Shown here one piece after another: positions 1 through 64,000 of a stretch of DNA of 64,000 bases (position 1 is its first letter; every line of letters starts with the position of its first letter). The notes under the pieces were generated by a model. It had not been told where the DNA came from and searched no databases. It was given only the letters and a program-made list of their open reading frames with translations. A program made the position numbers and the translations under genes. The stretch is from Porodaedalea pini. Its lineage: Eukaryota; Basidiomycota; Agaricomycetes; Hymenochaetales; Hymenochaetaceae. Where the stretch lies: assembly GCA_002794775.1 (NCBI GenBank), contig NBAY01000066.1, positions 62,001 to 126,000 of the forward strand. The letters are read 5' to 3'.

Positions 1-508
1 TCCTTAATGTTTGTCCATTTTTCGCCCACATTTGTCACGGCCTTTTTCGTATGCGCATTTTACCTCTTACCTTTTCGGATTGGTTCCGCCCCAACAATTT
101 TCTTTTACTACTCAAATTCGCCTACTTTTCTTTTCGTCGCCCCCCGGACGCTATGCCACTTTTCTCTGAACTTCCTCTCACATATCATTTTTAGTTTACA
201 CCGAAATGTCTCTTTCTATTGTTCATTACACATTTAGCTAGCCCCTCTTCGAGCACTTCGTCCGTAGTCTTGTAGTTTTCAGTCTCTTTCCTCGTAGCGG
301 TTGGATATCTGTTGCATAGTAGATAGCAGATGCATTATAAAACGCTAGTCACGTGAAATGAATCAGGTGACTTCCACCGTCACTGGCAACACAGTACTAC
401 CAGATCTTCATCGGCATGCAATTGTTCTTCCAGCTCCCCCTGCTTTCTAGCTATCGATGACGAGCTATCCAGAAACGGGCGTCGGAACTCTCAGCTTACT
501 ACATTGCC
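1..508. other. no gene recognised
   Basis: AT-rich sequence with no coding pattern I recognise. An ATG at 358 opens a 30-codon frame that stops at a possible splice site before the F-box region; it could be a first exon of that gene but nothing proves it. Confidence 0.4.
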
Positions 509-1970
509 CGACTACCTGACGAATTGTTGGCACACATTTTCCTCCTATGTCTGCCGTCGATCGAAGTGACCAAGGACATCTTCAACAATCATCGTAGCCC
601 ACGAGGATCACACTCAAGTTGGATTCCGATCACAGAAGTGCCTCTCAATGTTTCACATGTCTGCAAGAACTGGCGGAGAGTTGCACTGTCCACACCGCGT
701 TTGTGGTTCGTGATTTGTGTCCGAGGCGGCTTGAAGGGACGTAAAAACAAGACAGACTGCGCAGTTATACTCGCCTTTCTCGAACGCTCCTCAGCCGTAC
801 CTCTCGATGTAATAATGCCATACGAGAATATAGAGTTCCCCCAGTGCCACTGTCTACATATCTACTGCTGGATCATAAACGTCGATGGAGGAGTGTTCAT
901 CTTCAGACCTGCTGTAGCGGTTGGGGATATGTTTTTTCTACACTACAGCGTCATGACATGTCATCGAAGGAGCTGCACGTCGATTGTGAATACCGTGGAG
1001 AATACTGTAATTGGGTGTGTTTGGCCAAATTTCCCCCGCTCGAAGTGCTCCGCATAAGCTGCAGACTCAGTCACTCCAATCGCATCCGCCCGGCTCACTG
1101 CCCGTCGCTTCGCTAAATCCATTTGGATACATCTTTCCCTCTTCCGGATTTATACTCATGCTTGAGTTGTTGGCATAAGTATGGACCAAATATCCGATCA
1201 ACATGATGTCGATCCAGTCACTCGCATGTACCACATGGAGCATCTGCGAGAGCTTGAACTGGTATTCAAAATCGGGCGACTTCGTGTTGACACATTCTAT
1301 CGGACCGATGATACTACCATCCGATCTCTCCATCTCCCCGCCCTGGAGAGGCTGTCTCTGACTCTGCTCGGGTCCTCAGGTCCATATGAAAGTATTGCGT
1401 CGGTTGTGGATCTTTTAGCAACGTCAGAGCCGCCTCTCACCTTCCTGCACATCCGTGGATTTAGGTGTGATGCACAGGTTCTACAGAAGCTGAGGCTTCT
1501 GGCGCCGGAGCTCCAGACTGTGTCTATTGCCAATAGACACACTATCGGTCCGATTCCGAAGTTGGTCGTCTCATGGCTCCCCGGTACACTTTCAGAGTAT
1601 GCGAGGCTCACTCATTATCACCATTCTTTTTGCTCACAATTGTCCATTAAATTGTCCATTATAACCAGCCCATGGCATCACATCTATCAACAAATATACA
1701 TATCCTGCTCCGATCGCATGGAAGGGTTCCTCTGCACACAGCACTTCGCCACCTCAGACGTATGAGCCGCAGTGCATATGGTTATTCGAGTTTGTCGAGC
1801 TGGAAGACGATGGAGCAAAACGGCACACTTACGGCGAAAAGCTTACTGTACGAGCGACTCCAAGGCGAAGCAGATTAAACTCTGAGGAGCACGACGTCGC
1901 AGTACAAAGGGGCGTTACCCAATCGCCCTGGATGCGAGGAGCTTCGTCGGTCTTGATGTCGAGGATCCTT
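509..1970 (+). pseudogene. F-box / leucine-rich-repeat protein, fragmentary
   Basis: An F-box signature (RLPDELLAHIFLLCLPS, then VSHVCKNWRRVALSTPRLW) is read from 509 in frame 2. This is the SCF-ubiquitin-ligase adaptor motif that is greatly expanded in Agaricomycetes, where F-box proteins carry C-terminal LRR-like stretches. Such stretches follow here in other frames: LAKFPPLEVLRISC (frame 1, about 1020) and LPALERLSLTLLG (frame 2, about 1345). A later FEFVELEDDGAKRH-like stretch lies near 1790. There is no in-frame ATG before the F-box (TGA at 458), and at least two frame changes are needed, with no convincing introns at all of them. I read it as a decayed gene; a multi-exon gene with unusual introns is the alternative. 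Confidence 0.6.
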
Positions 1971-3784
1971 CGATAATATTTATTGGTACGTACTTACGTA
2001 CAACAAGTTACAACAAGGAATTTCACAAACTCTTCTCGCATAGTTTCCGCACTTTCGATGATGCAGGTTAAATAAAATGGACAGCTATACAAAATATCCT
2101 TAGTGGACCGGAGAATATCAACATGCACGTAGAAAGTACAATTTCGAACGTCTGAGTCGAGCTAAGAAGAATAGTGAGGCTAAAGAAACGGCGACTACAT
2201 ACAATGATGCATACACATATTTTCTTGGAGTGCCACTATATCCACTCTTTGATACTAGCATCTTCTATGCCGATCACAGAAGCGCCAGCCTCATTCCATT
2301 CTACCTCTACCTTACGCGTAGCTTCGTCTCCTCCAACAGCCCGTACTGCGTCGCGAACGACACTTACCTCAAATCCAGCGCGCCTCGCATCCAGCGCAGT
2401 AGCGCGGACGCAGTAGTCTGTCGCGAGACCAACGACAAAGAGAGAAGTGACTCCCCGTCGACGCAGTTCCGATGCGAGACGTGTAGAGGCCGGCGAAATT
2501 CCCGGAGTACAGCCGAAGGCAGAGTATGTGTCGACTGCGGGATCTGTGCCCTATTTGCTATGTCAGTACTTTACCATGATACTGTTTCGTATTCCCTTGC
2601 TTTTTGGAGAATCAAACCCTTATCGGAGTCTAACCATGGCTGTAGTGATTTGAGAACGGCTTCCTCAATCTCTGCACCGTGAGTCCCTTGGACCTGAAGT
2701 CATTACATAAGAGATAAATTTCTGCCAAAGGATTTGAACGTGCAGGCGTACACAGTGATCCGGCCACATTACTTGTGAAATCGTCGACGGAACACCCTCC
2801 TTTGCGTAGGGGTATGGCACGTCTATCTTCGAAAGCACTTCTTGATTATGGGTACTAGCACTGCATGCGCCTTTAGTCAAGCTTCAAGGCGTCTACATAT
2901 ACAACTTACAAAGAGACGTGGCCCGGAGGATGATAATCCTGCAGGTTCAGATAAGGAAGAGAACCGCGACACCAGTTAGACATCTTTCGGACCGCGGGAA
3001 TGGGATAGATTGATAGCTACTTGGCTTGCCGCTACAAAACTCCATTTTCCGCTCAATAAGCGGTTAATTACTGGAAGGACTTGATCGCCGTTAGGAACAC
3101 CGAGCGATCCGCCTGGTAGGAAATCGCTGATGTGCTTCAGGTAAGCTGTGGAAAGGCGACAGGGAAGACGGATGAGGCTGACTATTGGACATCAACAACA
3201 ATAAGAGCAGGAGATCCCTCCATTTCTGGTTCGTGTACTGGCCACAGTGAATGTTGAATGATTTCTTTTACGAACGAGCGGCCCCTTGAAGTCGCGAGTC
3301 AGTCAGAGCTGGATCTAAACTCCGCAGTGCGGCGTGCTTCAAGTCACGTTACAATGACGCGTCACTTTGAGTCGGAGCTCGAATTTGGAACTCTCGCGCC
3401 CTCCTTAGCTCTCATGTTATCGCTTTCCCCGTATTTCTGTAAATATGCGCAGAATAAGCCTGTTTTTAAATCGATCACCAGATGAAATACTTTATCACAT
3501 GCTAAAAGAAGATCAGTTATAAGACTGAGGCTTTTATCTTAGTTGAGTACGAGCCTGTCACGAACTGTGTTTTTAAATATGGATTAAGCTATGCCTTGAT
3601 GCTAGTGCTCTTACCTTTCAACGTTTTTAAAATTTCCCCTTGTAAACAAAGTGTTTCTTGTGTTTCTTTCGCGATAGTATGTAAAGTAGGATTCATCGAT
3701 CGCTGTCAGCTCTTGTTTCTTGTCCCTAGTTACATATACAGATAAAGTGACCAATCTCAACCAATCTCAATAGCGACTTGGTGA
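1971..3784. other. no gene recognised (1.8 kb)
   Basis: Only short open frames with no recognisable domain, on either strand. No tRNA-like fold or repeat stood out. Confidence 0.4.
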
Positions 3785-5074
3785 CTATAAGCCATTCACT
3801 GTCATTTTCATGCCATACCATCGATAATATGAGTTGAATTCAATCTGTAGTAGGCAAGAAGGGTAAAGGTTAGAGTATTTGATTTGCGCCATACGTGGAT
3901 TGACGTACACAAATCCATCTAACTTTGCGTTGAATAGGACCATATCAAATGCGTAAGAAGGTGAACTCGTCGCTGTGGCATCCTGGATGAGAATAGAATC
4001 ATACCCCTGATGGCGAGGTGTCGATAAATCAGTAACGATGCAAAATAAAGCAGGGAAGGAAAGTCTATCTACTTTGTAGAATGCATCGATGAATGTTCCG
4101 AAGACACACTGGTCCGCATTTACGCCGGAGATAAAGAGCGTTGAGATCAAATTGTCTTCGAGGTACTGGCCCATCGGCGTTTGTGCTCCCCATAGCCCAC
4201 TAAGGCGATCTAAGTGGTGAAGAAGAGTAAGACTCCACTACCAGGATGGACTTTTGTAATTGAAGGTGACTCACTTTTCGGGAAGTACAGGTCTGTGCCA
4301 GCAGCGATACCTTCAACCGCGAGATCATACAGAGGACCATATTGCTACACATGAGATTCAGATCGACCACGCATATACACAGGAACGATAGGCTGATGCA
4401 TATACCTGCGCGTTAAACTCTCCTCTCATGAGCTTCTTGCCATAGTCTGTGCCGTTGAAGACGCCCATTTCGCTGCCAAATGACGTGTTTGAGTCGTTGG
4501 TGGAGCTCGCAAAATCGAATTTGAGCCCGGGAGGCATTGTTATAAGGTCGTATTCGGAGAGTCCCCACTGGATGCGACGAAGTAGAAACAAAATTATTCG
4601 ACATGCCAAAGCGTAGGCTGAAGAGAAAGACTTACCTGACACCAAATGATCTTGATGCCCGCGGCGCGGAAGGCATTGATTGAGTCAATGGTTGGCTGTA
4701 TGGCTGCCAACCCAGCAGGAAAAGTAGTGAAAGCCGGATTGAGAAAGAAATCTATCGGTAGGTGCGAGGAGTCAACCCAGTCTAAGCGGTGATCCTGTCA
4801 AATACTACACACTTTGCATATCGACGATGACCATGGCCGACCTGACAGGTGAGATTGTTATGTTTGCTGTGCTCGTCGCCAAGGTTTTAGAGCCGGATGA
4901 ATTTCCGCGCGTGAGGTCGAAGCTAGTGCTGCCATCCGTCAACCAATAGTTGTAGAAATTACCAAAGTTGGCCTCGGTATCATTACTATCCCGGGCAGAG
5001 ATTTCGGAAGGGTCTCCCACTACACCATGGATAATCCCAAGTACGCAGAATGTAGTTATGAAAAGAGAGCGCAT
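3785..5074 (-). CDS. secreted isochorismatase-like cysteine hydrolase
   Basis: Join complement(3785..4006, 4073..4209, 4275..4344, 4406..4567, 4636..4751, 4813..5074): 323 codons in frame through five short GT-AG introns. Residues 1-20 (MRSLFITTFCVLGIIHGVVG) form a signal peptide, so the product is probably secreted or vacuolar. The family core follows: MVIVDMQNFF (catalytic Asp), IKIIWCQWGL, and GVNADQCVFGT with the nucleophilic Cys, then LIQDATATSSP. Isochorismatase-fold hydrolases cleave vinyl-ether, amide or ureide bonds; the substrate cannot be told from sequence. The last exon may hide one more in-frame intron after DGF (GTGTACG...CTACAG), which would shorten the C-terminus. The start is the only ATG preceding a signal peptide. 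Confidence 0.85.
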
Positions 5075-6363
5075 GAAGATTGAGGATAAAGGGATCCGAA
5101 CGTGTTGTCCGTTCCTTTATACAGCTGCTGGACACTCGTTATCTGCATGAAGGGTTTCGTCGAATTTGAGATATGACGGTAGGCCGGAGCGAGATGAGGG
5201 CACGAGACCTTAGAAGACTGTTAAAAAAATATAGATTCGGTGTACACACGGAGGAGGTCGCACTTCGAAAACTTCGAAGTCCATTGCACGCACATTTAAT
5301 CTCTTATCTTCCTATACACGTGTCCGCGGAGTGAGCTGAGACTCGACGGTTGATGGGGCTGCTAGACTCTAGTCATAGCTTGGGAATCTACTGGGTAGGT
5401 CAGTATCATGGCAGTATGAGACAAACAAGACCCGTTCAGCAATTGTTCTGGTGCTATAAAGCTGACAAAGATCGGATGACCCATTCTTCAATGAGGCATC
5501 CAGATCTATCTTCTTTCTTTATGTTCTTCGTTTCTTCTATCGTGATAACTTGACTCGGAGCCGATTGGTTTCTTCAGCGTGCCACAATTTTGTACATTTG
5601 AGCGGCCCGAACTCGCCTTTGTCATAGCTTCTTGTCCACGCGCGTGGTATTCCAATGAAATCAGTCATGAAGTCCTGAAGCGCTGAGAAAGTGGGAAAAG
5701 ACGTCGTGAGCAAGAGATTGGCCCGAGGTCATTTGGGCAACAAAAGGCTCAGATACACAGGAAGAGGAGACTCGTTATCAGATCGATATCAGAGTGCGTC
5801 TGAGAAAGGGCAGAGGTAGGATTCAGTTGCTGGAGTGCCGTCAGTAATAAGAGTTGGGGGAAGTGTAGTCAAAGCAGCAGTAGAGGCTGATTTCGAAGGC
5901 GGCACTGATTAGACCAAAATTCAAGCTCCGCGACACCACTATCGTTCGACGAAATGGCTTGACCCAGTTGCAACGTTTCATTCAAACTCTTCAGAATATT
6001 TAGTAGGGACGAGTGGACCTGTCCTACTTAAGTTATACACATTCAGCAGAACTTCAAAACAAATGAGTCTAAAATAGACCATGGCCTAATATCGGAGGAA
6101 CAGGACGCAGAAGCGTGATAGGATCTGGCATGCGCACGTTGCTGGTGACTCGGGAGGTTGCGGACAGTGCTAAATTAAATGTATCAGAGAAAGGGAGGTA
6201 TAAGTTAAGTGTCAAGATATAATGTACAGTATGGAAGAGTAGAGTCCGATGTGTGTTCATGTCGTTTCGTCAAAAGATTGCGACAAGGCAAAGAGTCCGG
6301 TCCGATCCGAAGAGAGAAAAAAAATACGACAGTCAGAGTCGAATGCAGCTCGAGGCTTGGAAT
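5075..6363. other. intergenic, nothing recognised
   Basis: Upstream region of the hydrolase gene and downstream region of the four-TM protein gene. Short open frames only. Confidence 0.4.
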
Positions 6364-7206
6364 TTATGCGGCGTTATAGGAGCCATATGAGTGATCCTTG
6401 TCGGCGTATGGGTATGAGACTGACGGGTGGTGGAACGCGTCTGTGCTGTCGCGGCCAGAGACCTGGGTATACGTCTTCATCGACGACAGGCGCCATTTCT
6501 CCTCCTTCTCCTCCTGGAGCTGTATCACGTAGCGCGCGACGATGATGCACTCATCTGTAACAGGGTACATGCCAGTCAGCTTCAAGTCGTCGAGATTATT
6601 AGGAGTATGGTGGAACGCACAAAGCTGGACGAGCCAGTTGAAGACAATGAGCCCGACCATTGAGTACTTGTACGTGTCGATGTGGTTGCATGTGTCAATG
6701 AGGTCCTGGTCCGTTGACCCATTAATGCAGTCGTTGATGAGCTGCTGCTTGTCCGTGATGAACAGGAGAACGACGCTCGCGATGCCTGCCGCGATGTTGA
6801 TCCCAAGGAGCCAGTTCAACGTTGAGGAGAATAGTCGGACGAATGCGAGCCGGCGGAAAATGGAGCCTATGAATCTTCAGGCAAATTAGTGATGAGAAAT
6901 TGGAACAGAGGGAGTTGAAGCCGACTCACCCAAGGAGGGAGACAATGAAGAGCAAGGTCATGATAACGGCACTGATGATTGCCACGATCTTGTATTTTTG
7001 CACGTCGATCTCTGCAGGCCAGAACACATGTCAGGCAAGGTCCGAATGCGTCAAAAGGAGGTACACGCACGCCCTTTGATGAGCACAAGGTAGCTTGCTG
7101 CCGCGACCATACCTGCTGAGAGAATTTGCAGAAACGAGAGGACGAACACGCCCAAACGAACAGGCAGACAGCAGCAAAACTTGTGAGACCTGACACCGTA
7201 GGCCAT
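6364..7206 (-). CDS. four-transmembrane protein, unknown function
   Basis: Join complement(6364..6874, 6930..7011, 7071..7206): 242 residues. The start MAYGVRSHKFCCCLPVR places a Cys cluster just before the first membrane span. Four hydrophobic segments are visible: about residues 15-42 (LGVFVLSFLQILSAGMVAAA), 53-78 (IVAIISAVIMTLLFIVSLLG), 95-117 (WLLGINIAAGIASVVLLFI) and 143-160 (SMVGLIVFNWLVQLCAF). A loop with two Cys (INDC, DTCNH) lies between spans 3 and 4, and a polar, Tyr/Ser-rich tail follows. The acceptor of intron 2 was chosen at CCTGAAG because only it keeps frame. This looks like the small tetraspan families common in Agaricomycetes; no catalytic motif is visible and I do not assign a function. 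Confidence 0.75.
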
Positions 7207-8150
7207 GTTGATTACAGAGATGGAAGGGTGGAGGAAATTGGGAAAGGGAGTGCCCGAAGAGAAGAGCCGGGCTGAAGAGTCGTGCAGGTGAGGGGCGAGG
7301 ATGTATGAGTGCAAAAAGCTCAATTCGCGCGACCTTTATAGCGCAGCACAGACGTGTAAAACATGCATTACATTTTACATTTTACTCGCCATCAGCATTG
7401 CGGTGAACGGCTAAAATGAAGCGAGGGACGGAGCGCTCGCGCATCAAGCTGTGCAGACGCTCGCCGCGAAAGCTGCACAGCAAGCAATATTAATTGCCTT
7501 TTTCTTCTGGTGTTCCGCAGCTGCGTCAAGACCAGTCTCCGCATAGGTTGCTGCATCTACGCAGTAGAGGCCAAGTGCTAAGTAGGGCTTCCGGAGCACA
7601 GCTATGAATGTGAAGTAAGTAAGTAGATGAGTGCTGAAATGCGCCTTGAACATGCTGTCGGCTGCAGATCCTGGCATGCACAGGGTCATGTATCGATTGA
7701 ATCGATTGGACAGCGCTCAAATTTGACCCGTGATGTCCAAGCAACGACACACACACACAAACGTACAAGAAAGGGAAGAGCTAATTGAATCGAGGGCATG
7801 AGTATCTCAAAAATATCGTTCAATTTGGCAATGGGCAATCTTTCAGAACAAGACGGACCGAGGTCAGATATGCATCGGGAAGCAGCGCGCCTGCGCGTTG
7901 CGGCAATGCACCCGAGAAGGCCAGAACATTCCAAACAATCATGCCGAACCGGATCGAAACATAGCCATTAGGCCGCCTCTCTAGCTGTGCATCTCATTAG
8001 TGGACAATGCGCAGAACATTCTAACTCTTGTGGATGATAGACATACTCGTCTTATACGAGATCCAAGCCTTTTACTATAGCCTACAATACTTCCTGTATA
8101 AAAAAGATTAAAGAAAGGAAACAACACGTCTCATAACTCCAAGGATAAAG
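7207..8150. other. intergenic, nothing recognised
   Basis: Promoter side of the four-TM protein gene and 3' side of trpC. The overlapping minus-strand open frames at 7444-7934 have no recognisable domain. Confidence 0.4.
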
Positions 8151-10861
8151 TTAGACGGACGAGGCCGGTGCCTCAGTCTGGTATGTGGACGACGTCACCA
8201 AAGCGGTATCATGTTCATGGCCCTCATGCTGCGCTACCGGCGTCTGCTCCTCGTCTAACGAGACGCTTTTCTCCGATGGCGTTACTATCAGCTCGGGTCC
8301 TTTCGCCGCGCGCACGAAAGCAGATATCTTCTCGAGGTCCTTCCCCGAGCCATCTGCACGCTCGAGGCCGCCGGAGACGTCGACTGCCCATGGCCGCACG
8401 CGCGCAACCGCATCAGCGACGTTTTCGGGAGTCAGGCCGCCAGCAAGGATTATAGGCAGCCGGCCTGTTGAAGACAATGGCACAGGAGTTGACGGGTCGG
8501 TCGGCGAAGCTTGAGACTCCCTAGCAGACCCCGCTGCCTCAGCTTGCCCATTCGTGTGGCCATTTACTGAAGACGAGGGTGCTGCTACCGAAATCTTGGA
8601 TGGCGAAGGGATAACCTCACCCGCGTCGGCGACAGACCGGGCAAGCTCCCAGTCAACAACCTTCCCACTCCCTCCACTGAGGCCATCCGGACGCATCGCG
8701 TCCAGGAGCACGAACTTGTGCAGACCGGGGCGCGTGATGCCTTCAATGCCCCGGCCATCCGCATCGACGTGGAAGACTCGCACGACGGGGACGGGGATAT
8801 GTGCCGGCCAGTGGAGTGGCTCCGAACCGTGCAACTGCACCGCATCGAGCTGCGCAGATGCCACCACCTCCAGCACATGTGCCAGTGGCTGGTCCTGGAA
8901 GACACCGACGAGCTGCGGACGCGCGTGTCCGGCGCGGAGCGTGCGAGCGAGTCGGGACGCGTGCATGGCGAACCACAGTGCGTTCCGCATTTGGCCCTCG
9001 GAAGACTCTTTTTCTTGGATGTTCTCGGAAGACGTGTACGGCACCTCCGCTTCCACTTGCGTGCGGCGCTCGCGGATGGCATGGGCGATGCGACAGGCGA
9101 CATCGAGAGGGACGCGGCGCTTACTGGAGGGAACAAACATTAGTCCGAGCATGTCTGCGCCAGCCTGCGCGGCAGTAAGCGCCTCGTCAACCGTGCGGAT
9201 ACCGCAGATTTTCACAAGAGGTGGCTCGTCCTCTGCTTCTTCGTCCGCAGGAATGTCCCACCCAAGAAGCTCGCGAATGAATATCCGCGTGTCCTGCGCA
9301 CGCATGAGTGCCTCTCCGACCAATACAGCACTCACACCTTGCTCGGCGTACGTGCGTACATCTGCAGGGCCGGAAATCCCGCTTAATGCGCACAGAATAA
9401 CGTTCCGCTCGTGCACCATGTCTGCTAGGCGGCTGGTCGTGCCCATATCGACCTCGAAGCTGTGTAGATTCCGGTTGTTGACGCCGATGACACGCGCACC
9501 AAGCTCCAGCGCAGCGTCCATCTCCGCTGCGTTGTTCACTTCGACAAGTGGCTCCATACCAAGGCGCGTCGCGTATGCGTAGAGTGCTCGTAACCGCGGC
9601 ACTGGCAGCATCGCGACGATAAGCAAAACAGTATCGGCTCCTTGCAACCGTGCTTCCGCAATCTGATACTCATCGACAATGAAATCCTTGCGTAGGACAG
9701 CAGGTCGATTTGGGAGCGGATCAATTGCTTGCCGTGCGAGCCGCATATCGAGCAGAGAGCCCTTGAACCAGTGCGGCTCGGTCAGGACGGACACGACGGA
9801 TGCGCCAGCGAGTGCATAAGTAAGCGCCTGTTGCGCAGCGTTCGCACGCATCGCAATTGGACCTTTCGAAGGCGACGCACGTTTGATCTCGGCCATGAGA
9901 GCAGGCGAGGTCTGCGGCGTTGTACGCATGCGCTCGGTCAGGCTGATGAGAGGAGGCGCGAGGTTCATCGAGAGAAGCGTCTCAAGGTCCTCCATCGACG
10001 TCCCAGGGGTGTTTTTGGCATGTTCGATGTCTTTCAGCCGCTGCACGTGGATCTTCTCGAGGATGGTCGGCAGCTTGCTCGACTTCGGCTGAGCAGGGGC
10101 GCCGTTCGGGACATCGATCGGGAAAGGCGGAAGAGAAAGATCGGACACACGCATAGCAGGGTTCTCGTCCCATGTTCCGCCCCGCAGGTTCAGGAAGTTT
10201 TGCAGAAGGCTGTCGCCCTCCTCGGAAAGTACACTTTCAGGGTGGTATTGCACAGCTTCGATCACGAATTGTCGGTGACGGACACCCATGATGACGCCGC
10301 TGTCTTCTGTTGCTGCTGTGATGGCAAGAACGTCGGGTACAGTCTTAACGGACGCGCTAAGCGAGTGATATCTCGTCGATTGGAACGACTGTGGAAGTCC
10401 ACTAAAAACACCACGTCCGTCGTGACGGACAGGACTGAGCTTCCCGTGCTTGATTTCTCCCGCATAGCTGGGTGATAATCAATACCATGTAACATGACGT
10501 CAAGCAAGCATTCTCGAAGTAGTGTAGAGACTCACGCAATCTCTCCCCCAAAGACGTCCACGACAACTTCCAAACCCATACATACACCTAGAATCGGTAC
10601 TTTCCCTGTAAAGAACCGTACCGCTTCGCGAGAAATCCCCGAGTCAGTGCGAGGATGACCTGGGCCAGGGGAGATGATGAGACGCTTGATATCAAGGTAT
10701 GGAAGAGCAGACGCGTCTATTGCATCGTTGCGGATGACAGTGACCTCTGTGCCCAGCAAAGTTAGAGACTGGTAGAGATTCCATGTGAACGAATCGAAGT
10801 TGTCGATCATTAAGCAGTCTATGGGGCGACGCAGAGACTCTGGGAGGGCTATAGTGCTCAT
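8151..10861 (-). CDS. trpC: trifunctional tryptophan biosynthesis protein (GATase / IGPS / PRAI)
   Basis: Join complement(8151..10467, 10536..10861): 880 residues, one 68-bp intron. Domain order is the fungal TrpC order. Residues about 13-225 are the glutamine amidotransferase of anthranilate synthase: SPGPGHP, GVCMGLE with nucleophile Cys94, and the His/Glu pair in YHPES (His184, Glu186). Residues about 240-500 are indole-3-glycerol-phosphate synthase (AEIKRASPSKG, LRKDFIVDEYQI, GVNNRNL). From about 525 comes phosphoribosylanthranilate isomerase (VKICGIRT, LGLMFVPSSKR, LAGGLTPENVADA). Together they release ammonia for anthranilate synthase and carry out two later steps on the way to tryptophan. 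A low-complexity Ser/Asn insert lies between PRAI strands, and a tail of about 45 residues follows the barrel. It is divergent from the MAPK gene. Confidence 0.97.
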
Positions 10862-11511
10862 CGGTAGATCAGAGAGGTTGCGAAGACGTGGACAAGAGAG
10901 AGGCCGTGCTTAAATATACGCGCTCCGTGCCAGTCCAGCTGTGCTCCGTCAGATGTCCGACGATGTCGAGCTTTCGCAGTTGATGCACAATGCTATCAAC
11001 AAACGCGGTCTTGAGATAAATGACCAAGAGTCGATGATGGCCTTTGGCATATACGCGTCTTCGAGAAGACCAGCTACGAGGAAAGCGGTGAAAGACAAGG
11101 GACAGTAAAATTCTGCATAGCAATGATCACGTGTAGCACGTCGATCCAGCAACGTTTCGACAGCCTGGCACGCATCGATTCTCTCTGTACATAGTTGTGT
11201 CGCGTACTCTCGTCGACCTACGGTACATACGCTTCTGCCGTCGTTCCATTATACAAAGTTCTTGAAAATATATATTTATACCGGTTGTCTCGGTAGGTTA
11301 TATCAACTCGATCACTGATCACGGGCGGTATCAGACCGACCATCGCCTCTAACCCCATCTATCGATCCAAACAGGAGATATTCCATCAAAGTCCATCTGC
11401 CGTATAGGCTGAAACGACGAGCACAGTGTCCGACTCTTATACTTCACCTTCATCTTCCACCGACCATTTCCCCCTTGCAAACACCTTGGTTGAGATAGGA
11501 CGCATATCGCC
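10862..11511. promoter_or_regulatory. bidirectional promoter region, trpC / mpk1
   Basis: The start codons of trpC (10861, minus) and the MAPK gene (11512, plus) face away from each other across 650 bp, so both promoters must lie here. I found no certain Gcn4/CpcA-type site by eye. Confidence 0.5.
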
Positions 11512-13259
<1,748 letters not shown>

Positions 13260-13736
13260 CGTGGACTTTATTTCACGCGCTTTCTTGGGTGCTGTACAGA
13301 GCCTTGATGCGTGGTACATCGAGAGGTGTTGGCCGCGTGTTTTGATTTTACCTGATCTTCCTCTTGTCTTGCTCTGTATTCTGGTGTTGTGATTTTGAAA
13401 AGGATGTCTGTTGTGATGACGGTGTGTATCTGCTGTGTATGTACGGGGTTTCTAGGTTATGTGATTTGCGTTGTGCCATGTAGGAGTCATTTCTAGTGTA
13501 CGTGTGTCCTTGACCCGTTTATAAAAAATCCCTATTTATTATGCTTTAAGTAGATACACGAGTAATACCATCATATTGGAGCTCAAGATCGCTTTTGCTA
13601 CGTAGTAAAAGTCCCATTGACTATCAGTGGTGCTTCTCAGAGACGGTTCTCTTCAGCGTGAATTGTCACAACTGTATGGTAATTTAATCTCTTGGGTGAT
13701 AATAAAGAATGTGTCTCTACAGAACATATTTGCATC
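13260..13736. other. mpk1 3' region, nothing recognised
   Basis: Probable 3' untranslated region of mpk1 (TG-rich) and spacer before the antisense GFA remnant. Confidence 0.4.
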
Positions 13737-13965
13737 CTAAAGCTTGTTCTTCCTGTCATATTTCGAGATCGTGTCAATTCCATCGAATGTGCATGCATTG
13801 ATACCAGCTCTGCCCGCGCCCTTCCACAGAATGGCGACGCCGCAGGTTGGGCAGGAGTATCGTGTGACATACCTCCCGCCCCATATTGTATGTATGTCGA
13901 GACCTCGTCGAAGGGGCCTGGTGTGAAGAGGAAATGATCCTCGTCTGAGTGGCTGAGGGAGGAAG
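13737..13965 (-). pseudogene. GFA/CENP-V-domain gene remnant (second exon only)
   Basis: On the minus strand SDEDHFLFTPGPFDEVSTYI is followed, one frame over, by WGGRYVTRYSCPTCGVAILW and then INACTFDGI, ending at a TAG at 13737. These match exon 2 of the intact GFA genes at 16043, 24875 and 28327 (FDEASxYLWG, RYFCPVCG, VRTFDGIEI). The frame change at the YI/WGG junction breaks it. The first exon with the GGCHC motif is missing; the sequence upstream (13990-14236) shows no match. It is a truncated, older relative, in the opposite orientation to the tandem copies. Confidence 0.7.
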
Positions 13966-14435
13966 TTAAGTAATGGTTGAAGCGATCGCTTTCTGCTGAA
14001 CTAGTATTTTGAGCCGATGTGCGTACAGTTCGGACCACAGACGGCGACCATCGGCGATGGCGACGAAACAACGGTCTCGCGGTTCGTTGCTTCCCTTCGG
14101 CTCTTTTTATAAAATCTAGTGCACAGTCTCGTGGCCCGCGAGTATTCCTTGCTGAACGGCATGCTTGGCCACGAAGTCGCAAGTAACCCTGACGCGCCGA
14201 CCCTAATTTTAAACAATAGATCCTTTGCATGAGCAATATGTCTTTAGGACTCTTCGTATGTTGTTCACAAATACAGCGGTGAATCCAGAAAGAAGGAGTG
14301 TATTGAGCTTGTGTAAGGAAGATTGGATGTTCATCGAAGGAGCATGATCAAGCTACAAAACGAGCGACGCGTCGACACGCGTTTCAGCCACGTGACGGAT
14401 ATGTAATTCCTTCGAGAACTCGAAAACGCACATCC

Positions 14436-15704
14436 ATGTTACCTGCACCCGTCTCCTCGCGACGTCGCCCTCGTAAACCGAGCCACACGAACCTCGGACC
14501 AAATGATGTCTGGTCTCAGCGTCTGCACCTTCTTTATGCGCGCTCGCGCGTCACGAACCTAGCTGTTCTCTTGCTCGCAGCTGGTCTCATGCTTTCTCTG
14601 ATTCTAAATCTCCGACACTGGCTTGACGATGTACAGCATTCGTATGACGCGCGGTGGGAGGGCAGAAGGGAAGTTAAGTCGATTGAAGATACTATAGATA
14701 GGCCTCTGGAACTGCAGAAGCTCGACCATCTCATCATGGTAGCTGGGCACGGTGTTTGGCTGGGAAATGAAGCAGAAGAGGCACTACGGGAAGATGCATG
14801 GGCGCTTGAGCATTACCAAAGTGGCGAAGGGGCTAAATCACGAATAGAGGCATTTATTGGACACATTCGTAGTGGGTCCGTGCTACAAAGATTTCATGCA
14901 CTGGCGCACTGAATAACACCACACAGTGTGGAACTAGCAGATGCCGACTCGAAAAGTCTCCTTGTCTTCAGCGGGTAAGTTGTGTCGTCTCTTCATTCTG
15001 TCTCTCTCTGAAATAATAAATATCTCAGAGGCTCGACGCGTTCGTCTACTCCTGTCTCCGAGTCCGCGTCGTACCTCTCCCTAGCAGTAGCACTTTCATA
15101 CCTCAAACCCCCATCGCCTTCAGCGAAGGTTGGCCTCGGCACGTACGAACGCACAGCGACAGAAGACCATGCTCTTGACTCCTTCCAAAACCTTCTCTTC
15201 TCGCTCGCGCGCTTCCGCACGGTGACCGGCCGCTATCCCGAGCGCATCACCGTCGTCGGGTACGCAATGAAGGAGGCACGTTTTGCCGAGTTGCATCGTG
15301 CCGCATTAAGGTGGCCTTCTAGTAGATGGAACTATGTCGGGTTTGATATGGAGGAGAGTGCTTTGCATGAAGAGGCGATGAAGGGCGAGGTACGCGTTTT
15401 ATCACATGTTTGTCTTGAACGTAGCTGATTCTCCGTCTAGCGTGCCAATGGCTACCTGCCGTATGCGCAAGACCTCTACGGATGCCACGGTTCTCTACTC
15501 GCGAAGCGACGTGCACGAAATGTTCATCGGAAGGCGCACCCGTACCACGTTTCCGCACCAGAGATCGCTCCGCTGCTCGAGTGGTGTCCGAGCATGGATT
15601 CTCGATGGAAGTTTGCTCCTGATTTAGATTCTGGAGACCAGTATCAGGCTGTGAAGTCGCTCGCGGGCTTGTATGAAGGGCCTTTGCCCTGGGACGGATT
15701 ATGA
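14436..15704 (+). CDS. DUF218 (YdcF/ElyC-type) membrane-anchored protein
   Basis: Join 14436..14875, 14927..14974, 15029..15389, 15441..15704: 370 residues. A basic N-terminus (RRRPRKPSH) precedes one membrane span at about 43-61 (NLAVLLLAAGLMLSLILNL). The DUF218 core follows: LDHLIMVAGHGVWLG, then LLVFSGGSTRSSTPVSESASYLSLA, RTATEDHALDSFQNLLFSLARF and RITVVGYAMKEARF. These are the Gly-rich, acidic and SFQN-type motifs of the family, a Rossmann-like fold of uncertain activity linked in bacteria to envelope functions. The second intron junction (GG/A) restores the conserved SGG. This is the only intact copy; shortened copies lie at 24235 and 27509 in the same order before a GFA gene. Confidence 0.82.
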
Positions 15705-16042
15705 CACTTCTGAAGGTATGTAAATACTTTCCATTAATATTGCGATGTTGATGTCTGTGACAGTGTCCTAGATGTAAATTATATTAGGCTTGTTACTCGC
15801 GTGCTCTGTATCCTCTGCACCTAGGCAGCACTCACCAGCCGATTCTTCGCCTTACTCTACATAGTCCGGATAATTATACCCGCATGTCCCCGACCCTGTA
15901 TGCACTCTGATTAGCGTGCCCTTAAATGTTATGTTCCGAGTCATAAGGATTATGAACACATGACCAATGAATGTTGAGATCTGCATTCATAGGAATATCC
16001 TTGTCCTGTCGACCGGCGCTCATCTTTCTATTCTCCTCTCTC
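15705..16042. other. intergenic, repeated unit
   Basis: Spacer between DUF218 and GFA genes. The same spacer, clearly alignable, recurs at about 24534-24874 and 28014-28326, showing that the whole cassette was duplicated. Confidence 0.6.
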
Positions 16043-16538
16043 ATGTTCTCAGAACCGTTTGTTCCGCCACCTCTCCGCCCTTGGCCTGAGAGTGCTGAGG
16101 TCCTCACGCACACTGGGGGCTGTCACTGCCGCAAGTTCACCTACGAGGTCGAACACCCTGCGCTCACCGTGCGCCAGCCAGTATCGTGCAACTGCAGTAT
16201 ATGTTCTAAGACTGCCGAGCTAAAAATGTATGTATCTTCCTCGAAATCTCATTTTGTGGATGCTACCCCTGGCACTGTGTTTCACATCACTCTTATTTAT
16301 CGCTTTATTTCGCAGTTACGCAGACGAAACTCGTTTCCGCTTTACGTCGGGATCCTTCGACGAGGCTTCAAATTATCTGTGGGGAAGAAAGAAACTCACG
16401 CGGTACTTCTGTCCCGTCTGTGGCATCCACATTCTGTGGAAAGGATTTGGCAAGGTCGGGGTCAACGTGCGCACATTCGACGGGATTGAGATAGACAAGC
16501 TCAAGCCTACGGAAGTTGATGGGAAGAATGGATTGTAG
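16043..16538 (+). CDS. GFA/CENP-V-domain zinc protein, copy A
   Basis: Join 16043..16227, 16316..16538: 135 residues. Zinc ligands of the GFA fold are present: GGCHCRKFTYEVEHP at about 27-41, CNCSICS at about 50-56 and RYFCPVCG at about 90-97. The family includes glutathione-dependent formaldehyde-activating enzyme and many fungal paralogues of unknown substrate; the fold binds structural zinc plus a catalytic zinc through these Cys residues. The exon lengths (185 + 223) are identical in the paralogues at 24875 and 28327. The start is the ATG that leaves a short Pro-rich leader (MFSEPFVPPPLRPWP). Probably a cytosolic enzyme; substrate unknown. Confidence 0.88.
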
Positions 16539-16909
16539 ATATGGGCACGTCCTAGTCACTCAACCTTTCCTTTTTTTGTTTCTGCACATTGACATTTATT
16601 CTTGGAATAGTATAGTCTACTTAGACAATAATGGATGAACGACTCCACCAGGTTGGGATGCGCATTCGTTTACTTCGTGGATACATCCGAAGATGGTCTA
16701 CGCATAAAATATTGTCTTTTGTGCATGTAACTACGAGTTTCAGGTGAGATATAGGATCTATTTGGATGTCTGGATTTGCTTCATTGCATCGCCGAGCTTC
16801 ACCTTAGCGTGTAGGTCCAGGACTTCCGTATTCATGCGACCCCTCTCGCAAACAAGGAGCTGTTAACCACTGACAAAGTCAAAATAAGTATGTTTCACGA
16901 GATGCAAAG
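16539..16909. other. intergenic
   Basis: 3' side of GFA copy A; nothing recognised. Confidence 0.4.
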
Positions 16910-18780
16910 ATGAGCCGTGCAGAGAATAGTGTACGGACACCGCGGAGAGGCACGGGTAATTATCTTAATTCGATCATTAATATTCTCTCTAAACTTCAAT
17001 GCCTGCTTGAATACACACCCGGTCGGCCTATTTGTCTCATCCACGACTCCGTTGCAGACTACCTGTCGTCTCACGAGCGTGTCGATAATCCTTGCTTTAT
17101 TGACATTCCTGTCCAGAAGTCGTTTCTCACTATTTGATGTTTTGGTATCATGAAGGACATGCTCCGATTCAATATCTGCGACCTAGAATCCTTGCATACG
17201 CCAACGATCACATACCGGGGCTCCAGACTCGTATCAAAGACAGAGTACCGCCGCATCTGGAATACGCCTGCCTCTACTGAGCTCAACATCTTCGCAGCAT
17301 GCCTTATTCATCGACTGCTGAATGAATTGTCAGATTTCCTTCGTATCCATCTATTGTACTGGCTCGGAGTGTTGAGCTTATTGAAAAAGGTCAACCTTAT
17401 GAGCCGTGTCCTTTTCGACGCCGGGGAGTATGGGAACATACTGTTCCGCTAAACTTTGACGCTGACGCCTGATCAGAATCGGAATGCAGAAATCTTCGCA
17501 TTTTTAGAGGATGCACCCAGACTAGTCACCATGTTTACTTTACCCATTTTACAAGCATCTCCTCATATCTATCTCTCTGTTCTTCCTCTTACATCGAAGG
17601 AATCAATTGTTTCGGCTCACTATTTTAAGCATGCATATTCTCTTGTGAAGGTAGATCGAAGAGGACTAAATCAACGGTCACCGTTGTTGAAAATTCTCCT
17701 AGGCCACACAAACAGCGTCTCGTCCGTCGCCTTCTCGCCCGATCGAACACGCGTTGTCTCGGGCTCGCATGACAGTACAATTAGAGTCTGGGACGTAGAG
17801 AGTGGGGAGGTTGTTTCTGCACCTTTCAAAGGGCGCACACAGACAGCGTCTACTCCGTCGCCTTCTCGCCAGACGGGACACGTGTTGTCTCGGGCTCCCA
17901 GGGCAATACAATCCGTGTCTGGGACGCAGAGAGTGGGGAGGTTGCTTCTGGACCTTTCGAAGGGCACACAAACAGCGTCTACTCCGTCGCCTTCTCGCCA
18001 GACGGGATATACCTTGTCTCGGGATTGCGGGACAATACAATCCGTGTCTGGGACGCAGAGAGTGGGGAGGTTGTTTCTGTGCCTTTCGAAGGGCACACAG
18101 GCAGCGTCTACTCTGTCGCCTTTTCACCCGACGGGACATGCGTTGTCTCGGGCTGCGGAGATGGGACGATCATAGTCTGGGAGGCAGAGGTTGTGGAGAG
18201 GTTGTTTCTGGGGAACAATCGTGACCTATATGATGATGACATAAGATGTTTTCCCTTTACGGGACATTCGGACTGGGTATCATCTGTCGCCTTTCTCCTG
18301 ACGGTGCCCTCGTCGTCTCGGGCTCCTATTAGTATGATAAGACGGTCACGGTCTGGGATGCAGAGAGCGGGCGGATCGTTTGCGGGCCTTTCGTGGGACA
18401 TACGGACAGAGTCTCGTCCGTCGCCTTCTCTCCCGATGGCGTGTACATTGTCTCGGGCTCCCTGGACAAAATAATCAGAGTCTGGCATGCTGCGAGCGGG
18501 GAAGTCGTTTCTGGTTTCCTCAACAATCATGAGAGCAATTTTCCTTCCGTCTTTCCCTGGCCTGACAAGGAAGCCTTTTCGAACTGGACCTTGGACGAAG
18601 ACGGATGGATACGTGGTGAACAACGCGAATTGCTGTTATGGGTTCCTCCTGACGTTCGTCCGACGCTTTGGCGTCCCCCAAACACTGCGGTTCTTAGTTG
18701 CCCATATTCAACTAGACTGGATTTCACAAATTCTGTGCATGGAAAGGACTGGCGGAGATGCTTTTCTCCAATTGCATAAG
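16910..18780 (+). pseudogene. NACHT-WD40 (NLR-like) gene, decayed copy A
   Basis: Homologous to the intact gene at 43781-47794. The C-terminal NACHT-side segment is read in pieces (LLEYTPGRPICLIHDSVADYL, stop after PVQKSFLTI; then FGIMKDMLRFNICDLES), followed by the linker ([16 protein letters not shown]) and about six WD40 repeats (SVAFSPDG, IRVWDxESGEVV) at 17700-18520. It ends with the family's [22 protein letters not shown] and STRLDFTNS. Walker A and B are missing. Lesions include a stop at about 17135, a two-base gain at about 17830 (frame 2 to 1), a frame change at about 18290 and a TAG in the sixth repeat (about 18329). Confidence 0.8.
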
Positions 18781-19190
18781 GTCATATTATTGCTGTGTTT
18801 TTTTGTCGCACCTGTTCGCTCGCTCTCTTTTTCTTAGTGTTACCTTTCCCTATTGTGTTTGTGGAGTAACCTCATATTGCATTCTCTCGATTCTACTCTT
18901 TGTATTGTAACATTTCGGTAGAATCTTTATTTTTCGGCCTCTTGATACAGGAAAAACCTCCTGGCCGGAATCCCTGGAATCCCTGGAATCAGCTGGAATA
19001 TTTGAGCAATTCCAGCCAATTTGGAGGTATTCCAATTCCGCACGATTCCCAAGCATCGTTCCAGATTTGAGTAATTTGACTAGTTTCCGATACCTTTCTA
19101 CACATTTTTATTCACATTCTTACTGCATTCCAAACTTTTCAATCATTTTCTTACAGATTCTTGTGGCAATTGAGTGTATTTAAACAAATT

Positions 19191-20740
19191 CTAAACTAAA
19201 AGGATGTCACGGCCGGTCGTCGGAATGAAGCCTTTCACGGTCATCATGTACAGACCACCGGCGAACTTCTTCTCAGACTTGATGCCCAGGATGACGGGTA
19301 CGGCAAGCAGCTCCTTTTGTACATGCGACGATGTAAGGCGCGCCGCAGCATCGGTCTTGAGTTCCACAAAATCTACCTTGTGAAGCTTGGTCTCGCCGGT
19401 TTTGAGAGCACGCAAGTATGAAGCAATGTCAGCACGACATCGTCCCATTGTCACGACGCGCAGGCAAGACATGTACCTTGCCTTCGCGTGCTCGAACATC
19501 TCCTGTTGGATAGTCTTGAGAAATGCAGGTATGGCAGTCTCCTTCAAGCCCGTATCACGTCGCACAGAAAGTGTTTGCTTCTTCTGGATATCAACCGGAC
19601 CGAGTTCAAGGCAAAGTGGAACACCTGGACAAAAAGCCATTTGTAAGACCACAGGAAAACCGAGAAATAAGGAACAATTGAATTTTCGCGCCTTCTGTTT
19701 CCAGTCGTTGAACTTGTAGCCAGGAGTGTAGCCGTCCCGTACATCCACCTTCGCGCTTTCCTGAGCGTCTTCGCGAGCTCCTCACAGCGGTCCTATAACT
19801 CCTGCTTATTAGTGCGCATGGTAATACCGCAGGGGACAATGAGTGACACGTGATGGGAGAACAAGACCCTAGGCCTGGTTGTCGCCGCGAATCATAACCA
19901 TGATTCCGACCATGCGTGTGCTAAGGCTCCACGTGTTCTGCCACAGAATAATTTGCCACCGTTCGGACCCGTACCCTGCGGATCATCCAGGTCTGAGACC
20001 ACGACGTTGAACATCTCTGGCCGTGAGAAGTCTTGGCCAAGGCAATGCGACGTCGCAGCTTGGATGCCACGGCCGGTCATCGTGTAAAGACCACCGGCAA
20101 ACTTCTCCTTGTCCGACTTGATGCCTGTGATGACGAGTACGGTAAGCAGCACCTCGTACAAGCGATGATGTAAATTGAGAATTTCCCGTACTTCAGTGTC
20201 GGCCTCCTTCGTGAAATGCGCAGTGTGGCCTTCCTGTCATAGGAACTCGCGCGTACGGAGGAACGGCTCGGGGCTCTTGGACTCCCAGCGCGTAACACTG
20301 ATCCACTGGTTGGGCTTGAGGGGTAGATCACGATAGCTCTTGATACATTTGGTGTAGTAGGGATACATAGCCGTTTCTGTAGTCGGACGGATTGCTATGG
20401 GCTCCTCAAGTTCGGAGCTCCCTCTGAAGACGCATGTCATATCGACCTTAATCAGCGCCTATAATACTTGTCAGCACAAAGTGAGGGATTACAGAACAAT
20501 CAACGCACGTTCGTATACCAACCCGGAAAGTCGACCTCTTTCTTCATGCCAATAGCAATTTTCACCGTGCCGTCAATTCTCCCTTCCTCTTTCGTTGCCC
20601 TTTCCTGGGCGGCAATCGCAGACGTGCACACAGCAGGCACCACAGCCTCGGCCTTGAGTTCCACGAAATCTACCTCGTGAAGCTTGGTCTCCCCGTTTCG
20701 AGAGCACGCCAGTATGAAGCAATGTTGGTTCCAGGGAGGA
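19191..20740 (-). pseudogene. captured prolyl-tRNA synthetase fragments (element copy 1)
   Basis: Minus-strand pieces match class II ProRS in order: WYTN-VLIK, motif-2 region [15 protein letters not shown] and [14 protein letters not shown] (TGA in place of the expected Trp codon), then DKEKFAGGLYTMT-GRGIQAA with the usual VEGFIPTT segment lost. Further on come the anticodon-binding part ([14 protein letters not shown] in another frame) and DGYTPGYKFNDWKQK. After an intron comes CLELGPVDIQKKQTLSVRRDTG. The intron is retained, so capture was at DNA level. The block KLHKVDFVELK and the segment KFAGGLYMMTVKGFIPTTGR are repeated at the 3' end. It cannot encode a working synthetase. Confidence 0.85.
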
Positions 20741-20869
20741 AGACAGTAAAATCAGAGGCGAGGGCATGTACGGCGAAGAGAGAAGTCGATGATGTGAGTG
20801 CTCAACACTCACCCATCTCCTTGATTCTTGCGTTGAGCCGTTCTGTTGGCAAGTAAGAACCTGAAGTTA

Positions 20870-22093
20870 TGTTGCTCCTGTCGTGCCTTCTCTTTCGCGC
20901 CTGTATAAAGGTAAGCACAAGTGAAATTGAGTAACAAAGCAAGAGCGCGTACAGCCTCATGAATCTGGGCGATTGTCGACGGAGCAGCGACCAAGTTGCG
21001 AGTAGTCCGTTTCCTTTCCCGCAATTCAATCACATCCTGTCCAAGAAAGTCAGCTCAACGAAAGGCTATGAAACAGAAGGTACGCACTTGTAACATGAAC
21101 TACATACAAGACGACACGTTGCTGCTCTTCGCAAGCTCCTTCATCCGACTGAAATAGACATCCATGTGTCCGCGAGCCTTAGAGGTATCGAGCGCCTGAC
21201 AAACACTTGTCAGTAGTTTACATAAACTTTCGATCTCTTCCTCCTCGGGATTGTCGACGTTGCTGAGCAGCTTCTTGATACACTCATACATGATACGTTC
21301 CATGAGCATCTGAATATTGAAGAGCTCACCGATGAACTTGACGAGTCCGAGACCTTGACGCTTGGCCTTCTGAGCAGTGTGGTATTCATCCGAGTACAGC
21401 GCACTCTCGCCAGCCTCCTTGTTTTCTTCCTTTTCGTTGGCATCCTTAACAGCCTGATCCTCTGTCGCCTTCACGAGAGCCGCTGCCGCCATCGACTCCT
21501 TCTGCGTCCAGCCGCGCTCGAAGTCTTCCTGACAGCGATTCAGAAGGTACTTACGGAAAAGTTGATCACCTGTAATCGGCTTGCCCTCAGCATTGCGGAT
21601 ACCATCATCCTGCACGTTCGGACTGATCTGCTCCATCATCTTATGGCACAAGCGAGCATACATCTCACTCCAGGCCGCCTCATCCGTTGCCTTCTCGAAC
21701 ACAAGCCGAATGAGCTGAATGAGCGTACGCCCATCCTTCTCACTCTCACTCTTGTTTGCCCACGCAATGATCTGGTTTGAGATGGACTCCAACTTCTCCA
21801 TAGTGAGGCTTGTTGAGCAGCAAATGGACTTTCTTGTCCACAATCTCAGGTGAGTCTGTGTCAATTGAGGCCCCACACCTGGACGTGCTGCCCGCGGCCC
21901 AGCGGTTCGCAGACTGCTCGAGTGGCGCGACGTGTTCGAAGGAGGAAGTAGCATTCACTTTGAACTGATTGGTAGAAGCGCTGATACGGTCCGACTCGTT
22001 GCGTGTTGAGCCGCCACATTTCCTACGCGTACGCTTGTTGCCCACAGCGCCCGCGCCACCTGACTGGAAGAGCGAACCATAGGCGATGGACAC
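20870..22093 (-). pseudogene. captured eIF4G (MIF4G domain) fragment (element copy 1)
   Basis: The minus strand encodes the eIF4G middle domain that binds eIF4A: ISNQIIAWANKSESEKDGRT, LIRLVFEKATDEAAWSEMYA, VQDDGIRNAEGKPITGDQLF, KYLLNRCQEDFERGW and LGLVKFIGELFNIQML. The N-terminal linker (RKCGGSTRNESDRISAS) is in a different frame because of one extra base at the LLNKP/TMEKL junction, compared with copy 2. An intron of about 50 bp before DVIELRERKRTT is retained. The cognate full-length gene is not in this window. Confidence 0.88.
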
Positions 22094-22138
22094 CCCCCTG
22101 TGAATGGACAGTTTGTTCAGTGCAGAGAAGTTCAGACT

Positions 22139-22318
22139 TTATGGTCTTCGGCTTGAAGATGAGCAAGTTGAAAGTTGGAAGTCGGACGGCATGTTGCCTG
22201 CAGCAGTGAGTGCATCCCACCAGGCGGCCGGCGAAGCTACCACTTCGTGTGTGATGGTTGTGGTGGATGTGATCGAGGGTTTTTTCAGACGTTCTGTAAG
22301 GACGTCGGCACCAGACAT
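22139..22318 (-). CDS. small ORF MSGADV..., conserved in all three elements
   Basis: A 59-codon frame beginning MSGADVLTERLKKPSIT and containing SPAAWWDALTAAGN. The same ATG-initiated frame exists in copy 2 (34970-35149) and copy 3 (60053-60232), with amino-acid differences between copies. It could be an exon from a third captured gene or an element-specific product. No family recognised. Confidence 0.35.
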   Translation of the reverse strand: MSGADVLTERLKKPSITSTTTITHEVVASPAAWWDALTAAGNMPSDFQLSTCSSSSRRP

Positions 22319-22426
22319 ATTGGAGTGGCAGCAGATGTGAAGGCGTGTCGCGTCAAAACCAACATACATGTGATCAAGTTCCCACACCTCTTCTGTGGAT
22401 GACGCATCCAGGTGTGGGAAATTGGA

Positions 22427-23153
22427 CTTAGCAGTTTTTGTCATCTGAAGTGCCTCCAAATACAAAATACATCATATCTCACTCAATTCTTCACAAAAAC
22501 TCTTCAAAAAAGGTGCTAAATTTATGTCTGAATGGCTTCTAAAATTTAAGTGAGCTTAGAGGACAGAAGGTGGAATATTGAGACTGCAGTAGTGAAAATG
22601 GGTGTTTTTCTTGAAAAACTCCTTCCCTGATTTTTCCTGAGCTCAATTTTGAAGCTAATGACATGAAGCTTGTTGGAGAATGGTATCTATATTGTATATT
22701 AAATTATAGATGGCTTATAACAATGCAAGCATTTTTTGACAACTGTCTGAGTCAAGCAAATTTGGGTGAGTTTGAGAGTTTCAGCACAACAGTCAAACAG
22801 GACAAGAGGAGACATTCACTCTAGTTCATCCCTGATAACATCAACAGTATAATATATAGACCATTCTCCAACAAGTTTCATGTCATTGGCTTCAAAATTG
22901 AGCTCAGGAAAAATCAGGGAAGGAGTTTTTCTAGAAAAACACCCATTCTCACTACTGCAGCCTCAATATTCCACCTTCTGTCTACTAAGCTCACAAACAT
23001 TTAGAAGCTGTTGAAAAATAAATTTGGCAACATTTTTGAAATGATTCTGTGAAGAATTGACAGAGATATGGATTTTACAAGTTTTTGAGGTGCTGAAATG
23101 CTCAAATTTTGTGATCTTCACATATGCATGTCTCAAGACTTATGAAAAACACT
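22427..23153. repeat. nested palindromic (fold-back) segment, copy 1
   Basis: Arms at about 22450-22700 and 22845-23100 are imperfect inverted copies (for example GGACAGAAGGTGGAATATTG against its complement ending at 22982). Its right edge reads GACTTATGAAAAACACTG-TA and its left edge TA-GCAGTTTTTGTCATC. These resemble the ends of the mariner-type MITE in copy 2 (CAGCCTTTTTCATAAGTC), so this is probably an older MITE carried along by the element. Confidence 0.6.
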
Positions 23154-23489
23154 GTAACCTGCAGATAGTTCATGGGTCCCAGTATAGGTCCAAGAAGCCA
23201 ATCTAGTACCTGCACCTGTGTCAAGCCATGGCAGAATCTAATGAATTCCACAATCAGTTTTTTATTCTACAAAATTCCATAGAATCTATGAGGTGTGTCA
23301 TTTTTCTATCCATATTCTAAATTTCAAGCTGCCGATTCTGTTCAACTCCAAAACTTGGACAATTTTCCATGAAATTCTACAAGTTTTCTAAATGTTGGAC
23401 CGCATTCTCATGACATTCCAAAGATTCTACAATTTCCTACAATTCTAATAACTTTCTAAGGGTTTCTGAGTGGGAGGTTTTTCCTGATG

Positions 23490-24234
23490 CAAGGCGGCGG
23501 TTGGTATTGTCTTTGACAGCAAATTAAAATTATCGATTATGATTCTGGATGTAAAATAACAAAAAAGCTTGCTGATAGTATTTGCCCGATCATGATGAAT
23601 GGAGACACCATAGACGGCGTCATAAACAGTGTTCTCCACCGTCAAGCAAACGTGTCTTTCAGACCTCTACTCGTCTTTCTCGCATTCATGAGTCACACTC
23701 AAACGAGTCGGAACGACTATAAGTCTAGAACGTCATTGCAACCGCGGTACTAGTATTGTACAAGTACAAATACATAAAAAGGAGATGATATATTTACCGT
23801 TTTCCATCCAGACGACACAAATAGCGGCTAGTAAATCTGTCGACAGGTGAAACCCACATTTGATAACTCACAAGCCAATCGTGAACCACTGTGGCAGTGA
23901 GACGCTGCGCTCGTGACTATGGTCATATCCAGACTACCCGCCGGCTTGAATTCCGATCGCGACTTCAAATTGAAGTTGAACATTCAGTTGCGACAATATT
24001 AATGCTACCTCATGCGAGGTAAGATCTAGGTAGAAGCGGTGATAAGTTATCAAGTATCAGACGTGCTGTCTCGCCGCGTCAGATTTCTAGCGCACAATGA
24101 TCGAGAGCAACTTTAAGCATCCTGCAGGTACTCCTCCGAGTCTATTGACAGTGTGAATGTAAGTTTTCCATCCACCGTCTAATAAAGCACACGTGCATGT
24201 GCACTTCCAAAATGCACCATGATCGGGGTTAGAA
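23490..24234. other. intergenic; start of repeated cassette B
   Basis: From about 23755 the sequence aligns with 27265-27510 (shared GAGATGATATATTTAC and GAGACGCTGCGCTCGTGACTA stretches), marking the left part of a duplicated unit. No gene seen. Confidence 0.55.
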
Positions 24235-24533
24235 GGCTGGCCTCAGTACGTACGAGCGCACAGAGTCAGAAGGCCACGCTCTTGACTCGTTTCACAAGTT
24301 TCAGGACTTTCTCTTCTCGCTCGCGCGCTTTCGCATGGTCATCGGTCGCTATCCCGAACGCAATGGTCTCGTACCATGTATCAGCACCCGAGATCGCATC
24401 ACTGCTCGAATGGTGTCCGAGCATGGATTCTCGATGGAAGTTTGCTCCTGATTTAGATTCTGGAGACCAGTATCAGGCTGTGAAGTCGCTCGCGGACTTG
24501 TATGGGGGGCCTCTGCCCTGGGATGCGTTATGA
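24235..24533 (+). pseudogene. DUF218 gene, truncated copy B
   Basis: The 5' half and a large internal part of the gene at 14436 are missing. The frame runs from a LAS-VRTSAQSQKATLL remnant straight into VSYHVSAPEIASLLEWCPSM and ends DLYGGPLPWDAL. Motifs SGG and VVGYAMKE are lost, so it cannot be functional. Confidence 0.8.
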
Positions 24534-24874
24534 CACTTCTGAATGTATGCAAATACTTTTCATCGTGAGGTGTTTCAATGCTGATGCCTGTTGCAGTGTG
24601 TCCTAGATGTAGATTATATTAGGCTTGTTATTCGTGTGCTCTGTATCTCTGCACCTAGGCAGCACTCACCAACCGATTCCTCGCCTTATTTTAGTCCGGA
24701 TAACTATACCCACATGTCCCCGACCTTGTATGCACTCTGATTAGCGTGCCTTTAAAGGTTGTGTTCCGAGTCATAAGGATTATGAACACATGACCAATGA
24801 ATGTCGAGATCTGCATTCCTATAAATATCCTTATCCTCTGTCGACCGGCGCTCATCTTTCTATTCTCCTCTCTC

Positions 24875-25380
24875 ATGTCCTCAGAACCATTTGTCCCGCC
24901 GTTTTTACGCCCTTGGCCTGAGGGTGCTGAGGTCCTCACGCACACTGGGGGCTGCCACTGCCGCAAGTTCACCTACGAGTTCGAGCACCCTGCGCCTACC
25001 GCGCGCCAGCCGATATCGTGCAACTGTAGTATATGTTCTAAGAATGCCGTGCTTAACCTGTATGTATTAATTTCTCGAAATCTCGTTTTGTGGATGCTAT
25101 CTCTGGATCTCTGGCACTGTGTTTCGCATCACTATTATTTACCGCTTTATTTCACAGTTTCGCAGACGAAACTCATTTCCGCCTCACATCGGGGTCCCTC
25201 GACGAGGCTTCGAAGTATCTGTGGGGAAAAAAGAACGTCACGCGGTACTTCTGCCCTATCTGCGGCATCAACTTTCTGTGGAAGGCATTTGGCAAGATCG
25301 GGGTCAACGCGCGCACCATCGACGGGATTGAGGTAGACAAACTCGAGCCTACGCAAGTCGATGGGAAGAATCTACTGTAG
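24875..25380 (+). CDS. GFA/CENP-V-domain zinc protein, copy B
   Basis: Join 24875..25059, 25158..25380: 135 residues, exon lengths as in copy A. GGCHCRKFTYEFEHP, CNCSICS and RYFCPICG are all kept, so the zinc sites look intact. Differences from copy A are scattered (for example FLWKAFGKIGVNARTIDGIEVD) and never break the frame. It lies between a dead DUF218 fragment and a dead WD40 gene. Confidence 0.87.
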
Positions 25381-26165
25381 ATATGGGTACGTCTTAGTCA
25401 CTCGATATTTCTTTTTTTGTTCTGCACATTGACATTTATTCTTAGAAATATTTAGACAATAGCGGATGAACAATTCCACCAAGTTGTGATGCGCGTTCGT
25501 TTTCTTCCTGTTCAATGAATACATCAGTCTACTTCCAGCTCTGACGAACCGTGTCACAATCGATGATATTCTGTGCCCTTGTATCCTTCCAAATAGTTTG
25601 AGCATTATCATTTTCAGATTCAAATGCGGTTTCTTCACTTGAAAGCAGTTTGGCGATATCCGCCTCGATAATTATTCTCCCAGTCTTCTCTAAACTGGAC
25701 AAGGTACCTTGTTATCGAAGAACTTGCTTCACATTTGGAAAGCTCTAACTCTAACTGAGTCGAAAATGCAACGTGTACCTCAGCACGAAGTCTAGTAGGC
25801 TGAAAAATATACAGCTATCTACAACGTGCCATTGTAACTTCAAGACAGCGTTACAGCGCGTTGTAACTTAAAAGCAACTGTCGGCCCCAGGTTCGGAGTT
25901 CAAAAGATCTGCAAAATATCTTATTTTAGTAAATGGTAAACAACGCGTACACAAAGATGACGCGTCTTTCACACCTTGTTTATCGCTATCACCACAGCCG
26001 TCGCCTTGGCTCAAAGTCCTGAAAGCAGAGTCTAGCTAACATCGAAGACCAGAGACCCACATGTGGACCTCAAATCAAAAAGAAGGTCTGAAAGCCTCTC
26101 CCTGCTATTCAAGTCATGTCGGTCTTGTGCAGTAATCAATAAGGGACGCTCGCAGACTAGTCACC
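25381..26165. other. intergenic, repeated in cassette C
   Basis: About 25390-26150 aligns with 28850-29640 (shared ACAAGGTA-CTTGTTATCGAAG and GGTAAACAAC stretches). No gene seen; this spacer marks the extent of the B/C duplication. Confidence 0.6.
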
Positions 26166-27240
26166 GTGTTTGCTTTACCCATTTCACAAGCATCTCCTCA
26201 TATCTATCTCTCTTTTCTCCCTCTTACGGCTAAGGAGTTGGCTGTTTCAGTTCACTATTTTAAGTATGTATCCTTATTGGTGAAGGTAGATCGAAGGGGA
26301 CTGAAACAACAGTCACCTCTGTTGAATCTTTTGCTATGCCATAGAGGCAGCATATCGTCTGTCGGTTTCTCGCCACATGGAACACGCATTGAGTCCGCTC
26401 GATGGATGAAACAATCAGTATTTGGGATGTGATGAGTGGGGAGATTGTTCCCGGGCCTTTCGAAGGGCATCCGAGCAGCGTGCTTTCTGTCGCCTTCGCG
26501 CCCGATGGAGACACGCGTCGTCTCGGGCTCTGAAGATGAGACGATTAGAGTCTGGGACGCGGGGAGTGATGAGGTTAGCTCCAGGACTTTCGAGGGTGGT
26601 ACGTCCAGCGTCTTTTCTGTTGCCTTCTCGCCAAACAGCAAACACATTGTTTCGGGCTGCGGAGATGGGACGATCATAGTCTGAGAGGCAGAGGGTGGAG
26701 AGGTTGTTTCTGGGCTGTTACAGGGGCCGTCCACTCTGTCGCATTCTCACCCGACGGCGGGCGCATCGTTTCGGGATTGAGAGATGGAACAATCGTGATC
26801 TGGAACGAGGAGGGGGATGGTATGAGCTATTTTCCCTTTGCAGGACGTTTAAATGGAGTATCATCCGTCGCCTTCTCGCCTGACGGTGCCCTCGTCATCT
26901 CGGGCTCCTATGATAAAACGGTCACGGTCTGGGATGCAGAGAGCAGGCAGATCGTTTGCGGGCCTTTTGTAGGACATACGGACAGAGTTTCGTCCGTCGC
27001 CTTCTCTCCCGATGGCGCGTACATTGTCTCGGTCTCGGGCTCCCTGGACGAAACAATCAGAATCTGGCATACTGCGAGCGGGAAAAACGTTTCTGGTTTC
27101 TTCAACAATCATAAGAGTGATTTCTCTTCCGTCTCTCTCTAACCTGACAAGGGAGTCTTTTCGAATTGGACCTTGGACGAAGATGGATGGATGCGTGGTG
27201 GACAGCGCGAATTCCAGTTATGGGTTCCTCCTGGTCTGTG
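26166..27240 (+). pseudogene. NACHT-WD40 (NLR-like) gene, decayed copy B
   Basis: Begins in the linker ([18 protein letters not shown]) and carries about five WD40 repeats with several stops and frame changes: a TGA after SARWMKQSVFGM near 26432, a change near 26510 and a TGA near 26682. The best-kept part is 26777-27140 ([25 protein letters not shown]). It breaks off inside the C-terminal WTLDEDGWM segment at about 27235, where the next duplicated unit begins. No NTPase domain remains. Confidence 0.8.
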
Positions 27241-27508
27241 ACATCATCGCAACTGACTATTTTTGTTCAAGTGCAAATACATCGAAAAGAGATGATATAT
27301 TTACATTTCCCATCCATACGGCACATAGGGTGGCCAGTGAACGTGCCGACAGGTAAAAACCGGAATTGATAACTCACAAGCCAATCGCAAGCATTGTGGC
27401 TGTGCACCATAGCCGAGACGCTGCGCTCGTGACTACGGTCATATCCAGAGTACAGTACCCGCCGGCTTGAATTCCGATCGCGACTTCAAGTTGAAGTGAA
27501 CATTCAGC

Positions 27509-28013
27509 AAAGGTTGGCCCCAGCACGCACGAACGTACAGCGACAGAAGACCATGCTCTTGACTCCTTCCAAAACCTTCTCTTCTTGCTCGCGCGCTTTC
27601 GCACGGTGACCGGCCGCTATCCCGAGCGCATCACCATCGTCGGGTACGCGATGAAGGAGACACGCTTTGCCGAATTGCACTGTGCCGCATTAAGGTGGCC
27701 TTCTAGTAGATTAAACTATGTCGGGATTGATATGGAGGAGAGGAGGAGAGTGCTAGAGCGTTGCAAGAAGAGCCCGTGTGTGCATGATCTCTATGGACGG
27801 TTCTCTACTTACGAAGCGACGTGCGCGAATTGTCCACCGGAAGTTGCACCCGTACCATGTATCAGCGCAGAGATCGCGTCGCTGCTTGAGTGGTGTCCAA
27901 GAATAGATTCTCGATAGAAGTTCGCTCCTGGCCTAGATTCTGGACGCCAGTATCAGGCTGTGAAGTCGCTTGCGGGCCTGTATGAAGGGCCTCTGCCCTG
28001 GGATGGTTTATAA
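27509..28013 (+). pseudogene. DUF218 gene, decayed copy C
   Basis: Keeps ERTATEDHALDSFQNLLF, RITIVGYAMKETRFAELH and the C-terminus SLAGLYEGPLPWDGL. It lacks the membrane-span exon, and the DSRW of copy A is DSR-stop (TAG at about 27915). An insertion-like change (MEERRRVLERCKKS) disrupts the middle. Confidence 0.8.
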
Positions 28014-28326
28014 ACTCCTGGACGTATGTAAATACTCTCCATTGTGGGTTTTCCAATGTTGATGCTTGTAACAGTGTGTCCTAGATGTAACTTATATATG
28101 GCTTGTTTTTCGCATGCTTCGCATCCTAGACGGCACTCACCAGCCAATTCTTCTAGTTCGGACAGTTAGGCCCACACGTCCCCTACCCTGAATGCACTCT
28201 GATTAGCGCGCCTTCAATGTTATGTTCCGAGTTACAAGGATTATGACCAATGAACGTTGAGATCTGCATTCCTATAAATATCCTTGTCCTGTCGACCGGC
28301 GCTCATCTTTCTATTCTCTTTCTCTC

Positions 28327-28841
28327 ATGTCCTCAGAATCAGACGTTCCACCGCCTTTCCGTCCTTGGCCTGAGGGTGCTGAAGTCCTCACGCACACTGG
28401 GGGCTGTCACTGCCGCAAGTTCACCTACGAGTTCGAACACCCTGCGCTTACCGCGCGCCAGCCGGTATCGTGCAACTGCAGCATATGTTCTGTGAAAGCT
28501 GAACTGCACTTGTTTGTATCTTTCACTATTTTATGTTGTGGATGTCATCTCTTGCACTGCGTTTTGACTTATCCATCGATTCGAAAATTTGTAAATCGCC
28601 TACTTATTCATTTCTCAGGTATGCAGACAACACACGTTTCCGCTTCACATCGGGATCTTTCGACGAGGCCTCGGAGTATCTGTGGGGAAAAAAGATTATC
28701 ACGCGGTACTTTTGTCCTGTCTGCGGCGTCGCCATTCTGTGGAAGGCATTTGGCAAGGTCGGAGTCAACGCGCGCACCATCGACGGGATTGAGATAGACA
28801 AACTCGAGCCTACACAAGTCGATGGGAAGAATCTACTGTAG
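28327..28841 (+). CDS. GFA/CENP-V-domain zinc protein, copy C
   Basis: Join 28327..28511, 28619..28841: 135 residues, again 185 + 223 exon lengths although the intron is longer (107 bp) and diverged. GGCHCRKFTYEFEHP, CNCSICS and RYFCPVCG are kept. Closest to copy B at the C-terminus (TIDGIEIDKLEPTQVDGKNLL). It has its own leader (MSSESDVPPPFRPWP). Confidence 0.87.
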
Positions 28842-29964
28842 ATATGGGTACGTCTTGGTCACTCGATATTTCTTTTTTTGTTCTGCACGTTGATATTTAT
28901 TCTTAGAAATATTTAGACAATAACGGATGAACGATTCCGCCAAGTTGTGACTCATTTTCTTCCTGATCAATGAATTCATTAATCTGCTTCCAACTCTGAG
29001 AATCGTGTCGTAATCGATGATATTCTTGATGCGCTGTTCCCTTGTATTCTTCCAAATAGCTTGAGCATTAATCATTTTCAGATTCGGATGGGTTTTCTTA
29101 ACCTGAAAGCGGTTTGACAATTCTCGCCTCGATATTATTTTCCCGGTCTTCTTCTAACTGAGTTACGTGCAAATTACGGACTCGAATAGCTTAAGCTCTA
29201 AAGTGGACAAGGTATCTTGTTATCGAAGAACTTGCTTCACATTTGGAAAGCTCTAACTCTGACTGAGTCAAAACTGCAACGTGTACATCAGCGCGAAGCC
29301 TGTTGACTGCAGAAACGTAAAATCATCTACAACGTGTCATTTTAATCTCGAGATAACATTAATATTACAGCGTGTTTAACATTATAAAGAAATGGTCGAC
29401 CCAGGTTGGGAGTTCGGAAGATCTGCTCAATTTCTTATCTTAGTAAATGGTAAACAACACGTACATAAAGACCACGCGTTTTTCGCACCTTGTTTCTCGC
29501 TGTCACCACAGCCGTCTCCTTACTTCAAAGTCCTGGAAGCAGAGACTAGCTAATATCGAAAGACCAGAGACCCGAAGACGGACTTCAAATCTGATATAAG
29601 GGCAGAAGATCTCTCCATGCTATTCAACGCATTCCGGTCTCATCAAATCTTTTGCTAATCTTCTGGGCTACACAACGCACGCGGCAAGCGTTATCGAAGG
29701 AGTATTTCATGGAATAGCAACAATGCTATCCAGTGCAATTTTCTCTCTTTGAAGGGTGCGGTGCAGATCGCGCACTGGATTCCAGTCCGAGCTAGTCTTA
29801 CACTGCAGATTGGGCTTGTTTCAGACCACTGGTCCAATCCTATATAAACTTCATGCGTTGCATCATCTGGATCCCCCATTCAAAGACCCCTTGCTCACAG
29901 ACTACCATCTGTTCTATTTACCAAACCTGATATTTCAAAAAACTTCTTCCAAACTTTATTGACG
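28842..29964. other. end of cassette C and spacer
   Basis: Similarity to the B cassette ends at about 29640. The remaining sequence up to the next gene shows nothing recognised. Confidence 0.45.
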
Positions 29965-31046
29965 ATGCGTTCTACTCTTTGCAAACCGCTCGGTACGAAC
30001 GTGAAACCCATCATGCGACACGGCGCACGTCCGCTCCCGATGTGGAAGCTGCACATAAGGAGGTGTGGTCGAAACTGTGGAGTCCGGAAGGGCAGGCCCA
30101 TTCCGGCTGCACTACCAACGCTCGAGGAGGACGTCAACGGCGAGGCAGACGAGTACGCACGTTCCAAACCGCGCGTGGTCAAGTTCGCGGATTCGGTACG
30201 TTTATCTTATCTCTTCATCGCCAAGCCTTCAACATCGTCTGACTTTTATGTCTCATGTCTCAGATGTCTATGCGCCAGGAGCGCAGCGTCAAGTTCGAGA
30301 GAGCGAGCCAGGAGCCGCTCATACTTCGCTCGCCGCCGACGAAACTCCTCAAGGAATCCGAAGGGCTGCATCTCTGGGCTCACGAGGGCGTTGATGACGA
30401 CGTCAAGCCAGGCGACGACGGTGCACTGCACGCATCCGAGACGTATCAGCTCGAGCTGTTCCTGTTTCAGCCGAAGGGAACCGGCCACGAGCCTGTCGAG
30501 TGTCGCAACAGCGTCCCGCCGACGCTGCCTACGATTCCAGAGGGCATCGAGCGGCAGTATCTGGAGCCGCTATTCAAGAGGCATGTGAAGCTCTGTGGCC
30601 GACGATGTGGAATCCGGAAGGGCAGGCCCCGACCAACATCGTTCGCTGCAATCATGGAGGACGTCGAAGGAGAGGAGGAGGCAGCAACAGCAGTAGCGAC
30701 AGTTTCCGCCGGGTCGGAATCTGCTCCGTCTCTTGCGTCGATGGCTACGCCAGGCACGCTTTCCCCGGTGGAAAGCAAAGATAGCAAGTCCTATCTCGCC
30801 TCCTCACTTGGACTGGTCGGACTCGGCTTTATCAACATGCCCGAGCTCAGCTACACGAGATCGACGTCGACCGGATCCAGCTCACTGCTCACACCATCTG
30901 AGACTCCCGTCGGGTACGGGACGCACTACGAGTCGCTGGTCGCAGAATGGGAACGAAGACTGACGAAGAAGATGCGCGCGAAGATGTTCGTAGAGGATGT
31001 TGGTTACTGGGTCAAGAGGAGGATCGGGCGGCGGGTGGGAGTGTAG
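29965..31046 (+). CDS. unknown protein with duplicated CGRxCGxRKGRP motif
   Basis: Join 29965..30195, 30264..31046: 337 residues. No known domain recognised. The same motif appears twice: RCGRNCGVRKGRPIP followed by an acidic stretch (LEEDVNGEADE) at about residues 30-60, and LCGRRCGIRKGRPRP followed by MEDVEGEEE near the middle. Each has two Cys, a basic RKGRP core like an AT-hook, and an acidic run. The C-terminus is Ser/Thr rich, then basic (ERRLTKKMRAKM, VKRRIGRRVGV). A nuclear or DNA-binding role is possible but only a guess. The intron has GTACGT and CTCAG ends and joins two in-phase exons. Confidence 0.65.
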
Positions 31047-31525
31047 GAGGTATCATTGGGGAGGAGGAGAGACACTGGGAAGGGGAGAAGGGGGACAGGC
31101 AATCGGAAGGAGGTACAGGCAATCGGAAGGAGGGACAAAAAAGGGGAAGGGGAGGAGGGGAAATAAGGAAGGGGAAAGGGGGACAGGGAAGGGGAAGAAG
31201 GGACGGGGAAGGGGAGGAAGGAACAGGATCAGGGAAGGGGAAGGGGGGCAAGGGACGGGGAAGGGGGGACAAGGGTTAGGGAAGCGGAAGGGGGGACGGG
31301 GAAGAGGAAGGGGGGAGGGGTAGAGAAGGGGATAGGGATGGGGCAGGGGCAGGGGAAGGGGATAGGGAAGGAGGACAGGGAAGGGAGAAGGGGGATAGGG
31401 GACGGGGAAGGGGATAGGGGATAGGGTCGGGGATGGGGGACAGGAACGGGGACGGGGAAGGAAAGGAGGACAAGGAAGGGGAAGGGAGGGAGGGCAGGGA
31501 AAGGGAAGAGGAGGCGCGAAAGGTG
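31047..31525. repeat. purine-rich G/A low-complexity tract
   Basis: Nearly all G and A on the plus strand, built from irregular GGGGAAGG / GGGGACAGG units, directly after a stop codon. Reading frames across it are artefacts (Gly/Arg/Lys on plus, Pro/Ser/Phe on minus). Such a tract can form triplex or G-quadruplex DNA. Confidence 0.8.
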
Positions 31526-33031
31526 GCGACGCAGGGGATAGGTGATATGGAGAATCAGACGACGCGGGGGCAAGACGACATGGAGGGGCGGTCGCGGTAC
31601 GGATGGCAGAAGGACGAAAACAAATATTGAGTGGTTCTTTTTCTTCTTTTTCACCCAGTTTCTTCCAGCGGGGACTCATCATGGATGTTCAGCGTCGAGG
31701 GATTGGCCACCTTCTTCACTGTCCATCCATGCTGAGCCTCCGTTGTCCTCGCGCTCTTGGGCTGACCGGTCTGCGAGGAGGAACGGGCCATTCTTCCCAG
31801 CAGACCCGTTGGTCTCGAGTCCACGAGGATTTTTTTCTTTCGCTGGCACTTCCAGTGTCTGCGAGAACATTTGCTACTGACTCTTTCTCAGGTCCTTATC
31901 CATCTGCGAAGGATGAGAACATTTTTATTTCCTTCTCTTCTGCGCATGCTCGGCTGGTCAGCTTACGTGGATCTGGAGGCATACTTACCTGCGTCTGTCG
32001 TACTGGCCGACGTCGTCGCCTTCGGCTGCGATCTGCTCGATGCTGATTGTCTTTTTTCTTTCTATTGCAGGTCAACATGGTCATCGATGGAACCATCGCC
32101 GCTATCGTCGACGGCGAACCCACTTTAGATCGGCCTTATTAGGGTCTCTCGGAAGTCATCGTTCCTTCTTCTGTCTGGGACGTTCTGGATGGTTGTTGCC
32201 GCTATTTTCTTGTCTATCGTCGCCTCTGTTCTGTACCACTCTCATAGACTCTCACGGATTAATGTTTCTCCCCTCTTCCTCGGATCACACCGCCTATTTG
32301 TTGATTTTGTCGTTCATCATGTACCGGACTCTTATGGACATCGCGTGACATCGTTTACTTTCTTTGACTCTCACTCTCACTGTTCAATGTCTTATGTCTG
32401 TGCTTTCAATTTCGCACTCTTCCTTTGTTGCTTGCGTATTTTGTAACTGCAACTTATATATATTTATATGCGCTCGCTGTGCTGTGACACTTCATTATTC
32501 TGTTTGATCCTCAAATTATGCCTGAGCAGTCGGCTCTCGACTTCAAATCGTTGGAAATGGTCCGAAAAAAAAATGTGCCAACGAACTTCCAGTATAGTAT
32601 CGAGATTCATGAAAGAGTAGGTGTCCGTCAACGCTTGTTCAACATCTAATTTCAATGAGATTGAGCGACCCCGACCTTAGCATGTTTTTTGCCTGATCGC
32701 AGTAGTACCTTGGGGCAACGAGATCGAGCGCTGAGGGGTTTCAAATAAGTCTTGTAAAGAACTATTCTGTGACGGCCGGTCTGCAAGTAGCTGGAATTCA
32801 AAGAGAAGAATGGTTGAGTAGGTTGAGTCAATTAAATCTTCAATCAAACTGGACCAGTGTCTTGCGTCCATGACGGGATCATTGATCCGAGTCGTCGCAG
32901 ATGCTGTACACAAAGTAAGCTCAAGATCAAAGCGGTTTGTTCAGGACTCTGAAAATGAGTAGTTGCCTAGGTATGAATAATCCTGTTCAGTGCATTAACC
33001 TTTCAAAAGCGTGTCTCTGGTATGGTATACA
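31526..33031. other. no certain gene; possible coding tail near 32070-32130
   Basis: A short frame VNMVIDGTIAAIVDGEPTL ends at about 32129 after an acceptor-like TATTGCAG and is followed by CT-rich sequence like a fungal 3' untranslated region. It may be the last exon of a lost or unrecognised gene. Minus-strand frames at 32464-32913 have no recognised domain. Confidence 0.3.
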
Positions 33032-33069
33032 TTACCTCCTTCCCGTTGAACTGAGTTTATCTATCTCGA
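33032..33069 (-). pseudogene. 3' end of GFA gene copy D, cut off by element copy 2
   Basis: Minus strand reads VEIDKLSSTGRR then TAA at 33032, the C-terminus of a GFA protein (compare GIEIDKLKPTEV in copy A). The rest of the gene continues at 37869 on the far side of the element. Confidence 0.8.
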
Positions 33070-33481
33070 CATCAGGAAAAACCTCCCAACGGAATATCAT
33101 GGAATAATTTTAGAATAGAAAGACATTTGTAGAATAGTTCGGAATGGCATTAGGATGGATTTGGACCCCTTGGAATTGCATGGAATTGAGTAGAAAAAAG
33201 GATCTGTATTGGAATTTGCTAGAACCGGCAAGGTGGTTTGTGGAATTGCACGAAATTGAGTAGAAAAATAAAATTGTATTGGAATTTGCTGGAATCGGCA
33301 AGGTGGGTTGTGGAATGAGACAGAAAATGTTATAGCAAATGCAGCATTTGAGCACCTCAGAAACTTGTAAAATCTATATCTCACTCAATTCTTCACAGAA
33401 TCAGTTCAAAAAAGTTGCTAAATTTATGTTTCGATGGCTTCTAGAATTTTGTGAGCTTAGTGGACAGAAGGTGGAATATTA

Positions 33482-34330
33482 CAGCCTTTTTCATAAGTCC
33501 CGCGACACGTGCATGTCACGTGAAATGAGCCGCATCAGAGCCAAAGTGTCAAAAAATTAGAATGAATGCCTATTTTCTCTGTGAATTCTGCACAGTACCT
33601 GCTCATTAAGTACTCAAAAAAAAGGCACAGTTCTCAGGAGAAGAAATATGTAAAATAGGGAGCAATAAATTGACTGTGTAGGCGGGTGGAGATCAAACAA
33701 GTGCAGCTGGTCTGTTCTCTCACCCATTTCCACTGAGATTCAAAAATTATGGCTCCCCTACATCTACCTATAAAATTCTTTCCTGTATCTGTAAATTAAG
33801 TATATGACTATACCAACATCTCCTGCAAGTTTGAAGCCAATCCATTCAGTATTCATGGTCCAGCAGCAAGATTTGTGTTCCACTTCAAGCTCTTTCCACC
33901 CTCCTTTTCTCACAACAGGTCTTGCAGAGTAGAACACAAATCTTGCTGCTGGACCATGAATACTGAATGGATTGGCTTCAAACTTGCAGGAGATGTTGGT
34001 ATAGTCATATACTTAATTTACAGATACAGGAAAGAATTTTATAGGTAGATGTAGGGGAGCCATAATTTTTGAATCTCAGTGGAAATGGGTGAGAGAACAG
34101 ACCAGCTGCACTTGTTTGATCTCCACCCACCTACACAGTCAATTTATTGCTCCCTATTTTACATATTTCTTCTCCTGAGAACTGTGCCTTTTTTTTGAGT
34201 ACTTAATGAGCAGGTACTGTGCAGAATTCACAGAGAAAATAGGCATTCATTCTAATTTTTTGACACTTTGGCTCTGATGCGGCTCATTTCACGTGACATG
34301 CACGTGTCGCGGGACTTATGAAAAAGGCTG
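33482..34330. mobile_element. fold-back mariner-type MITE nested in element copy 2
   Basis: Two 399-bp arms (33482-33880 and 33932-34330) are almost perfect reverse complements around a 51-bp loop. It starts CAGCCTTTTTCATAAGTCC and ends with the complement, flanked on both sides by TA (33480-33481, 34331-34332), the target duplication of Tc1/mariner elements. The uninterrupted sequence is seen in copies 1 and 3 (TGGAATATTGAG-CTGCAGTAG). No coding capacity. Confidence 0.88.
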
Positions 34331-34332
34331 TA

Positions 34333-34860
34333 AAGCTGCAGTAGTGAGAATAGATGTTTTTCCAGCAAAACTCCTTCCTTGATTTTTACTGAGCTCAAAT
34401 TTGAAGCTAATGACATGACACTTGTTGGAGAATGGTCTATATATTATATGGTTGATTTTATGAGGGCTGAACTAAAGTGAATATTAATGTCTCCTCTTGT
34501 TCTGCTTGACTGTTGTGCTGAAACTCTCAAATTTGCTTGACTCAGATAGTCTTCAAAAAATTGCCTGCATTGTTATAAGCCATCTAAAATTCAATATACA
34601 TTATACAGACCATTCTCCAACCATTTCATGCCATTAGCTTCAAAATTGAGCTCAGGGAAATTCAGGGAAGGAGTTTTGCTAGAAAAACACATATTCCCAC
34701 TACTGCAGCCTCAATATTCCATATTCTGTCCTCTAAGCTCAAACAAATTTTTGAAACCATTGAAACATAAATTTAGCAACTTTTTTGAAGAGTTTTTGTG
34801 AAGAATTGAGTTAGATATGATGTATTTTGTATTTGGAGGCACTTCAGGTGACAAAAACTG
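34333..34860. repeat. rest of the older palindromic segment, copy 2
   Basis: Together with 33345-33480 this matches the palindromic segment of copies 1 and 3, split here by the nested MITE. Confidence 0.6.
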
Positions 34861-34969
34861 CTAAGTCCAATTTCCCACACCTGGATGCGTCGGTGTGGGA
34901 ACTTGATCACATGTATGTTGGTTTTGACGCGGCGCGCCACACAGTCTTCACATCTGCTACCACTCCAAT

Positions 34970-35149
34970 ATGTCTGGCGCCGATGTCCCTACAGAACGTC
35001 TGAACTTACCCTCGATCACACCCACCGCAACCATTATGCACACAGCAGTAGCCTTACCGGCCGCCTGGTGGGACGCACTCACTGCCGCAGGCAACACGCC
35101 GTCCGACTTCCGACTTTCAACTTGCTCATCTTCAAGCCGAAGACCGTAA
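34970..35149 (+). CDS. small ORF MSGADV..., element copy 2
   Basis: 59 codons (MSGADVPTERLNLPSIT, ALPAAWWDALTAAGN). It occupies the same position as in the other copies, between the palindromic segment and the eIF4G fragment. Function unknown. Confidence 0.35.
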   Translation: MSGADVPTERLNLPSITPTATIMHTAVALPAAWWDALTAAGNTPSDFRLSTCSSSSRRP

Positions 35150-35205
35150 AGTCTGAACTTCTCTGCACTGAACAAACTGTCAAGTGAAAAGTGCTTCATG
35201 TGCTC

Positions 35206-36930
35206 GACGTCAATGAGTGGTGGGCACGGCGGCCTTCCATTCGCAGGCGGGCGTCCATCGCCTATGGTTCGCTCTTCCAGTCAGGTGGCGCGGGCGCTGT
35301 GGGCAACAAGCGTACGCGTAGGAAATGTGGCGGCTCAACACGCAACGAGTCGGACCGTATCAGTGCTTCTGCCAATCAGTCCAACGTGAATGCTACTTCC
35401 TCCTTCGAACACGTCGCGCCGCTCGAGCAGTCTGCGAACCGCTGGGCCGCGGGCAGCACGTCCAGGTGTAGGGCCTCAATTGACACAGACTCACCTGAGA
35501 TTGTGGACAAGAAAGTCCATTTGCTGCTCAACAAGCCCACTATCGAGAAGTTGGAGTCCATCTCAAACCAGATCATTGCGTGGGCAAACAAAAGTGAGAG
35601 CGTGAAGGATGGGCGTACGCTCATTCAGCTCATTCGGCTTGTGTTCGAGAGGGCGACGGATGAGGCGGCCTGGAGTGAGATGTATGCTCGCTTGTGCCGT
35701 AAGATGATGGAGCAGTCCAGTCCGAACGTGCAGGATGATGGTATCCGCAATGCTGAGGGCAAGCCGATTACAGGTGATCTGCTTTTCCGTAAGTACCTTC
35801 TGAATCGCTGTCAGGAAGACTTCGAGCGCGGCTGGACGCAGAAGGAGTCGATGGCGGCAGCGGCTCTCGTGAAGGCGACAGAGGATCAGGCTGTTAAGGA
35901 TGCCAACGAAAAGGAAGAAAACAAGGAGGCTTGCGAGAACGCGCTGTACTCGGACGGATACCACACTGCACAGAAGGCCAAGCGTCAAGGTCTCGGACTC
36001 GTCAAGTTCATCGGTGAGCTCTTCGATCTTCAGATGCTCACGGAACGTATCATGCATGAGTGCATCAAGAAGCTGCTCAACAACGTCGACAATCCCGAGG
36101 AGGAAGAGATCGAAAGTATATGTAAACTACTGACAAGTGTTTGTCAGGCGCTCGATACCTCTTAAGGCTCGCGGACACATGGACGTCTATTTCAGTCGGG
36201 TGAAGGAGCTTGCGAAGAGCAGCAACGTGTCGTCTTGTATGCAGTTCATGTTACAAGTGCGTACCCTCTGTTTCCTAGCCTTTCGTTGAGCTGACTTTCT
36301 TGGACAGGATGTGATTGAATTGCGGGAAAGGAAATGGACTACCCGCAACTCGGTCGCTGCTCCGTCGACAATCGCTCAGGCGGTACGCGCTCTTGCTTTG
36401 TTACTCGATTTCACTTGAGCTTACCAATATACAGGCCGCGAAAGAGAAGGCGCAACAGGAGCAACATAACTTAGCGCGGTCGGCCATGTCTCGCGGTGGT
36501 TCACGCCGTGGCCATGATCGTGACGGAAATGTTCAAGTCGGTCCCGATGGATGGGCTGTCTTCTCTGGCCCTTCGAGGCCTGCAAACGAGGCGGGTGATC
36601 TGACGAACTCTGGCAAGATTCAGAAGGGCAGTGGCACCATGAACTTCGAACCCACTAGCGTCTTCACGAAGAAGGGAGACAGCAAGCGCGACAGTGCGAG
36701 CCTTTCAAGGACGAGTTCGAACACGAACATGTTCCAGATGCTGCAGGCCGCTGAGGCCGCTAATGAGGCTCCTACTGCATCTTCGTCTCGTCCAAGTCAC
36801 CCGTCAAGCCGTACAACGAGCGTCCACTTGACCCACAACGCACCTCTCGAACCTGCCCAACCTGCTCAGCGTCCCAGACTCAACCTGCTTCCCCGTTCGA
36901 AGCCCATGCAGGAGAAGTCGGAGAATAGTC
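35206..36930 (+). pseudogene. captured eIF4G (MIF4G and downstream) fragment, element copy 2
   Basis: The longest eIF4G piece. N-terminal linker and MIF4G domain are in one continuous frame up to 36165 (RASIDTDSPEIVDKKVHLLLNKPTIEKL...), unlike copies 1 and 3. The frame then breaks at LDTS because of one extra T (CTCTTAAGG against CTCTAAGG). The eIF4G region continues after an intron (DVIELRERKWTTRN) and a second one (KEKAQQEQHNLARSAMSRGG). A Ser/Arg-rich tail follows (VGPDGWAVFSGPSRPAN, MNFEPTSVFTKKG). No ATG begins it in frame. Confidence 0.87.
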
Positions 36931-36934
36931 GGCG

Positions 36935-37420
36935 CGAAAATTCAATCATTCCTTATTTCTCGGTTTTCGTGTGGACTTACAAATGACTTTTTGTCCAGGG
37001 TGTTCCACTTCGCCTTGAACTCGGTCCGGTTGATATGCAGAAGAAGCAAACACGTTCTGTGCGACGTGATATGGGCGTGGAGGAGACTCCCGTACCTGCA
37101 CTTCTCAAGACTATTCAACAGATGTTCGAGCGCACGAAGGCTCTGTACACTCTGTACATGTCTCACCTGCGTGTCGTAACCAAATGGGACGATGTCGTGC
37201 CGACACTCGACAGCAAATATGTTGCAGTCCTTCCGTGGTGCGAAGAGAAAGTGTGCGAAGACGACATCAAGGAGCACAGTGGACGCAAGTACGTGTCTCC
37301 TCTCCTTCCTCCACTTTGCTAAAGGGAGCTGACCATTATTCTATTCTACAAAGCTTGGAACCACAAGACGTACGCGCGCCGTCCGCAGGCGCAAAGTCGT
37401 GTGCCATTCCCTTCAATTAG
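36935..37420 (+). pseudogene. captured prolyl-tRNA synthetase C-terminal fragment, element copy 2
   Basis: Starts inside a ProRS intron (GCGCGAAAATTCAAT...GTCCAG, also in copies 1 and 3) and continues RLELGPVDMQKKQTRSVRRD, HLRVVTKWDDVVPTLDSKYV, WCEEKVCEDDIKEHSGR and the true end VRAPSAGAKSCAIPFN. The catalytic domain is absent. eIF4G and ProRS parts are joined directly, so this is a chimera. Confidence 0.87.
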
Positions 37421-37868
37421 GTGCAGTACCCACCCATCGAGTCTGGTGCCAATAGCACTCGCAGAACTGGAGACTGCCGTATCTATGATCAGCATTGTGG
37501 CTATTATTCACGGTGATCTTCCTGGTGTGCTCCATGACCTGTTTGTTAAGTAGGTTGAGTAATTACGGACATGTATGGAATGAGTACAGAATAGCATAAT
37601 TTATATTGATGAAAGTTTGGAATACGCAAATAAATGAGGAAGGAAAATCGGAATACACGAATAAACAATGAAGAAAAATTGAAATGCACGAATAAATGAC
37701 GAAGAACTACTGGAATGCACAAATAAATGACATAGAATACTAGAGAAAGTCTAGAATACCACGGAATACGGAACACCCTTATAGAATCTGCCTAGTATGG
37801 AATCAGTCGGAATCACCGGCTGATTCCGGCGATTCCGCTATTTTCCGCCGGGGAGGTTTTTCCTGATG

Positions 37869-38317
37869 CCGATTCCATCTAATGTCCGTGCATTGACGCC
37901 AACCATACTGACGCCTTTACCCAGAATAGAGATACCGCAGACCGGACAGAAGTACCGTGTAATTCTTCTCTCGCCCCACTGGTAACTCGACGTCTCTTCG
38001 AAGGAACCCGTTGTGAAACAAAAACAACCTTCATCTGAGTACATTAGAGAGAGGATAAGTCAGCCCATAGTTATCGAGATTCCTATGTACCAAAACGTGA
38101 TTTTTTTTTTCATACAAAAGAGAGAGCGTACATGTGTGGTTCAGCCTTCATCGAGCATGTATTGCAGTTGCACGATACCGAGGGAGAGGGCAGTAAGCAC
38201 GGTGTGCGTAAATGTGAATCTAAACTTACGACAGTGGCAGCCACCCATGTACTCGGCGATCTCAACACCTTCGAGCCGAAGACGAATAGCAGATGGGACA
38301 CTCGCGTCTGAGGACAT
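37869..38317 (-). pseudogene. 5' part of GFA gene copy D, interrupted by element copy 2
   Basis: Exon 1 (38132-38317) starts MSSDASVPSAIRLR and has GGCHCRKFRF, but one extra base before VSCNCNTCS shifts the frame (186 instead of 185 bp). In exon 2 (YSDEGCFCFTTGSFEETSSY, RYFCPVCGISIL, VNARTLDGIG) the expected AG acceptor is replaced by AT. Reading then runs into the element end (RKNLPG). Three lesions make it a dead gene; copies A-C show what the sequence was. Confidence 0.85.
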
Positions 38318-38902
38318 CAAAGAGATGAAAGTAAACGGTATAGCGTATTTATATTGGTAGCCGATGTTCGGCCAGGTTTGACATTGCTGGCCCGAATCTC
38401 ACTGATGCTCGGCTCGGTACGGTGCGGCTCAGTGGGTCAAACCGAGCCTACCCTCAAACCACCATTCTTAAACTTGGCCGTCCCGGAGTACTATGTAGTA
38501 TTGCCGACCTAGCGGAACTATATTTGCACTCTTGAATATACCTGTGATGACTTTTATATTTCATCGCATACAGAACTGAAGATACTCTTGCCTGTTGACA
38601 GTAAATGTTAACGATGTGCGGCGCTCAGCATCGGTTTCACAACACAGCTTCACATTCAGTCCAGGCTGAATTGACAAAAGTACATACTCATTCTTCGCCC
38701 GATGAGTTTGATAGTTATTATTACTTTGTCGCGCATACCGTATAAGCTGTCTTCTGGAGTCTGCAGTGGCACAAAGTGCATTATGAGCAAAGCAGGCGAA
38801 AAGCAGAAGTCGTGCGGCCAAGGGAGTTCTCGATGTATCGGGTCAATACGAGGAGAGCTAGAAAAGAACGGATAACACATTCCAAGTCACATTTCACCCT
38901 TA
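38318..38902. other. intergenic
   Basis: Nothing recognised; includes the 3' region of the GTPBP-like gene. Confidence 0.4.
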
Positions 38903-40272
38903 TTAGATGTTCACAAAATCGAGGAACGCCTCTTCAATCGACATCTTACGCACGACTAGCGCTTCGACAATAAAGCGGCGTTCCGTAGGGTCGTCGGGCA
39001 TCAGGACACCATTGTGCATAACATCACTACAAACAGCCCCATTCGCGCCTGCAAGCGGGCTGGTCGCAGCCTCGGAGCAGGGAGAGCCGGGAGATTCGGG
39101 GAAAGATTCGGGGGAAGGCCCATCATCGAAGCTGAGCATTGCAGCGGCAACTTCGAGATCGTCCAGCGCCTTCAGGTGCTCGCTGGTTCCAATAGTATCT
39201 ACGCACGATGACGCGGACGCAGGCTCACTATCCACGTCACTTTGCCCGCCGCCATCAACGACGAGACGCGGAATCTGTGTGCGTAGCGTACGCTTGAGTT
39301 CCTTCTTCTTCCACTTTTCGGTCTTCCGTATGGAGTGCGTGTGATTGGGCACATCCATGGGAGCGCTTGGCAAGTGCAGCGCGGTAAGGTCGAGTGCGAA
39401 GGCATTGCCGGCCGGCGCACGATTCGGCTTTGGGGGCGTCGGCATAGGCGTCGGTGTACGACGGCGGTGAGGACGCGGCTTGTAGACAGACGCAATCTCG
39501 AGGTCAGCCCAGATCGTCCCACAGTCATCACCGCTGGTCGAATCATATGCTTCATCGACTGCACTGCTTCTTCGAGAGTACAGAACGCCAGGGCGGCGCG
39601 GCATGAAGACTCCAGGTGAAAGATGCACAGGCGACGATCCGTAGCGTGAGTCCTCCTCAGCCTCTGGTGCTGAGAGCTCAGACTCCTCATCCGCATCCGC
39701 ACTCGACGGCGGTGTTTCGACATAGTCAGACACGCGTACTTTATGCATCCGCATCGCGCCGTCAGCGATCTTGCCACGTGAGCCATCTTCCTTCACGGCA
39801 TCTAGCAAAGCTGCAGGGAGCTCAATTTCTTTGACAACAATTACCGAAGCGCCGATCTCTCCGGCCATTTCCTCAAGCGTCTGGAGGGACTGCGCAAGAT
39901 GCATCCGCGACAGGCCGACGAGCTGCCCGGAATCCGCTACACCAAGTTCATAGTACGCCTGCCCGCCTCCTTCGAGCAACCGCCACTTGAGCTGCGTAAC
40001 AAGACGGGTGAATCGCTCCGTGGAGGGATTTAGGAGACGCAGCTTGTATTCGACATTGCCCTGTGAACGTGCGTCCGAGTCAGCTCTGTCTTTCTCTCTT
40101 TACATCTTTCTCAAAGACATACCTCCTCAACTTCCGGCACGAGCTTTGGAACGACCCTCGGACTCTTCGTGATTGCTGCTTCGACAGCAGGAGATGCAGG
40201 GTCGGATTTGGAGAGAAAACCATCCCAAGGGCTCCCCGTGCGCGGGCTCTCGGATTCGGATTCCCCGAACAT
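38903..40272 (-). CDS. GTPBP1/2-like N-terminal-domain protein without GTPase domain
   Basis: Join complement(38903..40060, 40123..40272): 435 residues. After an acidic/Pro-rich start (MFGESESESPRTGS) comes EYKLRLLNPSTERFTRLVTQ, LKWRLLEGGGQAYYELGVAD, SGQLVGLSRMHL and LQTLEEMAGEIGASVIVVKE, which resembles the region preceding the G domain in GTPBP1/GTPBP2 proteins. The rest is disordered and Pro/Ser rich, with a basic patch (KTEKWKKKELKRTLR), and ends FIVEALVVRKMSIEEAFLDF. No G1-G5 motifs are present. Fungal proteins of this shape are usually annotated as hypothetical. The first exon was chosen because its ATG leads in phase over a GTATGT-TTCACAG intron. Confidence 0.65.
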
Positions 40273-42232
40273 GCAACGCAGGCCCAGAGAAAAGAAATAT
40301 CAGAGGCGGAAGAAAAAAAGAAGATATACTGCTGTATTGAAGCTCCACGCTATATTCGAAGTATCATGTCTTTGCGGAGGTCTGTGGCAGGAAGCAAAGA
40401 GGTGGCGGACTGCAAAGCTGCGACTGAAAGTATAGTACTATGCTCGTTACGTAATTCGTGACTCGATCTGAGTCACCTGATTCAAAAATTGCAGACATTA
40501 ACCGTGACTTTGACTCCGAGTCGAAGTAGCTTCCACAGGTGAGTAACCTCCAATCGGTATTTGAAACCTCGACAACTTTCGTCCTACAGGATAGTCGTAC
40601 TCAATCGCATAGTGCGCAGGTATAAATAAGGAATAAAACAGAGCGGCTGATCGCGTAGCACAGATGGCCACGAGAGCAAGATTCGGGACGCGTTGAACAC
40701 CGCCTTGAGGGCAAAACTCAGAGGCCAAGTAGTGCAACACCTCAGAGCAAGAAGAGCCAAGCTTGACAGAAAGGAGGGCTGGCAGAGCGGCTTGCGCGAT
40801 GGCTGCATCATTAGTTTCAGATCAATTCTTCATAGTCGCTGAAAGCACAGAGATCAATGCCCGCCCCCTCCTCTCCCCCCCCCCCCCCTCTCGCCCCCTC
40901 TTTCTATTCAGTCTAATTTTTTCATGATCCGAAGTATGGGGATGTGAGTGGGCATAAAGCGAAGATGGGCTCAGGGTGCGCCGTGGACGATGGGGTCGAA
41001 CTCGATCACTCTCCACCATGACCACTGACTACGCTTTAAAAGGTTCGCCTTCGCGTTACACAGTCTATAAGTAGCTGTTTCCATCTTTCTTTTGCCACTG
41101 AACCGCCAGCTTTCTTGGCTACGGCTTTTCTCTACTCATGCTAAGTCGAGAACACCAAATCCTGTCTCCGTACTTCTAGATGAACGCAAAGATCTCCGGA
41201 GCCGATTGTCCGAGTCTCTGTTGCTTCAAGTCCTTTCAAAACTCTGATAGCATGCAGGCCACTCGATGGTGGCTCTACACGCGAAACTTGCTTTGCTGTT
41301 GTCCATCGTCTTATTGGTGAGTCTCTTCTATGATTTCGTGATCTGGATACTGATTGGCAATTGAGTTGTCTTCAGGGTTTCTTGATTAAAAGAGTATCAA
41401 ATGGCGAATCGGTGCTCGTCCGTCGGGAATGTGAGGAAAGAACTCGAAAGATACTGTGAGACACACGCCTTCCTGTCAATTGGCGTGTTATTTCCATCGA
41501 TCAGGAATGGTCTCCATATGCATCCTTCCTTCAAGGCTGAATTCCGAGTCTTCTAGCCAACGCTTGTGTCGTTCCCCTCGACCTTCTGTCATATGCGGTA
41601 TTCCTACTTACATCCGGATTAGTTAGTCTTCTGTATTTGTTGAGAAAAAAGACGGCCTTCGTCCCTTCGGGATTCTGAGTGCATGGCAAGCGTGTCTTCG
41701 AGCAGCCCATTCGCGGACTCACCGTATCCGACTTGAGCATGCACGGCTCACATTAATATTCGCTTTCCCACCCGGCTTCACACAAAACACGCAAGCGTCG
41801 TAATCATTACCACCAAATGCAGACGAAAACAAACCGATCATCATGTTTGTGATTTGACGGTAGACAATGGACCAAGAACCAAAAAAAGGTGTGCGTAATA
41901 GTAGTAAACACAATAGCCAAACCAAAAGAGAGACGCGGATATAGACACAGAACACAACCGTTAACAGAATGCAGGACGAGACACAGGATGTAGAACGCAG
42001 ACACAAAAGCAAAGCACAACAGAACACAGAATAGGGTTAGGTGGCGTCTAGCGCAAGCACGCACAAAAGTCAGGGAAAAGTCATTTGGGGTCAAAAAAGA
42101 AGTCAAAGTTCGAAGGCGGTGTCGTAAGAGATGAGTGGGGTATATGCTCAAAGATCATTCTCCCTTTCTTCCCGGTCTATACATACGGTTGAAGAACGCA
42201 GAATGTAAATATTTTCCCGTCTCTCTCGGTGC
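40273..42232. other. no gene recognised (2 kb)
   Basis: Contains a short C run near 40877 in a CT-rich stretch. Short frames at 41200-41750 look vaguely coding but match no family I know. Confidence 0.35.
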
Positions 42233-43027
42233 CTAGAGGAAAGAGAACGCGAAGCCGAGGACGGCGAGCGGTGCGCTGGATAGTGCGAATAAACTCTGTG
42301 CACCTGAGGAAGAACTAGTGCTGCTCGAGCTAGAAGAAGATGACGTGGAGGTGGAGCTTGATCCCGTCGCAGACGAAGAGCTAGAGGCAGAAGAACCGTT
42401 CAGACGTTCTGCGTTGCGCTGCAATATACCGTGAGAAAAACACTCCAATTTGGGTGGATAAATGCTGCCGCACCTCAAAGCCCGCAAGCGTCTGCAAGCT
42501 ACTTTCATTGTTGTTAATGACGCCGACCGCACCCGAACCGCATGCGCCAGGGCTTGCATCAAAGAACCACATGGGGCTGTCGACGTTAGAGTCGAGGATG
42601 GGGACGGAGGCTATGGTGATGGCGGTGCCGTTGACCGTGTCACGGAACCCGGAGTCAAATCCATTGATAGTGCTGTTGGTATCGTGTGCGGGCTGGCAGG
42701 GCGAGGCGAAGGTGGATTGGGTCGCGCTGTGGTTGCCAGACGTGACTGAATCAAGGCTTAATATTAGGGAGAGGAGGGAGGTGATACGACGTACAGTTGA
42801 AAAAGACGATGTCGCCGACTTTTGCGGTAACGCGCTGCGGTGAGAAAACGGTCGTGTTGTCTGTGATAGAGTAGTTCGCGCCGCCGACCTGGATGTAGAT
42901 GTTCTCCGCCGTCGTGAGTGTCGTCATGAGCTGGACGACGACGAAAAAAAAGCGTCGAGTCAGTCTTTTAAAAAGATAAAAAAAAACGACGTACGGCAAG
43001 GACGAGAGAGGAGAATACAGCACGCAT
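42233..43027 (-). CDS. secreted cupredoxin-like serine-rich protein, probable GPI anchor
   Basis: Join complement(42233..42418, 42474..42745, 42795..42930, 42995..43027): 208 residues. A short signal sequence (MRAVFSSLVLA) is split from the rest by an intron with a long poly-T run. The cupredoxin-like core follows: VFSPQRVTAKVGDIVFFNF, TSGNHSATQSTFASPCQP, SGFRDTV and MWFFDASPGACGSGAVGVIN; the His and Cys residues are those of fungal extracellular serine-rich proteins. After the core come a Ser/Thr-only stretch and a hydrophobic end (SLFALSSAPLAVLGFAFSFL), typical of a GPI-anchor signal. Likely a cell-surface or wall protein; copper binding is not certain. Confidence 0.82.
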
Positions 43028-43780
43028 GATGAATTGAGTAGAAGGATGAACCCGGGGGCAGTAAAAGATTGGACGTGTTCTGAGAACGACTTGGAGGGAG
43101 ACGAGGAGAAGGTGAGCGAGGGAGATGGGCGAGGGAGGTGGGCGGTAGAGGGAAGGGAACAACGCGCTCGAAGCCTGCCTGCACTGTTCGCATGCCCGAT
43201 AGAAAGTCTTCAAGCAATATAGCAAATGCAGCATCCTGACATCATTCCGATTCTGGACTCTTTCTATGATTCTTACGTCATGTGATTGGTCGATAGTATT
43301 TTGGGAATATTAAAAGAAGTGATGGATGACGTGTTCTGTGATGCATTGGTGGCAAGGCGGCCGAGCCACATGAAGAGATCGACGCGAGATTTGCGCTCGT
43401 GTAAGGTGGTGAGGCACTGCAGTTGAACAAACAAGATCTTACGGTCAGTATCCGACACCACGGACGGAAAAACTGCAATAACGTGAAGTGACTACGAGAC
43501 GTGATTGGCACTAGAATTGTCGATGCGCTGTGGCCTTTGACACACATGAAAGACCAGCGGCCGCTATACTGTTTGACATCAAGCATTCCATTATCGAGGT
43601 ACGTATTCATTCGACTCTGTTGATGGATATACCAACGCATTTTTACTGTATGTTGATCAGACTAGATCACCACGTAAAAGCAATTGGACACAGATTTTTT
43701 TTCCAGAATCTACTTTCACCACATTCTGGACTTCCGTACGCATCTATCGTAAAATCATACAGTTGACGAACATATATACA
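43028..43780. repeat. NLR 3' flank shared with 54350-54786
   Basis: About 43270-43780 aligns with 54350-54786 (shared GGCAAGGCGGCCGA, GCAGTTGAACAAACAA, AAAGACCAGC), both directly downstream of NACHT-WD40 genes. A piece also appears at 50560-50645 next to a cupredoxin remnant. No gene seen. Confidence 0.6.
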
Positions 43781-46700
43781 TTACTTATGCCCATTGAAGC
43801 CCTTCTGCCAGTCCGTTCCCAGTGTGCTCATACTGTCCGTAAAATCCAGTCTTGTCAAAAACCGGCAGCTAAAGACAGCGGTGTTCCGAGCACGCCAAAG
43901 CGTCGGACGAATATCAGGTGGAATCCATAAGAGTAATTCCCCTTGTTTACCAAGTATCCACCCCTCCTCAGACAAGACCCAGTCTAAGTTCATGATCTCC
44001 TCGTGTGACCATGAAGGCACGTTCCCTTTCTTCACATTTGAAACATTGATGACTCCGTCCCGAGAGCCCGAGACGCTGTGCGTTGCGTCGGGCGAGAACG
44101 CGACCGAGATGTCATTTTCTGTAAGCACTTCAATGGGGTCCGAGACGACCTCCCCGCTTTCCGCATCCCAAACACGGATCGAACGATCAAAAGAGCCCGA
44201 GACGACACGCTTCCCGTCGGGTGAGAACGCGACCGACTCGACGCTGCCCGTGTGCCCTTCAAGCGGGCCCGAGACGACCTCCCCGCTTTCCGCATCCCAA
44301 ACACGGATCGAATGATCCTCAGATCCCGAGGCGACACGCTTCCCGTCTGGCGAGAACGCGACCGACCAGACGCTGTCCGTGTGCCCTTGAAACGGGCCTG
44401 AGACGACCTCCCCGCATTCTGCGTCCCAAAAACGAATCGAACGATCCGCGGAGCCCGAGGCGACACGCTTCCCGTCTGGCGAGAACGCGACCGACCTGAC
44501 GCTGTCTGTGTGCCCTTCAAACGGGCCAGAGACGACCTCCCCGCTTTCTGCATCCCAAACACGGATCAAATGATCCCAAGAGCCCGAGACGACACGCTTC
44601 CCGTCTGGCGAGAACGCGACCGAGTTGACGCCCTCCGTGTGGCCTTGGAAAGTCTTAATGCACGGTGTCGATGCTTTGGTTCCTAGACGATGTACCTGAA
44701 CGACAGAGTGTGTCTTCGAATAATGATCTGAGACAACTGATTCCCCTTTCGAAAGAATAAGTGCGGAGAGATAGATGTGTGGCGTGCTTTGTGAAATCGG
44801 TAGTGCAAATATACTGGCCAGCCTATATGCATCCCATAAGAACGACGAGATTTCGCTGTGGTTTGACTACCAGAACATGAGCTGCCTTAGTATAAGTAAA
44901 ACGGACTGATGCACTAACCGCAGTCCACAGAACGGCATCAAGAAGGGCTCGACCGGCGAGGCGACGGAAGAGTTTCGTCAGACTGAGGACTTCGAACCAG
45001 TAAAGTGGGTGGTCTCTTGCAAAGGTCGTCAAATTTTCAAGCAAGGAGGGCGAGGACGGAACGTCGCGAAGATGTTCAGCCCAGAAACGGCAAGCGTATT
45101 CCAAATGCGGCGATATCTCCTCTCTGATGCGACTGTCAAGTCCCTCGACTTTATCGTTGCGATCGAATGATGACTGTAGGCCGCAGATGTTGAAATGCAA
45201 CGACTTCGCCATCACATCGAAACACCGGGTGGCTATCATCTGCTTCTCGCGGTCGACGTTAATAAACCATGGCTCCTCGTCAGAACACTCGGAGGACAAT
45301 AGATAGTCGGCAAAAGAGGCGTGATGGAGGTGAATGGGTTTGCCAGGCTCGTAGGAAAGAACGGAACGTAGTCGTTGGAGTGTCAGATGCGACTTTCCTG
45401 CTTCGAAGTCTAAAATATTATCAATAACATCATCCGAAAGGGGGATTTTCTCGAAAAGAATGAGCCCCAAAACTTTGCTGAACCGGTCTTTGGATTTAAC
45501 TTCCGTCCATGTAATTCCCGATTCCTTGAGCACCGTAGCATACAATTCGTCGAGGCCGTATTCGTTGATGGATCGTATATCTGAAACGAGTTCATTGAGT
45601 TTTTCGAATGGGTCGTCGCAGCCGGAGACCATCTTAAGCGCCGTCGATGCCCAGATGAAAAGCCCATCCGCAGCATCGTCAAGGACGTTCAACTTATCAT
45701 CCCATGGCCAATCCTCTGGAACCTGCTCCTTTACTGCCTCGCGCATCTCACGATCAATGTAGACGCGCACATCGTGTCGGCTATTCTCCGAAGCGTGATC
45801 AAGTTCGACATTGATAACGCGTGGTTCGGTGGAGAAGGCTTTCCTAATATCATCTTCTGGTCGACCCGTGATGACGAACCGAAACTTCGAAGGAAGCTTT
45901 GAGAGCTCGGTTTTGAGCAATCGCATCAGGTTGCGTCGAGTCTCAATCGTGCCGCACTCATCCAGTGCGTCGAGGATGATAATGATAGGGCCTTGTACAG
46001 AGTCCGCAGCGGCATTGAGTGGTTCGAGAAGGAGCTTCTCGAACTGCCTCCCCGGTGGAGCATCGTTGATATTTTTGTTCTGGTCAACAGCAGCAACGAT
46101 ATGTCGCTCGATTTCCGAGTCAAATGATGCCAGCTTGAAAGCAATCGTCCGAATAATAGAACTGTGCTCCTCCTTTCCTCGTTCAAAGAACAGAAACGCG
46201 GCAAGGCGGGATATATCATCACAGTAATCCGCAACGGTCGCGGCAATCGTGCTTTTTCCGGAACCGGCGACTCCATGAAACCAGAGAATGTTCTGGCTCG
46301 TATCCGAGAACAGCCAACCCACGGTGCGGTTCAAATATTCACCGCGGGTCCCAGGAAGGCATCGGGGACGGTTGGATGCATTCAGCTTGGACGGATCCAG
46401 TTGCTGGTGTAACACTGGTTGAAATATTCAGTGTAAGTTAATGACCATGTGGGAGTCGTGCACACCTATAGCGTCGACTTTAACAGAAATCCGTGCCGAA
46501 ACGAAAGCAACGTGCAATACTGTTCCTGAGTTGAGTTCCTCCCTAAGCTTGCCAAAGCTATCTTCGAAATCGAGTATCTTCGAACTGCTACTGTTGATAT
46601 TGAAAATCCGGCCTAGTATAAAAAGGTCATTATCTCGGAAATACAATTTCTGACAAGTAGACTCACCAGCGAACCCGTGAGAAATGCAGTCTCGCACAAA

Positions 46701-47794
46701 GAGACAACACTCTGTTGTTTGCTTAAGAAGTTTAATGATAGCCCGTTGAAGCGTTGGAACTTTATTGGAAAGATCGTCGATCGAACAGACATATTTGAAT
46801 GTTTCTTCCATGGTGCTCACGAGGCCGAGGACCGCCTTGTCATTTTCGAACTGCTTCGAAACGACCTGTGCAGTGATGTCCATGTAAGACATATCTCACA
46901 CAATGAACTGACGCGGAACGTACCTTAAACATAGATGAAGTCACTTGCCACGCGGCATTCAGGTAAAGGTGGACCTATTCACGCTAAAAGATCAACAATC
47001 CTTACCACCGAAACCGTGAGACTCACTGTGGATATCTGGTCAATGATGTTGGTAAATATGCTCAGATTTGCGCAAAGGCTAGTGAAAGATTGATATAAAG
47101 CGCTGTCCGCGCCCAGCTCAGTAGCCAGCCCGTCGATCTGAGATAAAATCCCAGTTGCCGCTGATTGCACAATCCCGCGACGCTCAACTTCCTGGACGAC
47201 AGCTTTGAGATCAATGTCGACCTCTTTCCTCAGATCAGTGGCCTTGAGGCGTAGATGAATAGTACCCGTCACTGGCGATGGCTCAACGCTGCCATGCGGT
47301 AGAAAGAGCTCGCGCTGAACTAAAACTGATTGAGTCCAGGCCAAAGTCAGGCAATACGATAGTTGGACCAATTTCCTTCGACATTAGCGTACTTCAACAG
47401 GTCAGAAAGACTAATCTCGATAGAGCCGACACAGGGGTTGGGCTTCCAGAACAGCCGGAATAATGATTTATGTTTGAGTCGAATGTTGAAGACCGCAGAA
47501 TCACTCGGCGACGAGCTGCGCACGTAGTGTTGAGTGTCACTGAAGTTGAGCTTCTGAGAGTACTCACAATGTCAGAGTGTCATTCCAAGCGGGCGACATA
47601 TCCCTTTTGATTATCCGCGTTTGCCTAGCATCGTCACCGAAGTCGACTTTAACGTAAAGATTCGGCGCCTCCTCAAGAAATTTTGGTTTCCAAACCACAT
47701 CTTGAACGCGGAGAACTGCAAAAGATGTCAGAGCTGAACAGGCTGCGTGAACCAGAGACGAACCTTGGAGGGAATAGCGAGTGGGCTCGGACAT
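43781..47794 (-). CDS. C2-NACHT-WD40 NLR-like protein
   Basis: Join complement(43781..44866, 44919..46414, 46466..46612, 46667..46865, 46924..46974, 47027..47314, 47383..47515, 47568..47715, 47764..47794): 1192 residues with consistent phases. Residues about 10-110 are a C2-like domain (VLRVQDVVWKPKFL, NLYVKVDFGDD, KRDMSPAWNDTL). A helical region follows, with KLLKQTTECCLFVRD. The NACHT NTPase begins near 333: Walker A GVAGSGKST (about 380), Walker B IIIILDALDECG (about 480), RFVITGRPEDDI. A winged-helix-like spacer precedes five WD40 units ([16 protein letters not shown]...). The C-terminus is GWILGKQGELLLWIPPDIRP. This is the STAND/NLR plan used in fungal non-self recognition. No stop or frameshift seen; the exon at 47383 has an alternative boundary. 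Confidence 0.85.
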
Positions 47795-50299
47795 GATAGA
47801 GAGGAGTCAAGCTGGGCCTCGCTATCTGCAGCATTCCCCAAGCCCATCGTCGTCTTATATCCACTTGATGCCCTGAGATATTGGAGCATGATCGAGACTC
47901 GAGGTATAAAAAGGGCTTTGTATTGGATGCCCTCTTCACGTGACCGTACCTCGATGCTTCCGCGCATTTCGCAGCCAAAAAAGGCTTGTTGTATCAATCG
48001 ACGATGAGATCTATGTAGGACGACGAGCATGTTTTGGTTGTGATATATGGGGCCTTGATGTTGGACGCCTCGCTGCACCTTTGTTCGCCTGAGCTGCATC
48101 GCGCGCTTAATCTTACGAGGGTTTGTAGCTGCAATTTCTATTGAAGATGTTCTTCTGATATTCGAACACACAGTTGCGTGGACTCGCTGCATCCTGGCGC
48201 TCCCGGAGAAGTAATCAGCACAAACGCCCCCGATCTGCTCGCACTCTTCGCCCATAGTCGACACGCTTTGCTTCTACACCCGCGCGCCTTTGAAAGCCGT
48301 CCTCAAATTTGTGTCAGGTACTCATGGCGTATTAGTACTCTTCACCAACGCTGAACTTGAACTCACGATCTGTGGCGGAACACGAATGGCCACACAAATG
48401 GATCAGTCGACTACTCTTCAACGACACGGGCGCGCCAACCCTACTCGCATCCGACTTACAATTCACATCGTCCGTAGGATGAGTGGAATGCCGACGGGAC
48501 CGGAATCAGCTTACCCTGATACGAGAGCCATGGGGAAGACATATACTTGGATGGTGTTATCCACGCACTGGCCAGATGATGGGGTAGTCTTCGATGCGCT
48601 GTTGGTACGGCGCTCGTCTGGCACAAGGAAGAAGTCCTGCCTTCATCGAGCCCGAATACGACACGATAGGCGCCAAGGGCTTCTGGCCGCAGTACTAGTC
48701 TGGCGGGCGGAGCTCGTTCTTTACATTGAGTCATCCACTCGGTATTCAACACTGAGTGGGGCAGCCGCCGGATCTTGATCTGAGCTTGCTTAGTAATGGG
48801 AGGGGGTTCTCGGATGGGAAGGTTCATTTCGTGCGTGCCCGCGCTACTGGTCTTATTCGGCCCGAATCACGGTGTAAGTTTTCTCCTTCCTCGGATCGTT
48901 CTCTTCTAATATGAAGCTTCCTTTAGACAATCGCGTCGAAACTCCTGAGCCGGGCTTATTCGTTCGGGAAGGCGCTCGCGGGATGGGTGACAAAGTCAGG
49001 AAAGTCCAGGTTGACGAGCTGCTCTTTCGTGCTCGGCTGGTGAACTGAAGCTCGTCCATGCATGTCGTACTTAGCGAATGCGCCGGCCCGATCTTAGGAC
49101 TCATGAGGGATGACGTTTGGATCCGCTGTCTGTGCGTTCATTTCGCTTCCCTTCTCCTTTTCTGGTTTTGAAAGCTTGACTGTCTTGCAGGAATTGCGCG
49201 AACTCGGCCACATCCTGAGTCCTCGTGAGGAGGGCAACGTCGTCTCACTCGCGTTTAAACTACTCTGTCGCTAGCATGTGGCACTCAGCGAACGCGACAA
49301 GGCATGGACGGAGCGTACGTTCGAGGTCAAATTGGTATGTATCTTCGTGTCTTCTAGATGAGATTGGTATTGATTGTTGGTTCACATTACGGTAGACAAT
49401 TTTCAACATTCTTTGGCTACGAAGTTGCGCCTTTATGCGGGCATGCGGAAGTGGACGTTCGACGGGTACGTTTTGTTCTCTTTACTCGGTTTCTGTCCTT
49501 TGTTGAAATTGACCAGTGGATAACAAAGCGCCTGCTCACGACGCTCGTTAGCCGCTTTCTAGAGTGCAGCCCTGTGGCGCTACTGCAGGCCGTGACGGAA
49601 GCGCATGCCGGCGCGTTAAAAGGTGAATGGCATACCCGAGGTACTTCACATCATGGAAATTGTATATATCAAGCAGGCCTGGTAGTGGAGAACGTGCATG
49701 GTAAAGTTACATGTCCTCCCAATGGAAATAGTGATGCTAATGGGTATATTTAGATCAATGAGTTCAGGGAACTCATGAGGCTGGAGCTACTTTGGACATT
49801 TGCGGAGTAGAATTCGGACCGGAAATCAATGTACGCTATATTGAGTCTCATTCATATTCGTGACTCTCATGAACTAATATAAAATGACCAGAAAACTGCA
49901 AAATGTTTTATGACAGTATCGACAACCCCGAGCTGCATGTCAGGCTCCGAATGGAAGAGGCGAAGCCTCCCATCCCAGGCGCTTCCCTCTGTTTGGGGCA
50001 TACAATCCTGTGTGCAGTCCTTGCGGACTCCGCTCCACTTGTAAGAGGCGATAGGTTCCTTACCACAGACTTCACTAGTACTGTCACATCTCACATAATA
50101 CTTTGTCCACGTCTTCCTTAATATGATTGTATTATCGATATGTAGTCAACAAATTGAAGTCGGGGAGTCACCTGGCTGCTTCCTACAGAAGTACGACGGC
50201 GCATACTACTACTACTACTGCCGCTACGCGTCAAAGCCCAGACGGCTCTCGTTATTGTTGTTAAATACTGACCGTGCCGGATCACATGCTGGAGATTGC
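47795..50299. other. no assigned gene; degenerate coding traces
   Basis: About 48290-49800 has long but interrupted frames on the plus strand (for example WISRLLFNDTGAPTLLASDL, SKLLSRAYSFGKALAGW, TLVSRFLECSPVALLQAVTEAHAGALKGEW). They change frame repeatedly, which suggests a decayed gene, but I do not recognise the family. Confidence 0.35.
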
Positions 50300-50600
50300 G
50301 TCAAAAACATATGTGAAGGCGGTACCAGTGTCGCTGAAGTTGATAATAGGAAAAGAGGTTACGTTGACGAGTTGTGGAATGGCCAGAGTCAAAGCTGGTG
50401 ATGGTGCTGTTGGTGTCATGTCCGGACGGGTAGGATGAAGCAATATTAATGGTGGATTGAGTTGTGATGTGGTTGTCTGAGGTGGCCATAAACGAATGGG
50501 GAAAACGTGAAGGGAAAGAGGACATACAGTTGAAGAAGGCAATATCGCCGTAACGTGCTGGAGCGAGAAGACAGCCCGGCGATGACGTGAAGAAGATCGA
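50300..50600 (-). pseudogene. cupredoxin-like serine-rich protein remnant
   Basis: Minus strand reads LAPARYGDIAFFNC, then TSDNHITTQSTINIASSYPSG and HDTNSTITSFDSG, matching the middle exons of the gene at 42233 (KVGDIVFFN, TSGNHSATQSTFASPCQPAHD, TNSTINGFDSG). The signal exon and the Ser-rich C-terminus are gone and the frame breaks after it. Confidence 0.7.
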
Positions 50601-51573
50601 CGCACAATTTGCATCCGCGTCATGTGGCAGAGGCACTGCAGTCTCAGGGTCACGGATGCAAAGCTGTCGATAAGCCCTTCAAAGTCACGTGCGCATTCCG
50701 TGCTCAAAAATTGAATCCTCCGAATCGCTCTTTCTTCTATCTTCTTTTTCCCTCCCTTTACCGGGTACCATTTCTCGACTCGACTCCAAAGGCTGAATGA
50801 CCTTTGTCATCGTCGACCGGCCACTTCATTGATTATGGTATCCCGTTACCGCACTCGAACAAGTGTTCTCTGCCTGACCTCCCCCATCAAGCGTTTTAAC
50901 TGCGTAAGTATCAGGCTTCTCCAAACATTTGCAAAAGCTGAATCCGATACAAGTGCCGAGATCTATCAGGGATCATTTGAAGGTCTCAAGATTCCAATCG
51001 TAGAATGAGGCCTTTCGAATCGACTCGCTTCAATTTTAGCATGAACAGGTGTCTAATGCCATATATAAGGCCGTTTAAGATAAACTGATACTGCGACTAT
51101 CTCGAGCTCCACCCTCCATAACCGCGAGTACGGGAGCCCAAAAATAGGTTGGCATCGTCACCGTCTACAAAAAACCGGTCATCAATGGAAGTACGCTCAG
51201 CCCCCGCTTCGCTTCTCGTTCTCCGCACTCATGGCGCTCGGCATCATCACGAGAACACAAACATCTCTCGCGGAATATATATGTGGAATGTGGATTGTCT
51301 GGTTATGCTTTCTGTACTTTTTAAGCACGGAAGCCTGTATATGCCGGGAAGCGATTGCGTTCAGGATGCTCATGTGCGTGAAGACGGCCCGTGAAGCGAA
51401 CAGACTAGGACTTAGAGAGCCGTTGTGACGCAGCCAGTGAGTCCAGTAGGTGCTAGACGTCATCTTTCCCGACGGCAAAGACAACTGCCTCTTGTTAGCG
51501 CACAGCTCTTGCTCTGCAGCACACCTCTTCCCGGGAGTACGATTCGCCTTCTGTGCTCTCGATAAGCACGATC
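50601..51573. other. intergenic
   Basis: A piece of the repeated NLR flank at the left edge, otherwise nothing recognised; includes the promoter of the transporter. Confidence 0.4.
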
Positions 51574-54219
51574 ATGGCCACTTCTCATCTTGGAGCAGCG
51601 GTTGACTCGAAAAAGGCCATCGCAGACGAGTCCTACATCGAAAACGTCTCTGTGGACAATAAGAGATTGGAGGAAAGGGACGTTGATGTGACTTCGGATA
51701 GGGTCGTCCTAAATTCCAAGAGGCGTGCTGTGGAGGAAAAGCGCCTCGTTCGCAAGCTCGACATGCGTCTTATGCCAACTATTATCCTCATTTTCATCAT
51801 GAACTACATTGATGTAACGCGCTCGTGTCTATATTTCCCCGTTAATGCTGATCAAATAATTTTGCAGAGGACTGCTATTACAACTGCGAGACTCCAGGGC
51901 CTCGAACAAGATCTCGGTCTATCTGGTAAGCTTTTCGACTCGTAATACTTGAGGCCTGCGCGCTTATGATGCACTTAACTCAGATATTCAATATGACGCG
52001 GTCGTGGCCGTTCTATACGGCTCATACTGTCCCGCACAGATCCCTTCCAATATGGTACGTTTACTTCAGAGTAATACCGTAGAGTGATCTGGCACTGAGT
52101 CTGCCTTTGCTCAACCATCAAGATTCTAAACTACGTAAAAAGGTTAGCTTCAAATTTTCTCGCATCATTCCTGGCAGACTTGATGCGAATTCTTTTGTCA
52201 GGCCTTCGTGGTACATCGGAATCTGTGTGGTGCTCTGGGGCCTGACAAGCGCAATGACTGGTGTATGTTTTTTCTTTATAATATTTTTAAACACACTTTT
52301 GACGTCGAGGGCTCGATGAAGATTACGCACTCCTTTGGCGGTATACTCGCATGTCGATTCTTCATCGGTCTTCCGGAGGCGGCATTCTACCCTGGTGCCA
52401 TCTACCTTCTTTCGAGGTGGTACACGCGAAAGGTATGTAGTCAATTTTTAACACGCTCATTCAGGATTTTGATGCCTCAACTCAAGGAATTGGCATTCCG
52501 GTCTGCCATATTATTCGGCGGACTGCTGATATCGAATGCATTTGGCAGCGTAAGCTCATTTATGTATGATGCTTGTGTTAGCTAACGGACCTCGTGGACA
52601 TAGCTAATGGCCGCGGGAATTCTCTCTGGCATGGAGGGGAAGAGAGGAATACGTGGCTGGAGATGGTAAGCGTGTTTCATCTCTCGTTCACACCTTCGAA
52701 GCGCATGCTGAGATATCCCTTGACAAGGCTCTTCTTCATTGAAGTGGATATATTACATACAAATTAGTACAACCGCCTGATGCTTTATCTTGTAGGGCGC
52801 TATTACAATCTGTATCGGATTTCTTTCCATGTAAGCGTTCTAAATTGCTCTGTTAGCTTAAGTGCCAACATTCATGCTACCTCTAGATGGGCTTTACCCG
52901 ACTACGTACGCTTTGTCTCTGTATAGCGGTCCGCACACAAACTCATCACGTTTTGCTAGCCGGAGAACACCCACTGGATGTCTTCCACCGAGAGTCGTCT
53001 CGCACAGGCGCGGCTCGCAGAAGACGCAGGAGAAGCGGATCAAGATCGTGCAGGCGAATCGTGAGCATAGAGAATAGTTTCCGATTTGCTTGCGCACTGC
53101 TCATTGCGAGTCTGTAGGATGTGGACGGGTTTGAAGCTCGCTTGCAAGGACATCAAGGTGCCCATTTTCTCTGTCATGACGGCGTCGCAGGTTTTGGGGT
53201 TGAGCTTCGTGAATTTCTTCCCGACGTAGGCTCTTTCAATTCTTTTACGACTATGGAAGTTACTGATTGCCCGTGTTCTGTGTTTGACAGACTTACTTCG
53301 ACGCTTGGTTTTAATACCACGACCAGTTTACTTCTTGCCGCGTAAGCGTCCTCTTAAGGGACATAGCCTGTGGCGATTCAAGTAGGCACTGAAAGCATTC
53401 TTTTGCTATAGTCCACCATGGATTTTCGCCACCATCGTCTGCTGTGTGAACGCCTTCCATGCCGGTGAGCCTTGTTCGGCGCGTTTGAGACAAACCAAAT
53501 TTCTGAAATCCATCGCAACCTAGATAGATCTGGAGAACGATTCTTCCACCTTGCGGTGCCCTGGTGGGGAGTCATCGTCGGCTACATCATCGGCGTATCG
53601 ACATTCTCCGTTGGTGGTCGGTACGTTGGGATGTTCCTCATGGCGAGCGGTTATGCAGGTTCGTCGCTGTTCGCGCTAGGTTGGCTCACCAGAGTATCTC
53701 ATGATATTTATCACCTGACATGTGGATATAGGCTTCGCTCTGACCTTGGTCTGGGTGTCCAACGCCATTCCGCGCCCACCAACAAAGCGTGCAGTGGCAA
53801 TTGGGATGGTGAACGGATTCGGCAACGCTGGAAACCTGTTTGTCGTCTCCTACTTTACAAAGCGGGATAAGCCAGTATTCATACTTTCTTTTTCGAAAGG
53901 GTCGGTTCATTTGCCTGGAAGGCAGAGTGGGGACCGACGTACCACCAATCGATGTTCATTGGTATTGCAGCACTAGCCACTAGCTCTGTCCTAGCATTCG
54001 GTAAGCCAGATATCTCTCAACGTGCGTCTCCGAGCTCACTCAATAACAACGTCAGTGATACGATGGATCCTCATCCGCGAGAACGAGAGACTGGACAAGG
54101 ATGAACTGGGTGCGCTTAAGGGTGCTAATCGTGAACGTATCGAGGAAGCGGCACGTTTGGAGGGCATCACGCTCGAGGAGGCGATGGAGAGAAAACGAGG
54201 GTTCAGGTATCTTTACTAG
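51574..54219 (+). CDS. MFS transporter, ACS/Dal5 (allantoate permease-like) family
   Basis: About 13 exons with introns of about 50-70 bp. N-terminal cytosolic arm with VEEKRLVRKLDMRLMPTIIL and FIMNYID/RTAITTARLQGLE, the signature start of the anion:cation symporter family. Then QYDAVVAVLYGSYCPAQIPSN, RPSWYIGICVVLWGLTSAMT, FIGLPEAAFYPGAIYLLSRW, GMEGKRGIRGWRWLFFIEG, the central loop PENTHWMSSTESRLAQARL, FPTLTSTLGFNT, PWWGVIVGYIIGVST and ENERLDKDEL at the end. About 12 membrane spans are expected. Relatives import allantoate, nicotinate or other carboxylates by proton symport; the substrate is open. ATG at 51574 is the first in frame. I found no lesion; the intron near 53850-53895 is not fixed exactly. 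Confidence 0.85.
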
Positions 54220-54786
54220 GCGAGGCACTGACTCGCCCATTGCGTGCGAATGCCTGCTGCAAGAGTACGAACAGTCCAGCTGAACTCGATGGTATACATA
54301 TAAGCACTAGATCATGTGGCTGAGATTTTTTTTAATTGTTGAGATGGGCGTCATGTGTGGATTGGTAGGAGAGCGATGTGATTGAGGGAGGGATGAGGCA
54401 CTTTGATGGCAAGGCGGCCGATCCGCGTGAAAAGATCGACACGGAATTTGCGTTTGGGTGGCAGTTGAACAAACAAATTCATATGGCCAGTAGATGTCAC
54501 ATTGGATAACGTGAAATGATTTTTTGTGACTTTAATTTGGGAGAGCCTCGGCACTGTTGACGACCTATGGCCTTCGACATATACGTACAAAGACCAGCAG
54601 CAGCTATGCTGCTTGATATCAATCATTCTGATATCGAGGAATCCATTCGACTCTGTCGAAGATACACCAGGGCGTTGGACGCTGAACCGAGCAGATATCA
54701 TTTTATATCACCACGTATGAACAATTAGATCCAAAAATTTTTTTCTGTCAGAAATTACTTTCACTACATGCAACATAATCTACACA
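54220..54786. repeat. NLR 3' flank, second copy
   Basis: Aligns with 43270-43780 downstream of the other NACHT-WD40 gene. No gene seen. Confidence 0.55.
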
Positions 54787-57700
54787 TTACTTCGGCACGA
54801 AGAAGCCCTTTTGCCAGTCCATTCCCAGGGCACAGTCCGTAAAGTGCAGTATTGTCGAAAATCGGCGGCTAAAGACTGCGGTATTGCGAGGGTGCCAAAG
54901 CGTTGGACTTATATCAGGTGGAATCCATAAGAGTAGCTCCCCTTGTTTACCAAGTATCCACCCGTCCTCAGACATGATCCAGTTTAAGTTTAAGTTTCCC
55001 TTGGGTGACCCTGAAGGCACATTCCCTTTGTCCACATTTGAAACATTGATGACTCCGTCCAGAGAGCCCGAGACGCTGTGCATCCCGTCGGGCGAGAACG
55101 CAACCGAGGTGACATTTTCTGTAAGCACTTCCATGGGATCCGAGACGATCTCCCCGCTTTCAGCGTCCCAAACACGGACGGACCGATCCCAAGAGCCCGA
55201 GACGACGTGCTTCCCGTCAGGTGAGAATGCGACCGACTCGATGCTGGCCCTGTGCCCTTTAAACGGACCTGAGACAATGTCCCCGCTTTCTGCATCCCAA
55301 ACACGGACGGACCGATCCCAAGAGCCCGAGACGACGTGCTTCCCGTCAGGTGAGAATGCGACCGACTCGATGCTGGCCCTGTGCCCTTTAAACGGACCTG
55401 GGACAATGTCCCCGCTTTCTGCATCCCAAACACGGATCGAACAATCCTCAGAGCCCGAGACGACACACTTCCCGTCAGGTGAGAATGCGACCGAGTTGAC
55501 ACTGGACGTGTGCCCTTGAAACGTGCCCGAGACGACCTCCCCAGTTTCTGCATCCCAAACACAGATCGAAGCATCCGCAGAGCCCCAGACGACATGCTCC
55601 CCGTCAAGAGAGAACGCGACCGAGTTGACACTTTCCGCGTGCCCTTTGAACGGGCCCGAGACGACCTCCCCACTCTGTGTCCCAAACACGGATTTAACAA
55701 TCCCTTGAGCCCGAGACGACCCGCTTCCCGTCTGGCGAGAGCGCGACCGACCAGACGCTGTCTGTGTGCCCTTCAAACGGGCCCGAGACGACCTCCCCGC
55801 TTTCCGCGTCCCAAACAAGGATCGAATGATCCCCAGAGCCCGAGACGACCCGCTTCCCGTCTGGTGAGAACGCGACCGACAAGACCCAGCTCGTGTGCCC
55901 TTGAAACGGGCCAGAGACGACCTCCCCGCTTTCCGCATTCCAGACACGGATCGAATGATCATAAGAGCCCGGGGCGACACGCTTCCCGTCAGGAGAGAAC
56001 GCGACCGAGTTGACACTGTCCGTGTGGCCTTGGAAAGTCTTAATGCATGGTGTCGATGCTTTGGTTCCTAAACGATGTATGCGAACGACGGGGTGCGTCT
56101 TTGAATAATGGTCTGAGACAACTGATTCCCCTTTCGAAAGACTAAATGTGGAGAGGTAGATGTGTGGCGCGCTTTGTGAAATCGGTAATGCAAAGATGCT
56201 GGAAAGCCTATAGGCATCCCATAAGAAGGATGAGATCTCGCTGTGGTTTGACTACCAGAACATGAGCTGTATGGATTTAAGAAAACCGGACTGATGCACT
56301 AACCGCAGTCCACAGAACACCATCGAGAAGGGCGCGACCGGCGAGGCGACGGAAGTGTTTCGTCAGACTGAGGACTTCGAACCAGTGGAGTAGGTGGTCT
56401 CTTGCAAAAGTCGACAATCTGTCAAGCAAGCAGGGCGAGGATAGAACGTCGCGAAGATGTTCGGCCCAGAAACGGCAAGCATATTCCAAGTGCGGCGGTA
56501 TCTCCTCCTGGATACGACCATGAAGCCCCTCGACTTTATCATTGTGGTCGAATGATGTCTGTATGTTGCAGATGTTGAAGCGTAGTAACTTCGCCATAAC
56601 ATCAAAACATCGAGTGGCTATCATCTGCTTCTGGTCGTTGATGTTGATGAACCAGTGGTCTGCGTAACGCTCAGGTGCCATGAGGTAGTCGGAAAAAGAA
56701 GCGTGGAAAAGGCGGACAGGCGCATCGGGCATATCAAGCGTGTACGCGAGCACGCTCTGAAGTCTTGAGATAATGAGGCGTGATGATGATTCGGATGGAA
56801 AGCCTAGGATACCATCAATGGTTGCAACTGAGAGCGGGGTCCTGCTAAGTAGGATTAGACCAAGTACGCCTGAAAACCGGTCTTTGGATATATTATCCTC
56901 CCAGGAAATTCCCGAATGGGAGAGAACAGAGGCATACAAATCATTTAGACCAAACTCGCCAAGCAGTCGCGAAGTTGAAATGAGTCCAAGGAGTTCTTCG
57001 AGTTTTCGGAGTGGATCGTCGCTGAGAGAAACAAGCTTAACGGCTGTCGACCCCCATATGAAAAGCCCCCCTGCTGTCTTTCCAAAAATAGTCATATTCG
57101 TATCCCATGGCCAACCCACCGGCACTTTGACCCCCGCGCTCGCGAGGATCGCGCGCATCTCGTGGTCAATGTACCGAAGTACGTCATTGTGAGTGGCCGC
57201 CGAAGAGTAATCTAGTTCCATTCCACGAACAGATGGCTGCGATGATAAGGCTTTGTGGATATCCGCCTCCGATCGACTCGTAATGAGGATTCGAAAAGTC
57301 TTAGGAAGTTTTGGGAATTCTCGGGAGATAAGCCGCAAAAGGTTACGACGAGTATCAAATGTGCCACATTCGTCCAACGCGTCGAGGACAACGATAACAG
57401 GACCTTGCATGGCATCGGCAGCGGCAGTGAGAGGCTCCAGCAGGAGCTTCTCGAACTGGCTTGCTGCTGAGGCTGAACCAGTGTCACTGAGGCCCTCGAT
57501 AGTTGCCACGACGTGTGTTGCAATCGAGGAGTCAAATAATGCTAGCGTGTAAGCAATCGTCCGGATGACAGAAGCGGGATCGCTCTTTCCCCGTTCAAAG
57601 AAAAGAAACCCGCCAAGACGAGATATGCCACGAAAGTATTCTGCGATACTCGTACTGATGGTGCTTTTGCCGGAACCCGCAACGCCATACAGCCACAGTA

Positions 57701-58914
57701 TGTTCCGGCCTGTATCCGTCAGCATCCATTCCATGATTTGGTTTCGGACGTCGACCCTTGTTCCAGGAAAGCAATGCGGGCGATCAAACGCGTCCATTTG
57801 AATAGGATTGAGTCGTTGACGTAGAGCTGATTAAAACACTTCAATGAAGTTCAATCGGTATACGAGTTACTATACGCACATAAAGTATCGACTTTTTCGG
57901 ACGTCCGTGCAGAAACAAAAGAAGAGTATAGATTCTTTCCCACTTTGAGTGCTTCCTTGAGATCGACTAAAGACTGTTGCAGTTTAACTATTTTCTCGCT
58001 GCTGGCCACGTTAAGCATCCGTCCTTGCATGAAGTTAATGTTTTGCGAATACATCGCAGACGATTAGGCTCACTAGCATTGTCCTGGGGAATATATTGTC
58101 GGATAAAGAGACAACACTCCGTGGTCTGCTTTAAGAGTCGGATGGTGGTTTCTATAAGATTCTCGGTCTTGTCGGGAAGAGATAGCGTGTCGCAGAGGAC
58201 CTCGTTTCTGTGGCATACACAAGACTAACAATTCTCTGGTCACTCCTAGACTGATTTGAGACGCCCTGCAATCAAGCATCTCGAATTAAGACGTGTATTA
58301 TGCAACAAGCTTAGTGCACTGGACGTACCTCATATAGTCCAAAAGCGCTTTCAAATGCAAGGTATAGGTAAAGGTAGATCTAGTCTCCAATTATCAACCA
58401 TACGCACGATTGCGAGCATATCACTTACTTCGGATTTATTGTCAACAGATATGTAAATTGAGCTCAACTTCGAAAAAAGAGCTTGAAGCGATTCGTGCAA
58501 GACACCCTCCTCACTCAATTGATGTGCTTCGTTGAGAGTTTCAATCGCACTGGACCCTACAGTCCCCGCTTGGTTTGCGATCCTGCGCCGTTTAACATTT
58601 GGGCGGTCTGTGTCGCGATCACCATCCGGTCTCGACACATCTTTCTCATTGGAAGGCTTCTGCAAGTGTTCCAGGATCTCAGCCATGTCAGTGCGCGTCT
58701 CGGGATCGTGATCCCAACAAAGCAGGCAGATGTTCCAAAGAATTTCCTTCGCTTCCAGTCTGTGCGAGCTCCAAGAGTCGGACGGCGGGAGAAAGGGCAG
58801 CTCACGCCTTGCGATGGCTAGTAGTACCTGCGCATCCGAGAGACCCACATATGGAAGCTGTTGGGTGAGTAACGCCTTTGAATAGCACGGGTTACTACTC
58901 TTATGATACCACAT
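54787..58914 (-). pseudogene. kinase-NACHT-WD40 NLR-like gene, 3' part
   Basis: From the element edge downwards: kinase C-lobe (ALLTQQLPYVGLSDAQVLLAIA, NICLLCWDHDPETRTDMAEI), a helical region (ESLQALFSKLSSIYI, RLLKQTTECCLFIRQY), NACHT exon 56277-57797 region (Walker A GVAGSGKST, Walker B IVVLDALDECG), then from 56251 eight WD40 repeats and GWILGKQGELLLWIPPDISP. The intron before the WD40 exon ends CTGGTAG at 56252, as in the gene at 43781. Lesions: a frame slip near 58195 (YATETRSS against CDTLSLPDK), and a TAA at 55694-55696 with a frame change in the fourth repeat. Repeats 6 and 7 (about 55180-55431) are nearly identical. Confidence 0.85.
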
Positions 58915-59265
58915 ACGATAACATCAGGAAAAACCTCCCACTCAGAAACCCTTAGAAAGTTATTAGAATTGTAGGAAATTGTAGAATCTTTAGAATGTCA
59001 TGAGAATGCAGTCCGAAATTTAGAAAACTTGTAGAATTTCATGGAAAATTGTCCAAGTTTTGGAATTGAACAGAATTGGCAGCTTGAAATTTAGAATATG
59101 GATAGAAAAATGACACACCTCATAGATTCTATGGAATTTTGTAGAATAAAAAACTGATTGTGGAATTCATTAGATTCTGCCATGGCTTGACACAGGTGCA
59201 GGTACTAGATTGGCTTCTTGGACCTATACTGGGACCCATGAACTATCTGCAGGTTACAGTGTTTT

Positions 59266-59945
59266 TCATAAGTCTTGAGCATTTCAGCACCTCAAAAACT
59301 TGTAAAATCCATATCTCTGTCAATTCTTCACAGAATCAGTTCAAAAATGTTGCCAAATTTATTTCTCAACAGCTTCTAAATGTTTGTGAGCTTAGTAGAT
59401 AGAAGCTGGAATATTGAGGCTGCAGTAGTGAGAATGGGTGTTTTTCTAGAAAAACTCCTTCCCTGGTTTTTCCTGAGCTCAATTTTGAAGCCAATGACAT
59501 GAAACTTGTTGAAGAATGGTCTATATATTATACTGTTGATGTTATCATGGATGAACTAGAGTGAATGTCTCCTCTTGTCCTGTTTGACTGTTGTGCTGAA
59601 ACTCTCAAACTCACCCAAATTTGCTTGACTCAGACAGTTGTCAAAAAATGCTTGCATTGTTATAAGCCATCTATAATTTAATATACAATATAGATACCAT
59701 TCTCCAACAAGTTTCATGTCATTAGCTTCAAAATTGAGCTCAGGAAAAATCAGGGAAGGAGTTTTTCAAGAAAAACACCCATTCTCACTACTGCAGTCTC
59801 AATATTCCACCTTCTGTCCTCTAAGCTCACATAATTTTTAGAAGCCATTCAGACATAAATTTAGCAACTTTTTTGAAGGGTTTTTGTGAAGAATTGAGTG
59901 AGATATGATATATTTTGTATTTGGAGGCACTTTCAAAAACTGCTA
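59266..59945. repeat. nested palindromic segment, copy 3
   Basis: Counterpart of 22427-23153, starting TTACAGTGTTTTTCATAAGTC. It has inverted arms around about 59520-59690. Confidence 0.6.
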
Positions 59946-60052
59946 AGTCCAATTTCCCACCTGGATGCGTCATCCACAGAAGAGGTGTGGGAACTTGATC
60001 ACATGTATGTTGGTTTTGACGCGACACGCCTTCACATCTGCTGCACTCCAAT

Positions 60053-60232
60053 ATGTCTGGTGCCGACGTCCTTACAGAACGTCTGAAAAAACCCTCGATC
60101 ACATCCACCACAACCATCACACACGAAGTGGTAGCTTCGCCGGCTGCCTGGTGGGATGCACTCACTGCTGCAGGCAACATGCCGTCCGACTTCCAACTTG
60201 CTCATCTTCAAGCCGAAGACCATAAAGTCTGA
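60053..60232 (+). CDS. small ORF MSGADV..., element copy 3
   Basis: Same start as in copies 1 and 2. A 7-bp loss near the 3' end changes the last residues (FQLAHLQAEDHKV) yet the frame still closes after 59 codons. Confidence 0.35.
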   Translation: MSGADVLTERLKKPSITSTTTITHEVVASPAAWWDALTAAGNMPSDFQLAHLQAEDHKV

Positions 60233-60270
60233 ACTTCTCTGCACTGAACAAACTGTCCATTCGCAGGCGC

Positions 60271-61500
60271 GTGTCCATCGCCTATGGTTCGCTCTTCCAG
60301 TCAGGTGGCGCGGGCGCTGTGGGCAACAAGCGTACGCGTAGGAAATGTGGCGGCTCAACACGCAACGAGTCGGACCGTATCAGCGCTTCTACCAATCAGT
60401 TCAAAGTGAATGCTACTTCCTCCTTCGAACACGTCGCGCCGCTCGAGCAGTCTGCGAACCGCTGGGCCGCGGGCAGCACGTCCAGGTGTGGGGCCTCAAT
60501 TGACACAGACTCACCTGAGATTGTGGACAAGAAAGTCCATTTGCTGCTCAACAAGCCTCACTATGGAGAAGTTGGAGTCCATCTCAAACCAGATCATTGC
60601 GTGGGCAAACAAGAGTGAGAGTGAGAAGGATGGGCGTACGCTCATTCAGCTCATTCGGCTTGTGTTCGAGAAGGCAACGGATGAGGCGGCCTGGAGTGAG
60701 ATGTATGCTCGCTTGTGCCATAAGATGATGGAGCAGATCAGTCCGAACGTGCAGGATGATGGTATCCGCAATGCTGAGGGCAACCCGATTACAGGTGATC
60801 AACTTTTCCGTAAGTACCTTCTGAATCACTGTCAGGAAGACTTCGAGCGCGGCTGGACGCAGAAGGAGTCGATGGCAGCAGCGGCTCTCGTGAAGGCGAC
60901 AGAGGATCAGGCTGTTAAGGATGCCAACGGAAAGGAAGAAAACAAGGAGGCTGGCGAGAGTGCGCTGTACTCGGATGAATACCACACTGCTCAGAAGGCC
61001 AAGCGTCAAGGTCTCGGACTCGTCAAGTTCATCGGTGAGCTCTTCAATCTTCAGATGCTCATGGAACGTATCATGTATGAGTGTATCAAGAAGCTCAGCA
61101 ACGTCGACAATTCCGAGGAGGAAGAGATCGAAAGTTTATGTAAACTACTGACAAGTGTTTGTCAGGCGCTCGATACCTCTAAGGCTCGCGGACACATGGA
61201 TGTCTATCTCAGTCGGATGAAGGAGCTTGCGAAGAGCAGCAACGTGTCGTCTCGTATGTAGTTCATGTTACAAGTGCGTACCTTCTGTTTCATAGCCTTT
61301 CGTTGGGCTGACTTTCTTGGACAGGATGTGATTGAATTGCGGGAAAGGAAACGGACTACTCGCAACTTGGTCGCTGCTCCGTCGACAATCGCCCGGATTC
61401 ATGAGGCTGTACGCGCTCTTGCTTTGTTACTCAATTTCACTTGTGCTTACCTTTATACAGGCCGCGAAAGAGAAGGCACGACAGGAGCAACATAACTTCA
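60271..61500 (+). pseudogene. captured eIF4G (MIF4G) fragment, element copy 3
   Basis: Same content as in copy 1, including the extra base at LNKP/HYGE that separates the N-terminal linker frame from MEKLESISNQIIAW. It differs by ECIKKL-SNVDNSEEEE (one codon shorter). Introns after SRM and before the KEKARQEQHN part are kept. Confidence 0.88.
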
Positions 61501-61619
61501 GGTTCTTACTTGCCAACAGAACGGTTCAACGCAAGAATCAAGGAGATGGGTGAGTGTTGAGCACTCACATCATCGACTTCTCTCTTCGCCGTACATGCCC
61601 TCGCCTCTGATTTTACTGT

Positions 61620-63165
61620 CTTCCTCCCTGGAACCAACATTGCTTCATACTGGCGTGCTCTCGAAATGGGGAGACCAAGCTTCACGAGGTAGATTTCGTG
61701 GAACTCAAGGCCGAGGCTGTGGTGCCTGCTGTGTGCACGTCTGCAATTGCCGCCCAGGAAAGGGCAACGAAGGAGGAAGGGAGAATTGACGGCACGGTGA
61801 AAATTGCTATTGGCATGAAGAAAGAGGTCGACTTTCCGGGTTGGTATACGAACGTGCGTTGATTGTTCTGTAATCCCTCACTTTGTGCTGACAAGTATTA
61901 TAGGCGCTGATTAAGGTCGATATGACATGCGTCTTTAGAGGGAGCTCCGAGCTTGAGGAGCCCATAGCAATCCGTCCGACTACAGAAACGGCTATGTATC
62001 CCTACTACACCAAATGTATCAAGAGCTATCGTGATCTACCCCTCAAGCCCAACCAGTGGATCAGTGTTGCGCGCTGGGAGTCCAAGAGCCCCGAGCCGTT
62101 CCTCCGTACGCGCGAGTTCCTATGACAGGAAGGCCACACTGCGCATTTCACGAAGGAGGCCGACACTGAAGTACGGGAAATTCTCAATTTACATCATCGC
62201 TTGTACGAGGTGCTGCTTACCGTACTCGTCATCACAGGCATCAAGTCGGACAAGGAGAAGTTTGCCGGTGGTCTTTACACGATGACCGGCCGTGGCATCC
62301 AAGCTGCGACGCTGCATTGCCTTGGCCAAGACTTCTCACGGCCAGAGATGTTCAACGTCGTGGTCTCAGACCTGGATGATCCGCAGGGTACGGGTCCGAA
62401 CGGTGGCAAATTATTCTGTGGCAGAACACGTGGAGCCTTAGCACACGCATGGTCGGAATCATGGTTATGATTCGCGGCGACAACCAGGGTCTTGTTCTCC
62501 CATCACGTGTCACTCATTGTCCCCTGCGGTATTACCATGCGCACTAATAAGCAAGAGTTATAGGACCGCTGTGAGGAGCTCGCGAAGACGCTCAGGAAAG
62601 CGCGAAGGTGGATGTACGGGACGGCTACACTCCTGGCTACAAGTTCAACGACTGGAAACAGAAGGCGCGAAAATTCAATTATTCCTTATTTCTCGGTTTT
62701 CCTGTGGTCTTACAAATGGCTTTTTGTCCAGGTGTTCCACTTTGCCTTGAACTCGGTCCGGTTGATATCCAGAAGAAGCAAACACTTTCTGTGCGACGTG
62801 ATACGGGCTTGAAGGAGACTGCCATACCTGCATTTCTCAAGACTATCCAACAGGAGATGTTCGAGCACGCGAAGGCAAGGTACATGTCTTGCCTGCGCGT
62901 CGTGACAATGGGACGATGTCGTGCTGACATCGCTTCATACTTGCGTGCTCTCAAAACCGGCGAGACCAAGCTTCACAAGGTAGATTTTGTGGAACTCAAG
63001 ACCGATGCTGCGGCACGCCTTACATCGTCGCATGTACAAAAGGAGCTGCTTGCCGTACCCGTCATCCTGGGCATCAAGTCTGAGAAGAAGTTCGCCGGTG
63101 GTCTGTACATGATGACTGTGAAAGGCTTCATTCCGACGACCGGCCGTGACATCCTTTTAGTTTAG
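61620..63165 (+). pseudogene. captured prolyl-tRNA synthetase fragments, element copy 3
   Basis: Order on the plus strand: KLHEVDFVELK block; [26 protein letters not shown] with [24 protein letters not shown]; KSDKEKFAGGLYTMT joined to [51 protein letters not shown]; intron; CLELGPVDIQKKQTLSVRRD. It ends with a second KLHKVDFVELK block fused to KKFAGGLYMMTVKGFIPTTGR. The same stops as in copy 1 show that the decay preceded their duplication. Confidence 0.86.
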
Positions 63166-63411
63166 AATTTGTTTAAATACACTCAATTGCCACAAGAATC
63201 TGTAAGAAAATGATTGAAAAGTTTGGAATGCAGTAAGAATGTGAATAAAAATGTGTAGAAAGGTATCGGAAACTAGTCAAATTACTCAAATCTGGAACGA
63301 TGCTTGGGAATCGTGCGGAATTGGAATACCTCCAAATTGGCTGGAATTGCTCAAATATTCCAGCTGATTCCAGGGATTCCAGGGATTCCGGCCAGGAGGT
63401 TTTTCCTGATG

Positions 63412-64000
63412 AAATTAACGCACGAAGATAGTCATACCGAAGGCCCACACATCGGATTCTTTGGTATGACTCATGTACTAGTCAAACGATGCGATTAGCT
63501 CGTAAGCAATATAGCGCTGCGTGCCTCGTAGCTCGCTGCTAGGTTTTGCTGTGCTCATGCTCGCAGCAACGATACGTGCCCCTCCAAAATCACAGATACG
63601 AGCATCTCCAGATTCAGAGACGACGATATTCTCCTATAAGGAGTACATTGTGGGTGTTGAACGAATAAGCGAATCGGACGTACAAATTTGATGTCCGAAT
63701 GGATCACCTGCTTCTCATGCAGATAAACAAGTCCCTCGGCGACTCCAGTAACCTACAAGATATGTTAGTGATTCACAAAAACGATAATGAATGATAAAGC
63801 ACGGACCAGTCGCATTAAATTGCAATCTGGGTGCAATGAGACATATGACGACGCAGACCCATTGTCCATCCATTCCGACACGAGCACTGGGTATCCAGTC
63901 CCATACTCCCAAAAAAAAGCCTAGCAAAGGAAGGACGTTGGCATGGTCCAGCTTTGACCACACATAGATTTCCTTCTCAAATACCTACAAAAAAATTATT
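63412..64000 (-). pseudogene. kinase-NACHT-WD40 NLR-like gene, 5' part (kinase domain, partial)
   Basis: Runs off the right edge. Visible on the minus strand: WSKLDHANVLPLLGFF, EYGTGYPVLVSEWMDNGSAS, an intron, GVAEGLVYLHEKQVIHSDIKF, an intron, ENIVVSESGDARICDFGGAR, LRGTQRYIAYELIASFD-stop-YMSHTKESDVWAFGMTIF, then a GTGCGT donor. HSDIK-x-EN and DFG are the catalytic-loop and metal-binding motifs of a tyrosine-kinase-like domain. Lesions: an eight-T run (63911-63918) that puts the frame one base off before EYGTG, and a TAG at 63478-63480 where relatives have a charged residue. The glycine loop and Lys lie outside the window. Confidence 0.82.

Follow-up and report, generated by a model that had tools for sequence, protein, structure and literature searches.

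The 64-kb window analysed here is a stretch of Porodaedalea pini DNA (assembly GCA_002794775.1, contig NBAY01000066.1, positions 62,001-126,000, forward strand) that holds three units bounded by a 17-bp inverted sequence, CATCAGGAAAAACCTCC. With up to three mismatches allowed, six such ends occur in the window, where 0.19 would be expected by chance, and five are exact. The unit W1 (18945-23489, minus strand) has an exact terminal inverted repeat (TIR) at 23473-23489 on the minus strand and a decayed one at 18945-18961 on the plus strand, with three mismatches (ATACAGG for CATCAGG). Both TIRs of W2 (33070-37868, plus strand) are exact, at 33070-33086 (plus) and 37852-37868 (minus), as are those of W3 (58922-63411, plus strand), at 58922-58938 (plus) and 63395-63411 (minus). 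We class all three as probable non-autonomous Plavaka-type elements: W1 has the C6R + C7R end type; W3 falls in the class of W1, is 97.4% identical to it and is flanked by an AA target duplication; W2 has a third end type. An earlier note on this DNA had described three units with common inverted ends at these coordinates, which proved right save that the left end of W1 is decayed. Neither Rfam nor a tRNA scan found a match in the window, and a Pfam search with one frame in the left part of W1 (22104-22337) found nothing.

What do these units carry? Each holds pieces of eIF4G and of prolyl-tRNA synthetase (ProRS). The eIF4G piece of W1 (20864-22108, minus strand) corresponds to L072 491-1739, includes both introns and is 91.8% identical; that of W2 (35156-36930, plus strand) corresponds to L072 411-2197, again with both introns, and that of W3 (60256-61498, plus strand) to L072 491-1739. 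A catalytic piece of ProRS is kept in W1 (19754-20422, minus strand; C66:81754-82422; TIGR00408, 165.8 bits) and in W3 (61940-62602, plus strand; C66:123940-124602; TIGR00408, 163 bits), while W2 keeps the C-terminal piece only (37163-37519, plus strand). The anticodon-binding match in W1, at 17.4 bits, is under the Pfam cut-off of 21 bits. Comparison with solved eIF4G upheld the identity of the first cargo, and comparison of the related unit L039 with solved ProRS/EPRS that of the second. The earlier note had given all three units one cargo order (small ORF, eIF4G, ProRS); both genes are present in each, with a different ProRS piece in W2.

A genome-wide search with the 17-mer, as the earlier note had proposed, recovered 183 exact ends in the 53-Mb genome, 90 on the plus and 93 on the minus strand; the reversed sequence, used as a control, does not occur. 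Among the first 100 TIRs listed, neighbours no more than 8 kb apart form 37 convergent pairs, two divergent pairs and no same-strand pair. We assembled 43 units, 40 of which were fetched by their exact TIRs, so that exactness in those 40 reflects selection. ProRS pieces are present in all 43 and an eIF4G piece in 26. Alignment to the host eIF4G gene, likewise proposed earlier, is collinear in the 26 eIF4G-bearing units, and each retains both introns of the captured range. The claim that introns of both host genes are kept holds in full for eIF4G. For ProRS, a 288-bp cargo stretch matches the probable host gene at 88%, and the host and five copies have common stops (one TGA, two TAA) in the C-terminal region, which would fit one retained intron. 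The donor of ProRS is probably the gene on C57, and that of eIF4G probably the gene on C33, a contig that also bears a second, inverted eIF4G copy.

None of 64 matches to PF18759, the Plavaka transposase, lies inside the 43 units. Six larger elements contain PF18759 in two adjoining pieces that end at 1709 bp (C36, C7, C3 and C26) or 1627-1628 bp (C40 and C6) from an exact TIR. The C6 element spans 20.6 kb, that of C40 12.2 kb and that of C7 13.5 kb; what was read is roughly 3 kb from C36 and, for C3, C6 and C7, 1.5 kb at either end. C36 has a 562-aa frame (L071; PF18759, E 2.4e-77), and within L071:591-2279 a CPTC begins at 139 and an HWMKH at 350, which by their pattern are candidates for the C(2)C and H(3-4)H motifs. 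We considered whether the long TIR pairs are chance pairs of lone ends and rejected this reading; the four examined all have 2-bp duplications (C3, C6 and C7 with transposase, C1 with cargo), and PF18759 lies inside five pairs. A partner with a transposase had been expected by the earlier note to exist elsewhere, and these larger TIR pairs with the same ends answer to it. Within PF18759, C36, C7 and C3 are free of in-frame stops; the frames of C6 (one TGA), C40 (three TGA) and C26 (one TGA) are interrupted, although some of these stops may be intronic. Codon positions in C3, C7 and C36, compared across 810 bases, reveal no constraint. The working partner is a candidate rather than proven, because the transposases of C6 and C40 hold in-frame stops. 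Among the transposase-element ends read, which are those of C3, C6, C7 and C36, the ends of C6 are most like those of the cargo units.

Did the units spread by transposition, or by segmental duplication of one chimeric eIF4G-ProRS locus? A 2-bp target duplication lies exactly at the ends of 37 of the 42 units with intact ends, where shuffled partners would give 7%. A 3-bp duplication occurs in one of 42 complete pairs and one of 4 bp or more in none, so the 9-bp Pack-MULE type was not encountered; no target duplication is seen in W1, W2, L033, L042, L058 and L059. Empty sites were found for two of the 43 joined flanks, those of L046 and L044. The joined flanks of W2 were tried as a further empty site and excluded because the match reached no more than 17 bases to the left of the junction and none crossed it. 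The flanks of L037 and L069 match fully, as segmental duplication would have it, and these two may represent one duplicated insertion; they are, however, alone among the 43 in matching the flanks of another unit in full, and together with the duplications at the ends and the empty sites this makes duplication without transposition extremely improbable. Helitrons are not known to have TIRs or to make target duplications, and retrocopies lack introns. The units have TIRs and 2-bp target duplications and keep their introns in 26 of 26 cases, so that it is scarcely conceivable that they are Helitrons or retrocopies, although retrocopies are known to carry gene pieces elsewhere, as are Helitrons (PMC4289320, in the part available).

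Is the cargo then of use to the element or the host? A MIF4G decoy protein was suggested by the earlier note; one kept by selection would be made from the open frames of some copies, and in the host register 13 of 26 copies are indeed free of in-frame stops over 339 codons. Nevertheless, variants among the copies fall almost equally on codon positions 1, 2 and 3 (59:73:74), whereas the fixed differences between gene and copies do not (8:7:32), and not one of the 26 copies has the compared stretch without a missing base. Because of this even spread a decoy protein is very unlikely. Judged from these variants, the eIF4G cargo is decaying neutrally and faster at CpG, where transition variants affect 66 of 146 sites, versus 55 of 399 other C/G sites. 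This bias resembles that of methylated repeats, and the copies are presumably methylated. The same excess, and the roughly 91% identity of the 26 compared copies to host exon 1, would suit a role as RNA, in which antisense or small RNAs dampen eIF4G or ProRS or help to silence the family. Against it, the remaining 9% or so of divergence should leave few long identical runs, and we regard such a role as unlikely.

The reading we hold with high confidence, from sequence comparison, is that the units are non-autonomous Pack-type DNA transposons of the PlavakaB group, relatives of CACTA/CMC elements, probably cross-mobilised by Plavaka transposase and carrying their gene pieces as passengers. The transposase of larger elements with the same ends most likely moved them: it would bind the common 17-bp ends and excise the unit, which would reinsert and double two base pairs of the target, whichever dinucleotide stands there. 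ProRS was captured first, and eIF4G once, later, with shared breakpoints. The left eIF4G breakpoint falls at L072:411 in 26 of the 40 places scored (from 74 candidates), and, with 40 of 237 candidates scored, the right junction recurs in 34 of 41 matches. An ancestral element would first have taken up genomic DNA of ProRS. In a second step some 150 bp inside an element with ProRS would have given way to about 2.05 kb of the eIF4G gene, exons and introns; a break followed by ectopic repair synthesis is the most likely route. The composite would then have multiplied, its cargo not maintained as protein. Units without eIF4G resemble the pre-capture form. With 183 exact ends, the duplications, the introns and the Plavaka domains of the larger pairs, the earlier note's Pack-type TIR element of an Agaricomycete is well founded, as is its view that two translation genes were taken up and then multiplied; the lack of further copies or of defined ends, which it held would count against it, was not observed. 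That note had left the superfamily unnamed, and Plavaka is added by the present analysis. The order of captures, both eIF4G breakpoints, pre-capture-like units and transposase elements all survive in one genome, a record that opens the capture mechanism to comparison and experiment.

Most known cases of Pack-type capture come from plants, where Pack-CACTA and Pack-MULE are amplified, non-autonomous TIR elements with intron-bearing host gene pieces. Pack-MULEs make a 9-bp target duplication and Pack-CACTAs have CACTA termini. The present units, which have no PF18759 match inside them, are like them in being non-autonomous and amplified and in holding intron-bearing gene pieces between TIRs. Both specific identities were rejected, as neither the 9-bp duplication nor CACTA termini were found; those elements belong to other superfamilies, in plants and with many separate captures, while here a fungus has one cargo lineage. 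In the available part of its description, PlavakaB, of the CMCT clade, has CATCA..TGATG termini and 2-3 bp target duplications, and some of its elements carry TET/JBP genes (PMC12730594). Its termini match those of every unit except W1, 42 in all, and the ends read of C1, C3, C6, C7 and C36; since the 40 fetched units and these ends were chosen by exact 17-mer, the independent part of this fit is that of the 17-mer to the published termini (PMC12730594). The 2-bp duplication (37 of 42 units) is likewise shared, as is, in the larger partners, the PF18759 transposase, in which C(2)C and H(3-4)H motifs occur, whereas the 43 units differ from the PlavakaB elements in that account in having no PF18759 match and in carrying eIF4G and ProRS pieces instead of TET/JBP. 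Helitrons of Pleurotus ostreatus are also gene-carrying transposons of a basidiomycete, but rolling-circle ones (PMC4289320, available part). Plavaka and KDZ have been called understudied in the accessible part of one article (PMC8290104), and no such Plavaka element appears in the accessible portions of the literature on Plavaka and on fungal Pack-type or TIR gene capture that we covered (PMC9674265, PMC4905642 and PMC10799480 among it; preprints and most subscription papers fall outside).

The eIF4G-ProRS block is found between three pairs of ends. Among the six of 12 matches listed, type-1 cargo elements and the C6 transposase element share 189 bp at 92-95% at one end and 152-157 bp at 89-92% at the other. 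The W2 end type occurs in 10 of the 43 units and is unlike every transposase-element end read. That one cargo has exchanged ends between two transposase subfamilies suggests a way in which such elements may renew their mobility. A broader proposal, that Plavaka elements swap cargo and ends as modules, with the block passed among at least three end sets of different transposase subfamilies, and that the amplified cargo also feeds small RNAs tuning or silencing host translation genes, is in this combined form distinctly unlikely.

Several units hold extra segments that were at first taken for further captures. Those of W2 (TA), L036 right (TAA), L070 (TA) and L031/L038 (AT) have ends and target duplications of their own and are judged to be nested elements. 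Segments of L032, L054 and L037/L069 had also been so taken; the nested reading does not extend to the inserts of L032, L054, L036 (left) and L069. Pfam searches with 10 frames of L032, L036, L054 and L070 found nothing over the cut-off. The insert of W2 is a foldback of about 849 bp (33482-34330, no strand assigned) with 406-nt arms and a TA target duplication, and related inserts occur in L037, L039 and L055. In the extra segment of L031, Pfam detects an HMG box only, which comes with the nested second element; two captured genes are seen, in one lineage.

Three non-autonomous Plavaka-type units of the window, W1 (18945..23489, minus strand), W2 (33070..37868, plus strand) and W3 (58922..63411, plus strand), are bounded by the 17-bp terminal inverted repeat (TIR) CATCAGGAAAAACCTCC. 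Six window ends match this repeat at three or fewer mismatches, against 0.19 expected, which bears out the units and boundaries proposed in an earlier note; the common ends claimed there are exact in five of the six, while the left end of W1 has decayed by three mismatches. W1 and W3, oppositely oriented, share 97.4% identity, and W2 is of a different class. The window covers bases 62001-126000 of contig 66 in a 53.27-Mb genome of 201 contigs. Genome-wide, there are 183 exact copies of the 17-mer (90 forward, 93 reverse) and none of the reversed control. Positions were listed for 150 of the 183; in the first 100 of these, adjacent ends no more than 8 kb apart form 37 convergent pairs spanning 3.2 to 7.4 kb, 2 divergent pairs and 0 same-strand pairs, so that the further copies expected by the earlier note exist. 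These 37 pairs, one more each on contigs C37, C40 and C41, and W1-W3 make up a set of 43 units, the 40 fetched units (L numbers) having been selected by exact ends.

Are these units insertions or simple segmental duplications without defined ends, the reading that the earlier note had set against its own? A 2-bp direct duplication lies directly outside the ends of 37 of 42 units (W1, with its decayed end, excluded), compared with 7% for shuffled partners; 13 different dinucleotides are represented, a 3-bp duplication would fit in one of the 42, and no 2-bp duplication was found at L033, L042, L058, L059 or W2. When the flanks of the 43 units were joined, two gave an uninterrupted relative across the junction: L046, whose insertion point lies in a WD40 repeat (73-74% in four alignments of 153-239 bases, gap-free in three), and L044, matched without gaps by window 63421-63470 (90% over 50 bases). 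Because of these duplications and empty sites the units are insertions, and duplicated segments are ruled out. The flanks of L037 and L069 are mutual reverse complements, as if a larger duplication had copied a single insertion; L037 additionally acquired a foldback insert.

The cargo consists of pieces of two translation genes. Prolyl-tRNA synthetase (ProRS) pieces are present in all 43 units; the catalytic piece occurs in 39, and four (L058, L061, L066, W2) have the C-terminal piece only. An eIF4G piece is present in 26. A W2 frame matches solved yeast eIF4G (E 1.4e-37), and an L039 frame hits ProRS and human-type EPRS, likewise of solved structure. An open eIF4G gene lies at C33:45400-47867 (+); all 26 copies are collinear with the stretch read, L072 (C33:45400-47800), from position 411, with identities of 91.5%, 94.6% and 93.6% in exons 1, 2 and 3 and 84.8% and 93.2% in the introns. 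Both introns are kept in 26 of 26 copies; therefore eIF4G was captured from genomic DNA, as the earlier note had it. Its closest named relatives are three entries from Phellopilus nigrolimitatus (Hymenochaetaceae; 73-79%). For ProRS, the best genome-wide match is on C57 (387.7 bits, best of 68 matches with 58 of 455 candidates scored), probably the host gene; stops in its ProRS-C region are identical in five copies. A second eIF4G copy lies inverted on C33 (76083-78519, minus strand); its identity to the other copy is 100% in the initial 405 bases and 98% in bases 250-620, and it may stem from duplication of the host gene or from the assembly.

Across 339 codons, the 26 eIF4G copies have 59, 73 and 74 distinct minority variants at codon positions 1, 2 and 3, whereas 8, 7 and 32 fixed differences separate them from the C33 gene; thus, the gene has been constrained and the copies have not. 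C-to-T or G-to-A variants affect 66 of 146 CpG sites versus 55 of 399 other C/G sites, a pattern that would fit neutral decay under cytosine methylation.

How often were these genes captured? In a genome search with 40 of 74 candidates scored, the left eIF4G breakpoint falls at one base, L072:411, in 26 of the 40; in W1 and W3 it is followed by a small internal deletion. The right junction, at which the C33 eIF4G ends at base 177 of the query, recurs in 34 of the 41 matches obtained from the 40 candidates scored out of 237, nine of the 34 lying outside listed TIR pairs at 87-96% (C24, C71, C135, C31, C45, C21, C79, C34, C25). As both breakpoints are common to the copies, a single capture of eIF4G would explain them. 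Outside eIF4G-ProRS copies, including C24:32491-35512, C71:18207-21825, C135:3501-7119 and C31:103154-106175, have the same junction and a MIF4G split between frames. The other 14 of the 40 places scored for the left breakpoint comprise the pair on C33 and 12 occurrences of a distinct repeat with the eIF4G 5' part, so at least two repeat families have picked up eIF4G sequence. These 12 (86-93%) lie on C143, C106 (two), C54, C171, C77, C48, C42, C38, C23, C15 and C7, with no MIF4G within 25 kb among the matches listed.

The 17 units without eIF4G could have lost it by deletion or could have the pre-capture form. In seven compared, the alignment runs up to the left breakpoint, position 1323 of the L050 core, then resumes at about 3435-3457, the exception being L069, with a two-step alignment at the resume point; in L050, about 64 unassigned bp separate the eIF4G end (3376) from 3441. 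No eIF4G residue was found in any of the 17 at word size 7, and L033, L053 and L040 have about 150 bp of their own sequence between the breakpoints. On a tree of the common sequence (unrooted, W2-class rows 51-57% filled), the eIF4G label requires 2 changes versus 13.6 in shuffles. Units from both the 11-row and the 6-row group without eIF4G keep the same stretch at the capture site. Because L033 shares it with L053 and L040, we read the history as a single gain followed by a single reversion to the pre-capture state, which would have come through exchange with an older element, not deletion. ProRS is the earlier cargo, captured before eIF4G, since it is in all 43 units and the sole piece compared (288 bp of C57) is 88% identical to the cargo. 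The earlier proposal of two captures followed by multiplication is borne out.

A transposase-bearing partner with the same TIRs had been predicted to exist elsewhere. A genome search with the Plavaka transposase profile PF18759 gave 64 matches. Six domains, each split into two adjacent pieces, stop at a fixed spacing from an exact TIR, which is 1709 bp for C36, C7, C3 and C26, 1628 bp for C6 and 1627 bp for C40. In five of the six (C26 excepted), the domain lies between exact ends, 11.7 kb apart on C36, 13.5 kb on C7, 25.2 kb on C3, 20.6 kb on C6 and 12.2 kb on C40, as predicted. Target duplications flank four of four long pairs checked (C3, C6 and C7 with transposase, C1 with cargo). The C36 element, read over its last 3 kb (L071), has a 562-residue frame (PF18759 E 2.4e-77; upstream piece 1.1e-23) carrying CPTC and HWMKH, its closest named relatives being Sanghuangporus proteins (Hymenochaetaceae; 57-59% identical). 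Taken with the eIF4G relatives, this makes a host within Hymenochaetales probable. In-frame stops occur within PF18759 of C26 (one TGA), C6 (one TGA) and C40 (three), and none within that of C36, C7 or C3; an intron could explain some. Codon positions of the C3, C7 and C36 transposases (810 bases) are without third-position excess (16:5:4, 5:8:8, 15:9:8), so the candidate partner may or may not still be working. Stops are also present in two more Plavaka domains, located 9250 bp (C45) and 9237 bp (C52) from an exact TIR, and in-frame stops in another at C93:12720-16191, which has a C-terminal ProRS piece about 2 kb away.

Past the 17-bp repeat, three end sets can be distinguished among the 43 units: 12 have both ends of the C6 transposase-element type, 21 combine one C6-type end with one C3/C7-type end (133 bp at 86-88% in six of 21 rows), and 10, the W2 class, are nearest to W2 itself, not to any transposase-element end read. 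One eIF4G-ProRS cargo thus lies between different ends, which may have originated by end replacement or cargo transfer. Units also receive inserts: W2 carries a foldback sequence about 849 bp long, flanked by a TA duplication, and L031 and L038 share a 2.1-kb insert (290-2412 in L031 core coordinates). The termini of this shared insert are CATCACGAAAAC, AT is duplicated at its borders, and it contains an HMG-box frame; it is probably a second PlavakaB-type element carrying cargo. The 2-bp duplications of L031 (AA) and L038 (AG) differ; therefore, the composite moved as one.

The family fits PlavakaB, whose published termini are CATCA..TGATG, with target duplications of 2 or 3 bp; a Plavaka carrying a TET/JBP gene has also been described (PMC12730594). 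In Marasmius oreades, KDZ and Plavaka jointly make up about half of DNA elements (PMC8290104). A limited literature search found no Plavaka element with pieces of ordinary host genes. Host gene pieces with introns between TIRs, with 2-bp duplications in 37 of 42, uphold the Pack-type interpretation, here for a superfamily in which that search gave no earlier report of such capture.

The window also has NPHP3_N/NACHT genes with WD40 repeats (129-bp period) of the STAND (NLR-like) group at 43787-46427 (-), 54793-57830 (-) and 17453-18169 (+), with more repeats at 15.1-29.6 kb; elsewhere in the genome, the WD40 repeat into which L046 inserted is of this kind. At 8157-10478 (-), a fungal TRP1-type tryptophan gene joins GATase, IGPS and PRAI domains in a single frame.
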